Positions 1 through 64,000 of a DNA stretch of 64,000 nucleotides are shown piece after piece. Position numbers and translations under genes: made by a program. Source of the DNA: Aromatoleum buckelii (GTDB taxonomy: Bacteria > Pseudomonadota > Gammaproteobacteria > Burkholderiales > Rhodocyclaceae); the NCBI RefSeq assembly GCF_012910785.2, contig NZ_WTVH02000010.1:124001-188000 (forward strand), read 5' to 3'. The notes beneath the pieces are model-generated. The model saw only the letters and a program-made list of their open reading frames with translations. It made no database searches and was not told where the DNA came from. Within the stretch, counting starts at the first letter, position 1, and each line of letters begins with the position of its first letter.

Positions 1-1444
1 CGGCCGTCCCTGCGCCTGTTGCGGCATCGCTGGCCGAGACGCGCCAGACAACATTGCCGACGTCGTCCGCAACGAGCAGCGCGCCGCGGCTGTCTATCGC
101 GACGCCGACCGGACGGCCCTGCGCCTCGCCGTCGTCATTGACGAAGCCGGTCAGCACGTCGATCGGCTCGCCGGATGGAGCGCCATTGGAGAACGGGACG
201 AAGACCACTTTGTAGCCGCTCGGCGGTCGCCGGTTCCACGAGCCGTGCAGGCCGATGAAGGCGCCGTCGCGGAACGGCGGCGGCAGCGCGCTTTTTTCGC
301 CGAACACGAGCCCGAGGGCCGCACTGTGCGGCACCAGCGCGTAGTCCGGTTTGATCGCGCGGGCGACGAGTTCGGGGCGCGCCGGTTTGACCCGCTCGTC
401 CACGTGTGCGCCGAAGTAGCTGTAAGGCCAGCCGTAGAAGCCGCCGTCGGCAACCGACGTCAGGAAGTCCGGCACGAGATCGCTGCCGAGTTCGTCGCGC
501 TCGTTGACGACCGTCCACAGCTTGCCGGTCTGCGGCTCCCAGTCGAGGCCGTTCGGGTTGCGCAGGCCGCTCGCAAAAATGCGGTGCGCGCCGGTCGCCG
601 GGTCGACTTCCCAGATCGCCGCGCGGCCGGATTCGGCGTCGATGCCGTGCTCGGCGACGTTGCTGTTCGAGCCGACCGTCACGTAGAGCCGCGTGCCGTG
701 GGGGCTGGCGATGACGTTCTTCGTCCAGTGGTGGTTGCGGGGTCCGCCCGGCAGCGCGACGACCGGGACGCCGGCGGCGGCGATCTGCGTGTCGCCGTCG
801 CGGTACGGAAAGCGCACCAGCGCGTCGGTGTTCGCGACATACAGGTCGCTGCCGACGAGCGTCATGCCGAACGGCGAGTTGAGCCCTTCGAGAAACGCGA
901 ACCGCCCTTCGGCGACGCCATCGCCATCGGCATCGCGCAAGAGGGTGATGCGGTTCGCGCTCGGCACTGCCGCGCCGGCGCGCTTCATCACCTGCGCCAT
1001 GACCCAGCCTTTGATGCCCTGCCGGTCTTTCGGTCGCGGCGGCGCGTTGGTCTCGGCAACCAGCACGTCGCCGTTGGGCAGCACGTACAGCCAGCGCGGG
1101 TGGTCGAGGTCGCCGGCAAAAGCCTGGACGCGCGTTCCTGGCGCGCCGACGGGCTGCGCACCCGACGGCCAGCCGACTGCCGGCGCGATATCGACTGTCG
1201 GGATCAGCGACTTCGCCGGTGGCGGCAGCACCGGGTCGGGGCCGAGGCTCGCGGAAGGGGGCAGCCGCGCAGTCTCGGTGCACGCGGCGAGGCTCAGCGA
1301 GCACAGCAGCGCCAGGAGCGCCGGGCGGCCGGGAGGACGGCCCAAGGGGGGCGCCGCTACCGGCCCGGCGCCGGGCACTGTTCCCTTTCGCCAGTCATGC
1401 CGGGCGCGGCGCGCCACCGTCGGCGTGATATCGGAATCTGTCAT
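1..1444 (-). CDS. PQQ-dependent sugar (sorbosone-type) dehydrogenase lipoprotein, C-terminus cut by window edge
   Basis: Reading the minus strand from the ATG at 1444 gives an uninterrupted frame to the window edge. After a long N-terminal leader there is a hydrophobic stretch ending in a lipobox (LAAC, Cys about residue 55), so an exported lipoprotein is expected. The body shows six-bladed glucose/sorbosone dehydrogenase signatures: LDHPRWLYVLPNGDVLVAET, ASGLRNPNGLDWEPQTGKLW, FIGLHGSWNRRPPSGYKV and, near the edge, GRPVGVAIDSRGALLVADD. The family oxidises sugars or alcohols in the periplasm with PQQ; the substrate cannot be told. The leader before the signal is unusually long (about 40 residues), so the true start may be an internal GTG. 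The C-terminal residues lie outside the window. Confidence 0.85.
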   Translation of the reverse strand, partial: MTDSDITPTVARRARHDWRKGTVPGAGPVAAPPLGRPPGRPALLALLCSLSLAACTETARLPPSASLGPDPVLPPPAKSLIPTVDIAPAVGWPSGAQPVGAPGTRVQAFAGDLDHPRWLYVLPNGDVLVAETNAPPRPKDRQGIKGWVMAQVMKRAGAAVPSANRITLLRDADGDGVAEGRFAFLEGLNSPFGMTLVGSDLYVANTDALVRFPYRDGDTQIAAAGVPVVALPGGPRNHHWTKNVIASPHGTRLYVTVGSNSNVAEHGIDAESGRAAIWEVDPATGAHRIFASGLRNPNGLDWEPQTGKLWTVVNERDELGSDLVPDFLTSVADGGFYGWPYSYFGAHVDERVKPARPELVARAIKPDYALVPHSAALGLVFGEKSALPPPFRDGAFIGLHGSWNRRPPSGYKVVFVPFSNGAPSGEPIDVLTGFVNDDGEAQGRPVGVAIDSRGALLVADDVGNVVWRVSASDAATGAGTA

Positions 1445-1651
1445 GGTCTCGTCTCCTCGCCCGGCTCGGGGCGAAGCTCATGCAAGCGGCGTGCCGCTCG
1501 AATCGGGCATGGGGCTTGCCAATCGGACACCATGGTGCGGCCCGGCGCGCGCGGCGAAAGGATGCTGAAGGAGCCGGCACCGCGAATGACGACACCGTGA
1601 CCGCCGGACGGAGCGGTTTTCGCTGCAACCGGCGGACCGAAGGAGACCGCG

Positions 1652-2356
1652 ATGTTCTATCGACTGACGAAGCTGCAGGGTTACCCGATCGATGCTGTCG
1701 ACGGCACGATCGGCTGCGTCGAGGATGTGTACTTCGACGCCGAAGGATGGGGTGTGCGCTATTTTGTCGTCCGGTCCGGGGACTGGCTGCGCGAGCGCGA
1801 CGTGCTGATCTCGCCGCGCGCGCTTCGCCGGGGAGCCCGGAGTGGCGAGGCAATTGCGACGAGCCTGACGCGCGAGCAGGTCGAAAAGAGCCCGCCCGTC
1901 GCCACCGGCCACCCCATCTCGAGACATTACGAAATGGCGCATGCCGCCCATTATCGCGACGACTTTCACTGGAACGACCCGCCCAGCCGGGCCGGCGGCT
2001 CGTTCGGCATGCTGCTCGGAACGGCGCAACTGCAGCCGGGGAACGAAGTGAGCCAGCTGGAAGCGATTGCCGAACGCGAGATCGAGGCCGCTGAACGTTC
2101 TCATCTGCGCAGTGGCGCGGAAGTGATCGCATACGACATCGAGGCGACCGATGGCACGATCGGCACCGTCGAAGACTTCCTCATCGACGACGAGGACTGG
2201 CGCGTCAGCTACCTGCTCGTCGACAAGCGCAACTGGGTGGGAAGCGGGCACGTCCTGATCCCCGTTGAAGCGGTGGATCGCATCGACTGGGGCGTGGGGC
2301 TGGTGCGGCTCACGATGACGCGGGACGAGGCTGCGCGCAGCGCGGGCTATCCGTGA
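1652..2356 (+). CDS. Protein with two PRC-barrel domains
   Basis: A 234-residue protein with two copies of a PRC-barrel unit. The first begins at residue 3 (LQGYPIDAVDGTIGCVEDVY), the second near residue 160 (YDIEATDGTIGTVEDFLIDD), separated by a linker rich in charged residues. PRC-barrels of this kind occur in photosynthetic reaction centre H subunits and in many soluble stress-related proteins; no specific role can be assigned. The start is set by a good ribosome site (GAAGGAGA) about 6 bases before the ATG. It stands alone on the plus strand between two minus-strand genes. Confidence 0.85.
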   Translation: MFYRLTKLQGYPIDAVDGTIGCVEDVYFDAEGWGVRYFVVRSGDWLRERDVLISPRALRRGARSGEAIATSLTREQVEKSPPVATGHPISRHYEMAHAAHYRDDFHWNDPPSRAGGSFGMLLGTAQLQPGNEVSQLEAIAEREIEAAERSHLRSGAEVIAYDIEATDGTIGTVEDFLIDDEDWRVSYLLVDKRNWVGSGHVLIPVEAVDRIDWGVGLVRLTMTRDEAARSAGYP

Positions 2357-2475
2357 GCGATCGACGTGTGGCGCAGTCGCCATGCCGTGCGGTTTTGCGT
2401 TGTGCCCTGCCCGTGACCCGGCGCTGTCGATCGACGCGCGCCCGCGACCGGGAGGGTAGGCGAGAGGTCGGCATA

Positions 2476-2832
2476 TCAGGAGCCGCTGACTTTTTCGTCC
2501 CGCTCTTCGCGGATTTCCCGCATCAGGAAGTGATTGAGCCCGGTCCGGATCACCGCGACGGCGGCGAGCTTGCCGAGCTGCTCCCAGGTCGGCGCGATCG
2601 CCGTCGACAGGATGTCGGCCGCGAGTTGAAACTCGAGCGCCATCGCGAGATAGCGTGCGAAGCCGAGGCGCACGGCATTGAAGTCGTCGTGGCGGCGTTC
2701 GCGCCAGTGAGCCACCAGCCCTCGTAGCGCGACCGCGATGCCGACGGCGATGACGAGCGCGCCGAGTGTCTCGACGAAAAGCCGCAGCCACTCGACGCCC
2801 GTACGCACCCATTCTTCCGTCTGGCCGAACAT
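2476..2832 (-). CDS. Small membrane protein, DUF1622-like
   Basis: About 118 residues from the ATG at 2832; a longer in-frame start at 2874 would add 14 residues, but the GGAAAG before 2832 favours the shorter form. One clear hydrophobic helix (GALVIAVGIAVALRGLVAHW) is followed by the pattern RLGFARYLAMALEFQLAADI and a second helix region, then LNHFLMREIREE. This layout is that of the DUF1622 family of small bacterial membrane proteins, whose function is unknown. Not obviously linked to its neighbours. Confidence 0.75.
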   Translation of the reverse strand: MFGQTEEWVRTGVEWLRLFVETLGALVIAVGIAVALRGLVAHWRERRHDDFNAVRLGFARYLAMALEFQLAADILSTAIAPTWEQLGKLAAVAVIRTGLNHFLMREIREERDEKVSGS

Positions 2833-2946
2833 CGGGGAGGCTTTCCTTTGCGCAGTGTCGCTCCGCGCTTGCAACCGCCATTCCTCACCGATGCTGCCGT
2901 TTCAACGGGGCGCCGCGCGTCGGCGACGGCGCGGCCCCGTTGACGC

Positions 2947-4095
2947 TTACTTCGCCAGCGTCCAGCCGCCGTCCTTGACCGCGATCAGCACGCGGCCGCG
3001 TTCGTCGAAGCCGCTGTGGTCGTCCTTCGTCATGTTGTAGACGCCCTGCGTGCCGATCAGCTCGCTGGTCCGCTCGAGGTTGTCGCGCAGCGCCGCGCGG
3101 AACTCCTTCGTGCCGGGCTTGGCAGTCTTCGCGGCGAGCGGGATCGCCTGCTGCAGCAGCAGGCCGGCGTCATAGACGTTGGCGCCGAAGGTCGCCGGCC
3201 GCGAGCCGTACGCCTTTTCGTACGCAGCGATGTACTCGGTCGCGACTTTCTTCGACGGGTTGCTGTCGGCGATCTCGGGCAGCACCAGCATCAGGCTCGC
3301 GGCGAGGATCGTGCCTTCGACTTTCTTGCCGCCGAGCTTGAGGAAGTCCGGCAGCGCGGCGCCGTGGGTCTGGTAGATCCGCCCGGTGTACCCCTGGTCG
3401 CGCAGCGTCGTTTGCGGCAGCACTGCCGGCCCGCCGGCCGCGGCGACGAGCACCGCGTCGGGGTTCGCGCCAAGGATCTTCAGGCTCTGGCCGGTGACCG
3501 ACGCGTCCTGGCGCTGGAAGCGCTCGTTCGCGATGATCTGGATGCCGTTGGCGGCGGCGAGCGCGGAGAACACCTTGTGCCAGTTTTCGCCGTACGGATC
3601 GCCGACGCCGATGAAGCCGACCGTCTTCACGCCGCTTTTGACCATGTGCTCCATCAACGCCTTGGCGATGATGTCGTCGTTCTGGGTGGTCTTGAACACC
3701 CATTTCTTTTTGTCGTCCATCGGCGTGACGACCGCCGCGGTGCCGACCGGCGCGAGCAGCGGCACGCCGGCCTCGGCGATGAACTGGATCACGCCCATCG
3801 CGTTCGGCGAGCCTGACGGTCCGATGATCGCATCGACGTTCTGCTCCGAGATCAGCTTCTTGACCGCGGTCACCGACGCGGTCGGGTCGCTCGCGTCGTC
3901 GAGCGCGATGTACTCGACGGTGAGGTCGCCGATCTTCGCCGGCAACAGCGCCACCGTGTTCTTCTGCGGGATGCCGACCAGCGCCGTCGGGCCGGTCGCG
4001 GACGAAACCACGCCGATTCTGACCTGCGCGTGGGACGGCAGGGAGGCTGTCAGGAACAGCCCTGACAGGACCATCAGCATCGTTTTCATTTTCAT
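2947..4095 (-). CDS. Branched-chain amino acid/aromatic-acid type ABC substrate-binding protein (LivK family)
   Basis: A 382-residue periplasmic binding protein. The N-terminus is a standard signal peptide ending SLPSHA|Q; the mature part begins VRIGVVSSATGPTALVGIPQ, the first strand of the type I periplasmic fold, and contains the usual linkers (IIGPSGSPNAMGVIQFIAEA). In aromatic degraders such proteins deliver aromatic acids to Liv-type ABC importers. It is the last gene on the strand of the presumed indoleacetate operon, 212 bases after the CoA-transferase, so indoleacetate or a related acid is a plausible ligand (inference). No permease or ATPase genes are present in the window, so it must share an importer encoded elsewhere. 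Confidence 0.88.
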   Translation of the reverse strand: MKMKTMLMVLSGLFLTASLPSHAQVRIGVVSSATGPTALVGIPQKNTVALLPAKIGDLTVEYIALDDASDPTASVTAVKKLISEQNVDAIIGPSGSPNAMGVIQFIAEAGVPLLAPVGTAAVVTPMDDKKKWVFKTTQNDDIIAKALMEHMVKSGVKTVGFIGVGDPYGENWHKVFSALAAANGIQIIANERFQRQDASVTGQSLKILGANPDAVLVAAAGGPAVLPQTTLRDQGYTGRIYQTHGAALPDFLKLGGKKVEGTILAASLMLVLPEIADSNPSKKVATEYIAAYEKAYGSRPATFGANVYDAGLLLQQAIPLAAKTAKPGTKEFRAALRDNLERTSELIGTQGVYNMTKDDHSGFDERGRVLIAVKDGGWTLAK

Positions 4096-4307
4096 GTTTT
4101 CTTGTCTCCTGCGGTGTGGACCAAAAAGACCGGATTGCTGCTGCGCGTGAAGAATTCAGAATTCGAAAGGCCTACCTCGCTGTCACTCGAAAATGCTTTC
4201 CGGGAGGCATGGAAATGCGGCGCGGGCTGCTTCTCCCGGTGCAGCGCCCGCGCCGGCCCGACACGCTGCAGTCGAGCCGCCTTTCGTTCGGTGCCGTTGC
4301 GGCACGC

Positions 4308-5501
4308 TCAGCCGGCGACGATGCCCCGTTCGCGCAGCTGCGCGATCGCCTCGTCCGCGTAGCCCGCTTCGCGCAGCACCGCGCAGGTGTCCTCTCCGTA
4401 CTTCGCCGGAAACGCCAGTTCGCCGCTCGCGCCGGCGACGTCGACGGCCATCGGCTGCATGTGCACGAGCCGGCCGTCGGGGGTGCGCGTCGTCGTCAGA
4501 CGGCGGCGCACGGCTTCCATGTCGCGTACCGCGGGAATGTCGTGGATCGGCGCGTGCGGGATCGTCGCGTCGCGAAAATCCGCGGCGATCTCAGCTGTCG
4601 CAAAGCGCGCCGTCACTGCGGCCATGTCGCGATGAATCGCGTCGCGCTCCTTGTGGCGCCCTTCGTTCGTCGCCCGGATGCCGGCGGCGAGCGAGGCGAA
4701 CTTCGGGATCTCGGTGAGCCGGCGCCACTGCACATCGCTGCCGATCGCCATGTAGATGAAGCCGTCCGCGGTCGGGTAGACGTTGGTCGGGATGAACTTG
4801 CGGTGTGCGTTGCCGCAGCGCGTGATCTCCGCCGGCTGGCAGTCGAAGTCGAGCAGCGGCAGCGTCGTGATGAGCCACGACGCCGCGGCCTGCAGCATCG
4901 ACACGTCGATGCGGCTGCCTTTGCCCGTCTCGGCGCGTTCGAGCAGCGCGAGCATGACGTTGGCAAACACTTCGTCGCCCGCCTTGAGGTCGACGATCGG
5001 CACGCCGGCGAGCGTCGGCGGGCCGTCGGCGTCGCCGGTGAGCTCCATGTAGCCTGCCATCGCCTGCAGCACCGGGTCGTAGCCCGGCGCGTCCGGGTAG
5101 TCCGGGCCCATCGCCGAGATGCCCGCCCAGATCAGGTCGGGCTTCGTGCGGCTCAGCGTTTCGTAGTCGATGCCGAGCTGCTCGTAGCGGCGCGGCACGG
5201 TGTTGCAGCAGAACACGTCGACGTCGAGCTCGACGAGGAGGCGACGCAGCAGGAGCTGCCCGTCGGGCTCCTTCAGGTTGATCGCGATCGCCTCTTTGCC
5301 GACGTTCGGCGCGATGAAATACGTGCGCCGGTCGTCATCGACGACGTTCGCGCCGATGTAGCGGTTCGGGTCGCCGGGCAGGCCGCCACGGGAGGGCGTC
5401 GATTCGATGCGGATGACGCGCCAGCCGAGCTGGGCGAAGCGCAGCGTCGCGTACGGCATCGACAGCGCTTGCTCCATCGACAGGACGGTACGGCGCCTCA
5501 T
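4308..5501 (-). CDS. iaaL: Class III (CaiB/BaiF) CoA-transferase, probable (2-aminophenyl)succinyl-CoA transferase
   Basis: A 397-residue family III CoA-transferase. Family hallmarks are the N-terminal Rossmann half, the segment [20 protein letters not shown] and the catalytic aspartate in PIVDLKAG (Asp171, matching Asp169 of formyl-CoA transferase), then [12 protein letters not shown]. Such enzymes move CoA between carboxylic acids through an aspartyl-CoA anhydride intermediate. In Aromatoleum indoleacetate metabolism an enzyme of this family (IaaL) converts (2-aminophenyl)succinate and phenylsuccinate to CoA esters. It lies at the distal end of the operon with mutase and molybdenum hydroxylase genes, which is why I choose that role. 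Function is by context and family; specificity is not visible. Confidence 0.82.
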
Positions 5502-5558
5502 GCGGCACTCCGGCGGGTGCTTTCGGCAGGCAAGATCTGGAATATCAAGAGCTTCTCC

Positions 5559-5810
5559 TCACCCCCCCGCGATCGGGGGGGCCAAAATGACTTCGTCCTC
5601 GTCACGCACCGGATGGTTGCGATCGGCATAATGCGAATTGACCGAGACCAGCACTACGTCGATGTACTCGAAGGCGCGCTTGTAGCGTTCGCCCTGGCTC
5701 GGCAGCCAGTCGAGCAGCATGCCCACGGTTTTGATCTCGGGTGGCAGCACGATCTCTTCCGACTCGCGGCCCAGGCTGTCGCGCAGCCAGGCGTAGTACT
5801 TCAGCTTCAT
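5559..5810 (-). CDS. MoaD/ThiS-family sulfur carrier protein
   Basis: An 83-residue beta-grasp protein that starts MKLKYYAWLRDSLGRESEEI and ends DEVILAPPIAGG; the terminal Gly-Gly is the residue pair that is adenylated and thiocarboxylated in MoaD/ThiS proteins. It sits 6 bases after the large subunit of the molybdenum hydroxylase and before the CoA-transferase, on the same strand. The context suggests supply of sulfur for molybdopterin synthesis or maturation of that hydroxylase, but an alternative sulfur-carrier role is possible. No MoaE or MoeB gene is adjacent. Confidence 0.85.
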   Translation of the reverse strand: MKLKYYAWLRDSLGRESEEIVLPPEIKTVGMLLDWLPSQGERYKRAFEYIDVVLVSVNSHYADRNHPVRDEDEVILAPPIAGG

Positions 5811-5816
5811 GCGCGT

Positions 5817-8177
5817 TCACACCGCCAGCGCTTCCGAGGGCGTGGTTGCCTTGCCGGGCGCTGTCTGCATCCGTCGCTCGTGGATGGCGCGGGCGACCGT
5901 TTCCGGCGACATCGGCGGGTTGAAGATGCGCACGCCGGTCGCGTTGTAGAGCGCGTTGGCGATGGCCGGCGCGATCACGATGGTCGGCAGCTCGGAGATG
6001 CCCTTGGCGCCATACGGGCCTTCGGCGCAGTCGCTCTCGATGAAGTGCAGGTCGAGCGGCGGCATCTCCGGCGCGGTGATGAGCTTGTAGTCGCGGAAGG
6101 AGGCGTTCTTCAGCAGGCCGTGGTCGAGCAGCATGTTCTCGCTCAGCGCGTAGCCGAGGCCGATGGCCAGCCCGCCCTCGACTTGCCCCTCAAGGCCCAT
6201 GCGGTTGATGATGCGGCCGACGTCCTGGGCGACAGTGACCTTGTCCACCTTGATCTCGCCGGTCAGCGTGTCCACGGTGATCTCGGCGATATGCACAGCG
6301 TGGGAATAGGCGGCCGAGTGGTCGGACATGTGCTGGGCGCCCTCGGGCTCGCTCTTCGGCTCGTAGTAGTCGGTGACCATCACCAGCTCCGGCTCGGCCT
6401 GGAAGTGCATCTGGCGCAACAGGCGGTCGAGCTTGATGATCGGGGTGCCGCACTGGTCGCGCACGACCGAGCCGCCGCGCAGCTCCAGCGTCTCCGCCGG
6501 CTCGCCGAGCACTTTCTCGGCGGCCGCGAGGATCTGGGCCTTGGCCTTGCGCGCCGCGCGGCGCGTGCCGTTGCCGGCGATGAAGGTGGTGCGCGAGGCG
6601 TGCACGCCGACGTCCCAGGGTGCGATGTCAGAGTCGTTGTTGACGAGGGTCACGTGCTCGAGCGGCACGCCGAGCTCCTCGGAGACGATCAGGGTGATGA
6701 CCGCGTCGATGCCCTGGCCGATTTCCGAGGCGCCGGTGATGACCGTGACGCGGGCGTAGTCGTCCATCTTGAGGATGGTGCCGATACCGTCCGACTTGTG
6801 GATCTTGGCGCCGCCCGCGTTGTGAATCGACGAGGCGAGGCCGATGCCCTTCTTGTAGCGGCCGGGCGCGTCCTGCTGCGCCGCGTATTCCTTGCGCTTG
6901 CGGCTGTAGTCGCTGGCCTGGGCCGCGGTCTCGAGGCATTCGACGAGGGCGCATTCCCTGAGGAAGGATTTCTGCGGCGTGATCTCGCCGGACTTCTGCG
7001 AATTCTTGAGGTGGAACGCGAGCGGGTCCATGTCCACCATGTCGGCGAGCATGTCCATCTGCTGGGCGGTGGCGTAGGTGCACTGCACGTTCCCGTAGCC
7101 GCGGAAGGAGCCGGCGTAGGGGTTGTTGGTGTAGATCGCCTGGGCCTTGAAGTCGACCGCCGGCACGCGGTAGTGGCCCGAGACGGTGCGCATCATGATG
7201 ACCGGAATGGTCGGGCCCCAGGAAGTGTAGGCGCCGTTGTCGAGCAGCACGTCGGCGCTGCGGAAGGTCAGCGTGCCGTCGCGCGTGCAGCCGGTGCGCA
7301 TGTGGATGATCGCCGGCTGGCGCGTCGGCGAGGCCTTGAACTCCTCCTCGCGCGAGTAGATCACCTTGACCGGGCGGCCGGTCTTCCGGGCCAGCAGGGC
7401 GGCGATGGGCTCGTAGGGATAGACGTCGAGCTTGGAGCCGAAGGCGCCGCCGATCGGCGGCTGGATGACGCGGATGTCGCCGGGGTGGAGGCCGAGCGCC
7501 GGCGCCAGGTCCATCTTGTAGTTGTACGGGTACTGGGTCTGCGTCCAGATCGTCAGCTTGCCGTTGTGGTCGAAGTCGGCGATGGCGCAAGAGGTGCCCA
7601 TGCAGCAGTGGGTGACGTGGTGCGGGCGGAAGACGTTGTCGACGACGAAGTCGGACGCCGCCTCGGCCGCGGCGACGTCGCCGTGCTGGAAATCGAAGGC
7701 GAGGCTCTTGTTGCCGGGGAAGTTGTCGTGGATCAGCGGCGCGTCTTCGCGGGCGCCGTCCTCGGGCGTGAACACGCCCGGCAGGTCCTCGTACTCGACC
7801 TCGATGAGCGCGACGGCCTGGCGCGCGATGTCCTCGCTCTCGGCGGCGACGGCGGCGATCTCGTCATGCTCGCAGCGCACCTTGTCCTTGAGGGCGACGT
7901 TGTCGCGCACGAAGCCGAACTTGAGGCCGGTGGCGTCCTTGCCGGTGAGCACGGCGTGGACGCCGGGCAGCTGCTCCGCGGCGGACGTGTCGATGCGGAC
8001 GATCTTCGCGTGCGGCCGACCGGCGAACAGCACCTTGCCGATCAGCATCTGCGGCAGCACCATGTCGTTGATGTAGCGCGTCTTGCCGGTGGCCTTGTCG
8101 GGGGCGTCGGGCTTCTTGACGCGCGTGCCGATCAAGGTCTGCTTCGCCGTGGGTGTAGCGTTGGCGGTCTTTTCCAT
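5817..8177 (-). CDS. Molybdenum hydroxylase large (molybdopterin-binding) subunit, probable indoleacetate dehydrogenase
   Basis: A 786-residue xanthine-oxidase-family large subunit. It shows the aldehyde oxidase/xanthine dehydrogenase N-domain (ATGKTRYINDMVLPQMLIGK), the cofactor-contact segments GGAFGSKLDVYPYE and PYAGSFRGYGNVQ, and near the C-terminus EGPYGAKGISELP, whose Glu matches the catalytic glutamate of the family. The start at 8177 is preceded by GGAGTC at a good distance; a 25-residue longer reading would overlap the small subunit. With the two genes upstream it forms a complete FAD/Fe-S/Mo enzyme. In the iaa pathway such an enzyme hydroxylates indoleacetate at C2 with water, giving 2-oxoindole-3-acetate. 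Substrate assigned by operon context. Confidence 0.85.
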   Translation of the reverse strand: MEKTANATPTAKQTLIGTRVKKPDAPDKATGKTRYINDMVLPQMLIGKVLFAGRPHAKIVRIDTSAAEQLPGVHAVLTGKDATGLKFGFVRDNVALKDKVRCEHDEIAAVAAESEDIARQAVALIEVEYEDLPGVFTPEDGAREDAPLIHDNFPGNKSLAFDFQHGDVAAAEAASDFVVDNVFRPHHVTHCCMGTSCAIADFDHNGKLTIWTQTQYPYNYKMDLAPALGLHPGDIRVIQPPIGGAFGSKLDVYPYEPIAALLARKTGRPVKVIYSREEEFKASPTRQPAIIHMRTGCTRDGTLTFRSADVLLDNGAYTSWGPTIPVIMMRTVSGHYRVPAVDFKAQAIYTNNPYAGSFRGYGNVQCTYATAQQMDMLADMVDMDPLAFHLKNSQKSGEITPQKSFLRECALVECLETAAQASDYSRKRKEYAAQQDAPGRYKKGIGLASSIHNAGGAKIHKSDGIGTILKMDDYARVTVITGASEIGQGIDAVITLIVSEELGVPLEHVTLVNNDSDIAPWDVGVHASRTTFIAGNGTRRAARKAKAQILAAAEKVLGEPAETLELRGGSVVRDQCGTPIIKLDRLLRQMHFQAEPELVMVTDYYEPKSEPEGAQHMSDHSAAYSHAVHIAEITVDTLTGEIKVDKVTVAQDVGRIINRMGLEGQVEGGLAIGLGYALSENMLLDHGLLKNASFRDYKLITAPEMPPLDLHFIESDCAEGPYGAKGISELPTIVIAPAIANALYNATGVRIFNPPMSPETVARAIHERRMQTAPGKATTPSEALAV

Positions 8178-8196
8178 GATTTGACTCCGATCCGGG

Positions 8197-8694
8197 TTAC
8201 GGGTTGGCCCTGCCGCCGCACGTGTTCGTTGCGGCGACGGCGTCGACCGCATCCAGCACCTTGGTGTAACCGGTGCAGCGGCACAGATTGCCTTCGAGGC
8301 CCCGTTGCGCCTGTTCCCGTGTCAGCTCCGGGTTGTTGGCGAGCAGGTTGCGCGACTGCATGATCATGCCCGGCATGCAGAAGCCGCACTGCACCGCGCC
8401 GTGGTCGACGAAGGCCTGCTGCACCGGGTGCAGGCCCTCGGGCGTGCGCAGCCCCTCGATGGTCACGACCTCGCGTCCGTCACAATCGACGGCGTACATC
8501 AGGCAACTGTTGACGGTCTTGCCGTCGATCTCGATCGTACAGGCGCCGCACTCGCCTTCGCCGCAGGCGTACTTGGTGCCCGTCATGCCGAGCCTGTCGC
8601 GCAGCATCGCCAGCGTCTTCATCGTGGCCGGCACCTTCAGGCTGACCGGGCGGCCATTGAGCGAGAAGCGGATTTCAGTTTCCACGGACATCAT
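8197..8694 (-). CDS. Molybdenum hydroxylase small 2x[2Fe-2S] subunit
   Basis: About 165 residues. The plant-type ferredoxin half has CGEGECGAC followed by a further Cys (VNSCLMY); the second cluster domain has CGFCMPGMI and GNLCRCTGY. This is the complete eight-cysteine pattern of CoxS/HcrC-type subunits that pass electrons from the Mo centre to FAD. The start at 8694 has AGAGG six bases upstream and overlaps the end of the FAD-subunit gene by about 20 bases; an in-frame start at 8709 or 8691 cannot be excluded. Part of the indoleacetate-type operon. Confidence 0.9.
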   Translation of the reverse strand: MMSVETEIRFSLNGRPVSLKVPATMKTLAMLRDRLGMTGTKYACGEGECGACTIEIDGKTVNSCLMYAVDCDGREVVTIEGLRTPEGLHPVQQAFVDHGAVQCGFCMPGMIMQSRNLLANNPELTREQAQRGLEGNLCRCTGYTKVLDAVDAVAATNTCGGRANP

Positions 8695-9553
8695 CGAGTA
8701 CCTCTTCAACGAACACTTTCACGAGATGACTGCGGTACCAGGCGCTGGCACGCACGTCATCGATGGGTTTGGCATCCTCGGCCGCCGCGGCGACCGCCGC
8801 CGCGACGGTCGCCGCGTCGAGCGGCCGGCCTTCGAGCGCGGCTTCGACATGGCGGGCGCGCAACGGCGTCGGCGCCACCGACCCCATCGCGACGCGCACG
8901 TCACCCAGCCTGCCGTCGGCGACGCGCGCGCCGAGGGCCACCGAAACGGTGGAGATTTCGAGCGCCGGGCGCGGGCCGGATTTGCGGAAGCGGGCGACGA
9001 AGCCGGGTGCGGGCCGCGCGAACACGACCGCGGTCAGCAGCTCCTGCGCCAGCTTGACGGTCTTGCCCGGGCCGACGAAGAACTGCTCCAGCGGCACCCG
9101 GCGCGTGTGCGCGGCGCCGTCGCGCCAGCACGCGAGTTCGACCGCCGCGCCCAGCACCAGCAGCGGCGGGCTCATGTCGCCGGCCGGTGAGGCGTTGCAC
9201 AGGTTGCCGCCCAGCGAGGCCGCGTTGCGTATCTGTTCACTGGCAAAATGCTCGGCCGCCTCGACCAGCACCGGCGCGATCTTGGCCAGCGCGGCGCTGC
9301 GGCGGATCTCGGCCACGGTCGTCGTCGCGCCGATGCGGATCTCGCCGCCGTCGGCCGCGATGCCGCCCAGCCCCTCGACGCGGTTGATGTTGAGCAGCCG
9401 CGCCTTGTACTGGCGCGCGCCGGATTCGGTCTGCGGCGCGAGATCCGTGCCGCCGCACAATACCGTCGCCTCGCCGTCCGCCATGGCCTGCAACGCCTCG
9501 TCGAGGCGCCGGGGCGCCAGGTAGGTCGTGATAGCTTCAATGGTTTCGCTCAT
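8675..9553 (-). CDS. Molybdenum hydroxylase FAD-binding medium subunit
   Basis: A 292-residue CoxM/XdhB-type flavoprotein subunit. FAD contacts are seen in ATVLCGGTDLAP (residues about 29-40) and in the ASLGGNLCNASPAGDMSPPL loop; the C-terminal CO-dehydrogenase-flavoprotein domain follows. The length is that of ordinary CoxM subunits, so the extra [4Fe-4S] loop that lengthens the beta subunit of 4-hydroxybenzoyl-CoA reductase seems absent. This argues for a hydroxylase rather than a low-potential reductase. Gene order is FAD, Fe-S, Mo subunit, with overlap to the next gene. Confidence 0.88.
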   Translation of the reverse strand: MSETIEAITTYLAPRRLDEALQAMADGEATVLCGGTDLAPQTESGARQYKARLLNINRVEGLGGIAADGGEIRIGATTTVAEIRRSAALAKIAPVLVEAAEHFASEQIRNAASLGGNLCNASPAGDMSPPLLVLGAAVELACWRDGAAHTRRVPLEQFFVGPGKTVKLAQELLTAVVFARPAPGFVARFRKSGPRPALEISTVSVALGARVADGRLGDVRVAMGSVAPTPLRARHVEAALEGRPLDAATVAAAVAAAAEDAKPIDDVRASAWYRSHLVKVFVEEVLDDVRGN

Positions 9554-9579
9554 TTCTTTCCTCGACTTCCTCGGTGCTC

Positions 9580-11193
9580 TCAGAAGCGGATCGGTTCCTG
9601 GTAACGGCCGTAGACCTTCACCAGTTCCTTCGTGATTTCGCCGACGCTGGCGTAGGCCTTGACCGCCTCGACGATCGCCGGCATGACGTTGGCGCCGGCA
9701 CGGGCGGCTTCGCTGACGGCGGCGAGCGTGCGCGCGACGTGCGCGCTGTCGCGCTCGGCGCGCACCTTGTTCAGCCCGTCCACCTGCACGCGCGCGTCGT
9801 CCTCGTTGTACGGGTGGAACTCGACCGGATGCTCGTCCTCGTGCTCGTTGCGGTAGCGGTTGACGCCGACTTTCGGGAACTTGCCGGACTCGATGTCGCG
9901 TTGCATCTGGTACGCCTGCGCCGAGACTTTCGCCTGGATGATCCCTTCGGACACGAGCTTGACGATGCCGCCCTGCGCGTCGGTCTCGGCGATGATCTCC
10001 TCCATCTTGTCACGCATGCGGTTCGTCATCGTCTCGACGTAGTACGAGCCACCGAGCGGGTCGACCGTCTCGGTCATCCCCATCTCCTCGATGAGGATCT
10101 GCATCGTGCGCAGCGAGATGCGTGCCGAATACTCGGTCGGGATCGTGTAGGCCTCGTCGTACGAGCACAGCGCCATCGTCTGCGTGCCCGACAAGGCGCT
10201 GATCAGCGCGTAGTATGCGCCGCGCACGATATTGAGTTCCGGCTGCTCGAACGTGAGCCCGCCGCCGCCGCCTGCCGCGATCATGCGCAGCCACATCGAG
10301 CCGGGTTTTTCGGCCTTGTACTCCTCCTTCATGATCTTCGCCCACAGGCTGCGGCCCGCGCGGAACTTGCACACCTGCTCGAACAGGTTGCCGAAGATGT
10401 TGAAGTTGTACGACAGCCGCCCGGCGAACTCGTCGACCGCCAGGCCGCGCGCGATGACTTCGTCGGCGTAGGCCTTCGCGATGCAGAACGCGTAGGCCAT
10501 CTCCTGCGCCGGCGTCGCGCCGGACTCGCGGATGTGGTAGCCGCACACCGACACCGGGCTGTACTTCGGTGCGTGCTCGGCGCAGTACTCGATCGTGTCG
10601 CCGACGAGCTTGATCGACGGCTCGACCGGGAAGATCCACGTACCGCGGCCGATGAACTCCTTGAGGATGTCGTTCTGCGCGGTGCCGCGCAGCTTCTTCA
10701 CGTCGTAGCCGCGTTTCTCGGCCATCGCGAGGTACATCGCGATCGCGATCGCCGCGGCGCCGTTGATCGTCATCGACACGGTGATCTTGTCGAGGTCGAT
10801 GCCGTCGAACGCGACCTCGAAGTCGCGCAGCGTGTCGATCGACATGCCGACGCGGCCGATTTCGCCGGCGGCGAGCGGGTCGTCCGAGTCGAGGCCGATC
10901 TGCGTCGGCAGGTCGAACGCGACGTTCAGGCCGGTCTGGCCGTTCGCGATCAGGTACTTGAAGCGCTGGTTCGTGTCATGCGGATTGCCGAAGCCGGCGT
11001 ACTGGCGCATCGTCCAGGGCTGCTTGCGGTACATCTCGCGGTGGATGCCGCGCGTGAAAGGGTATTCGCCCGGCTCGCCGAGCATCGTCGTGCCGCCGCT
11101 CTCCTCGACGTCCGCCGCGGTGTAGAGCGGCTTGACTTCGAGCCCTGATTCGTTCGTGATGATTTTCAGCGTCGATTGCGCGCGATCGTTCAT
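9580..11193 (-). CDS. Coenzyme B12-dependent acyl-CoA mutase, large (substrate-binding) subunit, probable (2-aminophenyl)succinyl-CoA mutase
   Basis: A 537-residue methylmalonyl-CoA mutase alpha-domain protein without the B12 domain, which is encoded by the neighbouring gene. The barrel begins PFTRGIHREMYRKQPWTMRQ. At the two positions that set specificity in this family it has Tyr in TMRQY and Arg in EFIGRGTW, the pair used by methylmalonyl-CoA mutase (Tyr89/Arg207, P. shermanii numbering) to hold the free carboxylate of the substrate; isobutyryl- and 2-hydroxyisobutyryl-CoA mutases differ there. That fits an arylsuccinyl-CoA to arylmalonyl-CoA rearrangement as in the indoleacetate pathway. 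It overlaps the small-subunit gene by 4 bases. No G-protein chaperone (MeaB type) lies nearby. Confidence 0.85.
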   Translation of the reverse strand: MNDRAQSTLKIITNESGLEVKPLYTAADVEESGGTTMLGEPGEYPFTRGIHREMYRKQPWTMRQYAGFGNPHDTNQRFKYLIANGQTGLNVAFDLPTQIGLDSDDPLAAGEIGRVGMSIDTLRDFEVAFDGIDLDKITVSMTINGAAAIAIAMYLAMAEKRGYDVKKLRGTAQNDILKEFIGRGTWIFPVEPSIKLVGDTIEYCAEHAPKYSPVSVCGYHIRESGATPAQEMAYAFCIAKAYADEVIARGLAVDEFAGRLSYNFNIFGNLFEQVCKFRAGRSLWAKIMKEEYKAEKPGSMWLRMIAAGGGGGLTFEQPELNIVRGAYYALISALSGTQTMALCSYDEAYTIPTEYSARISLRTMQILIEEMGMTETVDPLGGSYYVETMTNRMRDKMEEIIAETDAQGGIVKLVSEGIIQAKVSAQAYQMQRDIESGKFPKVGVNRYRNEHEDEHPVEFHPYNEDDARVQVDGLNKVRAERDSAHVARTLAAVSEAARAGANVMPAIVEAVKAYASVGEITKELVKVYGRYQEPIRF

Positions 11194-11609
11194 GCGACGT
11201 GCTCCCGGACGTTCTCACGGATATAAGCGACGATCGCGTCGAGCTTCGAGCCGGTCGGGAAAATGCCCTTGAAGCCGAGTTCGCGCAGCGCGTCATGGTC
11301 CTGCGCCGGCAGGTTGCCGCCGATCAGCCACAGCTTGTCGTGCAGACCGTTCTCTTCGAGCAGCGGTTTCAGCTTGCGGCAGAACGGCAGGTGCGAGCCC
11401 GCCATGCTGGAGAGCGCGATGACGTCGACGTCCTCCTCGAGTGCGATTCGCCCGACCTGCTCGGGCGTCTGCCGCAGGCCCGTGTAAATCACTTCAAAGC
11501 CCGCGTCCATCATCGCGCGGGCGACGATCTTCGCGCCCTGGTCGTGGCCGTCGAGGCCGGGCTTCGCGAGCAGGACCTTGATCCTGCGTTGCTGTCCTGT
11601 GTCGTTCAT
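11190..11609 (-). CDS. Coenzyme B12-binding small subunit of acyl-CoA mutase
   Basis: A 139-residue cobalamin-binding Rossmann domain. It carries the base-off/His-on motif DxHxxG (LDGHDQG, residues about 19-25) and the later LSSMAG and IGGNLP segments that contact the nucleotide tail. The protein matches the C-terminal domain of methylmalonyl-CoA mutase and the small subunits of two-subunit mutases. It overlaps the dehydrogenase gene upstream and the large subunit downstream by 4 bases each, so translation is probably coupled to give balanced subunits. Confidence 0.92.
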   Translation of the reverse strand: MNDTGQQRRIKVLLAKPGLDGHDQGAKIVARAMMDAGFEVIYTGLRQTPEQVGRIALEEDVDVIALSSMAGSHLPFCRKLKPLLEENGLHDKLWLIGGNLPAQDHDALRELGFKGIFPTGSKLDAIVAYIRENVREHVA

Positions 11610-12739
11610 GAGCTCACTTCCTTCGCAATGACGAGTTTCAGGATTTCACTGGTGCCGCCGCCGATCAGCGTGAAGCGCACGTCGCGCAGATACCGCTGCA
11701 CCGGGTATTCCATCGCGTAGCCGTACGACGCGAGCACGCGCGCCGCGTCGTCGCAGATGCTTGCGGCCGTTTCGGTCGCGAACAGCTTCGCCATCGCGGC
11801 TTCCTTGTGATGCGGGCGCTTCATGTCGCACAGCCACGCGGCGCGGTGGACAAGGGCGGTCGCGGCTTCGAGCCCGGTCGCCATGTCGGCGAGCTTGAGC
11901 TGGATCGCCTGGAAGCGGTTGATCGGCTTGCCGAACTGTTTCCGCTCGCCGGCATAGCGCACTGCAGCCAAGAGCGCCGCGCGCGCGACGCCGAGCGCCA
12001 TCGCGCCGGTGATGATGCGGATCTCGGCGAGCGTCTTCTTCAGATGCCCTTCGCCGTCGCCTTCCTCTTTCGACAGGCGGTGGCTGTCCGGCACGAAACA
12101 GCCGTCGAACGCGACTTCGGACGTCGGCAGCGCCCACACGCCCATCTTGTGGATTTCGCGCCCGATGGTGATCCCCGGGAAGTCCTTCTCGACGAGGAAA
12201 ATCGTCAGCTTCTTCTCGTCGCCGGCGCGCGCGAACACGGTGAAGAAGTCCGCGACAGGAGCCGACGTGATCCACGTCTTCTGGCCGTTGATGAGATAGC
12301 CGCCGTCCACTTTGGTCGCGGTCGTCGCGATCGATTCGAGGTCGGAGCCTGCGTTCGGCTCGGTCATGCAGATCGCGCCGATCTTGTTGCCGGCCAGTGC
12401 CGGCTTGAAGAGGCGCTCGACGATGTCGGCGTTGCCCAGCGCGTGCAGGAACTTCGTCCCCATCAGCGACTGCATCGCGACCGCGCCGGCGAGCGACATC
12501 GAGCCACGCGCGACTTCGGACAGCGCGAGGCAGAACTCGCTCAGCGCGAGCCCCGAGCCGCCGACCGACTCGGGATAGCGCATGCCGAAAAAGCCGAGCT
12601 CGGCGAGCTCGCGGAAAAGCGCCCGCGGGAACGCCCCCGCCTCGTCGAGCGCGGCCGCCTGCGGCGCGATGCGCTCGTCGCTGAAGCGCGCGAACGTGTC
12701 CTGGATCGCGCGTTGTTCGTCGGTGAGATCGAAGTCCAT
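11606..12739 (-). CDS. Acyl-CoA dehydrogenase, probable decarboxylating (2-aminobenzyl)malonyl-CoA dehydrogenase
   Basis: A 377-residue acyl-CoA dehydrogenase with the three family domains: N-terminal helices (MDFDLTDEQRAIQDTFARF), the FAD/substrate segments ICMTEPNAGSDLESI and GQKTWITSAPVADFF, and the C-terminal helices with RKQFGKPINRFQAIQ. At the usual catalytic-base position (IYEGTSEI in short-chain enzymes) it reads LIGGGTSEI, so the Glu is replaced by Gly. A substrate that decarboxylates would not need a base to remove the alpha proton, which suits the step from (2-aminobenzyl)malonyl-CoA to 2-aminocinnamoyl-CoA. The start overlaps the preceding stop in TGATG. Role inferred from operon and active site. 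Confidence 0.85.
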   Translation of the reverse strand: MDFDLTDEQRAIQDTFARFSDERIAPQAAALDEAGAFPRALFRELAELGFFGMRYPESVGGSGLALSEFCLALSEVARGSMSLAGAVAMQSLMGTKFLHALGNADIVERLFKPALAGNKIGAICMTEPNAGSDLESIATTATKVDGGYLINGQKTWITSAPVADFFTVFARAGDEKKLTIFLVEKDFPGITIGREIHKMGVWALPTSEVAFDGCFVPDSHRLSKEEGDGEGHLKKTLAEIRIITGAMALGVARAALLAAVRYAGERKQFGKPINRFQAIQLKLADMATGLEAATALVHRAAWLCDMKRPHHKEAAMAKLFATETAASICDDAARVLASYGYAMEYPVQRYLRDVRFTLIGGGTSEILKLVIAKEVSS

Positions 12740-14433
12740 CAGGCCACCTGCCCGGGATCGAAGCCGTACTTCTCGCGCGCAGCTTCTGCCGAGATCACGC
12801 CGTTGCGGATCTCCTCGGCGAGCAGCTTGCGGCTCCTGCGCTTCGGGTCGCCGTAGCCGCCGCCGCCGCTCGCGACCTGGTGGTAGATCGTGCCTTTCGG
12901 CACGCCGGTGATGAGGTCCTTGTTTTTCGGCACGACGGTCGTGCCGTCCGGGTAGTTCAGGCGGATGAAGTTGAGCCCGCCTTCGCCACCGCCGAAGAGC
13001 CCGAACGCCGGCTCGAAGTCGCCGTCGCCGAACGTCACGAGCTGCGTGTTCTCCGACCCGATCTCGAAGATCGTCTCGACGCCGAGCCCGCCGCGCCATT
13101 CGCCGGCGCCGGCCGAGTCCGTCAGCAGTTCGTGGCGGATCAGGCGGTGCGGCGTCTGCTGCTCGAACATCTCGTAGTCCTGGTCGAGCACGCCGCCGGA
13201 CGCGTCGATCATGCCGATGTGGTCGTAGCCGTCGGTGCCGAGCATCGCGCCGGAGCCGCCCTTGAGGCCCATGAAACCGATATCGACGTATTTCTCGCCG
13301 TTGCGCGGGTCGATGCCGGTCGTCAGGCTCGCGAGCAGGTTGTTCCAGCCGGCGGTGACGCGCTCGGGCATCACCGGCGCCAGCGCGCGCTGGATCGCAT
13401 CGGCGTTCGGCGGGCACAGGTGGTTGCCGAACGTCGTCGCTTTCGGATACGCAGCGTTCAGGATCGTGCCTTCCGGGATAACGATCTCGATCGGCTGCAC
13501 CATGCCTTCGTTGTGCGGGATGTCCGGGTTCACCATCTGCAGCAAGGTGAGGATCGTCGCCGACGCGCTCGACGTGAACGTGCCGTTGACGAAGCCGTTG
13601 GTCTGCGGGTCGGTGCGCGAATAGTCGAAGCGGATCGACTTGTCCTTGACCTCGATGTCGACGCGGATCGTGAATTCGGAGCCGACGTGGCGGCCGTCGT
13701 AGAACACTTTGCCTTCACCCGAATAGCTGCCGTTCGGGATCTTCGCGATCTCGGCTTCCATCATCTTGCGCGTCGCGTCGAACAGCGCCTCTTTGTGCGC
13801 TTCGTAGCTCGGCACGCCGTACTTGGCGAGCAGCTCGAGCAGCCGCCGCTCGCCGACCGTGCAGGCGCCCATCTCGGCTTTCATGTCGTGCTGCACAATG
13901 TCGAGCCGCACGTTGGCGAAAATCAGGTTCCAGACGTCCTTGCGCAGCTTGCCTTTCTCGACGACTTTCACCGGCGGGATGCGCAGCGCCTCCTGCCACA
14001 CTTCGACCGCGTTCGGGTTGTAGCCGCCGGCGACGTTGCCGCCGATGTCGGCCTGGTGGCCTTTGACCGCAGTCCAGGCGACGAGCCGGCCTTCGAAGAA
14101 CACCGGCTTGAACACCGCGACGTCGTTGTTCTGGTTGCCGAGGCTGAACACGTCGTTGTGGAAAATCACGTCGCCGGGGTAGATCTCGTCGCCGAAATAT
14201 TCCTTGATGTACTTGCACACCGGCGCGAGCGAGAACGCGAGGATCGGCAGGTTCTCGGTCTGTTCGAGCATGTTGCCGTCGCCGTCGTACAGCCCGGTGA
14301 CGTAGTCTTTCGCTTCGCACAGGATCGGCGAGCGTGTCGTCTGCTCCATCGAGATGCTCATCTCGTCGGTGATCGAGCGGAACGTCCGCGCATAGACGGA
14401 GAGCAGGATCGGATCGATAGTCACGGCGCTCAT
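12739..14433 (-). CDS. Hydantoinase B/oxoprolinase-family subunit (ring-opening 2-oxoindoleacetate hydrolase subunit, probable)
   Basis: A 564-residue HyuB/acetone-carboxylase-alpha-type protein. The start MSAVTIDPILLSVYARTF and the motifs FHNDVFSLGNQNNDVAVFKP, KGHQADIGG and the Gly-rich end FGDGDFEPAFGLFGGGEGG are typical of the family. Members work with HyuA in ATP-dependent hydrolysis of cyclic amides (N-methylhydantoinase, 5-oxoprolinase) or in ketone carboxylation. In the indoleacetate pathway an ATP-dependent hydantoinase-like enzyme opens the lactam ring of 2-oxoindole-3-acetate to (2-aminophenyl)succinate. It overlaps hyuA-type and dehydrogenase genes by a few bases on each side. Confidence 0.85.
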   Translation of the reverse strand: MSAVTIDPILLSVYARTFRSITDEMSISMEQTTRSPILCEAKDYVTGLYDGDGNMLEQTENLPILAFSLAPVCKYIKEYFGDEIYPGDVIFHNDVFSLGNQNNDVAVFKPVFFEGRLVAWTAVKGHQADIGGNVAGGYNPNAVEVWQEALRIPPVKVVEKGKLRKDVWNLIFANVRLDIVQHDMKAEMGACTVGERRLLELLAKYGVPSYEAHKEALFDATRKMMEAEIAKIPNGSYSGEGKVFYDGRHVGSEFTIRVDIEVKDKSIRFDYSRTDPQTNGFVNGTFTSSASATILTLLQMVNPDIPHNEGMVQPIEIVIPEGTILNAAYPKATTFGNHLCPPNADAIQRALAPVMPERVTAGWNNLLASLTTGIDPRNGEKYVDIGFMGLKGGSGAMLGTDGYDHIGMIDASGGVLDQDYEMFEQQTPHRLIRHELLTDSAGAGEWRGGLGVETIFEIGSENTQLVTFGDGDFEPAFGLFGGGEGGLNFIRLNYPDGTTVVPKNKDLITGVPKGTIYHQVASGGGGYGDPKRRSRKLLAEEIRNGVISAEAAREKYGFDPGQVA

Positions 14434-16556
14434 GCCAGAGCCTCCTTCTTGTCCTTGATGCACGACTTCACGAGATCCTCGCGGCCTTTCCGGAACAGCG
14501 CGAACGAGCCGAGCGCGTCGACGACGCAGTCGTATGCCGCGCTGACGAAGATCGCAGTGGTCTCCTGCTCGATCATCGCCGGCCCAATGATGCGGTTGCC
14601 GTGGCGCATGCGGTGACCGTCATAGACCGGCACGTCGCGGAACGTCTTCGTCTCGGGGATATACACGGCGCGCCGGCCTTTCAGCGCGTGCGCCGCGTCG
14701 TCGCCCGCCCACGGTTCCTCGCGCGCGACCGGCTTGTCGGTGACGCCGATCGCCTGCACGCGCACGTTGATGACTTCGACCGGCGTTGCCTCCTGTTCGA
14801 GCGAGTAGCCGTACAGCCGGTTGTGCTCGGCGTGGAACGCCGCCGCGATCGCCGCCGCGTCGCCCGCCTGGATCAGCCGGTGCGGCACGATGAACGACAC
14901 TTCGTGGTACTGCTTCACGTAGCGGCAGTCGAGCTTGACGTCGAAGCGGCGGCGTGCGTCCGGAATGCGCTCTTCGGTGAGCTGGCCGGCGCCGTCGAGC
15001 GCCATCTCGTCGATGATGGCGCCGAGTTTCGGCCAGTCGAGCGCGTCGAGGCGCGACACGAACGTGCGCACGAAATCGTGCTTCAACTCGCTCATCAGCA
15101 TGCCGAACGCGCACAGCACGGACGACTCGCGCGGCACGATCTGCAGCGGAATCTCGAGTTCGTCGCAGATCAGGCACGAGTGGATCGGGCCGGCGCCGCC
15201 GGCCGGGATGAACGGGAACTCGCGCGGGTCGAAGCCCCGCTTGATCGTCACTTCGCGCACGCCCTGCGCCATGTTGTTGCACGCGACGCGGTACATGCCC
15301 GCCGCAGCTTCCTCGACCGTGAGCCCCATCGGCGTCGCGATGTGCTCCTCGATCGCGGCGCGCGCGGCCTCGACGTCGAGCTTCATTTTTCCGCCGGCAA
15401 AGAATTCCGGGTCGAGGTAGCCGAGCACGACGTTCGCGTCGGTCGTCGCGGGCAGCTTTCCGCCTTTGCCGTAGCACGCCGGTCCCGGATCGGCGCCGGC
15501 GCTCTGCGGCCCCATGCGCAGCAGGCCGCCTTCGTCGAGCCAGCCGATCGAGCCGCCGCCGGCGCCGATCGTGTGGATGTCGAGCATCGGCAGCGCGATC
15601 TTGTGACGTGCGATTTCGCCGTCGTTCTTGATCATCGGCGAGCCGACCGCGACCGACGCTTCGAAGCTCGTGCCGCCCATGTCGGTGATGATGCAGCGGT
15701 CCTGGCCGTGCGTGCGGACGTAGAAAAGACCTGCGCCGGGTCCGCCGGCCGGGCCCGACAGCAGCGTCAGCGCCGCTTTTTCGCGCGCGAGCTGCGGCGA
15801 GATCACGCCGCCGTTCGACTGCATGATCAACAGCAGGCCGTCGAAGCCGATGCCCTCGAGCCGGCCGACGAGCTGGTCGAGGTAGTGGTTGAGCTTCGGG
15901 CCGACGTAGGAATTGAGCGCGGTCGTGCTGACGCGCTCGTAGAAGCGGATCGACGGCAGCAAGTCGGTCGACACCGACAGGTACGCGTCGGGCAGTTCGC
16001 GGCGCACGAGCTCGGCTGCGGCCTGTTCGTGCGCCGGGTTCGCGAACGAATTCATGAAGCAGATCGACACCGCCTCGACGCCTTCGCGGCGGAACAGTTC
16101 GATCGCCTGCGCGACTGCATCGAGGTCGAGGGCCGTGGTCTGTTGGCCGTCGCGGTCGAGCCGTCCCGGAATGCCGGCGCGCAGATAACGCGGGACGAGC
16201 GGCTTCACGTTCGTGTAGCGGTTGTTGTACTGCTCTTCGCGCACGCCGCGGCGCATCTCGAGCGCGTCGCGCACGCCTTCGGTCGTCAGGAGGCCGCATT
16301 TCGCGCCGTTGCCGGTCAGCGTCGCGTTCGTCGTCACCGTCGTGCCATGCACGATCGTGTCGATCAGCGGCGCGAAAGCTTCGAGCGACAGCGGCGGGTC
16401 CATGCTTGCGGCGATGTCGGCGAGGCCATTCACGACCGCGATCGACGGGTCGGCCGGCGTCGACAGCGACTTGAATATGGCTGGCTCGGCGCCGTCGCGC
16501 GTGACGACGAAATCGGTGAAAGTGCCGCCGACGTCGATTCCGATCTTCAGTGTCAT
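14430..16556 (-). CDS. Hydantoinase A/oxoprolinase-family ATP-binding subunit
   Basis: A 708-residue HyuA-type protein with two actin-like ATPase halves. The first phosphate loop is IGIDVGGTFTDFVVTRDG (from residue 5), then IVHGTTVTTNATLTGNGAKC, and the second half has LLSGPAGGPGAGLFYV and IITDMGGTSFEAS. Paired with the downstream HyuB-type protein it should couple ATP hydrolysis to cleavage of a cyclic amide, here probably the oxindole ring, or less likely to a carboxylation as in acetophenone carboxylase. The small extra subunits of acetophenone carboxylase are not present, which favours hydrolase function. The ATG overlaps the ligase stop codon (TGATG). Confidence 0.88.
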   Translation of the reverse strand: MTLKIGIDVGGTFTDFVVTRDGAEPAIFKSLSTPADPSIAVVNGLADIAASMDPPLSLEAFAPLIDTIVHGTTVTTNATLTGNGAKCGLLTTEGVRDALEMRRGVREEQYNNRYTNVKPLVPRYLRAGIPGRLDRDGQQTTALDLDAVAQAIELFRREGVEAVSICFMNSFANPAHEQAAAELVRRELPDAYLSVSTDLLPSIRFYERVSTTALNSYVGPKLNHYLDQLVGRLEGIGFDGLLLIMQSNGGVISPQLAREKAALTLLSGPAGGPGAGLFYVRTHGQDRCIITDMGGTSFEASVAVGSPMIKNDGEIARHKIALPMLDIHTIGAGGGSIGWLDEGGLLRMGPQSAGADPGPACYGKGGKLPATTDANVVLGYLDPEFFAGGKMKLDVEAARAAIEEHIATPMGLTVEEAAAGMYRVACNNMAQGVREVTIKRGFDPREFPFIPAGGAGPIHSCLICDELEIPLQIVPRESSVLCAFGMLMSELKHDFVRTFVSRLDALDWPKLGAIIDEMALDGAGQLTEERIPDARRRFDVKLDCRYVKQYHEVSFIVPHRLIQAGDAAAIAAAFHAEHNRLYGYSLEQEATPVEVINVRVQAIGVTDKPVAREEPWAGDDAAHALKGRRAVYIPETKTFRDVPVYDGHRMRHGNRIIGPAMIEQETTAIFVSAAYDCVVDALGSFALFRKGREDLVKSCIKDKKEALA

Positions 16557-18088
16557 CAGGTCTGCTCCATGAACGTTTTCCGTGCGACCAGCCGGCGCAC
16601 GTCATCCTTCCTGACCTTGCCGAGCGCGGTGCGCGGCAGTTCGTCGAGGAACACCACCTCTTTCGGCAGCTTGTAGCGGGCGATGCGGCCTTCCAGCAGC
16701 TGCAGCACGTGCCCCGTGTCGAGCGTGCGGCCTTCGAGCGGCACGACGACGGCGACGACGACTTCGCCCCAGCGCTCGTCGGGCCGGCCGACGACCGCTA
16801 CTTCGGCGATGTTGGGCGATTCGCCGAGCAGGTTCTCGATCTCGGCGGGATAGATGTTCTCCCCGCCGGAGATGATCATTTCCTTCTTGCGCCCGTCGAC
16901 CCAGAGAAAGCCTTCGCTGTCCTGGTGGCCCATGTCCCCGGTACGAAACCACCCGTCCTGGAGCACTGCGGCAGTCGCCTGCGGGTCGTTCCAGTACGCG
17001 CTCATGACGTTCGGGCCGCGCACGAGGATTTCGCCGGTCGCGCCCGGCTTCACGTCGCGCCCGTCATCGCCGACGACGCGCAGGCTGCAGTGCGGCGCCG
17101 CACGACCGGCCGAACCGGCCTTGCGTTGCGCGTCTGCGGGCTTGACGTACGCGGCGATCGGGCAAGTCTCGGTCGAGCCGTAGATCTGTACGAGCGGCAC
17201 GCCGCGCCGGTGCACTTCGCGGATCAGTCGCTCGGGGACGATCGTCGAGCCGGTCGTGATCATGCGCAGGCTCGACAGGTCGGCACTCTCCCAGCGCGGG
17301 CGGGCGATCATCATTTCGAGTTGCGCCGGCACGAGCACGGTTAGCGTGATGCGTTCCTGCTCGATCGCGTCGAAAGTCGCGTCGGCGTCGAACTTCGGAT
17401 GCAGCACGACGGTGGCGCCAACGGAGAACGCCGGAGTCGTCTGGTTGTTGAGCCCGCCGACGTGAAACAGCGGCAGCGTCGTCAGGATGCGGTCGTCGGT
17501 GCTCAGCTCGTGCAGGTCGATGCTGTTCGCGGCGTTCCACCCCAGCGCGCCCTGCGACAGCAGCGCCCCTTTCGGCTTGCCGGTCGTGCCCGACGTGTAG
17601 CAGATCAGCAGCGGGGTCTGCGGCCCGACTTCCGGGTCGCGCGCCACTGCGTCACCGCTGCGCTCGAGCAGCGCGTCGTACGAAATCCAGCCTTGCGGCG
17701 GCGCATCGAACGCGACCAGCGTCACGTCCGCCAGCGCGTCGCGGAACGCGTCGATCTGCGCGACGAAGCGCGGCTCGACGAGCAGCACCGACGGCGGACA
17801 GTCCGCGAGCAATTGCCGGTGCTCCGGCCCGGCCAGGCGCCAGTTCAGCGGCATGAACAGCGCGCCGAGCCGCGCACAGGCGAACAGCGTCGCGAGCATC
17901 TCCGGGCTGTTGTAGCCGAGATATGCGACGCAGCTGCGATGCCTCACGCCGGACGCGTTGAGCGCCGACGCGAGCCGCTCGACCAGCGCGGCCAGCTGCG
18001 CGTACGACAGGTCGCGCTCCGGGAACCGGATTGCCGTCTTGCCGGGCACGAGCCCGGCGTGGCGGTCTATCCATTCGGACAGCTCCAT
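16556..18088 (-). CDS. iaaB: AMP-forming carboxylate-CoA ligase, probable indoleacetate-CoA ligase
   Basis: A 510-residue ANL-superfamily ligase. Motif A3 is YTSGTTGKPKGALLSQG, A5 is IYGSTETCPIA, A7/A8 run through WFRTGDMGHQDSEGFLWVDG, and the catalytic lysine is in PRTALGKVRK. The GGAGGAG five bases before the ATG at 18088 fixes the start. In A. aromaticum an indoleacetate-specific ligase (IaaB) is encoded in the iaa cluster although the main pathway starts from free indoleacetate; its ester may act as signal or side product. Placement between thiolase and HyuA-type genes matches that organisation as I recall it. Specificity is not readable from sequence. Confidence 0.8.
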   Translation of the reverse strand: MELSEWIDRHAGLVPGKTAIRFPERDLSYAQLAALVERLASALNASGVRHRSCVAYLGYNSPEMLATLFACARLGALFMPLNWRLAGPEHRQLLADCPPSVLLVEPRFVAQIDAFRDALADVTLVAFDAPPQGWISYDALLERSGDAVARDPEVGPQTPLLICYTSGTTGKPKGALLSQGALGWNAANSIDLHELSTDDRILTTLPLFHVGGLNNQTTPAFSVGATVVLHPKFDADATFDAIEQERITLTVLVPAQLEMMIARPRWESADLSSLRMITTGSTIVPERLIREVHRRGVPLVQIYGSTETCPIAAYVKPADAQRKAGSAGRAAPHCSLRVVGDDGRDVKPGATGEILVRGPNVMSAYWNDPQATAAVLQDGWFRTGDMGHQDSEGFLWVDGRKKEMIISGGENIYPAEIENLLGESPNIAEVAVVGRPDERWGEVVVAVVVPLEGRTLDTGHVLQLLEGRIARYKLPKEVVFLDELPRTALGKVRKDDVRRLVARKTFMEQT

Positions 18089-18118
18089 GCCCACTCCTCC
18101 TCCAGTTGTCTCGTCACG

Positions 18119-18189
18119 GGCGCTTTTTGCGCCTCTATAAACACGCTTTCACTCTGGTCGGGGTACGTCTGTCCGGGCGCTTTTGCGCC
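18119..18189. repeat. Two copies of a GGCGC-T(4-5)-GCGCC hairpin repeat
   Basis: In the 144-base gap between thiolase and ligase genes the string GGCGCTTTTTGCGCCTCT occurs at 18119-18136 and again, with one T fewer, at 18176-18192. Each copy folds into a 5-bp stem with a T loop. Possible intercistronic mRNA structure that tunes expression between the first and later operon genes. Confidence 0.6.
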
Positions 18190-18232
18190 TCTCGTCGCTC
18201 CCCGTCGGGGGAGCTCGTGCAGCTTGCGTTGC

Positions 18233-19438
18233 CTATGCGTCACATACTTCGATCACCACCGCCATCGCCGTGTCGCCGGCCGCGCAGCCGGTGAAGAGGC
18301 CGAAGCCGCCGCCGCGCAGCGCGAGCTCCTCGATCAGCTCGATGATCGCGCGCGTGCCCATCGGCGCCTGCGGGTGGCCCCACACGAGCGAGCAGCCGTA
18401 GTTGTTCATCAAAGCGAGGTCGGCGCCGGTCTCGCGGGCGAAGACGATGTCGTTCACCGCGAACGGGTTGTGCGTCTTGATCGCGGCGAGGTCGGCGATG
18501 CTGCGTCCGGCCTGGTCGAGCGCGCGGCGCGCGGCCGGGATCATCGCTTCGGGCATGTACGCAAGCTCCGTCCGGGCGAGGCCGAAGCCGTGCAGGCGGA
18601 CTGCGATCTTCGGGTCCGCCGATAGCTCGCGCGCCTTGTCCGGCGTCGTGACGACGATCGCGGCGTTGCCGTCGGCCGGGTGCGTCTGCGCGCCGAACGT
18701 CACGCTGCCGCCGTCGATGACGGGCCGCAGCTTCGCGAGCCCCTCGGCCGTCGACCGGGACGTGCCTTCGTCGCCGTCGAGCGTCGCGGCCGTCTTGCGG
18801 AAGTCCGCGCTCGGCACCGCGAAAGGCAGCGTCATGAAGCGCCTGAGGAACGCCGAATCGTCGCGCAGCGCGTCGCCGTACTGCTGCTCGCGCCGCAACA
18901 CCAGTTCGTGTTGCTGTGCGGTCGTGACGTTGTGTTTCGACGCGACGTTCTCGGCGGTGGCGAGCATCGAATGGCCGCCGAGCGGGTCGCAGCCGAAGTT
19001 GTCCATGACCCAGTTTTCGGCGCTGCCGGTGCCGCCGGGAGCGCGCGGATTCGGGTAATAGAGGTGCGGTCCGTTCGACGTGCGGTCGCAGTTGATCGCG
19101 AGCGCGACGCTCGCCATGTCCGATTCGATTTCCTGCGCCGCCGCGAGCAGCGTGCGCACTCCGGTCGCACACGCCTGCATCATCGTCGGGCCGCCGGCGC
19201 GCGTTGCACCGATCATGCCGGTCAGCCACGGCAGGCCGTAGAACGCGTGCTGTTGCGGCACCGAGAAGCCGAGCACGCCGTAGTCGAACAGCGCGGGATC
19301 GATTGCGCGCCGGCCCAGCTCCTCGCGCGCGACGTGCGCTGCGAAGCGGACGCTGTGGAGATTTGCGAAGCTTCCCTGCCAGCGCGCGAACGGCGTGCTC
19401 CAGTAAGCGCCGTACGGAATTTCGGCCTTGTAGCTCAC
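18233..19438 (-). CDS. Thiolase (3-ketoacyl-CoA thiolase family)
   Basis: A 401-residue thiolase-fold enzyme. The acylated cysteine lies in MMQACATGVRT (about residue 89), the His region is NNYGCSLVWGHPQAPMG and the second catalytic Cys is in LFTGCAAGDTAM. The start is a GTG at 19438. The N-terminus is shorter than in common acetyl-CoA acetyltransferases and lacks the opening beta strand. In the presumed pathway it would cleave 2-aminobenzoylacetyl-CoA to 2-aminobenzoyl-CoA and acetyl-CoA. First structural gene after the GntR regulator; a 15-codon reading frame (MKSIRIIGTAKAVLS) ends over its start codon. Confidence 0.85.
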   Translation of the reverse strand: MSYKAEIPYGAYWSTPFARWQGSFANLHSVRFAAHVAREELGRRAIDPALFDYGVLGFSVPQQHAFYGLPWLTGMIGATRAGGPTMMQACATGVRTLLAAAQEIESDMASVALAINCDRTSNGPHLYYPNPRAPGGTGSAENWVMDNFGCDPLGGHSMLATAENVASKHNVTTAQQHELVLRREQQYGDALRDDSAFLRRFMTLPFAVPSADFRKTAATLDGDEGTSRSTAEGLAKLRPVIDGGSVTFGAQTHPADGNAAIVVTTPDKARELSADPKIAVRLHGFGLARTELAYMPEAMIPAARRALDQAGRSIADLAAIKTHNPFAVNDIVFARETGADLALMNNYGCSLVWGHPQAPMGTRAIIELIEELALRGGGFGLFTGCAAGDTAMAVVIEVCDA

Positions 19439-19561
19439 GACAGGACCGCCTTTGCGGTGCCGATGATGCGGATGCTCTTCATTCGTTCCGGTCTCCGTGG
19501 TTGTTCGCGGGGAGGTATGACGTGTCGGGGCGGGATGCTGTGGGGCCGAGGCGCGAGACGG

Positions 19562-20245
19562 CTATCCGGCCGCGCTGTCGTCGAGGCCGACCGCGACGAT
19601 GAACGCGTGCTTGGCTTCCGACAGATGCTCGTGCATCGCCGCTGCCGCGGCATCGCCATCGCCGGCGGCGAGCGCTGCGGCGATGCGGCCGAGCCCGCGC
19701 AGCACGATCGTGCGGATCTGCGCGTCGCCGAGCGTCAGCGTGCGGATGCGCTGCATGTGGTCCGCGTACTGTTCGACGATGCGCACGAGGCGCGGATTGG
19801 GCACCAGCGCGAGCCACGCGGCGCGAAAGCTGATGTTGGCTTCGCGAAAAGCGTCGGCGTCGTTCGCCTCGTGCGCGCGCACCGCCGCGGCGAGCGCGTC
19901 GTCGATCGAGCGGCGCATCGCCGGCGATTGCGTGAAAGCGGCGATGCGGCGGATCGCCGCCGTTTCGACGAGAAAGCGGATCTCGTAGATGTCGTTGACG
20001 TCGTCGAGCGTCAGCGCCGGGACGACGAAACTGCGCCCGTCGGAGACCAGCAGGCCTTCGCTCGACAGGCGCCGCAACGCTTCGCGCACCGGGGTGCGCG
20101 ACACGCCGAGCTGCTCGGCGAGCTGGACTTCCTGCAGCGGCTGGCCGGCGACGATCATGCCGTTGCGCAGATGCGAGCGCAGTTTGTGATACACCTGCTC
20201 GCCGAGGGCAAGCGGACGTTCGACAGGTTTGAGTGACGGAACCAT
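19562..20245 (-). CDS. GntR-family (FadR/FCD subgroup) transcriptional regulator
   Basis: A 227-residue regulator. The winged HTH occupies residues about 12-75 (LGEQVYHKLRSHLRNGMIVA, then QLAEQLGVSRTPVREALRRL), followed by an all-helical FCD ligand domain with DVNDIYEIRFLVETAAIRR. It heads the minus-strand indoleacetate-type operon. A perfect TGTATACA-centred palindrome lies 48 bases upstream of its start, and a related site precedes the divergent operon at 21.6 kb, so it likely represses itself and both gene sets. The inducer is unknown; an acid or CoA ester of the pathway is the obvious guess. Confidence 0.88.
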   Translation of the reverse strand: MVPSLKPVERPLALGEQVYHKLRSHLRNGMIVAGQPLQEVQLAEQLGVSRTPVREALRRLSSEGLLVSDGRSFVVPALTLDDVNDIYEIRFLVETAAIRRIAAFTQSPAMRRSIDDALAAAVRAHEANDADAFREANISFRAAWLALVPNPRLVRIVEQYADHMQRIRTLTLGDAQIRTIVLRGLGRIAAALAAGDGDAAAAAMHEHLSEAKHAFIVAVGLDDSAAG

Positions 20246-20292
20246 GAGCAGAACCTTGCAGGGGCAAATGCGGGGCCGAAGGCCGATGAATG

Positions 20293-20310
20293 AATACTGT
20301 ATACAGTATT
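20293..20310. promoter_or_regulatory. Perfect 18-bp palindrome, candidate GntR operator
   Basis: AATACTGTATACAGTATT is a perfect palindrome in the gap between the divergent GntR and TetR-like genes. The TGTATACA core is typical of FCD-type GntR operators. A second copy of the ATACTGTATACA part is at 21518-21529. Confidence 0.75.
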
Positions 20311-20497
20311 TTTTTGCATGTAAAGGCGAGGAGACGGACGAACATCCGACACTGCAATCGTGGCGAAGGCGGAAGCGGGTAGCGGTTCGGCACGGCTCCC
20401 GACAGCGTTACATAGGAACTGCTGCGCGATTTGCTGCATCGGGCCGCGGCGCTCGTTATGATCCTGTCCCCATCCGACCTCCCATGCCCCGGTTTCG

Positions 20498-21421
20498 ATG
20501 ACTCAGCCCCCGACCGTTTCCGAACACAGCACTGCCCAGCCTTCCGCGGTCGAAGCCGAAATCCTGCGGCTGTCGCGCGATGAGCCGGCGCTCGGCCAAG
20601 CCGCGGTGGCAGAGCGGCTGCGCCAGGCCGGGCTGCCAATCTCGCCGTCCGGCGTGCGCTACATCTGGCAGAAGCATGGCCTGGAGACCGCGGTCAAGCG
20701 CCTGCGGGCGCTTGCCGGCAGTTCGCGCGAAGGACTGGCGGCCCTCACCGACACGCAGCGCGGGCTGCTCGAGCGCGGCGCGCTCACCGCACGGCTCGTC
20801 CGCAGCGCCTCGCCCGGAGCGGCCGCAGATGCCGTCGAAGAGCCGATCGACCGCCGCCAGGTGATCCTCAACGCGGCTGCCGAGCTGTTCGCGGAGCAGG
20901 GCTACGACCGCAGCTCGATCCGCGACATCGCGCGCAAGGTCGGGCTCTTGCCCGGCTCGGTCTATCACTATTTCGCATCGAAGGACGAGCTCTACCTGGC
21001 GGTGCACGGCGAAGGCTTCCGGCGCCTGACGGCAGCGGTCACGGCCGCGATCGGTGAAACCCGCGATCCGTGGGAACGCCTCATGCGGGCCTGCGAAGTC
21101 CATGTCGGCGGCATCGCGACCGGCTCTCCGGTCGACCGCGTGACCGGCCACAATCTCGCGATGATCCGCCACCACGGGTTGTTCGCGAAAATCCGCCCGG
21201 TGCGCGAAGCGTATGAAAACATCTACCGCGAACTCATCGACGCGCTGCCGCTCGCGCCCGGCACCGACCGCACGCTGCTGCGCCTGCTGCTGCTCAGCGC
21301 CATGAACTGGGTGTACATCTGGTATCGCGAAGGCCGGCGCTCGCCGAAGGAGATCGCCGACGCGATGGTCGACATGCTGCGCCACGGCGTCGAGCGGGCC
21401 CCGCGGCCGCACGACGCGTAG
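20498..21421 (+). CDS. TetR/AcrR-like regulator with additional N-terminal helix-turn-helix
   Basis: A 307-residue protein, about 100 residues longer than a usual TetR. The TetR DNA-binding domain is internal, residues about 116-170 (RRQVILNAAAELFAEQGYDR, then VGLLPGSVYHYFASKDELYL), followed by the helical ligand domain. The N-terminal 100 residues contain another HTH-like stretch (ALGQAAVAERLRQAGLPISP followed by GVRYIWQKHGL), similar to winged helices of transposase/integrase N-termini. TetR proteins of aromatic degraders often bind CoA esters. It is divergent from the GntR gene and upstream of the plus-strand pathway genes, so it probably helps regulate them. Confidence 0.82.
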   Translation: MTQPPTVSEHSTAQPSAVEAEILRLSRDEPALGQAAVAERLRQAGLPISPSGVRYIWQKHGLETAVKRLRALAGSSREGLAALTDTQRGLLERGALTARLVRSASPGAAADAVEEPIDRRQVILNAAAELFAEQGYDRSSIRDIARKVGLLPGSVYHYFASKDELYLAVHGEGFRRLTAAVTAAIGETRDPWERLMRACEVHVGGIATGSPVDRVTGHNLAMIRHHGLFAKIRPVREAYENIYRELIDALPLAPGTDRTLLRLLLLSAMNWVYIWYREGRRSPKEIADAMVDMLRHGVERAPRPHDA

Positions 21422-21517
21422 CCGTTTCGACCGGCCCCGCAGCCGCGCGCGAGCGGAGGCCGTTGCAGGGCGATCGCCACGATACATTGAAGTTGCGTTT
21501 TCGCGGAAGAGTACGGG

Positions 21518-21530
21518 ATACTGTATACAT
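21518..21530. promoter_or_regulatory. Second candidate GntR operator
   Basis: ATACTGTATACAT lies 70 bases before the hydroxyacyl-CoA dehydrogenase/hydratase gene. It shares the ATACTGTATACA core with the perfect palindrome at 20293, so the two operons are probably co-regulated by the GntR protein. Confidence 0.65.
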
Positions 21531-21599
21531 AAAAAACCGGGCGGCCTCTCATCGCCGCGATCCGGTCACGGACCCACTCGACACCAAAGGAACCCACGC

Positions 21600-23615
21600 A
21601 TGGCACTCCCGTTCGCCAATCCCTTGCTCGCGGGCTCGTCCCGCCCCATGCCGCGCGCGGTCGCCGTCATCGGGGCCGGCACGATCGGGCCGGATATCGG
21701 CTATTACCTCAAGAGCGCGCTGCCGGAGCTGAAGCTCACGCTCGTCGATGTCTCGCAGGCGGCGCTCGACCGCGCGCTGCAGCGCTTCCACGACTACGCG
21801 GCCAAAGCGGTCGCGAAGGGCAAGATGAGCGAAGCCGAAGCCCGAGCGGTGACCGCGAACCTCTCCGGCACGCTCGACTACGGCGACATCGCCGACGCCG
21901 ACTGGGTGCTCGAGGCGGCGACCGAGAACATCGCGCTGAAGCGCAGGATTTTCGCCGACGTCGAAGCGGTCGTGCGACCCGACGCGCTGATCACGTCGAA
22001 CACCAGTTCGCTGCCGGCCGCGCAGATTTTCGCCGAGCTGCGCCACCCCGACCGCGCCACCGTGACGCACTTCTTCGCCCCGGCGTGGAAGAACCCGGTC
22101 GTCGAAGTCGTGCGCTGGGAGAAAACCGACCCGGCAGTCGTCGAGTACCTGCGCTGGCTGTTCTGCAGCACCGGCAAAGTGCCGCTCGTCACCGACGACG
22201 TCGCGTGCTTCATGCTCGACCGGATTTTCGACAACTGGTGCAACGAGTCGGCGCTGCTGCTCGAGCGCGCGACTGCGGCCGAAATCGACACCGTCGCGGC
22301 CGAGTTCGTCCATGCCGGCCCGTTCTTCGTGCTGAACCTCGCGAACGGCAACCCGATCATCACCGAGACGAACACGCTGCAGGCCGAGATCGAAGGCCCG
22401 CACTACCGGCCCGCGCCGGTCTTCCGCTCGGTCGATCGCTGGCTCACGGTCGCCCCCGGCAAGTCGGTGCCGGTGTCGCCCGAAACGGCCGAGGCCGTGC
22501 GCGAGCGCCTGCTCGGCGTGCTGTTCTCACAGAGCGCGGACATCCTCGATCGCAACATCGGCGAACCGGCGGATCTGGATTTCGGCTGCCGCCAAGCGCT
22601 CGGATTCCGCAAGGGACCGCTCGATCTGATGCGCGACCTCGGAGATGACACGACCGGCCGCATCGTCGAACGCTTCTGCGCGGAGCGACCGGGAATGCCC
22701 GAGCCGCGACGCTCGTTTGCCGCGTACCAGGATTTCCTGCGACACGTGCTCGTCGATGATGTCGACGGCGTCAAGGTCATCACGCTGCGCCGCCCCGAAG
22801 CGATGAACGCGCTGCACGACGAGATGACGGACGAGATCCTGTCGGTGATCCGCCGGCACGAACACGACGCCGAAGTCACCGGTTTCGTCATCACCGGCTA
22901 CGGCAACCGCGCGTTCTGCGCCGGCGCCGACATCGGCCGCTTCCCGCGCCTGCTGGGCGACGCGGCGGGCGCCGCGCAGTACGCGCGCGACTGCTCGCGC
23001 CTCCTCGTGTATCTGGACAGCATGAAGAAGCCGGTCGTCGCGGCCTTGAACGGCATGGTGCTCGGCGGCGGCTTCGAACTGGCGATCCGCTGCCACGGCA
23101 TCGTCGCGCTGAAGGACGCGTGGATGCAGCTGCCCGAAGTCACGCTCGGCATCGTGCACGGCATCGGCGCGATGGTCGTGCCGTACCGGCGCTGGCCGCA
23201 GGCGTCGCGCGAGTTCAACGGCATGCTGCGCCGCGCCGAGCGCCTCAAGGCCGGGCGTGCGCTCGAACTCGGCGTTATCGACGAGCTCGCCGACGACTAT
23301 CCGGGGCTGGTGCGCGCCGCGGTCGCGCGGGTCCGTGCGCTGTCCGGCAAGGTGGCGGGGATTCCGAACGGGGCGATCGACATCGCGCCGCTCGACCGCA
23401 TCGAACCGAAAGCCGCGAACGGGCAGGTCCTGAGCGCCGAAGTCATCCGCCTGATGGAATCCGCGATCCACGAAGCGGCGTCCGCCCGCACGCTCGACGA
23501 GGCGCTGGAAGTCGGCTATCGCGCGTTCGGCGAGAGCGCCTGCACCCACGCCGCGCGCGAAGGCATCACCGCGTTCCAGGAAAAGCGCAAGCCGGACTTC
23601 ACGAAGACGCCGTAA
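21600..23615 (+). CDS. Bifunctional 3-hydroxyacyl-CoA dehydrogenase/enoyl-CoA hydratase
   Basis: A 671-residue fusion. The N-terminal half is an NAD-binding 3-hydroxyacyl-CoA dehydrogenase (VAVIGAGTIGPDIGYYL, residues about 20-36; catalytic His region VTHFFAPAWKNPVVEV). From about residue 380 an enoyl-CoA hydratase/crotonase domain follows, with AFCAGADIGRF, MVLGGGFELAI and QLPEVTLGIVHG carrying the two catalytic glutamates. The domain order is the reverse of FadB. It would hydrate 2-aminocinnamoyl-CoA and oxidise the hydroxy product, the two steps before the thiolase of the opposite operon. Preceded by a GntR-type operator. Confidence 0.9.
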   Translation: MALPFANPLLAGSSRPMPRAVAVIGAGTIGPDIGYYLKSALPELKLTLVDVSQAALDRALQRFHDYAAKAVAKGKMSEAEARAVTANLSGTLDYGDIADADWVLEAATENIALKRRIFADVEAVVRPDALITSNTSSLPAAQIFAELRHPDRATVTHFFAPAWKNPVVEVVRWEKTDPAVVEYLRWLFCSTGKVPLVTDDVACFMLDRIFDNWCNESALLLERATAAEIDTVAAEFVHAGPFFVLNLANGNPIITETNTLQAEIEGPHYRPAPVFRSVDRWLTVAPGKSVPVSPETAEAVRERLLGVLFSQSADILDRNIGEPADLDFGCRQALGFRKGPLDLMRDLGDDTTGRIVERFCAERPGMPEPRRSFAAYQDFLRHVLVDDVDGVKVITLRRPEAMNALHDEMTDEILSVIRRHEHDAEVTGFVITGYGNRAFCAGADIGRFPRLLGDAAGAAQYARDCSRLLVYLDSMKKPVVAALNGMVLGGGFELAIRCHGIVALKDAWMQLPEVTLGIVHGIGAMVVPYRRWPQASREFNGMLRRAERLKAGRALELGVIDELADDYPGLVRAAVARVRALSGKVAGIPNGAIDIAPLDRIEPKAANGQVLSAEVIRLMESAIHEAASARTLDEALEVGYRAFGESACTHAAREGITAFQEKRKPDFTKTP

Positions 23616-23737
23616 GACCAGGCCCGGATGTTTCGCCCGCCCCGCTCCTTTCGCGAGCGGAGGCGGGGAGTGCACGGCGACGTTTTGCGCCTTGTCCGAC
23701 GGCTTCCGCCACCCGTCGACTGATGCGAGGAGATGAC

Positions 23738-25366
23738 ATGACGGCTCACGTTGATACGTTCGCGCGCGACAATCTGCCCCCGGTCGCGCAGCAGCCCGAA
23801 TTCCTGTTCGACCTTCCATCGCTGCAGTTCCCGCCGCTTCTGAACTGCGCGACCGAGTTGCTGGACCGCTGGATCGAGCGGGGCCAAGGGGATCGGACCT
23901 GCCTGCGCGCGCCCGGCGGCAGCGACTGGACTTATGCCGATCTGCAACGGCACGCGAACCGCATCGCGCATGTGCTGGTTCGTGACCTCGGCGTCGTCCC
24001 CGGCAACCGGGTGCTGCTGCGCGGGCCGAACAACCCGATGATGGTCGCGTGCTGGTTCGCGGTCATGAAAGTCGGCGCCATCGCGGTGACGACGATGCCG
24101 CTGCTGCGGGCGAAGGAGCTCGGCCAAGTCATCGACAAGGCCCGTGTCACCCATGCGCTGTGCGAGTACGCGCTGCGCGCCGAACTCGAAGACGCTGCGC
24201 GCGCGCATCCGACGCTCGCGCAGCTGCGCTTTTTCAACGGCCCGTCCGGCACCGGCCTCGAAGCGGACATGGCGCACCATTCCGGGCAGTTCGACAACGT
24301 CGCCACTGCGGCCGACGACACCTGTCTTTTTGCCTTCACGTCGGGCACGACCGGTCAGCCGAAAGCGACGATGCATTTTCATCGTGACCTGCTCGCCAGC
24401 TGCGCGTGCTGGCCCGAACACGTGCTGAAAGCGCAGGCCGACGACGTGTTCATGGGCAGTCCGCCGCTGGCGTTCACCTTTGCGCTGGGCGGCCTGGTGT
24501 TGTTCCCGATGAGTGTCGGCGCCTCGACCGTCCTGCTCGAGCAGGCGTCGCCGCCGCAGCTGCTCGATGCGATCGGCGAGTTCGGCGCGACGGTTCTCTT
24601 CACCGCACCGACGTCGTATCGCGCGATGGCCGATGGCGCCCGCGAGCGGCGGCTCGGCGCGCCGCACGGCGGGCCGCTGAGGAAATGCGTGTCCGCCGGT
24701 GAAGTGCTGCCCGCGGCGACACGCGCGCTGTGGAAAGACGCCACCGGCATCGAGCTGATCGACGGCATCGGCGCGACCGAGATGTTCCACATCTTCATCT
24801 CGGCCGACGAAGCCCATGCGCGACCCGGCGCCACCGGCACCGTGGTGCCCGGCTACCGTGCCCGCATCGTCGATGAGGCCGGGCGGGAAGTGCCGCCCGG
24901 CACGCTCGGCCGTCTCGCGGTGAAAGGGCCGACCGGCTGCCGCTACCTCGACGATCCGCGGCAGGCCGACTACGTCAGGGACGGCTGGAACTACACCAGC
25001 GATGCCTACATCATGGATGCCGACGGGTACTTCCATTTCCAGTCGCGCGTCGACGACATGATCGTGTCGGCCGGCTACAACATCGGATCCCCGGAAGTGG
25101 AAGACGCGCTGCTGCAGCATCCGGCCGTCGCCGAGTGCGCGGTGATCGGCGTGCCGGATGCCGAGCGCGGGCAGATCGTCAAAGCCTATGTGGTCATCAG
25201 ACCCGGCCACGAAGCAGGTGCTGCGCTCGTCCGGGAACTGCAGGACTACGTCAAGCGCACGATCGCGCCGTACAAATATCCGCGTGCGGTCGAGTTCCTC
25301 GACCAGCTGCCGCGCACTGAAACCGGTAAGCTGCAGCGGTTCCGGCTGCGCAATCCCGCCCCCTGA
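23738..25366 (+). CDS. Benzoate/2-aminobenzoate-CoA ligase family enzyme
   Basis: A 542-residue AMP-forming ligase with GAGGAG before its ATG. Motifs: FTSGTTGQPKATMHFHRD, GIGATEMFHIFISADEA, YTSDAYIMDADGYFHFQSRV and catalytic lysine in PRTETGKLQRF. The aromatic pocket motifs GIGATEMFHIF are those of benzoate-CoA ligases, and the length and N-terminus (MTAHVDTFARDNLPP) recall 2-aminobenzoate-CoA ligase of A. evansii. Since 2-aminobenzoyl-CoA is the expected product of the neighbouring pathway, this enzyme could re-activate free 2-aminobenzoate. The exact substrate is an inference. Confidence 0.82.
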   Translation: MTAHVDTFARDNLPPVAQQPEFLFDLPSLQFPPLLNCATELLDRWIERGQGDRTCLRAPGGSDWTYADLQRHANRIAHVLVRDLGVVPGNRVLLRGPNNPMMVACWFAVMKVGAIAVTTMPLLRAKELGQVIDKARVTHALCEYALRAELEDAARAHPTLAQLRFFNGPSGTGLEADMAHHSGQFDNVATAADDTCLFAFTSGTTGQPKATMHFHRDLLASCACWPEHVLKAQADDVFMGSPPLAFTFALGGLVLFPMSVGASTVLLEQASPPQLLDAIGEFGATVLFTAPTSYRAMADGARERRLGAPHGGPLRKCVSAGEVLPAATRALWKDATGIELIDGIGATEMFHIFISADEAHARPGATGTVVPGYRARIVDEAGREVPPGTLGRLAVKGPTGCRYLDDPRQADYVRDGWNYTSDAYIMDADGYFHFQSRVDDMIVSAGYNIGSPEVEDALLQHPAVAECAVIGVPDAERGQIVKAYVVIRPGHEAGAALVRELQDYVKRTIAPYKYPRAVEFLDQLPRTETGKLQRFRLRNPAP

Positions 25367-25454
25367 ACGGAACAGCGACAGCGGGGGGCGCACGACGGCG
25401 CCGAGCGGCCGCCGCAATTGCCGCCAATCCATGGAACGACGGGAGGAGATGAGG

Positions 25455-26633
25455 ATGCGCAAGAAACAACAAGAGAAAGCGTGTCGTGCGGTGCTGGCAG
25501 TGGCGATCGGCGTCCTGGTTCCGCTCGGCGCCGCACAGGCCGCGGAGAAAGTCAAAGTGGGCCTGATGCTGCCTTACACCGGCACCTATGCGGCGTTGGG
25601 CAACGCGATCACGAACGGCTTCAAGCAGCACGTCGCCGAGCAGGGCGGCACGCTCGGTGGGCGTGAAGTCGAGTATTTCGTCGTCGACGACGAATCGGAT
25701 CCGTCGAAAGCGACCGAGAACGCGAGCAAGCTGATCAAGCGCGACCAGGTCGACGTCCTCGTCGGCACGGTGCATTCGGGCGTCGCGCTGGCGATGGCGA
25801 AAGTCGCGCGCGACACCAAGACCTTGCTGATCATCCCGAACGCCGGTGCCGACGAGCTGACCGGCCCGCTGTGCGCACCGAACATCTTCCGTTCGTCGTT
25901 CACGAACTGGCAGCCGGCCTATGCAATGGGCAATGTCGCAGCCGAACGCGGCCACAAGAACGCGGTGACGCTGACGTGGAAATACGCTGCCGGCGAGCAG
26001 GCCGTCGCCGGTTTCAAGGAAGCGTTCGAGAAGGCCGGCGGCAAGGTCGCGAAGGAACTCTACCTGCCGTTCCCGAACGTCGAGTTCCAGCCTTTCCTGA
26101 CCGAGATCGCGAATCTCAAGCCGGATGCGGTGTTCGTGTTCTTCGCCGGCGGCGGTGCGGCGAAGTTCGTCAAGGACTACGACGCTGCCGGGCTGAAGAA
26201 GAGTATTCCACTGTATGGTTCGGGCTTCCTCACCGACGGCACGCTCGACGCGATGGGCGGCTCCGGCGAGAGCCTGCTGACGACGCTGCACTACGCCGAC
26301 GGGCTGACGAACGAGAAGGACAAGAGCTTCCGCAGTGCGTACGAGAACGCCTACAAGATGCAGCCCGACGTCTACGCGGTGCAGGGCTACGACGCGGCCC
26401 AATTGCTGCGCTCCGGCCTGGAAGGGGTAAAGGGCAGCAAGCTCGACCAGACGGCGATGATCAAGGCGATGGAGTCGGCGAAGATCGACAGTCCGCGCGG
26501 CGCCTTCACGATGTCGAAGGCGCACAACCCGGTGCAGGACATCTATCTGCGCAAGGTCGAAGGGCGCGACAACAAGCTCGTCGACGTCGCCGAGAAAGCG
26601 CTCGCCGATCCGGCCCGCGGCTGCAAGATGTAA
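25455..26633 (+). CDS. ABC transporter substrate-binding protein (LivK family)
   Basis: A 392-residue periplasmic protein from the ATG at 25455, chosen because GGGAGGAG ends 6 bases before it (other in-frame ATGs at 25431 and 25449 fit less well). A signal peptide (VLAVAIGVLVPLGAAQA|A) is followed by EKVKVGLMLPYTGTYAALGN and the LivK fold; DVLVGTVHSGVALAMAKVA and YAVQGYDAAQLL are family features. Third gene of the plus-strand set after the ligase, so an aromatic acid of the same pathway is the likely ligand. No permease genes follow. Its last 40 codons are repeated in decayed form at 32.15-32.29 kb. Confidence 0.9.
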   Translation: MRKKQQEKACRAVLAVAIGVLVPLGAAQAAEKVKVGLMLPYTGTYAALGNAITNGFKQHVAEQGGTLGGREVEYFVVDDESDPSKATENASKLIKRDQVDVLVGTVHSGVALAMAKVARDTKTLLIIPNAGADELTGPLCAPNIFRSSFTNWQPAYAMGNVAAERGHKNAVTLTWKYAAGEQAVAGFKEAFEKAGGKVAKELYLPFPNVEFQPFLTEIANLKPDAVFVFFAGGGAAKFVKDYDAAGLKKSIPLYGSGFLTDGTLDAMGGSGESLLTTLHYADGLTNEKDKSFRSAYENAYKMQPDVYAVQGYDAAQLLRSGLEGVKGSKLDQTAMIKAMESAKIDSPRGAFTMSKAHNPVQDIYLRKVEGRDNKLVDVAEKALADPARGCKM

Positions 26634-26654
26634 GCGGGCGGGAGGGGGCAGAAC

Positions 26655-26680
26655 GGGGCGCCGGCAAAGGGCGGCGTCCC
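26655..26680 (+). terminator. Stem-loop after the binding-protein gene
   Basis: GGGGCGCCG and CGGCGTCCC form a 9-bp stem with one G-T pair around a 8-base loop, 22 bases past the stop codon, between converging genes. No clear T run follows, so intrinsic termination is possible but not certain. Confidence 0.4.
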
Positions 26681-26750
26681 GCGCCTCGTTTCGTCCGCTT
26701 GCAGCGCGGCGTCGGGAAAGATCGAACCGGCGTCGGGCGAGTGCCGGCCG

Positions 26751-27020
26751 CTAGAGGCCGAGGCCGGCGAGTACCCGATCCGTGTCGGACATGTCGCCGA
26801 TCAGCTTCCGGTACGGGAGCGGATGCTCCTTGATCAGCGTCGGCGCCGCGATCAGGTGATGCCGGCGGATCAGCTCGGGCTCCTGATACAGATCGTGGAC
26901 CTCGAGCTGATAGCGACCTTCCAGATATGCTTCGCAGATCGCCTTGATATTCGCGATCGAACGCAGCGAATTCGGCGTCGTGCCGGTGACGTAGAGCTTC
27001 AGGATGTACTGCTCTGGCAT
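26751..27020 (-). CDS. kaiB: KaiB-like thioredoxin-fold protein (second copy)
   Basis: An 89-residue KaiB-domain protein: YILKLYVTGTTPNSLRSIAN, then LEGRYQLEVHDLYQEPEL, the proline in IAAPTLIKEHPLP, and IGDMSDTDRVLAGLGL at the end. KaiB proteins switch folds and bind KaiC in the cyanobacterial clock; in proteobacteria they act with KaiC in stress or timing functions that are poorly known. The ATG at 27020 lacks a clear ribosome site; a TTG at 27053 overlapping the preceding stop would add 11 residues and couple translation to the first kaiB. Confidence 0.88.
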   Translation of the reverse strand: MPEQYILKLYVTGTTPNSLRSIANIKAICEAYLEGRYQLEVHDLYQEPELIRRHHLIAAPTLIKEHPLPYRKLIGDMSDTDRVLAGLGL

Positions 27021-27049
27021 GGGCAAGCCGCGCGGCGCAGTCGAAGCGC

Positions 27050-27349
27050 TCAATGGTGGGGCTTCAACTGCAATCCGACCAGCACTTTTTCCGTGTTCGA
27101 CAGATCGCCGATGATCTTCTTGATCGGCTCGGGCAGGCGCCGCACGAGCGTCGGGATCGCGATGATCTCGTCCCCCTTGGCGAGCTGGGGACGCTCGAGC
27201 AGGTCGATGATTTCGATCTGGTAGCGTCCCTCGAGATGTTCCTCGCAGATTCTTTTCAGGTTTGCAAACGCTGCGACCGACTTGGGCGTCTGCCCGGCCA
27301 CATACAGCCGCAGTTCGTAGAACCCCTCGTCAGCGGTGCCGGGCATCAT
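27050..27349 (-). CDS. kaiB: KaiB-like thioredoxin-fold protein (first copy)
   Basis: A 99-residue KaiB-family protein: [74 protein letters not shown]. It is clearly a paralogue of the next gene and shares its motif order. Its ATG overlaps the kaiC stop codon (ATGATG), indicating translational coupling in a kaiC-kaiB-kaiB operon. The two copies differ at many surface positions and may form different complexes with KaiC. Confidence 0.9.
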
Positions 27350-29118
27350 TCCCCCTTCCCTTGCCGGGCGGCGAAAGGCCCTTTCTTGCGCTGTGTCGCC
27401 ATCCGGTCGCGGTCCTCGGAAAAGCGCGCGTCTCGCCCCTGTTCGGCCTTAAGCGCCGTGTCGAAGGCGGCCGCTTCTGCGGCCAGTTCCGCATGCAGTG
27501 CTGCCACCTGCGCTTCGATCGCGTGTCGCTTGTGCTCCAGCCTGACGCGCGTGAGCTCCAGCTGCGCGGTGCGGTCGAGCTGCGCCTCGCGGGTCTGCGC
27601 TTCGCGCGCGAGGCGGGCCGAGCCGGTAAGCACGCCTTCGGGCCCGGTGTAGACCTCGATCAGGTCGATGCCCCGCTCGGAGAGAACGAATTCCCTGATC
27701 TGGTTCGAATGAGCCATGCCGCGGGACTTGAGGATATACATTGCGCGGTTGCGCTCACCGTCCGTCTCGATGTCCCGTAGCAGCAGCCAGGCATCGATGA
27801 TCGACGAAATTTCGGTCTCGGTGCGCTCCAGATTGTCGATCGCGCTCCCGCTCGTCAGGCTCGTGAAGACCGCGGTGATCCCTTCCGTCTTCAGATAATC
27901 GACCAGGCGGGTGAACATCGCCCTGACTTCGATCTGGGTGCCGAGCGACATGAAGTTCGAGATCGGGTCGACGATCACCATGCGCGGCCTGAACGTCCGG
28001 ATGGTTTTGTACATCAGCGCGAGATGCATCTCGAGCCCGAGCTGCGTCGGGCGCGCATTGTGAAAGGCCAGCAGGCCACCCTCGAGGCACGCGGCGAGGT
28101 CGACCCCGATCGAACGCATGTTGCGCAGGATCTGCTGTTGCGACTCCTCGAACGCGAAGTACAGGCAACGCTCGCCGCGCGCGCACGAGGCCTGCGCGAA
28201 ATGCGCCGCGATGCTCGATTTTCCCGAGCCCGCTGTGCCCGACAGCAGCACGCTGCTGCCGCGGTAGAGGCCTTTGCCCTCGAGCATCGCGTCGAGCTGG
28301 GCGATGCCGGTGGAGATGCGTTCGTCCGACGCTTCGTGCTCGAGTCCGACCGAGGTGATCGGCAGCACCGTGAAGCCGCGATCGATCAGGAACGGATATT
28401 CGTTGGAGCCGTGGCTCGAGCCGCGGTACTTGACGATGCGCAGGCGCCGCGTCGCGACCTGCTCGGCCATTCGCACGTCGAGCAGGATCACGCAGTCGGA
28501 GACATATTCCTCGAGCCCGTGGCGCGTCAGCGTGCCCGCGCCGCGCTCGCCGGTGATGACCGCAGTGAGGCCTCTTTGCTTCAGCCAGCGAAACAGGCGC
28601 CGCAGTTCGGCGCGCAGGATGAACTCGTTCGGCAGCGCGGCGAACAGGGCTTCGAGGGTATCGAGCACGATGCGCTTGGCGCCGACCTGGTCAACGGCGT
28701 AGCCGAGCCGGATGAACAGCGCCTCGAGATCATATTCGCCGGTTTCCTCGATCTCGCTGCGCTCGAGGTAGATATGCTCGATCGCGAGCTTGCCCTGGGC
28801 GCTCAGCGCCGCGAGGTCGAAGCCGACCGAGGCCGCGTTTCGGATCAGTTCGTCCGGTGTTTCTTCGAACGCGACGAATACCCCCGGTTCGTCGAATTCC
28901 GCCGCGCCGCGTGCGAGGAATTCCATGCCGAACAGCGTCTTGCCGCAGCCCGCCGATCCGCAAACAAGGGTCGGCCGGCCGCGTGGCAACCCCCCTCTGG
29001 TGATGTCGTCGAAGCCGTCGATTCCGGTCGGGGCTTTTTCCAGGGGAGCCGGATCGATATCGGAATAATTGCGCATGCTGGACGTGATTTCCTGCTGAAT
29101 GTCGTCTTTTTCTTGCAT
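27346..29118 (-). CDS. kaiC: KaiC-like double-domain ATPase/kinase
   Basis: A 590-residue protein with two RecA-type KaiC domains. CI has Walker A GSAGCGKT (54-61) and the catalytic Glu pair in [10 protein letters not shown] (85-86); CII has GTAGSGKS (294-301) and FAFEESQQQ (324-325). The site of the cyanobacterial phospho-residues Ser431/Thr432 aligns with ISSIID, giving Ser438/Ser439, so autophosphorylation is possible. About 70 residues beyond the usual C-terminus form a likely coiled coil (Ala/Glu/Arg rich, residues 500-565). No kaiA gene is seen. Followed by two overlapping kaiB genes and divergent from a PAS-GGDEF-EAL gene. Confidence 0.93.
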
Positions 29119-29230
29119 CTTTTACAGATACTACTTCGTATGGAGCTGGGCTCCACGAAAAACGAAAATTGTTTCCCGGCGCGAAACTACACTAAGCTCT
29201 CGCACCAGGCAAACGCCCACCTCTACCCAC

Positions 29231-32146
29231 GTGACGACTTCAAAAGCCCCCGATCCCGCCGCCATGATTGCCGCTCTCCAGGGGCGCCTGGCCGAGCTGG
29301 AAGAGACGCTCGAGGCGATCCGGAGCAGGAGCGTCGATGCCCTGGTCGTCAACGAGGAGGTGGGGGACAGCATCTTTATCCTCTCCGGCGCCGAGGACAG
29401 CTATCGAGTGCTGGTCGAGGAGATGAACGAGGGTGCGGCGACCGTCGCGCTCGACGGCACGATTCTCTATTGCAACGGCAGCTTCGGCGAAATCATCGGC
29501 CTGCCGACGGCACGAATTGTCGGCTCGCCGATACACGCGTACGTCGACCCGCGCGACCGGATGGTGATGGAGGCGCTGCTCGAGAAAGGGGCCGCCGAAA
29601 AATCGAAGGACGAAATCAGGCTCGCCACCGCGCGGGACGACACCATCCCGGTCTACGCGTCAGTCAGCAAAGCCTGCATCGACGGCATCCCGCTGCTGTG
29701 CGTCGTGCTCACCGACCTTACCGAGCAGAAGCACACCGAAGCTTTCCTCGCGTCGCAGCGGCTGGCCGCGTCGATCCTCGAGCAGGCCGCCGAAGCAACC
29801 ATCATGTGCGACGCGGACGGGCGGGTCGTCCGGGCCAACACGCAGGCTTATCGCCTCGCCGGTCGCAACCCTTTGTACCTGCCTTTCGACGAAGCGTTTC
29901 CGCTCGCCTCCAGCGGGCGGGACAGGGGCTTTTCATTGCGTGCGGTTCGGGCAGGGGAAACCGTCCGGGGCCTCGAGGCGGCATTGAGCAACGCCCGCGG
30001 GGACGCGATCGATGTGCTGGTCAGTGCCAATCGGGTGAACGACGGAAAAGGCCGGTCCCTCGGCTGTGCCGTGACGCTGATGGATGTGACGGAGAAACGA
30101 AGCGCCGAACGTCAGTTGCAGCAAACCCAGGCGCAGTTGCAGGCGTCGGCCGAAATCGCGCAGCTCGGTTTCTGGGAGCGGGATCTGGAGACCGACCGGA
30201 TGCATGTGTCGGTCCAATGTAAACAACATATCGGCTATGCCGAGGATGAGCTGAACGGCGAATTTTCGGACTTTATCCGTCTCTTGCATCCCGAGGAACG
30301 CCAGAGCGTCATCGACGCGATGGACCAGTACATCGAGGCCCCTTCACCCGCGCGAGAGCTGGAATTCCGCTTGCGGCACAAGAACGGCAGCGATCGCTGG
30401 ATCCTGTGCCGCCTGTCGCTGGCCGAGGAAAGCGGCGGGCAGCGCAAGCTCAGAGGCGTCCACCTCGACATCACCAGGAGCCGGCGCACCGAGGAAGAGC
30501 TGCGCCTCGCGGCGCGCGCACTGGAAAGCGCCGGCGAAGGGGTCATGATTTCGCAGGGCGGCCGGATCCTCTCCGTCAACCGCGCGTTTACGGCGATCAC
30601 CGGCTATCCGGCCGAGGAAGTGATCGGACGAAAGTACGACATGCTGTACGCCGAAACGCCGCGGCCCGAGCAGCTCGAGGCGCAACGCGCCGCGCTGCGC
30701 AGCACCGGCGCGTGGCAGGGCGAGATCTCGGCCCGGCGCAGGAGTGGCGAGGTGTATCTCGCCTGGGCCAGCCTGAGCGTGGTGGCCGATAGCGGCGGGC
30801 GCCACTACGTCGCCGTCTTCTCCGACATTTCGTTGAATCGCGCCGTCGAGGAGCGGCTGCACTACCTGGCGCATCACGACAGCCTCACCGGTCTGCCCAA
30901 TCGCGCCCTTTTCCAGGAACGGCTGCAGGATATGGTGGTGCGGGCACAACGACACAATTCGCGCTTTGCAGTGCTGTGCATCGACCTCGATCACTTCAAG
31001 CCGATCAACGATGCGCTCGGCCACGAGGTCGGCGACCAGGTGCTGCAGGGGGTGGCGCAGCGACTGAGCTGTTGCCTGCGCAAGTCCGACACCGTCGCGC
31101 GACTCGGGGGCGACGAGTTCATGGTGCTGCTCGACGAGCTGCACGACGTCGACGAGGCAGGCTGGATGGCCCAGAACATGGTGGAGTTGCTCGCCGAACC
31201 GTTCAATCTGGCCGGCCAGCGGCTGCGCCTGTCGGCCAGCATCGGCATCGCCTGCTATCCGCTCGACGGCAAGTCCGCCGACATGCTGCGACGCCACGCC
31301 GATCAGGCGATGTACATTGCCAAGGGCCAGGGAAAGAACGCCTATAGTTTCTTCTCGGGCGGCATGAGCCAGCAGGCCAGGGAGCGGCTCTTCCTGACGA
31401 ACAGTCTGCGCGGCGCGGTCGAGCGCGACGAGCTGGTGCTCAACTACCAGCCGCGCATCTGCATGCAAAGCGGGACGGTGGTCGGTGCCGAGGCGCTGGT
31501 GCGCTGGCAGAGTCCGGAGCACGGACTGATCCTGCCGACGCGGTTCATCGGACTCGCGGAAGAAACCGGAATGATCGAACCGATCGGCGAATGGGTGCTG
31601 AAGACCGCGTGCCGGCAGATGGCCCAGTGGCAAGCGCGCTACGGCAGACCGGGGTTCATCAGCGTCAATCTGTCGCCGCGCCAATTCAACCAGAAGAAAC
31701 TGGCGGACCGGATCGCCGCGTTGATCGAAGAGACCGGTCTCGAGCCGACCATGCTGGAGCTGGAAATCACCGAGAGCATGGTGATGGGCGATCCGGAAAA
31801 AGCGCAAGAGACGCTATCGAGACTGGCCCGCCTCGGCGTGCGTGTGTCGCTGGACGATTTCGGCACCGGCTATTCATCGCTCAGTCACCTGCGGCAGTTC
31901 CCGCTCCAGCACCTGAAGATCGACAAGTCGTTCATCAGCGATCTGCCCGGCGATGCCGATGCGGAGGCGGTGACCCGCGCGATCCTCGGGCTGGCGTCGA
32001 GTCTCAGGCTCGGCTGCACCGCGGAAGGAGTCGAGACGCCGGCGCAGCGAGACTTCCTCGCGCAGGAGGGGTGCGAGGCCTGGCAGGGCTATCTGTTCAG
32101 CAAGCCGGTGCTGCCCGAAGCACTCGCGGAAATGCTGTGGAATTGA
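29231..32146 (+). CDS. Multi-PAS GGDEF-EAL cyclic-di-GMP signalling protein
   Basis: About 971 residues from the GTG at 29231; an ATG at 29264 and a longer reading from 29099 are alternatives, the last overlapping the start of kaiC. An N-terminal coiled segment is followed by several PAS domains (for example VEEMNEGAATVALDGTILYC, and ALESAGEGVMISQGGRILSV), then GGDEF with intact RLGGDEFMVLL (about residue 625) and EAL with GAEALVRWQ (about 753) and LDDFGTGYSSLSHL. Both cyclase and phosphodiesterase signatures are intact. No transmembrane helix is seen, so it is probably cytoplasmic. Divergent from kaiC, it may link the Kai proteins to c-di-GMP. Confidence 0.9.
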   Translation: MTTSKAPDPAAMIAALQGRLAELEETLEAIRSRSVDALVVNEEVGDSIFILSGAEDSYRVLVEEMNEGAATVALDGTILYCNGSFGEIIGLPTARIVGSPIHAYVDPRDRMVMEALLEKGAAEKSKDEIRLATARDDTIPVYASVSKACIDGIPLLCVVLTDLTEQKHTEAFLASQRLAASILEQAAEATIMCDADGRVVRANTQAYRLAGRNPLYLPFDEAFPLASSGRDRGFSLRAVRAGETVRGLEAALSNARGDAIDVLVSANRVNDGKGRSLGCAVTLMDVTEKRSAERQLQQTQAQLQASAEIAQLGFWERDLETDRMHVSVQCKQHIGYAEDELNGEFSDFIRLLHPEERQSVIDAMDQYIEAPSPARELEFRLRHKNGSDRWILCRLSLAEESGGQRKLRGVHLDITRSRRTEEELRLAARALESAGEGVMISQGGRILSVNRAFTAITGYPAEEVIGRKYDMLYAETPRPEQLEAQRAALRSTGAWQGEISARRRSGEVYLAWASLSVVADSGGRHYVAVFSDISLNRAVEERLHYLAHHDSLTGLPNRALFQERLQDMVVRAQRHNSRFAVLCIDLDHFKPINDALGHEVGDQVLQGVAQRLSCCLRKSDTVARLGGDEFMVLLDELHDVDEAGWMAQNMVELLAEPFNLAGQRLRLSASIGIACYPLDGKSADMLRRHADQAMYIAKGQGKNAYSFFSGGMSQQARERLFLTNSLRGAVERDELVLNYQPRICMQSGTVVGAEALVRWQSPEHGLILPTRFIGLAEETGMIEPIGEWVLKTACRQMAQWQARYGRPGFISVNLSPRQFNQKKLADRIAALIEETGLEPTMLELEITESMVMGDPEKAQETLSRLARLGVRVSLDDFGTGYSSLSHLRQFPLQHLKIDKSFISDLPGDADAEAVTRAILGLASSLRLGCTAEGVETPAQRDFLAQEGCEAWQGYLFSKPVLPEALAEMLWN

Positions 32147-32147
32147 A

Positions 32148-32288
32148 GCGGCCGCGCCCTTGAAAGGGGGCGAGGCGCGCAGCCCGATGCAGGACATCGA
32201 CCTGCGCAAAGTCGAGGGGCGCGAAAACAAGCTTGTCGGCGTCGCCGAAAAGACGCTTGCCGATCAGGCCCGCATCTGCTGCAGGTAA
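32148..32288 (+). pseudogene. Decayed 3' fragment of a LivK-type binding-protein gene
   Basis: Starting one base after the GGDEF-EAL stop, 47 codons end in TAA and resemble the end of the binding-protein gene at 25455-26633: SPMQDIDLRKVEGRENKL against NPVQDIYLRKVEGRDNKL, and then VAEKTLADQAR against VAEKALADPAR. The match continues to the stop and one or two codons beyond. There is no start or signal peptide, so this is a remnant of a duplicated gene. Confidence 0.85.
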
Positions 32289-32401
32289 GCGCTTTCCTTC
32301 ACCCCTCCCGGGTGGGGGGGGTGGCGGGGACGGTGCGTCGTTATATTCACTCCATGTTCAGCAGCCCCGGTCTCCCGGCGGCTCGTGCAAGGAGGAAGAC
32401 C

Positions 32402-33064
32402 ATGACAGCTTTGGGCAACGCGATGGCGACAGGGGTCGTGCCCGAAGGGGCGGCGCGCAACGTGCGGGGCGGAGAGCGTTTTGCGGACGCCGGCGCCAAA
32501 TCGGCAGCGGCAGTAATGACGTCGGTGTGGAAGACGCTGCTCGGTTTCCTGCCGTTCGTGTCGGCAGTGACGCCCGTCGCGGCACCGAAGCGGGACGCGC
32601 AGCCATCGCTCGAACCCTGCGCCGCAGCGGCGATGTTCGAGCGCGAGGAGCTGATCCGGTTCGCGCACTGCGATCCAGCCGGCATCGTGTTCTATCCGCA
32701 GTATTTCGTCCTCCTCAACGGCCTCGTCGAGGACTGGTTCACCGACGGGCTCGGCGTCGATTCCGCTGAACTCGTGACGGTGCGCAAGATGGGAACCCCG
32801 ACCGCCAGGATGGACTGCACGTTTTCCCGCCCGAGCCGTCTCGGCGACCGGCTGGTGCTCGGGCTGACGGTGACGAAGATCGGCAACAGCGCGATCGACC
32901 TCGAAGTGCAGGGGCGCGTTGGCGACGAAATACGGCTGAAAGCCCGGCAGACACTCGTGATGTGCTGCCTGGAAACGATGAAATCGGTCCCGATCCCGCC
33001 GGAGATTCGCGCCGGCCTCGCGCGCTACTGCCGCGACGGCTGTTCGAGCGAGGGGAAAGGGTGA
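32402..33064 (+). CDS. 4-hydroxybenzoyl-CoA-thioesterase-like hotdog protein with long N-terminal extension
   Basis: From the ATG at 32402, which has a strong AAGGAGG upstream, 220 residues are encoded. Residues from about 78 form a standard hotdog thioesterase: MFEREELIRFAHCDPAGIVF with the catalytic Asp of the 4HBT family, YPQYFVLLNGLVEDWF and FSRPSRLGDRLVLGLTVTKI. The preceding 77 residues (Ala-rich, with MTSVWKTLLGFLPFVSAV) are not part of the family. The enzyme could release CoA from 2-aminobenzoyl-CoA or another aryl-CoA and pair with the ligase at 23.7 kb. Alternatively translation starts at the internal ATG at 32633. Confidence 0.8.
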   Translation: MTALGNAMATGVVPEGAARNVRGGERFADAGAKSAAAVMTSVWKTLLGFLPFVSAVTPVAAPKRDAQPSLEPCAAAAMFEREELIRFAHCDPAGIVFYPQYFVLLNGLVEDWFTDGLGVDSAELVTVRKMGTPTARMDCTFSRPSRLGDRLVLGLTVTKIGNSAIDLEVQGRVGDEIRLKARQTLVMCCLETMKSVPIPPEIRAGLARYCRDGCSSEGKG

Positions 33065-33100
33065 TGAAGGGAATTGGCCCGATGAGGCATGGAGGTTCAG

Positions 33101-33589
33101 ATGCAGATTGAACTGGAGGCACCGCCGGCGACCGCGTCGCGCGTGTTTGTCGAACCGCCCGTGTGGCAAGCGATGCTCGACCGGCATTGCGAACTTTTCA
33201 CCGAGATGATCCCGGGCTCGGCGGTCGGCTTCGTGCCGCGCACGGGCTCCGGCATCCAGCCGGGCAAGCACGTCGCCGGGCTCGTCGAAAGCGGCAGCGA
33301 CGTCGAGATGATGCGCTGGATGGCCGACGGCAGCGGCATGGTCGCGAGCGTCGAGCCGTACCCGGGCTTCCAGGACGCGCGCGTCGACCTGCTGTTCGTC
33401 GCCGACGACGTCGCGCTCGCGGTGATGCACGCATCGCTCGACGGCGACACGCTGTCGTCGATCAAGCGCCTGATCCGCCAGGGCAACATCATGTTCTTCG
33501 TGCTGCGCACGAAGTTCGAACTGCAGGACGCGGGCTACGAGGAGTTCCTCGATACGCTCGGCCTGGCTTTCCTGGGAGCGTGCCGATGA
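33101..33589 (+). CDS. Conserved hypothetical protein
   Basis: A 162-residue protein not recognised as a named family. GGAGG six bases before the ATG at 33101 fixes the start. It is predicted soluble, with alternating strands and no signal peptide: MQIELEAPPATASRVFVEPP at the start, then PGSAVGFVPRTGSGIQPGKH and DGDTLSSIKRLIRQGNIMFF. It overlaps the following zinc-ribbon gene in ATGA and follows the thioesterase by 36 bases, so the three probably form one unit linked to acyl-CoA metabolism (inference). Confidence 0.7.
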   Translation: MQIELEAPPATASRVFVEPPVWQAMLDRHCELFTEMIPGSAVGFVPRTGSGIQPGKHVAGLVESGSDVEMMRWMADGSGMVASVEPYPGFQDARVDLLFVADDVALAVMHASLDGDTLSSIKRLIRQGNIMFFVLRTKFELQDAGYEEFLDTLGLAFLGACR

Positions 33590-33807
33590 TCTTCCACAAC
33601 CCGTCCGGCGCTCCGGAACTCGCGTGCGAGCAGTGCGGCTGCCGCTGGTTCGATCGCATGCACGGCACGTGCTACGAATGCGGCAGCCAGGTTCCCGCCG
33701 AAGCGATTGCCGAGTTCGACCGGGCGCTGCAGGCGTTCTGGGCGAAAAGCGCCGCCACCGAAGAGTCGCCAACCGTGCCGGGAGCGAAGCCGCCCGCCGA
33801 CGCGTAA
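33586..33807 (+). CDS. Small zinc-ribbon protein
   Basis: 73 residues with two CxxC pairs, CEQCGCRWF and CYECGSQVP (residues about 14-34), spaced as in a zinc ribbon or rubredoxin-like knuckle, followed by a helix and a Pro/Ala-rich tail. Small Zn proteins of this kind accompany thiolases and CoA enzymes in aromatic operons (for example BbsA in toluene degraders), but similarity here is limited to the cysteine pattern. The ATG overlaps the preceding stop in ATGA. Confidence 0.7.
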   Translation: MIFHNPSGAPELACEQCGCRWFDRMHGTCYECGSQVPAEAIAEFDRALQAFWAKSAATEESPTVPGAKPPADA

Positions 33808-33872
33808 GGCTTCGGCGCGGATGAAACCGCTGGTATCGTGGCGTTCCCGCATCATCGACGCACGGACGCTGC

Positions 33873-36560
33873 ATGAGGAACAAGACCACCGAGGCAATCC
33901 CGTATCGTTTTGCCCTCAAGACGATGCCGCCGCATTCGGCGAAGCAGGCGCTCGCGCCGGCGCGCCTGCTCGAGCGCCTGCGCGAGACGGCCGAGCAGCC
34001 GCTGGTCGTCGTCACGTCGCTGGCAGGCTTCGGCAAGACGTCGCTCCTCGTGCAGTGGCGCCGCGAGCTGCTCGCGACCGGCGCGGCCGTCGCGTGGCTG
34101 ACGGTCGACGCGAGCGACGACAGCGCGACGTTCATCCCGGCGCTCGTCGCGTCGATCCGCGTCGCAGTCGGGCTCGACGTCCCGGCGCGCTCGTTCGACC
34201 AGCTCGGCCAGTCGGGCGCCGACCTGTGGATCGCGAGCGAAGTCCTCGTGCAGATCCACGAACTCGCGCGCCCGACCTACGTCCTCATCGATGACCTGCA
34301 CCAGCTGTCCGACGAGCACGCGGTCGAGTTCGTCTATTACCTGATCCGCAATGCGCCGCCGAATTTCCATGTCGTCGCCACTTCGCGCGCCGACCCGCCG
34401 TTCCCGGTCGAGGAACTGAACGCCCACGGCCTGTACACCCAATTCGTCACCGAGGACCTGCGCCTGCGCCTCGACGACACGATCGGTTTCCTGCGCCGGC
34501 GCCTCGGCGAAGACATCGACATCGAGACCTGCGCGCGGCTGCACGAGCGCACCGAAGGGTGGCCGATGGCGTTGCAGATCGTCACCGCCGCGATGGCGCG
34601 AAAAAGCGACGTCGCGGGCACGGTCGCGGGGCTTTCGGGCGCGACCGGCGACATCGCGCGCTATTTCTCGCAGTTCGTGCTCGAAAGCCTCGAGCCGGAC
34701 GCCGTCGCGATGCTCGTGCGCGCGTCGATCCTGAAGACGCAGCACCCCGAGCTGTGCACGGCGCTGAGCGGCGTCGCCGAGAGCGGTGAAATCCTGTCGC
34801 GGCTCGAGCAGAACACCGGACTCGTGACGTCGGTCGGCGGCGACGGCGACAACTACCGCATGCACCCGCTGTTCATCGAGTACCTGCACAGCCTCCTCGA
34901 CGCGCTGCCGGCCGACGAGCTGCGCGTGCTGCACGCGACGGCGGCCGAGTGGTTCGCCGCGCACAACATGCTCGAGCAGGCGGCCGACCACGCGTTCGTC
35001 GCCGGCATGCGCACGCAGGCGATGGACTGGATCGAGAAGCGCCTGCGCCACCTCGGCGTGCAGGGCCGCATCGTCGAAGTCCTGGCGTGGCTCGACCGCC
35101 TGCCGCCCGAGGAAATCACGCGCCGCGAAGGCATTCAGCTGACGGCCGCGTGGGCGTGCGCGCTGTGCTACCGCCCGCAGGATGCCGAGCGCCTGACCGA
35201 CGTGATCCTCGCGCGCCCCGGGGTCACGCCCGAGATCGCGCTGCAGGCGAACATCGTGCGCTCGGCGGTCGCGATCCACTGCGACGACTACACGCGCGCG
35301 CGCGGCTGCATCGAGAGCTACGACCCGGAGCTCGGGCCGCTGTACTGCAATACGCTGTCGTTCGTCGCGATCCATACCGGCTTCCCCGACCGCGCGCGCT
35401 ATTACCAGCAGATTTCCGACGGCCGCGGACGCGGCGTGCGCAACTTCTACGACGCGATGTACGGCGCGTTCGCGGTCGGCCTGAGCTACCTGATCGAAGG
35501 TCAGGCGAGCGAAGCGGAGGGCATTTTCCGCGCTGCGCTCGAGCGCGCCGAGGCGAGCACTGGCTGGCGCTCGCTGCCGGCGGCGATGCAGGCGGCGGGG
35601 CTTGCGGCAGCGTGCTGGGAGCTCGGCGCCGAAGACGAAGCGCGCGCGCTGCTCGCGAACCGCCTCGATCTCATCGAGCAGGCGGCGCTGCCGGACGCGG
35701 TGATGCTCGCGTACCTGACGCTCGCGCGCTATGAGAACCAGAAAGGGCGCGAGGGAAAGGCGTTCGACGCGCTGAACAGCCTCGCAGCGATCGGCGAACT
35801 GCGCCACCAGCCGCGCCTCGTCGTCGCGAGCCTCGGCGAGCAGGTCCGCCAGCACGCCCTCCGCAACCGGGTCGTGTCGTGCCGCATGCTGCTGGGTGCG
35901 ATCGACGAGATCATCGCCGGCGCGGACCGGCCGGACCAGGGGCTGGAGGCGGAACTGCGCCTGATCCGCGAGATCGCCGCCGCGCGCGTCGCACTGCTCG
36001 ATTTCAACGATGAGGGGGCGGCGCTCGCGCTGGAGCACGCGGGCGGAATCGCCGCTCGGCTGCGCCGCGGGCGCGACCAGCTCACCGTCAAGCTGCTCGC
36101 CGCGTGCTGCGAAGGGTCGGGCGACGATGCCTCGGCGCGGCTGCTCGCCGAAGCGCTGAGCCTCGCCGAATCCTTCCGTCTCGTGCGCGTCATCGCCGAC
36201 GACTGGCCGGCGGCGCTCGAATGCCTGCCGGAGCTCGACCGCTCCGGCCTCGCGAAAGGCGCCGGCATCACGCCGGCGTTCGTCGAGCGCGCCGCCGAAC
36301 GCTGCCGCTTCGGCTGGGTGCCGGAAGCGAGCGGGCAGAAGACCGCGGACCCGAAGAGCCGCCCGGCGCAGCTCTCCGCGCGCGAGATGGAAATCCTTGG
36401 CGCGCTGTCGCTCGGCCGCTCGAACAAGGAAATCGCAAAAATGCTCGATGTCGGCGCCGAGACGATCAAGTGGCACATGAAGAACCTCCTCGCCAAGCTC
36501 AACGCCGCGAACCGCCGGCACGCGGTGGATCGGGCGCGGCTGCTGGGGATCATCGAGTAG
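33873..36560 (+). CDS. MalT-type LuxR-family ATP-binding transcriptional regulator (LAL)
   Basis: An 895-residue large ATP-binding LuxR regulator. Walker A is SLAGFGKTSLL (residues 49-59), Walker B is in TYVLIDDLHQLS, a long helical repeat/TPR-like sensor region follows, and the C-terminus holds a LuxR HTH (LSAREMEILGALSLGRSNKE, then DVGAETIKWHMKNLLAKL). Such proteins activate genes when ATP and a small ligand are bound; relatives regulate alcohol and aromatic catabolism. Downstream of the thioesterase and zinc-ribbon genes on the same strand, 65 bases apart. Its targets are unknown. Confidence 0.9.
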   Translation: MRNKTTEAIPYRFALKTMPPHSAKQALAPARLLERLRETAEQPLVVVTSLAGFGKTSLLVQWRRELLATGAAVAWLTVDASDDSATFIPALVASIRVAVGLDVPARSFDQLGQSGADLWIASEVLVQIHELARPTYVLIDDLHQLSDEHAVEFVYYLIRNAPPNFHVVATSRADPPFPVEELNAHGLYTQFVTEDLRLRLDDTIGFLRRRLGEDIDIETCARLHERTEGWPMALQIVTAAMARKSDVAGTVAGLSGATGDIARYFSQFVLESLEPDAVAMLVRASILKTQHPELCTALSGVAESGEILSRLEQNTGLVTSVGGDGDNYRMHPLFIEYLHSLLDALPADELRVLHATAAEWFAAHNMLEQAADHAFVAGMRTQAMDWIEKRLRHLGVQGRIVEVLAWLDRLPPEEITRREGIQLTAAWACALCYRPQDAERLTDVILARPGVTPEIALQANIVRSAVAIHCDDYTRARGCIESYDPELGPLYCNTLSFVAIHTGFPDRARYYQQISDGRGRGVRNFYDAMYGAFAVGLSYLIEGQASEAEGIFRAALERAEASTGWRSLPAAMQAAGLAAACWELGAEDEARALLANRLDLIEQAALPDAVMLAYLTLARYENQKGREGKAFDALNSLAAIGELRHQPRLVVASLGEQVRQHALRNRVVSCRMLLGAIDEIIAGADRPDQGLEAELRLIREIAAARVALLDFNDEGAALALEHAGGIAARLRRGRDQLTVKLLAACCEGSGDDASARLLAEALSLAESFRLVRVIADDWPAALECLPELDRSGLAKGAGITPAFVERAAERCRFGWVPEASGQKTADPKSRPAQLSAREMEILGALSLGRSNKEIAKMLDVGAETIKWHMKNLLAKLNAANRRHAVDRARLLGIIE

Positions 36561-36602
36561 CGACGGTTCCTTCCCCATTCGGCATCGTCGGTTTCTGCCC
36601 GC

Positions 36603-36674
36603 CCCCGTCAGGGCGTGCCTCGCGCCTCGTTGGCGCGCGGCGGACGCCTGGGCACGAGACACGCCCTGACGGGG
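36603..36674. repeat. Long inverted repeat (20-bp arms)
   Basis: Arms CCCCGTCAGGGCGTGCCTCG (36603-36622) and CGAGACACGCCCTGACGGGG (36655-36674) are complementary with one mismatch around a 32-base loop, inside which CGCGCC/GGCGCG could also pair. It lies between the LuxR gene and the two-component genes. It could stop transcription from the LuxR gene or be a small non-autonomous element. Confidence 0.7.
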
Positions 36675-36750
36675 ACTGCAAAGTGCGGCGACGCCGCCTT
36701 GGCGCGGGTCGCGTTCGTCGCGCCGGCAGCAGTCGGGATGCTGACATGGC

Positions 36751-36768
36751 GATTACATCTTTGTAATC
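36751..36768. promoter_or_regulatory. Candidate cop/cus box
   Basis: GATTACATCTTTGTAATC is an inverted repeat (7-bp arms, 4-base centre) 65 bases before the response regulator. Heavy-metal regulators of the CopR/CusR group bind ATTACA-N-TGTAAT type sites, so this is probably the autoregulatory operator. Confidence 0.6.
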
Positions 36769-36832
36769 TCCGCTCGTGTCGGCCTGTGCCGGGGCAGAAT
36801 GCGCTCGCGGATAGCCGCGGGGGATACGAGCA

Positions 36833-37513
36833 ATGAAAATCCTGATCGTCGAGGACGAGCCGAAAACCGGGGATTACCTGCGCCAGGGGCTCGCCGAAGC
36901 GGGCTTCGTCGTCGATCTCGCACGCGACGGGCTCGACGGCCTGCATCTCGCGCTCGACGGCGACTACGACCTGATGGTGCTCGACGTGATGCTGCCGTCG
37001 CTCGACGGTTGGGGCGTGCTGCAGACGGTGCGGCGCAGCGGGCGCGACATGCCGGTGCTGTTCCTGACCGCGCGCGACCAGGTCGAGGATCGCGTTCGGG
37101 GACTCGAGCTCGGCGCCGACGACTACCTCGTCAAGCCGTTCGCGTTTTCCGAGCTGCTCGCGCGCGTGCGCACGCTGCTGCGCCGCGGCAAGGCGAAGGA
37201 GCCGGAGATCTACAGCGCGGGCGACCTCGAGCTCGACCTGCTGCGCCGGCGGGTGACGCGCGCCGGCGTGAAGATCGACCTGACGTCGAAGGAGTTCGCG
37301 CTGCTCGAACTGCTGCTGCGCCGCCAGGGCGAAGTGCTGCCGCGCTCGCTGATCGCGTCGCAGGTGTGGGACATGAACTTCGATAGCGACACCAACGTCA
37401 TCGAAGTCGCGGTGCGGCGGCTGCGCGCGAAAGTCGACGACCCGTTCGAGCCGAAACTGATCCGCACGGTGCGCGGCATGGGCTACGTGCTCGAAGCGCC
37501 GCAGCCGCGGTGA
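36833..37513 (+). CDS. Heavy-metal response regulator, OmpR family (CusR/CopR type)
   Basis: A 226-residue OmpR-type regulator. Receiver residues: acidic pocket in IVEDE, phosphoacceptor Asp51 in MVLDVMLP, Thr in LFLTARD, Lys in [16 protein letters not shown]. The C-terminal winged helix ([40 protein letters not shown]) is of the copper/silver subgroup, in which the segment [20 protein letters not shown] is very characteristic. It overlaps the kinase gene by 4 bases. The signal is probably copper, silver or another metal; no metal efflux genes adjoin it. Confidence 0.92.
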
Positions 37514-38916
37514 AGCGTCCGCTGTCGCTGACCGCGCGCCTCGCGCTGCTGTTCGCGGCGATGACCGCGAGCCTGTTGATCGTCGTCGGCGTGGTCCTCG
37601 GGCGGGCGGTCGAAGCGCATTTCGTCGAGCTCGACAACCACGAGCTCCTGGGCAAGTTCGCGCTGATCGAAAACCACCTGCTGACGTCGGCGACGCCCGA
37701 AGCGCGCGACACGCTCGGGCAGCGCCTCGATGACGCGTTCGTCGGCCATGACATGGTCGGCGTCCTGCTGCGCGACGCCGAAGGCAGCGTCATCTACGCC
37801 GTCCATCCAAGCCTCTTCAATGCGTCGCAGCTCGCGGGGCAGCGCCTGCCGGAGGGCATCGCGAGCTGGGAAAAGGACGGGCGCGATTACGTCGGCAGGG
37901 AAAGGACGTTCACGCTGCCGTCCGGGGCGGGCGACGCGAGCCGTGTCACCGCGCTGGTCGGGCTCGACATCACGCACCACGCGCAATTCCTCGATGCGAC
38001 GCGGCGCGGGTTGTGGCTCGGCATCTCGGTCGCCGCGGCGGTCGCGGCGATGCTCGGCTGGTGGGCCGCGCATCACGGCCTCGCGCCGTTGCGCCGCGTG
38101 ACTGCGACTGCCGGCGCATTGTCGGCCGCGCGGCTCGGCGAACGTCTCGACGACACCGATGCGCCGGCCGAAGTGCATGAGCTCGTCGAAGCGCTCAACG
38201 GCATGCTCGACCGTCTCGAGTCCGCGTTCCAGCGTCTTTCCGATTTTTCCGCCGACATCGCGCACGAGCTGCGCACGCCGGTATCGAACCTGATGACGCA
38301 GACCGCGGTGTGCCTGTCGCACCCGCGCAGCGCCGAGGAATATCGCGACGTGCTGGCGTCGAACCTCGAGGAATACGAGCGCATCGCGCGCATGGTCGGC
38401 GACATGCTGTTCATCGCGAAAGCGGAGAACGGCCGCCTGCCGCATCCCGACGAAACCGTCGAGCTCGCCGCCGAGGCGCGGGCTCTCGTCGAGTTCTACG
38501 AAGCGCTGGCGGAGGAGCGCGGCGTGAAAATGGACGTGGGCGGGAACGCGCGTGTGCGCGGCGACGGGCTGATGCTGCGCCGCGCGATCTCGAACCTGCT
38601 GTCGAATGCGATCCGTCACACGCCGGCGGACGGAACGATCGAGATCACGATCGCGGACGAAGGCCCGCAAGTCGCGCTGCGCGTGCGAAATCACGGCGAC
38701 ACGATTTCGCCCGACCAGCTGTCGCGGGTCTTCGAGCGCTTCCATCGGGCCAGCCCGGACCGGCAGCGCCACGGCGAAGGGGCGGGGCTCGGGCTCGCGA
38801 TCACCCGCGCGATCGTCGAGGCGCACGGCGGAACGATGACTGCCGAGTCGGCCGATGGCGTCACGACGTTCGGCATGCTTCTGCCGCGCGCGCCCGCGCA
38901 GCCTTTCGGGCGATGA
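37510..38916 (+). CDS. Heavy-metal sensor histidine kinase (CusS/CopS type)
   Basis: A 468-residue membrane kinase starting at a GTG that overlaps the regulator stop. A first helix ([20 protein letters not shown]), a periplasmic domain of about 130 residues and a second helix (near residues 168-186) are followed by HAMP, the phosphoacceptor His252 in [16 protein letters not shown], the N box [16 protein letters not shown], and G boxes [20 protein letters not shown]. Complete kinase. Works with the upstream regulator. Confidence 0.92.
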
Positions 38917-39086
38917 TGCTGCGGCCTTCGGCCATGCCTGCGGGCCGGTCTTTTGCTCGTGGCGTAAGGCGCGGGTCCGCGCACTTGGCACGCGTCGAAC
39001 GCGGAACTCCGCGCACCGCGTGCTGAACGAGACGCGCCGGCACTTCCAGCCGCCGCGCAAAGCGTGGAGACTGTTGCCGAGCGACG

Positions 39087-39947
39087 ATGAACAGCGGGAA
39101 TCAGCGAATGCGCATGGACACTTTTGTGCCGGGAATCACCGAACCTTCACAGACGAGCGACAGCGACCTGTGGTTCGTGTTCAACGCGGGCAGCCTGCTC
39201 GTGATCGGCGAAGGCACGACGGCGCGGGTGCCGTGCCGCCGCGAGCTCGAGGAACTGGGCGTCGCCGCGACGCGCTGCCGCCACTATCTCGGCCGGCTCG
39301 GCGAGCGGAGCTGTTTCACGGCAGCGGCCGAAGCGCCGCCGCAACTGCCGGAACATGCCCAATGGCAGGGCTTGCGAAGGCTTTTCGGGCGGCTAGACGA
39401 AACGGTGCTGACGATCGCCGGTCGCGCGATCCAGGTCGTCGAGTGGGACGACACGCACCGCTATTGCGGCCGCTGCGGTTCGCCTACCGCGCTGAAGCAC
39501 GGGGAGCGGGCGCGCGTGTGCCCGAACTGCCAACTTGCGGGCTATCCGCGCCTGTCGCCGGCGGTGATGGGGCTGGTGCGGCGCGGGCCCGAGCTGCTGC
39601 TCGCGCGCTCGCCGCATTTCCCGGAAGGCATGTACAGCGCGCTCGCCGGTTTCGTCGAGCCTGGCGAAACGCTCGAACAGACGCTGCAGCGCGAAGTGCG
39701 CGAAGAGGTCGGCGTCGAGATCACGAATCTGCGCTATTTCGACAGCCAGCCGTGGCCTTTTCCCCACTCGCTAATGATCGCCTTCGTCGCCGACTACGTC
39801 AGCGGCGAGATCGTCCCGCAGCCCGGCGAAATCGAAGCCGCGGCCTGGTTCGGCATCGACCACCTGCCGCGCCTGCCCCATCCTTTCAGCATCGCGCGCC
39901 GGCTCATCGACGACACGATCGCGTCGATCGCGAAAGCCGCGCCGTAG
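39087..39947 (+). CDS. nudC: NADH pyrophosphatase / NAD-RNA decapping hydrolase NudC
   Basis: About 286 residues; the start could also be the ATG at 39108 or 39114. The zinc site is CGRCGSPTALKHG with CPNC; the Nudix box is GFVEPGETLEQTLQREVREE followed by VGVE; the NudC signature SQPWPFPHSLM follows. The enzyme hydrolyses NAD(H) to NMN(H) and AMP and removes NAD caps from RNA. Stand-alone gene. Confidence 0.93.
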   Translation: MNSGNQRMRMDTFVPGITEPSQTSDSDLWFVFNAGSLLVIGEGTTARVPCRRELEELGVAATRCRHYLGRLGERSCFTAAAEAPPQLPEHAQWQGLRRLFGRLDETVLTIAGRAIQVVEWDDTHRYCGRCGSPTALKHGERARVCPNCQLAGYPRLSPAVMGLVRRGPELLLARSPHFPEGMYSALAGFVEPGETLEQTLQREVREEVGVEITNLRYFDSQPWPFPHSLMIAFVADYVSGEIVPQPGEIEAAAWFGIDHLPRLPHPFSIARRLIDDTIASIAKAAP

Positions 39948-39990
39948 CAGCCGGACACCCTTCCGCCTGCCGCGGCGCCGACGCTCCCCG

Positions 39991-41118
39991 CTACGGCGCC
40001 GTCCACGCGCCGACGCGATAAACGCGCAGCCCCGGTCCCTGGACCGTTTCCTTCGCCAGCGCGCTGATCCGCTCGAGGGCGAGCAGTGCGTCGGCCCGCC
40101 CGTATTGCCATCGGTCCGCGAGCGTCTCGCTCGAGAAGTCGTACTGCTTTTCCGAGCCCGCGTCATGCGGGAGCGGCCGGTAGCAGAGGTGGACGAGGTC
40201 CGTTCCCCGGTCGCCCGCCTCGCCGGACTTCAGTGCGGCTTCGAGGCGGCGTTCCCGCTGGATCGCTTCCAGCCTCAGGCGCGTCTGGGCAGCGTATTTG
40301 ATGTCGGTCCCGCGCTCCATCGCCGCTTCGAGCGTGCGCGGAGGCTTCGCTTCGGTCGAGAACAGGTCGATGAGGATGCACAGCGAAGGCAGTTCGCCGA
40401 CGCGGTCGGACGCAAGAAAAGGTTCGAGAGGCGAGTTCGCGGACAGGCCGCCATCGGCGAGCAGGCGCGTGCCGATGCGCACCGGCGGAAACGACGGTAG
40501 CAGCGACGAGCTGGCGAGCAGGTGATCGATCGTGATCCGCGTCCCTTCCAAAGTGTCGAACGGCACCGCAGCACTTGTTTCGACGTCGGTGGCGACGGCG
40601 CAATAGCGCATCGGCCCGGCGTTGAGCAGGTTGAAATCGACCATTTCGGCGAGCGTCACCCTCGTTCGCGAGGAGTCATAGAAACTCGGGACTTCGCTCG
40701 GCCCTGCGTCGAGGAAAGTGCGCAGGCGGAACAGGTTCGGAACGCCCGCGACGTGCGCGCCGAGCGTATTGATCCAGTTCCTCGCATGTCGGAACAGGCG
40801 CTGGTCGGCGACGCCGTTCGGCTGAAGCCATTTTCCCGGCAGCACGTTCGACGTGATGCGCGACCAGAACGCCCGCAGCTGCGCGCTCCGTCTGTCCGGC
40901 GGATTGCCAACGAAGAGTGCCCCGTTGAGTGCGCCGATCGACGACCCCGCGACGGCCACCGTTTCGAGCAGCCCCGACTCGTCGAACGCTTCGAGAACAC
41001 CGGCCTCGTAGGCGCCGAGCGCCAGGCCGCCACTCAATATCAGTGAAACGGGAATCGCCGCGGGTTTTCCCCCGTCGTGTTCTTCCGCCCCGGATTTTTC
41101 CGCCTTGGATTTTTCCAT
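39991..41118 (-). CDS. Patatin-like phospholipase
   Basis: A 375-residue patatin. The oxyanion loop is LILSGGLALGAYEAGVLEA (residues about 27-45), the nucleophile elbow is VAGSSIGALNG with Ser of GSSIG, and the Asp of the Ser/Asp dyad is in RLLADGGLSANSP. No signal peptide, but a charged Lys/Glu-rich N-terminus. Family members are lipid acyl hydrolases; the physiological lipid is unknown. Monocistronic and convergent with nudC. Confidence 0.88.
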   Translation of the reverse strand: MEKSKAEKSGAEEHDGGKPAAIPVSLILSGGLALGAYEAGVLEAFDESGLLETVAVAGSSIGALNGALFVGNPPDRRSAQLRAFWSRITSNVLPGKWLQPNGVADQRLFRHARNWINTLGAHVAGVPNLFRLRTFLDAGPSEVPSFYDSSRTRVTLAEMVDFNLLNAGPMRYCAVATDVETSAAVPFDTLEGTRITIDHLLASSSLLPSFPPVRIGTRLLADGGLSANSPLEPFLASDRVGELPSLCILIDLFSTEAKPPRTLEAAMERGTDIKYAAQTRLRLEAIQRERRLEAALKSGEAGDRGTDLVHLCYRPLPHDAGSEKQYDFSSETLADRWQYGRADALLALERISALAKETVQGPGLRVYRVGAWTAP

Positions 41119-41497
41119 CTCGCATCTCCATTACGGGCAGTCCTGCGCTGCCAGCCTGTCCGATCCGCCGCCCGCCCGGCAGGGCACGACGATTGCAGGA
41201 CAGGTTGTAGGACGGGACGCGCACCAAAATTTCCGGCGCCAGGCATCCCGATTGAAACAATGACAATGTGGCGTGATCAGACGCCTGTGGACATACGACA
41301 AATGAAGCCCGGATGAGCTCCGCTGCAACAGTCGTTCCCGAGAGAAGGAGAGATTTTTCCGGGTGAACGCGTTGTGAATGCCGTCTTCATGAGTCGTTCA
41401 GCCGCAGTGGAGAAGAATGCAGTCATGGTCCGGAAAGCGCCGGGCAGGGCGGTCGAGGCAACGCATGCCGCCGGGAATCACGGCAATGGAGGCAATC
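41119..41497. other. 379-base gap between patatin and EAL genes
   Basis: No convincing gene. It contains a strong ribosome-site-like AGAAGGAGAG near 41340 followed only by a four-codon reading frame, and a 65-codon frame from 41374 with biased composition that I do not regard as coding. Probably the divergent promoter region of both genes. Confidence 0.5.
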
Positions 41498-42103
41498 ATG
41501 GGCAACCAGAACGAAGTGTTCGTCGCGCGTCAGCCGATCCTGAACAAGGAGCGCAATGTGATCGCCTATGAACTGCTGTTCCGCGACGATGGATCGGGCG
41601 AAGCGAGAGTCAGCGACGGCGCGCGCGCGACCGCGCAGGTGATCGCCCGTGTTTTCGGCCGGCTCGGCGTCCACAGCGTCATGGGAGGCTGCGCCGCGTT
41701 CGTCAACCTCGATGCCGAAACCCTGCTCGGCCGCGGCGTCGAACGCCTGCCGAAAGAGGATGTCGTCCTCGAACTGCTCGAAACGATCGAAGTCGACGAG
41801 GCGATCGTTCACCGCTGCGCCGAACTCAAGCACCTCGGCTACCGCCTCGCGCTCGACGACTTCTGCGCGATCACGCCCGCCTGTGAACCGCTCCTCGCGC
41901 TCGTTGACATCGTCAAGATCGACGTGCTGCAGCTCGATGCCGACGCGCTCGAACGGCTGGTGCGCCGCCTGCGGCTCTACCCGGCGCGGCTCCTGGCTGA
42001 GAAAGTCGACACCACCGAACGCGCCCGCCGCTGCCGCGCGCTCGGCTTCGATTTCTACCAGGGCTTCCACTTCGGCCGTCCGGCCGCGTTCGCGGGGGCG
42101 TGA
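41498..42103 (+). CDS. EAL-domain protein, YuxH-like but lacking the HDOD half
   Basis: 201 residues from the ATG at 41498 (GGAGG upstream). The start EVFVARQPILNKERNVIAYE followed by LLFRDD is that of YuxH-type EAL proteins, which have a degenerate EAL domain; ELLFR stands in place of EAL and LALDDF in place of the catalytic DDFGTG. Such domains usually do not hydrolyse c-di-GMP but may bind it or a partner. YuxH proteins carry a C-terminal HDOD domain of about 200 residues; here the gene stops after the EAL part, so it is a short natural form or a truncation. Confidence 0.82.
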   Translation: MGNQNEVFVARQPILNKERNVIAYELLFRDDGSGEARVSDGARATAQVIARVFGRLGVHSVMGGCAAFVNLDAETLLGRGVERLPKEDVVLELLETIEVDEAIVHRCAELKHLGYRLALDDFCAITPACEPLLALVDIVKIDVLQLDADALERLVRRLRLYPARLLAEKVDTTERARRCRALGFDFYQGFHFGRPAAFAGA

Positions 42104-42181
42104 GGCGTCGGCTCTGGGGAAGCATGAAGCAGGGGCAGGTGACCAAACTTCTAAAAATCGTATGAGAGGGGCGTGGCAACG

Positions 42182-42198
42182 TACGGCAGTTTGCCGTA
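42182..42198. promoter_or_regulatory. Inverted repeat before the tacAT-like operon
   Basis: TACGGCA-GTT-TGCCGTA, 7-bp arms, 24 bases before the antitoxin start. Ribbon-helix-helix antitoxins of this family repress their own promoter through such repeats, so this is a candidate operator. Confidence 0.6.
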
Positions 42199-42222
42199 TC
42201 CTTGCGTCAGGAGGACAATACT

Positions 42223-42504
42223 ATGCCTGCAGCCATTTCCACCGCCCGTCTCGAAGCCCGGATCAGCACGGATCTGCATTCGATGCTCAAGCGCGCCGCT
42301 GAACTTCAAGGGCGCACCATGACTGATTTTGTCATCGCTGCCGTGCAGGAAGCCGCACAGCGCGCTATCGAGCAGGCTGAAGTCATCCGTCTGTCGCTCG
42401 CCGATCAGGAGTGCTTTGCCCAGGCGCTGCTGTCGCCGCCGCAACCGGCACCAGCCCTGGAGCGCGCTTTCGCGCGTCGCCGCAAGCTCCTGCGTGCTGA
42501 ATGA
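42223..42504 (+). CDS. DUF1778 ribbon-helix-helix antitoxin (TacA family)
   Basis: A 93-residue antitoxin. ARLEARISTDLHSMLKRAAE is the RHH DNA-binding strand and first helix, followed by LQGRTMTDFVIAAVQEAAQR; the C-terminal part, which neutralises the toxin, ends RRKLLRAE. The start at ATG 42223 follows AGGAGG. It overlaps the acetyltransferase gene in ATGA, the usual order for TacA-TacT pairs. Confidence 0.9.
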   Translation: MPAAISTARLEARISTDLHSMLKRAAELQGRTMTDFVIAAVQEAAQRAIEQAEVIRLSLADQECFAQALLSPPQPAPALERAFARRRKLLRAE

Positions 42505-43010
42505 GCAGCGCACCGTTCCTGCTTGCGCCGCTTGGTGCCGAGCATGACCGCGCCGCATTCAACTGCGGTGCTGGCTCGCTAGATCGCTACTTGCGGGAGC
42601 AGGTTACCCAAGACATTCGCCGCCGCGTGGCGGCCTGCTTCGTGGCCTTGGGGGACGGCAGTCGCATCGCGGGCTACTACACCCTGGCGTCGGCAAGCCT
42701 GTTGCTGACCGATCTTCCGGCCAGCACCGGCAAGAAGCTGCCGCGCTATCCGACTGTGCCAGCGGTTCGCATGGGCCGCTTGGCCGTCGATCAGGCTTTC
42801 AAGGGCCAGGGTTTAGGCGGTGCGCTGCTGGCCGATGCGCTCGACCGTGCGGTCAACTCCGAGATTGCCGCTTATGCTTTGATGGTCGATGCGAAGGATG
42901 AAGCGGCAGCGGCCTTCTATCTGCTATCACGGCTTCATCGCTCTGCCCGACTCGCCGTTGACGCTTTTCCTGCCGCTGGCGACGTGGAGCCGTCTGAGTG
43001 CCACGATTGA
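42501..43010 (+). pseudogene. GNAT acetyltransferase toxin (TacT family), frameshifted near the C-terminus
   Basis: Residues 1-140 match the TacT family: FNCGAGSLDRYLREQVTQDI, SRIAGYYTLASASLLLTDLP and the acetyl-CoA loop MGRLAVDQAFKGQGLGGALL. After AAAFYL the frame changes to an unrelated tail (LSRLHRSARLAV). Removing one T at about 42925 restores FYLHHGFIALPDSPLTLF, then LPLATWSRLSATIDL, ending at the TAG at 43030-43032 (176 residues). The final beta strands are therefore lost, and the toxin, which in this family acetylates aminoacyl-tRNA, is probably inactive unless this is a sequencing error. Confidence 0.85.
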
Positions 43011-43028
43011 TCTGATTGCCGGCCGCTT

Positions 43029-43412
43029 CTAGCGTGAGATCGGTTGGTGCATCACGCCGAACCGTTCTGACAGCGTGGCCAGGCGCTTGTCCAGCGTCCA
43101 CAGCTCTGCGCCCGGTGTGATCAGCGTTGACGCCAACAAAACCGTTTCAACCAGCCCGCACCCAAGCCCATGGAGTTTTTCGCGTTCAATGAAGTCCATC
43201 ACCTCGCGCAAACTCGCCTGTTGCGTCTGTTGAAGCAGTCCTATGTCGCCGAGTGTTCGAGCCCGCGGTGCAGGGGGTGTTCCGCACGCCAGTTCGACCA
43301 GGACCATTGGATGCGTGAGCGCCAGGTCCCGATCGAGCAAGTCCACCAGGACATCATTGCGTTGTCGGAAGTGGTCAACCCATACCGAGGTGTCGACCAG
43401 GACGCCTTTCAT
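43029..43412 (-). CDS. VapC-type PIN-domain toxin
   Basis: A 127-residue PIN ribonuclease. Acidic active-site residues are visible in [13 protein letters not shown] (Asp7), MVLVELACG (Glu), and [19 protein letters not shown] (Asp). Family members cleave tRNA or rRNA and are held by VapB. Its start overlaps the antitoxin stop. Converges on the TacT gene, with the two ends only bases apart. Confidence 0.9.
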
Positions 43413-43612
43413 TGCGAGGTCTCGCCGCGCCGTCGCGGCACATCCTGCATCTCCGGCACGGTGCCACCCAGCGCAGCAAGACGCTTGGCGGCTTGTACCC
43501 GAACGAAAGTTTTCATCGCCTCGCGGAAGAGATCGGCCCGGTCCATGGCCGGGTCGGCAACTTCCAGGGCCTTTTCGTACAGGTCATCATCGATCGTAAC
43601 AGTCGTTCTCAT
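43409..43612 (-). CDS. VapB-type antitoxin
   Basis: A 67-residue protein from the ATG at 43612: [20 protein letters not shown] is the RHH-like DNA-binding start of the DUF2191/VapB group, and [20 protein letters not shown] follows. The C-terminus is short and charged. Coupled to vapC by an ATGA overlap. A longer reading upstream (from 43666) lacks family similarity. Confidence 0.88.
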
Positions 43613-43945
43613 CCGCGCACCATCATCATTAAAGATGCCATTGTGCATCACTATACGCATCTCCACGAGCGGTGCAAGAGGTGCCCATGGCGAGTTCGAG
43701 GTGGCCCGGCGTAATCAGTGAGGAAACTTCCTCGCCGCGTGCACCACGTTGAGCACCACGATACCGGTGTGCGATGGGTCAAAAGCGACGCAAAACTGTG
43801 TCAATACGCACGTTGGGTTACAGTGAAAGCGCAGGCCGGGAGCGCAGTGGCCGGCGCGTCGGAGTCTGGGGCACGGCCCGGCGGGACGCGCGAGATGACG
43901 AACTGCCCGCGGATCTTCCGCGGCGAGCCTCAGGGAGGTGTGTCG
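43613..43945. other. Gap between VapB and esterase genes, with a possible toxin remnant
   Basis: On the minus strand, 43715-43810 reads FCVAFDPSHTGIVVLNVVHA and then ARKFPH with a stop, resembling the C-terminus of a RelE/ParE-like toxin but without the rest of the gene. GATGC...GCATC at 43634-43649 could be a vapBC operator. Otherwise promoter sequence for the esterase gene. Confidence 0.35.
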
Positions 43946-45457
43946 ATGCGCGTAAAACGGGTGTGGCGAAATGCGCTGGCTGCGGTGCTGCTGGTTGTGG
44001 GTGGCACGGCGGCGATCGCCGGCACGACCGAAGCTTTCACGTTCCGCGCGCAGGACTATTCCGGCTCGCGCGACCGGCAGTACAAAGTCTATGTCCCGGA
44101 CGGTCTGAGCGGGCCGGCGCCGCTGGTCATGGCGCTGCACGGCTGCCAGCAGACCGAGGAAGACGTGCTGCGCGACTGGGGGCTCGCCGCCGCAGCCGAA
44201 CGCTACGGCTTCATCCTCGTCGCGCCGCGCATCACCAGCTACGACGGGCTGCGCAACAGCAACTGCTGGGGGTTCTGGTTCGACGCGCACCAGCACGAAG
44301 GGCGCGGCGAGCCGGAAGATCTGCATCGCATCGCGCGCGAAGTCGAGGGCAATTTCGACATCGACCCGGCGCGACGCTACATCACCGGCCTGTCGTCGGG
44401 CGGGGCGATGACAGTGGTCGCGGCGGTCGCGCACAACGAGTATTGGGCGGCCGCGGCGAGCGTGGCCGGCATTCCGTATGGCGAGGACTCGGCGTCGGTG
44501 TCGCTGTCGGGGCAGTGCCCGGGGCGGGCGACGTTCCATCCGGTGAGCCGCGTCGTCGCCGACATGCAGGCCGAAATCGATGACCCTTACCCGATCCCGC
44601 TGCTGGTGGTGCAGAACAACGCCGACTGCACGGTCGTCCAGCCAGCCGGTCGCGCGCTGCGCGACGCGCAGTTGACGGTGTTCGGCTCGGCCGGACACGA
44701 TACGCCGGCGACGGCGATGGCGCGCCAGATGCCGTGCACGCCGGTGTTCGGCGACGACGACTACGGCTGCCGGCATTCCGTCTTCACGACGAACGGCGCC
44801 ACCGCGAGCCGCTCGATCGTCGAGACGGTGTTCTACGACGGTCCGCAGGCGACGCCGAACCCGTCCGACACCGACCATGGCCACTACTGGATCGGCGGCG
44901 AGCAGGGGCGGGACGGCAAATGGTCGATCCGGCACGGGCCCAGCTTTCCGGACATCGCGTGGAATTTCTTCGAGCGCCATCCGCGCGCGGGCGCCGCCCA
45001 ACCCGGCGGCCCGCGCATCACGATCGCCGGCGCGAACCCGCTGCGCCTCGAAGAGGGGCAGACGTTCGTCGATCCGGGTGCGAGCGTCGCCGACCCCGAG
45101 GACGGCGAACTCGCGGTCAGCGCCGATTGCAGCAGCGTCGATACGGCCCGGCCGGGCCGCTACGCGTGCACCTATAGCGCGACCGACAGCGCCGGCAACA
45201 CGGCGTCGGCGAGCCGCGCGGTCGAAGTCGTCGCGCGCGGCGGTTCCGGCATGAGCTGCGCGCAGGCAACGGCCTCGCCGGGCGGGCACGTGATTGCCGG
45301 CCGCGCCACCGCCGACGGCTGGTTCTTCGCCCATGCGCTGTCCACCGGCGACCGGCAGGACATCGGCTTCAGCTGGAACTTCTGGTCGAGTGTCACGCTG
45401 TACGAAGGCGAACCGGGCAGGTGGTACGCGCACCCGCCGCAGGGGTGCGCAGAATGA
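43946..45457 (+). CDS. Secreted PHB-depolymerase-like esterase with C-terminal Ig-like and adhesion-type region
   Basis: 503 residues from the ATG at 43946 (AGGGAGG upstream), with signal peptide LAAVLLVVGGTAAIAG. The alpha/beta hydrolase core has the oxyanion segment PLVMALHGCQQTEEDVLRDW, nucleophile in ITGLSSGGAMT, and a late His in DTDHGHYWIG, as in the esterase/PHB depolymerase (LpqC-like) family. A DUF5011-type Ig-like repeat (LEEGQTFVDPGASVADPEDG) follows, then a short tail. It may cleave polyhydroxybutyrate or other esters outside the cell. Its stop overlaps the next start (ATGA). Confidence 0.87.
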   Translation: MRVKRVWRNALAAVLLVVGGTAAIAGTTEAFTFRAQDYSGSRDRQYKVYVPDGLSGPAPLVMALHGCQQTEEDVLRDWGLAAAAERYGFILVAPRITSYDGLRNSNCWGFWFDAHQHEGRGEPEDLHRIAREVEGNFDIDPARRYITGLSSGGAMTVVAAVAHNEYWAAAASVAGIPYGEDSASVSLSGQCPGRATFHPVSRVVADMQAEIDDPYPIPLLVVQNNADCTVVQPAGRALRDAQLTVFGSAGHDTPATAMARQMPCTPVFGDDDYGCRHSVFTTNGATASRSIVETVFYDGPQATPNPSDTDHGHYWIGGEQGRDGKWSIRHGPSFPDIAWNFFERHPRAGAAQPGGPRITIAGANPLRLEEGQTFVDPGASVADPEDGELAVSADCSSVDTARPGRYACTYSATDSAGNTASASRAVEVVARGGSGMSCAQATASPGGHVIAGRATADGWFFAHALSTGDRQDIGFSWNFWSSVTLYEGEPGRWYAHPPQGCAE

Positions 45458-46527
45458 CCGCCGCTCCGGCAGCACGCACGCTTGCCGGCGCACGCCTCCT
45501 GCAGGATCTCGAAGGCATGTCTCCGGCGTACTTCGGCATGGTCATGGCGACCGGGATCATCTCGCTGGGCGCGCATCTCCTCGCGCTGCCGCGCCTCGCG
45601 CACGCGCTGTTCGTCCTCAACGTCGGCATCTATGGAGTCATCGCGGCGCTGTTCGTGCTGCGCATGATCCGCTTTCCGCAGCGCTTCTTCGGCGACATGG
45701 TCGATCACCTGCGCGGGCCCGGCTTCTTCACCGCGGTCGCCGCGTCCGGCATCCTCGGCAGCCAGTTCCTGATCCTCGCGGACAGCGAAGCGGCCGGGCT
45801 CGCGCTGTGGTTCGTCGCGATCGCGCTGTGGATCGGGCTGACCTACACGATCTTCACGGCTTTCACCGTCAAGGAGCAGAAGCCGACGCTCGACCGCGGC
45901 ATCAGCGGCGGCTGGCTGCTCGCGGTGGTCGCGACGCAGTCGATCGCAGTGCTCGGCGCGCTGCTCGCGAACCACCTCGAGCAGCCTTACCGGCTGGAGC
46001 TGAACTTCCTCGCGCTGTCGATGTGGCTGTGGGGCGGCATGCTCTACATCTGGATGATGTCGCTGATCTTCTACCGCTACACGTTCTTCCTGTTCTCCCC
46101 CGGCGACCTCGCGCCGCCGTACTGGATCAACATGGGCGCGATGGCGATCTCGACGCTGGCCGGCTCGCTGCTGATCGTGAACGCTCCCGACGCGCCTTTC
46201 CTGCGTTCGCTGCTGCCGTTCCTCAAAGGGTTCACGGTGTTTTACTGGGCGACGGGCACGTGGTGGATCCCGATGCTGCTGATCCTCGGGCTGTGGCGAC
46301 ATGTCTATAAACGCTTCCCGCTGAAGTACGACCCGCTGTACTGGGGCGCGGTCTTCCCGCTCGGCATGTACGCTGCGAGCACGCAGCAGATGGCGGGCGC
46401 GCTGGCGTTCGATTTCCTCGGCTTCGTGCCGCCGATCTTCCTGTATGCCGCGCTCGCCGCCTGGACCGCCGCGTTCGTCGGCGTCGTGCGCGACCTGTGG
46501 CGCCGCCTTGGCACTCCCCGTGGTTAG
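45454..46527 (+). CDS. TDT-family transporter (TehA/Mae1/SLAC1-like)
   Basis: A 357-residue membrane protein with about ten helices: SPAYFGMVMATGIISLGAHL opens the first, and the two-times-five helix arrangement of SLAC1/TehA folds follows, with WLLAVVATQSIAVLGALLAN and KGFTVFYWATGTWWIPMLLI typical of the tellurite-resistance/C4-dicarboxylate transporter group. Substrate may be an organic anion or chloride-like ion; not predictable. Coupled to the esterase by an ATGA overlap, suggesting export or import of a product of that enzyme. Confidence 0.88.
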   Translation: MTAAPAARTLAGARLLQDLEGMSPAYFGMVMATGIISLGAHLLALPRLAHALFVLNVGIYGVIAALFVLRMIRFPQRFFGDMVDHLRGPGFFTAVAASGILGSQFLILADSEAAGLALWFVAIALWIGLTYTIFTAFTVKEQKPTLDRGISGGWLLAVVATQSIAVLGALLANHLEQPYRLELNFLALSMWLWGGMLYIWMMSLIFYRYTFFLFSPGDLAPPYWINMGAMAISTLAGSLLIVNAPDAPFLRSLLPFLKGFTVFYWATGTWWIPMLLILGLWRHVYKRFPLKYDPLYWGAVFPLGMYAASTQQMAGALAFDFLGFVPPIFLYAALAAWTAAFVGVVRDLWRRLGTPRG

Positions 46528-46596
46528 CGAGCCTATTCCCCGTCTCCTGCGACGGAAAAATTCGTTCAGAAATAAGTCGCGGGAAATGCAAAAGTT

Positions 46597-47493
46597 TCAT
46601 TTGCGCCACCCGGGTGCCAGCGCGAGGTGGATCGCGGCAGCGGCGATCGCGGCGCCGCCGGCGGCGACGCTGATCTGGTTCAGACCCTGTGCGACGTCGC
46701 CCGCGGCATAAAGACCGTCGATACTGGTTTTCTGGTGGCGGTCGGTGAGGAGATAACCGGCTTCATCGGTGTCGGCGCCCATCGAAAGTTCCGCGTGGAT
46801 GCGCGTACCCAACGCGCTATACACCGAGTCGCAGCTGGTTTCGGCCGCGCCGTGACGTATGCGGACTTCTGCGTCCCATAGGCGCAGGCTGTCGACAGGC
46901 TCGGGAGCCCACCAGATGCCGGCTTCGGCCAGGCGGTCGGAATGCTCTTCGATGCGGAAGTCGTGCGATACCCGGAAAACGTGCAGGCGGGCGGTGAAAT
47001 TGCGCAGATAAAGCGCTTCGCGGATGCCGGCTTCGCTGGCGGCGAGTACGCCGACCGCTTTGTCGATGATTTCGTAGCCGTCGCAGACCGGGCAATAGCG
47101 CAGTGCGCCGGTACGTACCGCTTCGACCAGGTGCGGGAGATCCGGTTCGACGTCGGAGACGCCCGTCGCCAGCAGGACGGTACGGGCCGACAGGCGGGTG
47201 CCATCCGCCAGAACGGCGGCGAAGCCCGGCGCCACCCGCTCCAACCTCTCGACGCGGCCGACGGAAAGTTCCGCGCCATAAGATTCGGCCTGTTTGCGGA
47301 TGGCCGCCACCAGCTTGCTGCCGGGAACGCCGTGCGGATAGCCTGGCATGTTGTGGGAGCGGGGGATACGCGTAGCCCGGCTGCAACCGTCATCGACGAC
47401 CCGGACGCGGCGGCGAAAGCGCGCCAGGTAGAGCGCTCCGGTCAGGCCGCCCGGCCCGCCGCCGATCACCAAGGCATCGTAGATATCCGCCAT
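46597..47493 (-). CDS. Thioredoxin-reductase-like FAD/NAD(P) oxidoreductase
   Basis: 298 residues from the ATG at 47493. FAD-binding ALVIGGGPGGLTGALYLARF, the dithiol CPVCDGYE (redox active CxxC), and the C-terminal FAD motif IDGLYAAGDVAQGLNQISVA are present. The NAD(P)-binding part around AVGVLAASEAGIREAL lacks the usual GxGxxA fingerprint, so the electron donor may differ from NADPH. Similar proteins occur as ferredoxin-dependent-like or orphan TrxR paralogues. The IS element lies in its upstream region and may have cut off its promoter. Confidence 0.87.
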   Translation of the reverse strand: MADIYDALVIGGGPGGLTGALYLARFRRRVRVVDDGCSRATRIPRSHNMPGYPHGVPGSKLVAAIRKQAESYGAELSVGRVERLERVAPGFAAVLADGTRLSARTVLLATGVSDVEPDLPHLVEAVRTGALRYCPVCDGYEIIDKAVGVLAASEAGIREALYLRNFTARLHVFRVSHDFRIEEHSDRLAEAGIWWAPEPVDSLRLWDAEVRIRHGAAETSCDSVYSALGTRIHAELSMGADTDEAGYLLTDRHQKTSIDGLYAAGDVAQGLNQISVAAGGAAIAAAAIHLALAPGWRK

Positions 47494-47694
47494 GCTCGCT
47501 CCCCGTATTTGATGATTTGCGTCGGCCTGCCCGCCCGAGAGGTGGCAACAAGAACCTCGCGCCAGCAGCCGAAGCAAAAAGCTCTCCGCGCCGCCTTCAG
47601 GACCTCGGTCGAGAAACACGAACGTGGACTCCGCCGCATCACACGCCATGAAGCGGGCGGCCATGCGCAGGTGGACATGCGCTGCGGCCGCGTT

Positions 47695-47698
47695 CTAG
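47695..47698. repeat. Target site duplication CTAG, left copy
   Basis: CTAG occurs directly outside the left IS end and again directly outside the right end (49243-49246), consistent with a 4-base duplication made on insertion. Confidence 0.65.
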
Positions 47699-47765
47699 CA
47701 GCGTGTCGGACTTTGAGCGGGATAGGCGATAATCATAGCCAGGCGAACTGACGGGATTTGCGGAA

Positions 47766-49121
47766 ATGGCTTTCCACCCGATAGACCGGGACACTGACTT
47801 TCTGCTGCCGCCCTCGGTGCAGGAGTGGTTGCCGGAAGCGCATCTGGCGCGGTACGTGGTGGACGTCGTCGAGCAGCTGGATCTGTCGGCGATCGAGCGG
47901 GCATACGCGGGACGAGGCAGCGACGCCTATCATCCGGCAACGCTGCTCGCGCTGCTGATCTACGGCTACGCTACCGGGACCTTCTCGAGCCGCAAGATCG
48001 AGCGGGCGACGTATGACTCGCTCGCCTTCCGGTTCATCGCCTGCAATCGGCATCCGGATCACGACACGCTGGCCAATTTCAGGAAGCGCTTCGGCGGGGA
48101 GTTCGAAGCGGCCTTTGTCCAGGTGCTGCAGGTGGCGCGCGAGAACCAGCTCTCGCGCTTTGGCACGGTGAGTCTGGACGGGACCAAGATCCACGCCAAC
48201 GCGAGCCGGCACAGTGCGCTCTCCTATGGGCACGCACGGACGATCGAGGCGCAGCTCAAGGCCGAGGTGCAGGAGCTCATGAAGCTGGCCGAGGCGGCCG
48301 ATCAATCCTCGCTGCCGGACGGGGTGAAGCTGCCCGAGGAAATCCGCCGCCGGGAAGACCGGCTGGCGGCGATCGCGGAAGCGAAAGCGAAGATCGAAGC
48401 GCGTGCCGCGGAGCGCTTCGCACGCGAACAGGCCGAGCACCAGGCGAAGCTCGCCGCCCGCGCAAAGAAGGAAGCCGAAACGGGCAAGAAGTCCAAGGGC
48501 AAAGGGCCGAAACCGCCGCAAGCCGGGCCCCGCGCCGACGACCAGATCAATCTGACCGACGAAGAGTCCCGGATCATGCCGGTCGCGGGTGGCGGATTCG
48601 AGCAGAGCTACAACGCGCAGGCGGTGGTCGATACCGAATCGATGCTCATCCTCGCCACTCACGTGACCCAGGCGACCAACGACAAGGAACAGATCGAGCC
48701 GATGCTGGCGAAGGTCCAGGCCAATCCCGAGGGGTTGAATCAGCCGGCGATTTGGCTCGCCGACACCGGTTACTACAGCGAGAAGAACGTCACGGCGTGC
48801 GTCACCGCGAAGATCGAACCGCTGATCGCGGTCAAGCGCGACGCGCATCATCCGGATTGGCGGGAACGTTTCAGCGAACCCGAACCGCTGGCCGCGGGGG
48901 CCTCGGCGGTCGAGACGATGAAGCACCGGTTGAAGACACGTGCCGGACGCGCGGCTTATGCCCTGCGCAAACAAACCGTCGAGCCGGTGTTCGGCATCAT
49001 CAAGTCGGTGATGGGCTTCCGGCAGTTTCTGCTGCGCGGCCTCGACAACGTGACGAACGAATGGAGCCTCGTTTGCCTCGCGTGGAATCTGAAGCGCATG
49101 GCCGTATTGCGTCCACAGTAA
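47766..49121 (+). CDS. IS1182-family DDE transposase
   Basis: 451 residues, full length. The N-terminal DUF772 domain (YHPATLLALLIYGYATGTFS; SLAFRFIACNRHPDHDTLAN) is followed by the DDE core: first Asp in TVSLDGTKIHANAS, second in IWLADTGYYSEKN, and Glu in RKQTVEPVFGIIKSVMGFRQ. A coiled Lys/Ala/Glu insertion (about residues 160-260) sits between the first two, as in this family. No frameshift or stop, so it may still be active. Confidence 0.93.
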   Translation: MAFHPIDRDTDFLLPPSVQEWLPEAHLARYVVDVVEQLDLSAIERAYAGRGSDAYHPATLLALLIYGYATGTFSSRKIERATYDSLAFRFIACNRHPDHDTLANFRKRFGGEFEAAFVQVLQVARENQLSRFGTVSLDGTKIHANASRHSALSYGHARTIEAQLKAEVQELMKLAEAADQSSLPDGVKLPEEIRRREDRLAAIAEAKAKIEARAAERFAREQAEHQAKLAARAKKEAETGKKSKGKGPKPPQAGPRADDQINLTDEESRIMPVAGGGFEQSYNAQAVVDTESMLILATHVTQATNDKEQIEPMLAKVQANPEGLNQPAIWLADTGYYSEKNVTACVTAKIEPLIAVKRDAHHPDWRERFSEPEPLAAGASAVETMKHRLKTRAGRAAYALRKQTVEPVFGIIKSVMGFRQFLLRGLDNVTNEWSLVCLAWNLKRMAVLRPQ

Positions 49122-49207
49122 GGAAACGGCGGGGAATCGTGCGCATTCTCGCAAAAATGACGGTGAAAACGGCCTTCACGCCCGATTCACGTTTCGCATC
49201 GCGAACA

Positions 49208-49230
49208 CTACGCCACCGTGGGTGGCGTAG
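49208..49230. terminator. Perfect hairpin inside the right end of the IS
   Basis: CTACGCCACC-GTG-GGTGGCGTAG is a perfect 10-bp stem with a 3-base loop, 87 bases after the transposase stop. It may stop transcription out of the IS or act as a subterminal transposase signal; no T run follows. Confidence 0.5.
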
Positions 49231-49284
49231 TCCGACGGACTGCTAGGCTGAAGCACGGCGAAAGCGTCGCGGCGGGAGGCCCCC

Positions 49285-50913
49285 ATGTGGCGAACTCATG
49301 AAGTCTTCAACCAGGTACCGGTGCTGAGCGACTGGAACCTGTTCGACACCGACATCGCGCTGCGCGAAGCGGTCGTGCGCGAAGGCGCGGGGTGGCACGC
49401 CGAGGCGCTGCACGGTCAGGGCGAAGTGCTGGGCAGCGCCGACACGCAGCGGCTCGCGGAACTCGTCGATCGTCACGTGCCGGAGCTCGTCGCGTACGAC
49501 CGCTGTGGGCGGCGTATCGACGACGTCGATTTCCACCCCGCGTGGTCGCGCCTGCTCGCGATGCTGTATGCCGACGGCGTGCACAGCTCGGCGTGGTTCG
49601 AGCCGCGCCCCGGCGCGCACGTCGCGCGGGCTGCGTCGTTCTTCCTGCACGGCCAGGCGGAAGCGGGTTCGCTGTGCCCGGTGACGATGACGTTCGCGTC
49701 GATCCCGGTGCTGCGCCGCGAGTCGGCGCTGTTCGGCGCGCTCGCCGACAAGTTCCGCTCGCGCGACTACGACGGGCGCGACGTGCCGCTCGCCGACAAA
49801 CGCTCGGTGATGATCGGCATGGGCATGACCGAGAAGCAGGGCGGCTCCGACCTGCGCGGGAACACGACCGAAGCGCGCCCGCTCGCCGCCGGCAGCCGCG
49901 ACCACCTGCTGATCGGGCACAAGTGGTTTTTCTCGGTCCCGACGTGCGACGCGCACTTGGTGCTGGCGCAGGCCAGCGCGGGGCCGTCGTGCTTCTTCGT
50001 GCCGCGCTGGTTGCCCGACGGCAGCCGCAACAACGTGCGCATCCGGCGCCTCAAGGACAAGCTCGGCAACCGCTCGAACGCGTCGGCCGAAGTCGAGTTC
50101 GAGGACGCTTTCGGCACGCTGGTCGGCGACGAGGGGCGCGGCATCGCGACGATCATGGAGATGGCGGCGCAGACCCGGCTCGACTGCGTGCTCGGCAGCG
50201 CCGCGCTGATGCGCCGCGCGCTCGTCGAAGCGATCCATCACGCCCGCCACCGCTCCGCGTTCGGCAACGTGCTTGTCGCGCAACCGCTGATGCGCAACGT
50301 GCTCGCGGAACTCGCGCTCGAAAGCGAAGCGGCGACGATGCTCGCAATGCGCCTGGCGAAAGCGGTCGAGGCTGACGACGATCCGCTGGAGCGCGCGTGG
50401 CGGCGCATCGTCACGCCGGCGGCGAAGTTCTGGATCTGCAAGCGCGCGATCACCTTCACAGCTGAATGCATGGAAGCGTGGGGCGGCAATGGCTACGTCG
50501 AGGACGGCCCGATGGCGCGCCTGTACCGCGAGGCGCCGGTGAACTCGATCTGGGAAGGTTCCGGCAACGTCATGTGCCTCGACGTGCTGCGCGCCGCCGC
50601 GCGCGAGCCGGACGGAGTCGAAGCGCTGTTGCAGGAACTGTCGCAGGGCTTCGCCGGCGAAGCGGCGCTCGTGCAGGCGCTCGGCGACTTCGGAAATGCG
50701 CTGCGCGCGCCGGCCGAAGCCGAATGGCACGCTCGCCGCGTCGCGATGCAGCTGGTCCTGCTCGTGCAGGCGGGATTGCTGCTGCGGCACGCGCCGGGGA
50801 ATGTCGCGGGGACGTTCATCGACAGCCGCTTCAACCGCCCGGCCGGGCAGGTCGCCGGCCTGCTCGCGGTGCCCGACGCGGCCGCGCTGATCGACCGGGC
50901 GTGGCCGGCCTAA
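49285..50913 (+). CDS. AidB-like acyl-CoA dehydrogenase
   Basis: 542 residues with GGGAGG before the ATG. The long N-terminal domain (TDIALREAVVREGAGWHAEA), the FAD segments IGMGMTEKQGGSDLRGNTTE and HKWFFSVPTCDAHLVLAQAS and the C-terminal EAWGGNGYVEDGPMARLYRE with NSIWEGSGNVMCLDVLRA identify the AidB subgroup. It keeps the catalytic-type Glu in WEGSGN. E. coli AidB is induced by alkylating agents and binds DNA; the in vivo substrate is unknown. Located just right of the IS, so its expression may be driven or cut off by the insertion. Confidence 0.9.
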   Translation: MWRTHEVFNQVPVLSDWNLFDTDIALREAVVREGAGWHAEALHGQGEVLGSADTQRLAELVDRHVPELVAYDRCGRRIDDVDFHPAWSRLLAMLYADGVHSSAWFEPRPGAHVARAASFFLHGQAEAGSLCPVTMTFASIPVLRRESALFGALADKFRSRDYDGRDVPLADKRSVMIGMGMTEKQGGSDLRGNTTEARPLAAGSRDHLLIGHKWFFSVPTCDAHLVLAQASAGPSCFFVPRWLPDGSRNNVRIRRLKDKLGNRSNASAEVEFEDAFGTLVGDEGRGIATIMEMAAQTRLDCVLGSAALMRRALVEAIHHARHRSAFGNVLVAQPLMRNVLAELALESEAATMLAMRLAKAVEADDDPLERAWRRIVTPAAKFWICKRAITFTAECMEAWGGNGYVEDGPMARLYREAPVNSIWEGSGNVMCLDVLRAAAREPDGVEALLQELSQGFAGEAALVQALGDFGNALRAPAEAEWHARRVAMQLVLLVQAGLLLRHAPGNVAGTFIDSRFNRPAGQVAGLLAVPDAAALIDRAWPA

Positions 50914-51638
50914 CGGTCGAGCTCCGGGTAGTGGCGGAAAATGCCCTCTTCGCTGAACGGCAGGCGGCGATCCGACGCGAGATACGCGGCGAGGCGCGGG
51001 CGTCGGGCGACGCGGCGGTGAAGCTCGACGAGACCCGGGCAGCCCGGTTCGAGGCGCGCCATCGTGCGCGGGAACGCGTAGCGCAGGCCTGCGACGACCT
51101 GGAACATCGACAGGTCGACGTACGACAGCGTGTCGCCGACGAGGTAGCCGCTGCGAAAGCTGTTCTGCGCGCGGACCTGCTCGAAATAGCCGAGGAACTT
51201 CGGCAGCCGGTTCTTCGTGAAGTCCTTCGCGCGGCGCAGCGCTTCGGGCTTCTGATCTTCGTAATACAGGCTGCTCGCGATCGGGTGGTGCGTATCGTGG
51301 ATTTCGCCGACGAGGTCGGCGATCGTCAGCTGCAGCTGGTGCGCCCAGTGTCGCCCCGCCTCGGTCTTCGGCGCGAGGCCGAGCCGCGGGCCGAGATACA
51401 GCAGGATGTTGGCGGTCTGCCCGATCACGAGGTCGCCGGCTTTCAGGAACGGCGGCGCGAACGGCACGTGTTCCAGCGATTCGCCGCCGAGCAGCCGCAG
51501 CAGCGCCGCCAGGCCCATGCCGTTTTCCTCCGGCAGGCGGGCGACGTCAACGTAGTCGGCACCCGCTTCTTCGAGCAGCAGGCGAACGAATTCGCCGCGC
51601 CCCTGGATCGACGGCCAGTAATACAGTTCGTAGCGCAT
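50910..51638 (-). CDS. Glutathione S-transferase
   Basis: A 242-residue GST. The thioredoxin-like N-domain begins MRYELYYWPSIQGRGEFVRL, with Tyr near the active site, the cis-Pro region is HVPFAPPFLKAGDLVIGQTA (Gln-Thr contacts glutathione), and the C-terminal helical domain has GDTLSYVDLSMFQVVAGLRY. It resembles the Sigma/Pi-like bacterial group. It converges on the AidB-like gene with the ends overlapping by 4 bases. Confidence 0.9.
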   Translation of the reverse strand: MRYELYYWPSIQGRGEFVRLLLEEAGADYVDVARLPEENGMGLAALLRLLGGESLEHVPFAPPFLKAGDLVIGQTANILLYLGPRLGLAPKTEAGRHWAHQLQLTIADLVGEIHDTHHPIASSLYYEDQKPEALRRAKDFTKNRLPKFLGYFEQVRAQNSFRSGYLVGDTLSYVDLSMFQVVAGLRYAFPRTMARLEPGCPGLVELHRRVARRPRLAAYLASDRRLPFSEEGIFRHYPELDR

Positions 51639-52019
51639 GAGGATGTTCTCCCGCGGTGATCGGCGCGAACCGCGTCGGCGGTGGTGCGGCGGCCGGCGCC
51701 CTGAGCCGGCCCCGATGGTACGATCCGCATGCTGGCGCGCTTCCGGCCGGTCTCGCTGTCATTGTGGGCGCTGGTCGAAGAATCGACTATATTGCGTCGC
51801 ACCATCCCTGGCGCCGGCTCGCCCGCCTGGCCAATGATGCGACAACCGAATTGAATTGCAGCGCCCGGCGGGACGGTTCCCGGACGGGAAGGCAAGGCGC
51901 GGCGGGGGCGACATTACCGCCGCTCGGGGCACGAGCCGCTGGCGTGGGCTCGTTCCGCCGCCGAGACGCGATCCAAGCCCGCCGTTGCCGGACAACCACA
52001 GGACCTACAGGACCTTTTC
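51639..52019. other. 381-base divergent promoter region
   Basis: No gene seen. It contains ACGAGCC...GGCTCGT (51931-51953), an inverted repeat with 7-bp arms 67 bases before the DUF2760 gene, which may be a regulatory site of the chaperone operon. I see no clear heat-shock sigma promoter. Confidence 0.4.
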
Positions 52020-52574
52020 ATGGATCAGACCCCTCCCTCTTTCATGCGCCGACTGTCGCTCGCGTTCGGCGCGTTCTTCTCGATCATCGGCAACCGCGAC
52101 TTCGCCGCGCAGGTAATGCGCCTGCGCGCCGGGGCGGACCTCGCGGCACCGGCCGCCGCCGAAGCGCCCTCCGACGTTCGCCCACTGCGCGAAGTGCCGC
52201 ACGAGGCCGCGCTGCAGCTGCTCGGCATGCTGCAGCGGGAAGCGCGCCTCGTCGATTTTGTCGCGGAGGACATCACGGCCTATTCCGACGCCGATGTCGG
52301 CGGCGCGGCGCGGCTGGTGCACGCTGGCTGTCGCAAAGTGCTGGGCGAGCATTTCAGCATCGAGCCGGTGCGCGCCGACGCCGAAGGTAGTCGCGTGACG
52401 CTCGCCGACGGATTCGACGCCGCCGCGATCCGCCTCACCGGCAACGTCGTCGGCAAGCCGCCGTTCACCGGCACGATCAGCCATCGCGGCTGGCGCGTTA
52501 CCGATGCGCGTCTGCCGAAGCTCGCCGAGCATCATGACGCGTCGATCATCGCGCAGGCGGAGGTGGAGCTATGA
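52020..52574 (+). CDS. DUF2760-containing protein
   Basis: 184 residues. The N-terminal LSLAFGAFFSIIGNRDFAAQ and the C-terminal GKPPFTGTISHRGWRVTDAR are signature regions of DUF2760, a family found next to unusual Hsp70 genes. Function unknown. Its stop overlaps the next start (ATGA), so it belongs to the same chaperone operon and may be a co-chaperone or substrate adaptor. Confidence 0.88.
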   Translation: MDQTPPSFMRRLSLAFGAFFSIIGNRDFAAQVMRLRAGADLAAPAAAEAPSDVRPLREVPHEAALQLLGMLQREARLVDFVAEDITAYSDADVGGAARLVHAGCRKVLGEHFSIEPVRADAEGSRVTLADGFDAAAIRLTGNVVGKPPFTGTISHRGWRVTDARLPKLAEHHDASIIAQAEVEL

Positions 52575-54415
52575 GCGATCCGCGTTTCGTCATCGGCATC
52601 GACCTCGGCACGACCCACTGCGCGCTGTCGTACGTCGACATTGCCGGCAGCGACGGCGAACACGCCGCCCAGCAGGTGCTGGAGATCCCTCAGCTGACCG
52701 CTCCCGGCGCCGTCGAGGCGCTGCCGTTGCTGCCGTCTTTCCTCTACCTGCCGCACGAGAACGAGCTCGGCGAAGGCGACCTGACGCTGCCGTGGGCGAG
52801 CGCGCAGGACTACGTCGTCGGCGAATTCGCGCGCTCGCGCGGCGCCGGCACGCCGATCCGCCTCGTGTCGAGCGCGAAGAGCTGGCTGTGCCATCCGGGC
52901 GTCGACCGCAAGGCGGCGATCCTGCCGAGCGAGGCGCCGGACGAAGTCGCGCGGATTTCGCCGCTCGAAGCGTCGATCCGCTACCTCGCGCACCTGCGCG
53001 ACGCGTGGAACGACGCGCAGCCCGACGCGCCGTTCGACGAGCAGGACATCACGGTGACGATCCCGGCGTCGTTCGACCCGGCCGCGCGAGAGCTGACCGC
53101 CGAAGCCGCAGCCAGCGCCGGCTACCGTCACATGACGCTGCTCGAGGAACCGCAGGCGGCGCTGTACAGCTGGATCCAGATGAGCGAAGGGCACTGGCGC
53201 GACGAGGCGAAGCCCGGCGACGTGATCCTCGTCGTCGATGTCGGCGGTGGCACGACCGACCTGTCGCTGATCGCCGTCGTCGAACGCGACGGCAACCTCG
53301 AACTGCACCGCGTCGCGGTCGGCGAGCACATCCTGCTCGGCGGCGACAACATGGATCTCGCGCTCGCGTACGCGGTCGCGCGCAACCTCGCGGCAGCGGG
53401 CACGCAGCTCGATGCGTGGCAGATGCGCGCGCTCGCGCACGCGTGCCGCGGCGCGAAGGAGACGCTGCTCGGCGACCCGACGGTCGAGGCCGTGCCGATC
53501 GTCGTGCCGAGCCGCGGCTCGAAGCTCATCGGCGGCTCGATCCGCACCGAACTCGGCCGCGAGATGCTGACCGCGACGATCGTGGACGGCTTCTTCCCGC
53601 CTGCCCAGGTCAGCGACCGGCCGCTCGCGCGCGCCCGCGCCGGCCTCACGCAGCTCGGCCTGCCGTATGCGCAGGACGCGGCGATCACGCGCCACCTCGC
53701 GGCGTTTCTGGGCCGCCAGCTTGGCGCGACCGCCGAGCTCGAAGGTTTCGGCGCGCTTCATCCGACCGACGCGAGCTTCCTGCATCCGACCGCGGTGCTG
53801 TTCAACGGCGGCGTGTTCAAATCCGCGCTGCTCGCCGACCGCGTGCTGGCGACGCTCGACGGCTGGCTCGAAGCGGAAGGGGCCGCGCCGGTTCGCGTGC
53901 TGCAGCGCGCCGATCTCGATCTCGCGGTCGCGCGCGGCGCCGCGTATTACGGCTACGTGCGGCGCGGGCGCGGCGTGCGCATCCGTGGCGGCACTGCGCG
54001 GGCATACTACGTCGCAGTCGAGTCCGCGATGCTGGCGGTGCCGGGCGTCGAGCCGCCGATCCAGGCGCTGTGCCTGGCGCCGTTCGGCATGGAGGAAGGG
54101 ACGGAAGCGCAGCTGCCGGCGCAGGAGTTCGGCCTGGTCGTCGGCGAGCCGGTACGGTTCCGCTTCTTCGGTTCGTCGGTGCGGCGCCAGGACGAAGTCG
54201 GCACGCTGCTCGACTTCTGGGCGCCCGACGAGCTGCAGGAGCTCGAGGAGATCGAGGCCAGCCTGCCGGCCGAAGGCCGCGCCGCGGGCGAGATCGTGCG
54301 CGTGAAGCTGCATGCGCGCGTCACCGAAGCCGGCACGCTGGAGCTCGAAGCGCTGCCCGCGGACGGCAGCGCGCGCTGGAAAGTGTCGTTCGACGTGCGC
54401 GGCGGACAGTCCTGA
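52571..54415 (+). CDS. Hsp70-family protein
   Basis: A 614-residue Hsp70-like ATPase. Phosphate 1 is VIGIDLGTTHCALSYVDIAG, then ITVTIPASFDPAARELTAEA, phosphate 2 in [20 protein letters not shown] and the adenosine motif in AVLFNGGVFKSALLADRVLA. The C-terminal substrate-binding domain is shorter and unlike DnaK. Family members of this type stand apart from DnaK/HscA and their clients are unknown. Coupled to DUF2760 and followed after 5 bases by another Hsp70. Confidence 0.9.
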   Translation: MSDPRFVIGIDLGTTHCALSYVDIAGSDGEHAAQQVLEIPQLTAPGAVEALPLLPSFLYLPHENELGEGDLTLPWASAQDYVVGEFARSRGAGTPIRLVSSAKSWLCHPGVDRKAAILPSEAPDEVARISPLEASIRYLAHLRDAWNDAQPDAPFDEQDITVTIPASFDPAARELTAEAAASAGYRHMTLLEEPQAALYSWIQMSEGHWRDEAKPGDVILVVDVGGGTTDLSLIAVVERDGNLELHRVAVGEHILLGGDNMDLALAYAVARNLAAAGTQLDAWQMRALAHACRGAKETLLGDPTVEAVPIVVPSRGSKLIGGSIRTELGREMLTATIVDGFFPPAQVSDRPLARARAGLTQLGLPYAQDAAITRHLAAFLGRQLGATAELEGFGALHPTDASFLHPTAVLFNGGVFKSALLADRVLATLDGWLEAEGAAPVRVLQRADLDLAVARGAAYYGYVRRGRGVRIRGGTARAYYVAVESAMLAVPGVEPPIQALCLAPFGMEEGTEAQLPAQEFGLVVGEPVRFRFFGSSVRRQDEVGTLLDFWAPDELQELEEIEASLPAEGRAAGEIVRVKLHARVTEAGTLELEALPADGSARWKVSFDVRGGQS

Positions 54416-54420
54416 ATGCC

Positions 54421-57189
54421 GTGAAGCCTTATCTCGTCGGGATCGACCTCGGGACCAGTAACACCGTCGTCGCGTACGCGGCGCCGGGCGACGACGATAT
54501 CGCGCTGCTGCCGATCGATCAGCTCGTCGCCCCGGGCGAAGTCGCGGCGCAACCGCTGCTGTCGTCGCTGCGCTACCATCCGGCGCCGGGCGAGCTGAGC
54601 CCGGATGACCTGCAGCTGCCGTGGGCGGTGAGTGATGTCGCCGGCGTCGAGCCGGTCGTCGTCGGCACTCTCGCGCGCGAACTCGGCGCGCAGGTGCCGG
54701 GACGGCTCGTCGCGAGCGCGAAAAGCTGGCTGTCGCACGCCGGCGTCGATCGCGGCGCGCCGATCCTGCCGTGGGGCGCCGGCGACGACGTCGCGAAAGT
54801 GTCGCCGGTCGCGGCGAGCGCGAGCTACCTCGCGCACGTGCGTGCGGCGTGGAACGCGTGCTTCCCGGACGCGCCGCTGGAGCGACAGCAGGTCGTGCTC
54901 ACCGTGCCCGCGTCGTTCGACGAAGGGGCGCGGGCGCTGACGCTCGAAGCGGCACGGCTCGCGCAGCTGCCGGCGCTGCGCCTCCTCGAGGAGCCGCAGG
55001 CGGCGTGCTACGACTGGCTGTTCCGCCACCGCGCGAGCCTCGCCGCCGAACTGGAGGCGACGCGGCTGATCCTCGTCTGCGACGTCGGCGGCGGCACGAC
55101 CGACTTCACGCTGATCCGCGTCGCCGTCGAGGACGGCGAACCACGCTTGACCCGCATCGGCGTCGGCGACCACCTGATGCTCGGTGGCGACAACATGGAT
55201 CTCGCGCTCGCGCACGTCGTCGAAGCGCGCCTCGGCGCGGCCGAGAGCAAGCTCACCGCGGCGCGCTTTTCGCAGCTCCTGCAGCGCTGCCGCGGTGCGA
55301 AGGAGCAACTGCTCGGCCCGGCCGCGCCCGAGCGCACGACGGTGACGCTGCTCGGGGCCGGCAGCCGGCTCGTCGGCGGCGCGCGCTCGGTCGAGCTCGC
55401 ACGCGACGAAGTCGAGCACCTGATCGTCGACGGCTTCCTGCCTCGAGCCGGTGCCGATCAGCGCCCGGCCCGGCGGCGTGCCGGCATCGTCGAATTCGGC
55501 CTGCCGTATCCGGCCGATCCCGCGATTACGCGCCACCTCGCGGCGTTTCTCGATCGGCACGCGGCCGCGTCGCGCGAAGCGCTCGGCGCGGATGCGCCCG
55601 AAGCGCCCGAGCTGCCGGTGCCCGACACCGTGCTGCTCAATGGCGGTGTGTTCCGCTCGCATGCGCTCAGCGAACGGCTGCAGCACGTGCTCGGCGGCTG
55701 GCGCGGCCAAGCGCTGCGCCTGTTGCACAACGACGACCCGGACGTCGCGGTCGCGCGCGGCGCCGTCGCGTACGCGCTGGTGCGCGCAGGGAAGGGGCCG
55801 CGCATCGGCGGCGGTTCGCCGCGCAGCTACTTCCTCGTCATCGACGGCGAGGGGCCGTCGCGGCGCGGCGTGTGCGTGTTGCCGCGCGGCACCGAAGAGG
55901 CCGTCGAAGTCCATCTGCCCGAGCGCAGCTTCGCGCTGAAGCTCGGCCAGCCGGTGCAGTTCCACCTCGTGTCGTCGGCTGCCGACACGCCGCATCGGGC
56001 CGGCGACCTCGTCGACCTCGTCGGCGACGACTTCGTGCGCCTGCCGCCGATCGCGACCGTCATCCCGTCGGCGGGCAGCGCTGTGGTCGACGTGCCGGTG
56101 CGGATCGTCGCCGCGATGACCGAAGTCGGCACGCTCGACATGCATTGCGTCAGCATCGCCGAGCCCGCGCGCCGCTGGCTGCTGGCGTTCCAGCTGCGCG
56201 GCGACGGCGCGGCGCAGGCGGAGACGGTTGCGGCGCTGCCGCCGCGCTTCGCCGACGCGGTCGAAGCGGTCGACCGCGTCTTCGGCTCGCGCTCGCACGA
56301 CCTCAGCGGCAAGGAAGTGCGTCAGCTGCGCGGCCAGCTCGACCACTTGCTCGGCAAGCGCGAAAGCTGGGACGTGCCGCTGCTGCGCGCATTGTTCGAC
56401 GTGCTGTGGGAGCGTGTGCGCCGCCGGCGCCGCTCGGCCGAGCACGAACGCCTGTGGCTGAACCTCGCCGGCTACTGCCTGCGCCCCGGGCTCGGCTATC
56501 CGCTCGACGACTGGCGCGTCGAGCAGCTGTGGACGCTGTTCGGGCAGGGCATCCAGTACGTGCGGGAGCGGCAGAACTGGTCGGAATGGTGGACGCTGTG
56601 GCGGCGCGCGGCGGGCGGACTGGGTGCGGCCGAACAGCTGCTCGTGCTGCAGGCGGCGGGCGAACAGCTCGAAGCCGACGACGCCGCGCGACGCGCGCGC
56701 CAGCCGCTCGGGACGCGCGGCAGCCTCGAGGATCTCGTGCGGCTGGCCGCATCGCTCGAGCGGGTCGAAGTCGAACATCGCATCGAGATCGGCGAATGGC
56801 TGATCGAGCGGCTGCAGAGACCCGCGGAAAAGCACAACGCGTGGTGGGCGGTCGGGCGCATCGGCGCGCGCGAGCCGCTGTACGGCAGCGCGCACAACGT
56901 CGTGCCGGCCGACGTGGCGACGCGCTGGCTCGACGCGATCCTCGCACTCGACTGGAAGCGCATCGAGCCGGCCGCGTTCGCCGCAGCCCAGATCGCCCGC
57001 ATGACCGGCGACCGCTCGCGCGACCTGCCGGCCGAGCTGCGTGACGAAGTGGCGCGGCGCCTCGCGGCGATCAACGCACCGCCGAGCTGGACCGCGATGG
57101 TGCGCGAAGTCGTCGTGCTCGAGGAAGCCGAGAAATGGCGTGCATTCGGCGAAGCGCTGCCGCCGGGGCTGCAGCTCCTCGACCACTGA
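54421..57189 (+). CDS. Large Hsp70-family protein with DUF3731-like C-terminal region
   Basis: 922 residues from the GTG at 54421. The ATPase domain has [60 protein letters not shown] and [20 protein letters not shown], paralogous to the upstream gene. The last 350 residues (from about [20 protein letters not shown]) replace the usual peptide-binding domain by a helical region with [20 protein letters not shown] and [15 protein letters not shown], characteristic of DUF3731. The function of this tandem is unknown; a heteromeric chaperone is possible. Confidence 0.9.
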
Positions 57190-57329
57190 ACCCGCAACCC
57201 TACGGCATGCCGTCATTCGCTGCGCGCATCGCGGCAATGCCCTTGTCCTGTGCCCTGCCGCCGCATCCCGTATATAGTCCTGCAGGTGCAATGCACCCGG
57301 TTTCGTTTGCTTTCAACAAGGAGAACAGC

Positions 57330-57866
57330 ATGGCATCGAAGAAGCAGGACAAGCAGGAAAAACAGGACAAGCTGGAGAAGCTCGGAAGAGGGGTGGCACG
57401 GATCGACATCGGAATCAGCGAGGATGATCGCGCGAAGATCGCGGACGGTCTGTCGGCGCTGCTCGCCGACAGCTACACGCTCTACCTGATGACGCACAAT
57501 TTCCACTGGAACGTCACCGGGCCCATGTTCAACACGCTGCACGTGATGTTCATGCAGCAATACACCGAGCAATGGACGGCGCTCGACCTGATCGCCGAGC
57601 GCATCCGCGCGCTCGGGTTTCCCGCGCCTGGGACCTACCGGGAATTCGTCGAGCGCGCGTCGATCAAGGAAATCGAAGGGGTGCCGAAAGCGTTCGACAT
57701 GGTCCGCAGCCTCGTCGCCGCGCAGGAAGCGACCGCGCGCACCGCGCGCAGCCTGTTCCCGGTCGTCGATGACGCGAACGACCAGCCGACCGCTGATCTG
57801 CTGACGCAGCGCCTCGAAGTCCACGAAAAGACCGCGTGGATGCTGCGCAGCCTCCTCGAAGACTGA
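57330..57866 (+). CDS. dps: Dps-family DNA-protecting ferritin-like protein
   Basis: 178 residues from the ATG at 57330 (AAGGAG upstream). A Lys-rich N-terminus ([17 protein letters not shown]), suited to DNA binding, precedes the four-helix bundle; the inter-subunit ferroxidase site is visible in [15 protein letters not shown] (His) and [16 protein letters not shown] (Asp, Glu). Dps oxidises ferrous iron with peroxide and compacts DNA under stress. Stand-alone gene. Confidence 0.93.
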
Positions 57867-57929
57867 ACGCCGTTGTGATAACCGGGGCGGCTGGCAGGGC
57901 ACGAGGGTGCGCTAGCACGCCGCCGTCCG

Positions 57930-58409
57930 TCACAGGAAACCGAGGAGCCTGCCGAGAAACAGCGTCGTGAGCCAGATCGCGAGCGACAGGCTGCCGGAAA
58001 GCCGCAGCGCCTGCGTCGTGCCGGTCGTCTCCGCGATCCCGCGCCGCCACGCCGTGCTGCGCCGCAGTACGAGTGCATTGGCGACGCCCGCCAGCACCAG
58101 CGCCATTTTGGTCCAGAACACCGGCAGCGCGGCGTAATCGGCGGGCTGCACGATGAACAGCAGCATGCCGGTGCCGATCGCCAGGATGCAGCCGCTGGCC
58201 GCGAACGGGAGGATCGTGCGTGCGAACAGCGCCACCGGCAGCGACGGCCACACGCCGATCAGCCGCGCGTCCATCGGTACGATCGCCCCGACCAGTAGCG
58301 CGATGCCGAGGATGTGGGCGGCGCTAACGACCGGGTAGAGCCAGATCGAATGCCGCAGATGGACCGACAGCGCCGAGGCATCGATCGCGGCGAGCAGTTC
58401 GCCGAACAT
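57930..58409 (-). CDS. Small integral membrane protein (DUF2214/DUF6644-like)
   Basis: 159 residues with about four membrane helices: YPVVSAAHILGIALLVGAIV, ILPFAASGCILAIGTGMLLF, FWTKMALVLAGVANALVLRR and LSGSLSLAIWLTTLFLGRLL. His residues in the first helices (LRHSIW, AAHILG) suggest a haem- or metal-associated membrane protein, as in DUF2214-type families. Function unknown. It follows the small periplasmic gene by 8 bases on the same strand. Confidence 0.75.
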   Translation of the reverse strand: MFGELLAAIDASALSVHLRHSIWLYPVVSAAHILGIALLVGAIVPMDARLIGVWPSLPVALFARTILPFAASGCILAIGTGMLLFIVQPADYAALPVFWTKMALVLAGVANALVLRRSTAWRRGIAETTGTTQALRLSGSLSLAIWLTTLFLGRLLGFL

Positions 58410-58417
58410 TCGCGCCC

Positions 58418-58789
58418 CTAGTCGCGGTCAGGGTACAGGTCGTATGTCGTGTCGCCGATGATCACGCGCTCGGCCTTGATGAGTTTCTCGCCGGGGCGCG
58501 CCGAGCGATGACCCGAGATCGTCACTCGCACACCTTCGACGAGCATCTCGTCCCGCAGTCCGGCGCGCGAGTTGCGCCACGGCTGGCCGACTTCGGCGAC
58601 CCATTGCTCGCCGCCGACATCGAGCGTCACGCGCCCGTGCGGATTGCCGAGCCGCACCGATTTCACGACCCCGGTGAGCTCCGAGTTGTCGGGCTCGGCC
58701 CAGTTCCAGCCGTGGTGCGCGAGCGCCGGGCCGGCCGCCGCGAGCGCGGCGAGGAACGCGACGAGGAGGCCGGGATATCGAATGCGCAT
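58418..58789 (-). CDS. Periplasmic DUF6152-like protein
   Basis: 123 residues with a signal peptide (LLVAFLAALAAAGPALA|HHGW). The mature part begins HHGWNWAEPDNSELTGVVKS and continues NPHGRVTLDVGGEQWVAEVG, the pattern of DUF6152 small beta-barrel proteins, which are often encoded with copper- or membrane-related genes. The two N-terminal His residues could bind metal. Pairs with the following membrane protein gene. Confidence 0.78.
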   Translation of the reverse strand: MRIRYPGLLVAFLAALAAAGPALAHHGWNWAEPDNSELTGVVKSVRLGNPHGRVTLDVGGEQWVAEVGQPWRNSRAGLRDEMLVEGVRVTISGHRSARPGEKLIKAERVIIGDTTYDLYPDRD

Positions 58790-58971
58790 GATGACGCCCT
58801 CCAGTGGACCGTGACCCGCGGGGCTGCGCGTGCTGCTGTGCGCCTCCCCGGTCGCGCTTCGACCGCGTGGCAGACGGACAATTCCATGCGCGCCGGCTGG
58901 GGCGCGTGCCAGGAAGTTGCCACGAGGGGCGCCACCACGTCGGTGCCGCGCCGTCCCCGGCCGCTAAAACC

Positions 58972-60402
58972 TCACTGCCAGCCGCCGCCGAGCGCCTTGT
59001 ACAGCGCGATGCGGTTCGCCGCGTCGGACTCGCGCACGGCGATCAGCTGGAGCTGGGCGCCGTACAGCGTGCGTTGCGCATCGAGCAGGCCGAGGTAGCT
59101 GTCGACGCCGCCTTTGTAGCGCGCCTCGGACAGCCGGAAACTCTCGGCGGTCGCTTCGACGAGGCGGCGGCGCGCATCGAGCTGCTCGGCGAGGGTCGCG
59201 CGCTCGGCCAGTGCGTCGGCGACTTCGCGGAACGCGCCCTGGATCGCCCTTTCGTACTGCGCGACGTTGATGTCGCGCTGGATCTCGGCGACGTCGAGGT
59301 TCGCGCGCAGGCGGCCGGCCTCGAAAATCGGGATGCGGATCTGCGGTACGAAGCTCCACGTGCCGGAGCCGCTCGAGAACAGGCCGTCGAGCGTGCTGCT
59401 CGCGCTGCCGGCCACCGCGGTCAGCGTGATCGACGGGAAGAACGCGGCGCGCGCTGCGCCGATATTGGCATTGGCCGCGCGCAGCTGGCGCTCCGCCTCG
59501 AGGATGTCGGGGCGGCGCACGAGGACTTCGGACGGCACGCCGGCCGGCAACTCGGCGACTGCAGTCATCATCGTGTCGGCGAGCTGCGGCGGCAGCAGCT
59601 CGGGCGGAACGCGCGCGCCGGCGAGCAGCGCGAGCGCGTTCTCGTCCTGCGCGACGAGCGCGGCGAAACGGGCGGCGTCGGCGCGCGCGTCTTCCTGCAG
59701 CGTCTCGGCCTGCCGCAGGTCGAGCGCCGACACCGCGCCGGCCTCGAAGCTGCGCCGCGTCAGCTCGTACGACTCCTGTCGCGTCCGGTACGTATTGCGC
59801 GCGAGCGCGAGGCGTTCGCGGTCGGCGGCGAGCGTCAGCCACGCGTTCGCGACTTCGGCGACGAGGCTGATCTGCGCGCTGCGGCGCGCCTCCTCGGTGC
59901 CGAGGTACAGTTCCAGCGCCTGCTCGTTGAGGCTGCGCAGGCGGCCGAAGAAATCCAGCTCCCACACCGAAAAGCCGATCGTCGCGCTGTACTGCCGACT
60001 GATCGTCGCATCGCCGTTGCCGTTGCCGCCGCTGCTGCCGCGCACGAGGTCCGCCGGCAGGCGCTGCGCGTTCTGGCCACCGCTCGCGCCGATCGCCGGG
60101 AACAGGTCCGCGCGCTGGATGCGGTACTGCGCGCGGGCGCGCTCGATGTTGAGGGCCGCCACGCGCAGGTCGCGGTTGTTGTCGAGCGCCAGCGCGATCA
60201 GCTCGCGCAGGCCGGGGGCGGCGAAGAAATCGCGCCACGGCAGGGCGTCGGCCGCGACAGCACTTGCCGAAACCGTTTCCGGCGCCTGCGGGAAAGACGC
60301 CGGAACCGGCGCTGGCGGCCGCTGGTAGTCCGGCGCGAGCGTCGAGCATGCGCTCGCGACAGTGGCGGCGAGTGCGGCGGCCAGGATACGCAGTCGGGTC
60401 AT
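58972..60402 (-). CDS. Outer-membrane efflux channel (NodT/OprM family lipoprotein)
   Basis: 476 residues. The signal ends in a lipobox (TVASACSTLAPDYQRPPAPV), and two repeats of the TolC-like fold follow (LIALALDNNRDLRVAALNIE; LVRRPDILEAERQLRAANAN; LDLRQAETLQEDARADAARF). It is the channel of a tripartite pump. Its ATG overlaps the stop of the pump gene (TGATG), so the set is an MFP-RND-OMF operon read leftwards. Confidence 0.93.
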   Translation of the reverse strand: MTRLRILAAALAATVASACSTLAPDYQRPPAPVPASFPQAPETVSASAVAADALPWRDFFAAPGLRELIALALDNNRDLRVAALNIERARAQYRIQRADLFPAIGASGGQNAQRLPADLVRGSSGGNGNGDATISRQYSATIGFSVWELDFFGRLRSLNEQALELYLGTEEARRSAQISLVAEVANAWLTLAADRERLALARNTYRTRQESYELTRRSFEAGAVSALDLRQAETLQEDARADAARFAALVAQDENALALLAGARVPPELLPPQLADTMMTAVAELPAGVPSEVLVRRPDILEAERQLRAANANIGAARAAFFPSITLTAVAGSASSTLDGLFSSGSGTWSFVPQIRIPIFEAGRLRANLDVAEIQRDINVAQYERAIQGAFREVADALAERATLAEQLDARRRLVEATAESFRLSEARYKGGVDSYLGLLDAQRTLYGAQLQLIAVRESDAANRIALYKALGGGWQ

Positions 60403-63400
60403 CACTTGGCTTCCTCGGCGACAGGTGCGATGGTTGCGGGCGGAGCCGGCTTTTTCCGGAAGATGCGCATGATCACGACGTAGAACAGCGGAATGAAGAA
60501 GATGCCGAGCACGGTCGCCGCGATCGTGCCGCCGAGCACGCCGGTGCCGATCGCGTTCTGGCTGCCGGAGCCGGCGCCGCTCGAGATCGCGAGCGGCAGC
60601 ACGCCGAGGCCGAACGCGAGCGAAGTCATCAGGATCGGGCGCAGCCGCATGCGCACCGCTTCGAGCGTCGCGGCGACGAGTTCCTTGCCTTCCTGCTCCA
60701 TCTGCGCTTTCGCGAACTCGACGATCAGGATCGCGTTCTTCGCCGACAGGCCGATCGTCGCGAGCAGGCCGACCTGGAAATAGACGTCGTTCGACAGGCC
60801 TCGCCCGGTCGCCGCCAACAGCGCTCCGAGCACGCCGAGTGGCACCACCAGCATCACCGCGAACGGCACCGACCAGCTTTCGTACAGCGCGGCGAGGCAC
60901 AGGAACACGACCAGCAGTGACAGCGCATACAGCGCCGGCGCCTGCGCCCCGGAACGGCGCTCCTCGTATGAAGTGCCGGTCCATTCGTAGCCGATGCCGG
61001 CAGGCAGCTTCGCGATGATCTCCTCGACCGCGGCCATCGCGTCGCCCGACGACAACCCGGGCGCCGCCTGGCCGAGGAGTTCGACCGACGGCTGGCCGTT
61101 GTAGCGTTCCAGGCGCGGCGAACCGTATTCCCAGTGCGCGGTCGAGAACGCCGACAGCGGCACCATCTCGCCCTGACGGTTGCGCACGTACCACTTCGAC
61201 AGGTCCTCCGGGCTCATGCGCGCGTCGGCGTCGGCCTGCAGATACACTTTCTTGATGCGGCCGCGATCGAGGAAATCGTTCACGTAGGTGCCGCCCCACG
61301 CGGTCGACAGCGTCTCGTTGATGTCCGCGATCGAGACGCCGAGCGCGCCGGCTTTTGCATGGTCGATATCGATCTGGAACTCGGCCATGTCGTCCTGGCC
61401 GTTCGGCCGCACCCCGACGAGCCGCTTGTCCTGCGCCGCGAGCCCGAGGAACTGGTTCCGTGCGGCGATCAGCGCGTCGTGGCCGAGGCCGGAGCGATCC
61501 TGCAGCATGACGTTGAAACCGCTCGCGGTGCCGAGCTCGAGCACGGCCGGCGGCACGAACGCGAACACCATCGCTTCGCGGATCTGCGCGAATGCGGCCA
61601 TCGCGCGCCCGGCAACGGACTTGACGTCCATTCCCGGCTCACCGCGCTCGTCCCAGTCTTGCAGGTTGATGAACGCGATGCCCATGTTCTGGCCGCTGCC
61701 GCCGAAGCTGAAACCGGCCACGGTGAAGATCGAGCGCACCGTGTCCTTTTCGTTCTCGAGGAAATGGTCCTCGACCTTCTTCAGCACCGCCAGCGTGCGA
61801 TCCTGGGTCGCGCCGGCCGGCAGCGTGACCTGGCTGAACATCACGCCCTGGTCTTCTTCGGGCAGGAACGAGGTCGGCATGCGCAGGAACAGCAGCGCGA
61901 GCACGGCAATGATCGCCAGATAGATCGCGAGGAAGCGCAGGCTGCGGTGCAGAATGCGCCCGACAGTCGACTCGTAGCGCCGCGTGTTGCGCGCGAACAT
62001 CCCGTTGAACCAGTGGAAGAAACCCGAGAACCAGCCGCCTTCGCCGTGTTCGTGGCCTTTCTCGACCGGCTTGAGCATCGTCGCGCACAGCGCCGGCGTG
62101 AAGATGATCGCGACCAGCACCGACAGCGCCATCGCCGCGGCGACGGTGATCGAGAACTGCCGGTAGATGACGCCGGTCGAGCCGCCGAAGAACGCCATCG
62201 GGATGAACACCGCCGACAGCACGAGGCCGATGCCCACCAGCGCGCCGGTGATCTGGTCCATCGAGCGCTTCGTCGCCTCCTTCGGCGGCAAGCCCTCTTC
62301 GCTCATGACGCGCTCGACGTTCTCGACGACGACGATCGCGTCATCGACGAGCAGGCCGATCGCGAGCACCAGGCCGAACATCGTCAGCGTATTGATCGTG
62401 AAGCCGAACGCCGCCATCACGCCGAAAGTGCCGAGCAGCACCACCGGCACGGCGATCGTCGGGATCAGCGTCGCGCGGATGTTCTGCAGGAACAGGTACA
62501 TCACGAGGAACACCAGGGCGATCGCTTCGAGCAGCGTCTTGACGACGCCCTGGATCGAGATCGCGACGAAAGGCGTGGTGTCGTAAGGCACCACCACTTT
62601 CACGCCGGCGGGAAAGTACGGCACGAGCTGGTCGAGCCGCGCGCGCACCGCAGCCGCGGTATCGAGCGCGTTCGCGCCGGCGGCGAGCTTGATGCCGATC
62701 GCGGCGGCGGGCTGGCCGTTGTAGCGGCCGACGGTACCGTAGTTCTCGGCGCCGATCTCGATGCGCGCGACGTCCTCGAGGCGCACTTCGCCGCCTTGCG
62801 CGGAACTGCGCAGCAGGATGTCCTCGAACTGCCCGACCGTCTCCAGCCGGCTCTGCGCCGTGATCGACGCGGTGAAACCCTGTCCCTCCACCGCCGGCGT
62901 GCCGCCGAGCTGGCCGGCCGAAACCTCGTTGTTCTGCGTGCGGATCGCGACCTGGACGTCGCCTGGCGTGAGCCCGAACTTCATCAGCTTCGCCGGGTCG
63001 AGCCACACCCGCATTGCGTACTGCGAGCCGAACACCTGCACTTCGCCGACGCCGGTCACGCGCGACAGCGGGTCCTGTACCGACGAGACGAGGAAGTCCG
63101 CCAGGTCGACCTGCTTGAGACTACCGTCCTGCGACACGAAGCCGATCACCATCAGGAAGTTGCGTGACGATTTCGCCACCTGCACGCCCTGCTGCTGCAC
63201 CGCCTGCGGCAGCAGCGGCAAGGCCAGTTGCAGCTTGTTCTGCACCTGCACCTGCGCGATATCGGGATTGATGCCGGCGTCGAACGTCAGCGTCACTGTG
63301 GCCCGGCCGAAGGAGTCCGACGCCGATGCCATGTACAGCAGCCCGTCGAGGCCGGTCATCTTCTGCTCGATGATCTGGGTGACCGAATCCTCCACCGCTT

Positions 63401-63563
63401 TCGCCGAGGCGCCGGGATAACTGGCGTTGATGACGACTGTCGGAGGGGCGATCGACGGGTATTGCGACACCGGCAGCGTCAGGATCGACAGCGCACCGGC
63501 GAGCATGATGACGATCGCGATGACCCACGCGAAAATCGGTCGGTCGATGAAGAAGCGTGCCAT
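60402..63563 (-). CDS. RND multidrug efflux transporter (HAE1 family, AcrB/MexB-like)
   Basis: 1053 residues from the ATG at 63563. Typical start [20 protein letters not shown], pore-domain segments and TM4 with the proton-relay aspartates in [40 protein letters not shown] and [20 protein letters not shown] are HAE1 signatures, and TM10 has [10 protein letters not shown] with the conserved Lys. Proton-driven export of drugs or hydrophobic compounds. No local regulator gene is seen within the window. Confidence 0.95.
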
Positions 63564-63573
63564 CGTCGCGTCC

Positions 63574-64000
63574 TCAGTTCTTCTGCGCGGCGGCAGGGGG
63601 AGCGGCCGCTGCGGCGGCAGGGGCGGCACCGGCTTCGGTCACCTGCACCTGCGCGCCGGGGCGCACGCGCTGCAGGCCTTCGACGATCACCCGGTCGCCG
63701 TCGGCGAGGCCGGCGGTCACGACCCATTTGTCGCCGAGCGACTGTTCGGCGGTGACGCGGCGCGCCTCGACCTTGCCTTCGCCACCGACGACCATGACCT
63801 GGGCGTTGCCGCGCGGATCGTGGCTGAGCGCAGCATGCGGCACGAGCGCGGCGTCGCTCTTGATGCCCTGCGAGAGCCGCGCCCGCACATACATCCCGGG
63901 CAGCAGTTCGGCGCGCGGATTCGGGAACACCGCGCGCAGCGTCACGCTGCCGGTGCCGGGATCGACGGACACCTCGGAAAACGCGAGCCTGCCTTCGGCG
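63574..64000 (-). CDS. RND pump periplasmic adaptor (AcrA/MexA-like), N-terminus beyond window
   Basis: The visible C-terminal 142 residues are open to the window edge. They show the beta-barrel and membrane-proximal domains of MFP adaptors: [34 protein letters not shown], and [20 protein letters not shown], then an Ala/Pro-rich tail. Ten bases separate it from the pump gene, so it is the first gene of the efflux operon. Confidence 0.93.

Follow-up and report, generated by a model that had tools for sequence, protein, structure and literature searches.

Gene content of the locus

The window, that is, the whole stretch of 64,000 nucleotides analyzed here, comes from a genome in the genus of Aromatoleum aromaticum EbN1. 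A first-pass annotation had described positions 4308–25366 as a near-complete locus for anaerobic degradation of indoleacetate. The gene set on which that description relied is real, as Pfam profiles recovered every listed gene type between 4308 and 23615 (Table 1). The proposed span covers the catabolic genes, but it omits the gene for a substrate-binding protein and ends in a benzoate-CoA-ligase-like gene that is foreign to the EbN1 region compared, where it has no counterpart and only a 29% paralogue match; DNA similarity to EbN1 ends at 23618. The legend of Fig. 1 in the 2021 paper describes IaaM as the uptake binding protein.

Table 1. Features of the iaa locus, in window coordinates
Feature	Position	Strand	Evidence or remark
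iaa locus, full	2947-23615		source genome in the genus of A. aromaticum EbN1
ABC-type substrate-binding protein, iaaM-like	2947..4095	-	Peripla_BP_6; 97% vs EbN1
Class III CoA-transferase, iaaL-like	4308..5501	-	CoA_transf_3 1.1e-66; 98% vs EbN1
Exchanged module, approximate edges	5510..9600	-	100-column DNA identity profile vs EbN1
MoaD/ThiS-like sulfur carrier, Gly-Gly end, part of type-2 module	5559..5810	-	ThiS 2.6e-12
Mo hydroxylase large (Mo-binding) subunit, type 2	5817..8252	-	MoCoBD_1/2; 55% vs EbN1, 97% vs genome G007
Mo hydroxylase 2Fe-2S subunit, type 2	8197..8709	-	Fer2_2 1.7e-31; 55% vs EbN1
Mo hydroxylase FAD subunit, type 2	8675..9553	-	FAD_binding_5 3.2e-41; 53% vs EbN1
B12 mutase large subunit, one of iaaG/H	9580..11193	-	MM_CoA_mutase 8.8e-193; 98% vs EbN1
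B12-binding mutase subunit, other of iaaG/H	11190..11609	-	B12-binding 1e-20; 99% vs EbN1
Decarboxylating acyl-CoA dehydrogenase iaaF, GGG motif	11606..12739	-	97% vs EbN1; alignment
HyuB-type lactamase subunit	12739..14463	-	Hydantoinase_B 9.7e-143; top NCBIfam caprolactamase beta, under cut-off
HyuA-type lactamase subunit	14430..16556	-	Hydantoinase_A; top NCBIfam caprolactamase alpha, under cut-off
AMP-forming CoA ligase, iaaB-like	16556..18094	-	AMP-binding; 95% vs EbN1
Thiolase	18233..19438	-	Thiolase_N/C; 98.5% vs EbN1
GntR regulator, probably one of iaaQ/R	19562..20245	-	GntR+FCD; 95% vs EbN1
TetR regulator, probably other of iaaQ/R	20498..21421	+	TetR_N at residues 123-169; 94.5% vs EbN1
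3-Hydroxyacyl-CoA dehydrogenase/enoyl-CoA hydratase fusion	21600..23615	+	3HCDH_N, 3HCDH, ECH_1; 97% vs EbN1
Benzoate-CoA-ligase-like gene	within 23120-25366		adjoins fusion gene

Codon-position GC scored the named genes as coding with the sole exception of the acyl-CoA dehydrogenase gene, which was passed over; its longest ORF (11606-13417) runs into the adjacent gene. The true start of the large hydroxylase subunit probably lies near 8177, and that of the TetR regulator is internal to its ORF. The fusion gene is probably iaaP. In the CoA-transferase, an Asp within the stretch vDlkaG aligns with a solved family member and is presumably the catalytic residue.

The first-pass annotation had also noted that, counting from the thiolase gene, the ligase is second and the CoA-transferase twelfth, in agreement with the names IaaB and IaaL. 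This agreement is partly coincidental. The CoA-transferase is twelfth only if the ThiS/MoaD-like gene, which that annotation did not list, is counted; the letters fit because this gene, absent from the EbN1 locus, occupies the place of iaaD, which is truncated in EbN1 but counted in the part of the 2021 paper available to us.

Comparison with the iaa clusters of EbN1 and A. evansii

The locus was compared with the iaa clusters of EbN1 (genome G005, recognized through a 100% plasmid-stretch match to NC_006823.1) and A. evansii KB740 (L027 and L030), with which it has gene content and order in common. Orthologues of the catabolic genes occur in the EbN1 order when iaaD is left aside, and the 12 compared iaa genes other than those for the Mo hydroxylase encode proteins 94.5–99.3% identical to those of EbN1. 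The IaaF protein has the hallmark replacement of YEG by GGG near the C terminus (LIGGGTSE in the window), which is invariant in all 14 aligned sequences, and both published iaaF primers match the window. The same gene order recurs across dozens of named loci, and chance is thus excluded. Based on these similarities, the locus can be assigned as a complete iaa operon, in line with the function first proposed for it; what could not be seen from the window alone is that its Mo hydroxylase differs from that of EbN1.

Two of the compared loci, L094 and L101, have no HyuA or HyuB matches in the compared stretch. A replacement lactamase was sought among their ORFs and rejected.

The molybdenum hydroxylase belongs to a second type

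The three hydroxylase subunits (5817-9553) occupy the same slot as those of EbN1 but are only 53–55% identical to them and fall in a sister clade; the EbN1 locus also lacks the MoaD-like gene. In a 100-column profile, DNA identity to EbN1 drops from ~96% to ~65% at both edges of the module. These edges were also checked in ten close pairs of loci, and the mutase-side edge was sharp in nine; in the pair L062/L041 it was weak (66% versus 60%). Below, the EbN1 version is referred to as type 1 and the window version as type 2.

The nearest solved chain for both types of large subunit is 1rm6, the alpha subunit of 4-hydroxybenzoyl-CoA reductase (378 and 421 bits; next best, 263 and 288). Nevertheless, all three window subunits fall far under the NCBIfam equivalog cut-offs for this enzyme (576 versus 994.55, 96.8 versus 404.55, and 157.2 versus 257.8 bits). 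The large subunits of the two types differ at ~45% of positions, and alignment of both to 1rm6 shows an insertion of ~20 residues in the EbN1 type but not in the window type. Such differences would be expected if the exchanged enzyme accepted a different entry substrate (e.g., another indole or heteroaryl acetate) and the locus no longer served strictly indoleacetate. We consider this improbable, since the downstream enzymes, at 94–99% identity to EbN1, should receive the same intermediates and since both types are nearest to an enzyme that acts on a CoA ester. The two hydroxylase types are predicted to catalyze the same reaction.

Signs of a foreign origin of the module were sought and rejected. 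Its GC content (0.677) matches that of the flanks (0.673 and 0.666). Concerning plasmids, 1228 PLSDB records had a match to the large subunit, all below 60% identity (37.7% for the best-ranked), and none of 344 records matching at the DNA level spanned 80% of the module.

A MoaD-like sulfur carrier accompanies the type-2 hydroxylase

The MoaD-like protein scored 59.4 bits against TIGR01682 (moaD), just under the cut-off of 66.15, and 51.2 bits against the wider MoaD family TIGR01687, above the cut-off of 49.5. All 19 aligned MoaD-like sequences (17 distinct, two loci being represented twice) end in Gly-Gly. Among the best 80 of 285 related stretches, the gene follows the large subunit in 14 of 14 testable type-2 copies versus 0 of 42 testable type-1 copies. 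In the EbN1 genome, the search yielded only a relative of 37% identity, located elsewhere. The protein may feed sulfur to the cofactor of the type-2 enzyme. A similar pairing is described in the passages available from PMC1779556, where the MoaD genes associated with tungsten aldehyde oxidoreductases are thought to serve the one pterin-metal enzyme beside which they lie; aorD/aorE of EbN1 is an analogue (passages of PMC6365974). The window differs from these tungsten cases in that the partner is a Mo hydroxylase of the xanthine dehydrogenase type.

Distribution of the two types and their probable repeated exchange

The named loci surveyed were the best 80 of 285 related stretches; 72 of the 80 carry "MAG" in their titles. 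They came from one scan of named genomes, and strict anaerobes were absent from them. Within this sample, the large subunit could be typed in 65 loci, 48 of type 1 and 17 of type 2. The two types are reciprocally monophyletic (48 and 18 sequences, with 16 outgroup sequences and four short ones dropped); with fewer sequences and a richer model, support for the two clades was 85/94 and 90/94, not counted as well supported. The subunits are inherited together, as the type label changes just once on the trees of the FAD and Fe-S subunits. By contrast, 10–17 changes are needed on the trees of nine other genes (GntR regulator, thiolase, ligase, HyuA, HyuB, IaaF, both mutase subunits, and CoA-transferase). 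The trees of the fusion gene (seven changes, 22 sequences) and the binding protein (two changes, only two type-2 sequences) say little.

A more careful tree was built from three neighboring core iaa genes (58 loci, after leaving out 12 with incomplete core genes). On this tree, the type needs 13 changes (bootstrap range 13–13), of which 11 are forced by well-supported branches. A single type-2 clade was rejected (p-AU 2e-55). Two smaller groupings withstood the AU test, namely the window with G007 (p-AU 0.69; 20 log units above a quick tree) and the five type-2 Burkholderiaceae (p-AU 0.38), and some of the counted changes may therefore collapse into fewer events. When labels were shuffled, 130–135 of 500 shuffles gave counts as low, which says no more than that the labels show almost no clustering. 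The flanking genes may move too, as neighboring genes cluster slightly with type (2, 7, 8, and 14 of 500 shuffles for mutase, ligase, thiolase, and HyuA, respectively).

Because each type forms one clade yet changes 13 times on the tree of its neighbors, a redox module within a conserved operon appears to have been exchanged in place repeatedly, with the exchanges mostly falling in Betaproteobacteria. The sister-clade relationship of the types could also be explained by ancient duplicates scattered through differential loss. This reading is very unlikely, as both types take the same slot, the edges between near-identical flanks are sharp, and among the matches listed for 101 genomes, none of the 20 with a hydroxylase copy of at least 55% identity holds both types.

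Proposed pathway and its implications

We favor, with a probability of roughly 0.8, a working iaa operon whose hydroxylase step is served by the type-2 block, most likely acquired by recombination and exchanged more than once. The source organism would take up indoleacetate, and the ligase would activate it to indoleacetyl-CoA. The Mo hydroxylase would then oxidize the indole ring, and the ATP-dependent HyuAB lactamase would open the resulting 2-oxo compound to (2-aminophenyl)succinyl-CoA. The CoA-transferase and the B12 mutase are predicted to isomerize this ester to (2-aminobenzyl)malonyl-CoA. Oxidative decarboxylation by IaaF would then give 2-aminocinnamoyl-CoA, and β-oxidation 2-aminobenzoyl-CoA and acetyl-CoA. 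Type 2, comprising the FAD, Fe-S, and Mo subunits and the MoaD-like carrier, takes the position of the EbN1 version as a single block bordered by the mutase and CoA-transferase genes. The exchange most likely proceeded through recombination in the conserved flanking genes.

The first-pass annotation had placed CoA activation after the hydroxylase and lactamase steps, a free-acid route that was reportedly proposed in a 2012 paper. This order is unlikely to hold. Genome G573 has a relative of the type-2 module next to an IaaB-like ligase gene while the rest of the operon is absent. Furthermore, according to the Fig. 1 legend of the 2021 paper, IaaB acts first and forms indoleacetyl-CoA, and the part of the 2017 paper available to us predicts 2-oxoindoleacetyl-CoA lactamases.

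One speculative driver of the exchange is dedicated cofactor supply. Tentatively, and with somewhat less than even odds, we envisage two interchangeable Mo modules, one self-sufficient in its sulfur carrier, that are swapped in place many times over as selection switches between them (e.g., with metal, sulfur, or oxygen supply), the remaining steps of the pathway being unaltered. Among the matches listed from the open-licence literature, titles and abstract openings describe neither two hydroxylase types nor a MoaD gene in iaa loci, and the passages available from PMC8360864, PMC5214803, PMC9613470, PMC6365974, PMC11659651, PMC1779556, PMC7825797, and PMC9370521 contain no characterization of the enzyme that oxidizes the indole ring. 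The window and EbN1, with two natural hydroxylase versions in near-identical operons, offer a ready-made comparison that could reveal the role of the MoaD-like partner and the driver of repeated exchange. Surveys that score iaa by the EbN1-type hydroxylase could misjudge about one-quarter of the sampled loci (17/65, from the best 80 of 285 stretches).

Elsewhere in the source genome, a profile search with TIGR02260 gave only relatives below the cut-off, and the bzd type settled the matter, with two copies of bzdO above cut-off. In the same genome narG also scored above cut-off, and both results speak for a working operon.

Gene content and identity of the locus

Every gene type that the first-pass annotation had listed for a near-complete indoleacetate (iaa) locus was recovered by Pfam search. 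Gene letters B, D, F, G/H, L, M, Q, and R are those named in published passages on iaa genes; A, C, E, I, J, K, and P are our own putative assignments.

Features of the iaa locus and its flank
Position	Strand	Content	Basis
Leftward from 20245, first half	-	GntR, thiolase, ligase, HyuA, HyuB, acyl-CoA dehydrogenase	Pfam
Leftward unit, second half	-	two mutase subunits, three Mo hydroxylase subunits, MoaD-like gene, CoA-transferase, binding protein	
Rightward from 20498	+	TetR, then dehydrogenase/hydratase fusion	
23120-26633		benzoate-CoA-ligase-like gene and second binding protein, adjoining the fusion gene	
26751-29118		KaiC and two KaiB-domain genes, adjoining the iaa locus (host a non-cyanobacterium)	

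The proposed identity of the locus was borne out as well. Twelve compared non-hydroxylase genes are 94.5–99.3% identical to those of A. aromaticum EbN1 (genome G005, assigned to EbN1 because 6000 bases of its second contig match plasmid NC_006823.1 of that strain at 100%), and the acyl-CoA dehydrogenase (IaaF) ends in LIGGGTSEILK plus a short tail, carrying the GGG motif that passages of a 2021 paper describe for IaaF members, most acyl-CoA dehydrogenases there having YEG or a similar motif. IaaF orthologues (at least 80% identity) occur in 19 of the 101 genomes searched, the next matches lying at 44–45%. The genome (4.16 Mb, with the window in contig 2 and same-genus relatives including EbN1 and A. 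evansii) contains narG and two bzdO genes over the cut-off, consistent with respiration on nitrate and reduction of benzoyl-CoA. From the EbN1 identity, the GGG motif, the IaaF distribution, narG, and bzdO, we infer that the locus would have its iaa function in A. buckelii. The two bzdO genes (G000:C4:731815-733104 and G000:C2:815051-816340 of this genome) have almost equal scores, which suggests two benzoyl-CoA reductase clusters.

The benzoate-CoA-ligase-like gene and second binding protein occupy the same place in genome G007 and the opposite locus end in A. evansii KB740 (L027 and L030), and were not found in the EbN1 region compared. KB740 has two iaa clusters, both with an EbN1-type hydroxylase.

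An exchanged hydroxylase module

The locus is of a known kind, and exchange of its hydroxylase module makes it a variant. The three hydroxylase subunits are 53–55% identical to those of EbN1, whereas the remaining iaa genes exceed 94%. In the locus alignment, DNA identity to EbN1 is 92–100% per 100 columns from the mutase down to ~9660, ~48–78% (lower at gaps) from there to ~5530, and again 91–99% in the CoA-transferase. The low-identity block includes the MoaD-like gene (83 residues), of which no close copy was found in the EbN1 genome, only a 37% relative elsewhere; six further genomes tested hold a relative at 32–37%. The module of G007 matches that of the window at 97%. Among the matches listed, we found no description in open-licence literature of two hydroxylase types or of module exchange in iaa loci.

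Distribution of the two hydroxylase types

One scan of named genomes gave 285 related stretches, the best 80 of which comprise 48 with the EbN1 type (type 1), 17 with the window type (type 2), and 15 in which the large subunit is absent from the stretch recovered. A MoaD-like gene lies downstream in 14/14 type-2 versus 0/42 type-1 loci with enough DNA, three type-2 and six type-1 loci having too little to judge. Among 369 genomes drawn from the class, a MoaD-like match at 1e-18 occurs in the own genome and G573 only. At 1e-200, six of 399 order genomes have the large subunit; the own protein (100%) and that of G412 (84%) are type 2 by identity, and the four others are 55–56% identical.

In genome G053, the type-2 module stands at a contig start and an IaaF orthologue was not found (best match 43%), which is probably a gap. 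In locus L093, the CoA-transferase precedes the type-2 hydroxylase genes rather than following them, so gene order is not fixed. Matches to the ligase (L066) and the thiolase (L084) are absent between neighbors that are present. Loci L094 and L101 gave no HyuA/HyuB match between ligase and iaaF (gap 0.4–0.5 kb) or elsewhere in the stretch; lactam opening there may fall to a different enzyme, or the genes for it may lie elsewhere.

Phylogeny of the module and of its neighbors

Set against 16 other Mo hydroxylases on long branches, the large subunits form two clades of 48 and 18 rows (SH-aLRT 100% each); a careful tree of 35 rows supports type 1 at 85/94 and type 2 at 90/94. The core tree combined IaaF, mutase, and HyuB from 58 rows (42 type 1, 16 type 2), leaving out 12 rows with incomplete genes and six duplicate stretches. 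On this tree, hydroxylase type takes 13 changes, of which well-supported branches require 11, and the quick and careful versions of the tree agree on both counts. With type labels shuffled, the mean is 14.2 changes, and 126–135 of 500 shuffles are as low as observed. Constraining type 2 to one group is rejected (p-AU 2e-55). Groupings of the window with G007 (p-AU 0.69; constrained tree scoring higher than the quick tree by 20 log units) and of five Burkholderiaceae type-2 rows (p-AU 0.38) are not rejected. In the careful core tree, G007 falls outside the group that the window forms with EbN1, G011, and A. anaerobium (97/80).

Per-gene trees give one type change each for the FAD and Fe-S subunits and 10–17 for GntR, thiolase, ligase, HyuA, HyuB, IaaF, both mutase subunits, and CoA-transferase. 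The fusion gene has 7 changes on 22 rows, and the binding protein 2, but with only two type-2 rows. Clustering with type, measured as shuffles as low per 500, is seen for mutase (2), ligase (7), thiolase (8), and HyuA (14), which may therefore move along with the module at times.

Across 10 close pairs, identity is 66–96% over the final 200 bases of the mutase and 38–63% over the initial 200 of the FAD gene; the initial 200 of the CoA-transferase are 78–94% identical in the 8 pairs that include it. The pair L062/L041 has a weak edge on the mutase side (66 versus 60%). Over whole genes, identity is as low as 36% for the L098/L085 CoA-transferase and 31% for the L096/L053 large subunit, values that we attribute to alignment or truncation.

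A putative role for the MoaD-like protein

All 19 MoaD-like rows listed (17 distinct loci) end in Gly-Gly, and the window protein scores slightly below the moaD equivalog cut-off. Passages on tungsten enzymes describe MoaD genes tied to aldehyde oxidoreductases as a possible mobile cluster (PMC1779556) and two MoaD-like genes in the tungsten enzyme operon of EbN1 (PMC6365974). By analogy, the MoaD-like protein may be a dedicated carrier that supplies sulfur for the cofactor of the type-2 hydroxylase.

Order of the pathway steps

The first-pass annotation had CoA added after ring opening. This order disagrees with passages of the 2021 paper, in which the pathway starts with IaaB activation to indoleacetyl-CoA, and of a 2017 paper, which assign to the hydantoinase family lactamases predicted to act on 2-oxoindoleacetyl-CoA. 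The closest solved relative of both large-subunit types is a CoA-ester enzyme, 4-hydroxybenzoyl-CoA reductase; this kinship fits a CoA-ester substrate, though it is not proof of one.

In genome G573, a module related to type 2 (66, 74, and 81%) is accompanied by an IaaB-like ligase at 50%, a MoaD-like gene at 42%, and a sodium symporter; its large subunit branches beside type 2 (100/99). Within the 36 kb covered, orthologues of other iaa genes were not found, only paralogues at 33% or less (acyl-CoA dehydrogenase, second AMP ligase, hydratase/dehydrogenase pieces), nor was an IaaF orthologue found in the genome (best 42%; 94% complete, 6% contamination). This unit of ligase and hydroxylase agrees with CoA activation as the first step.
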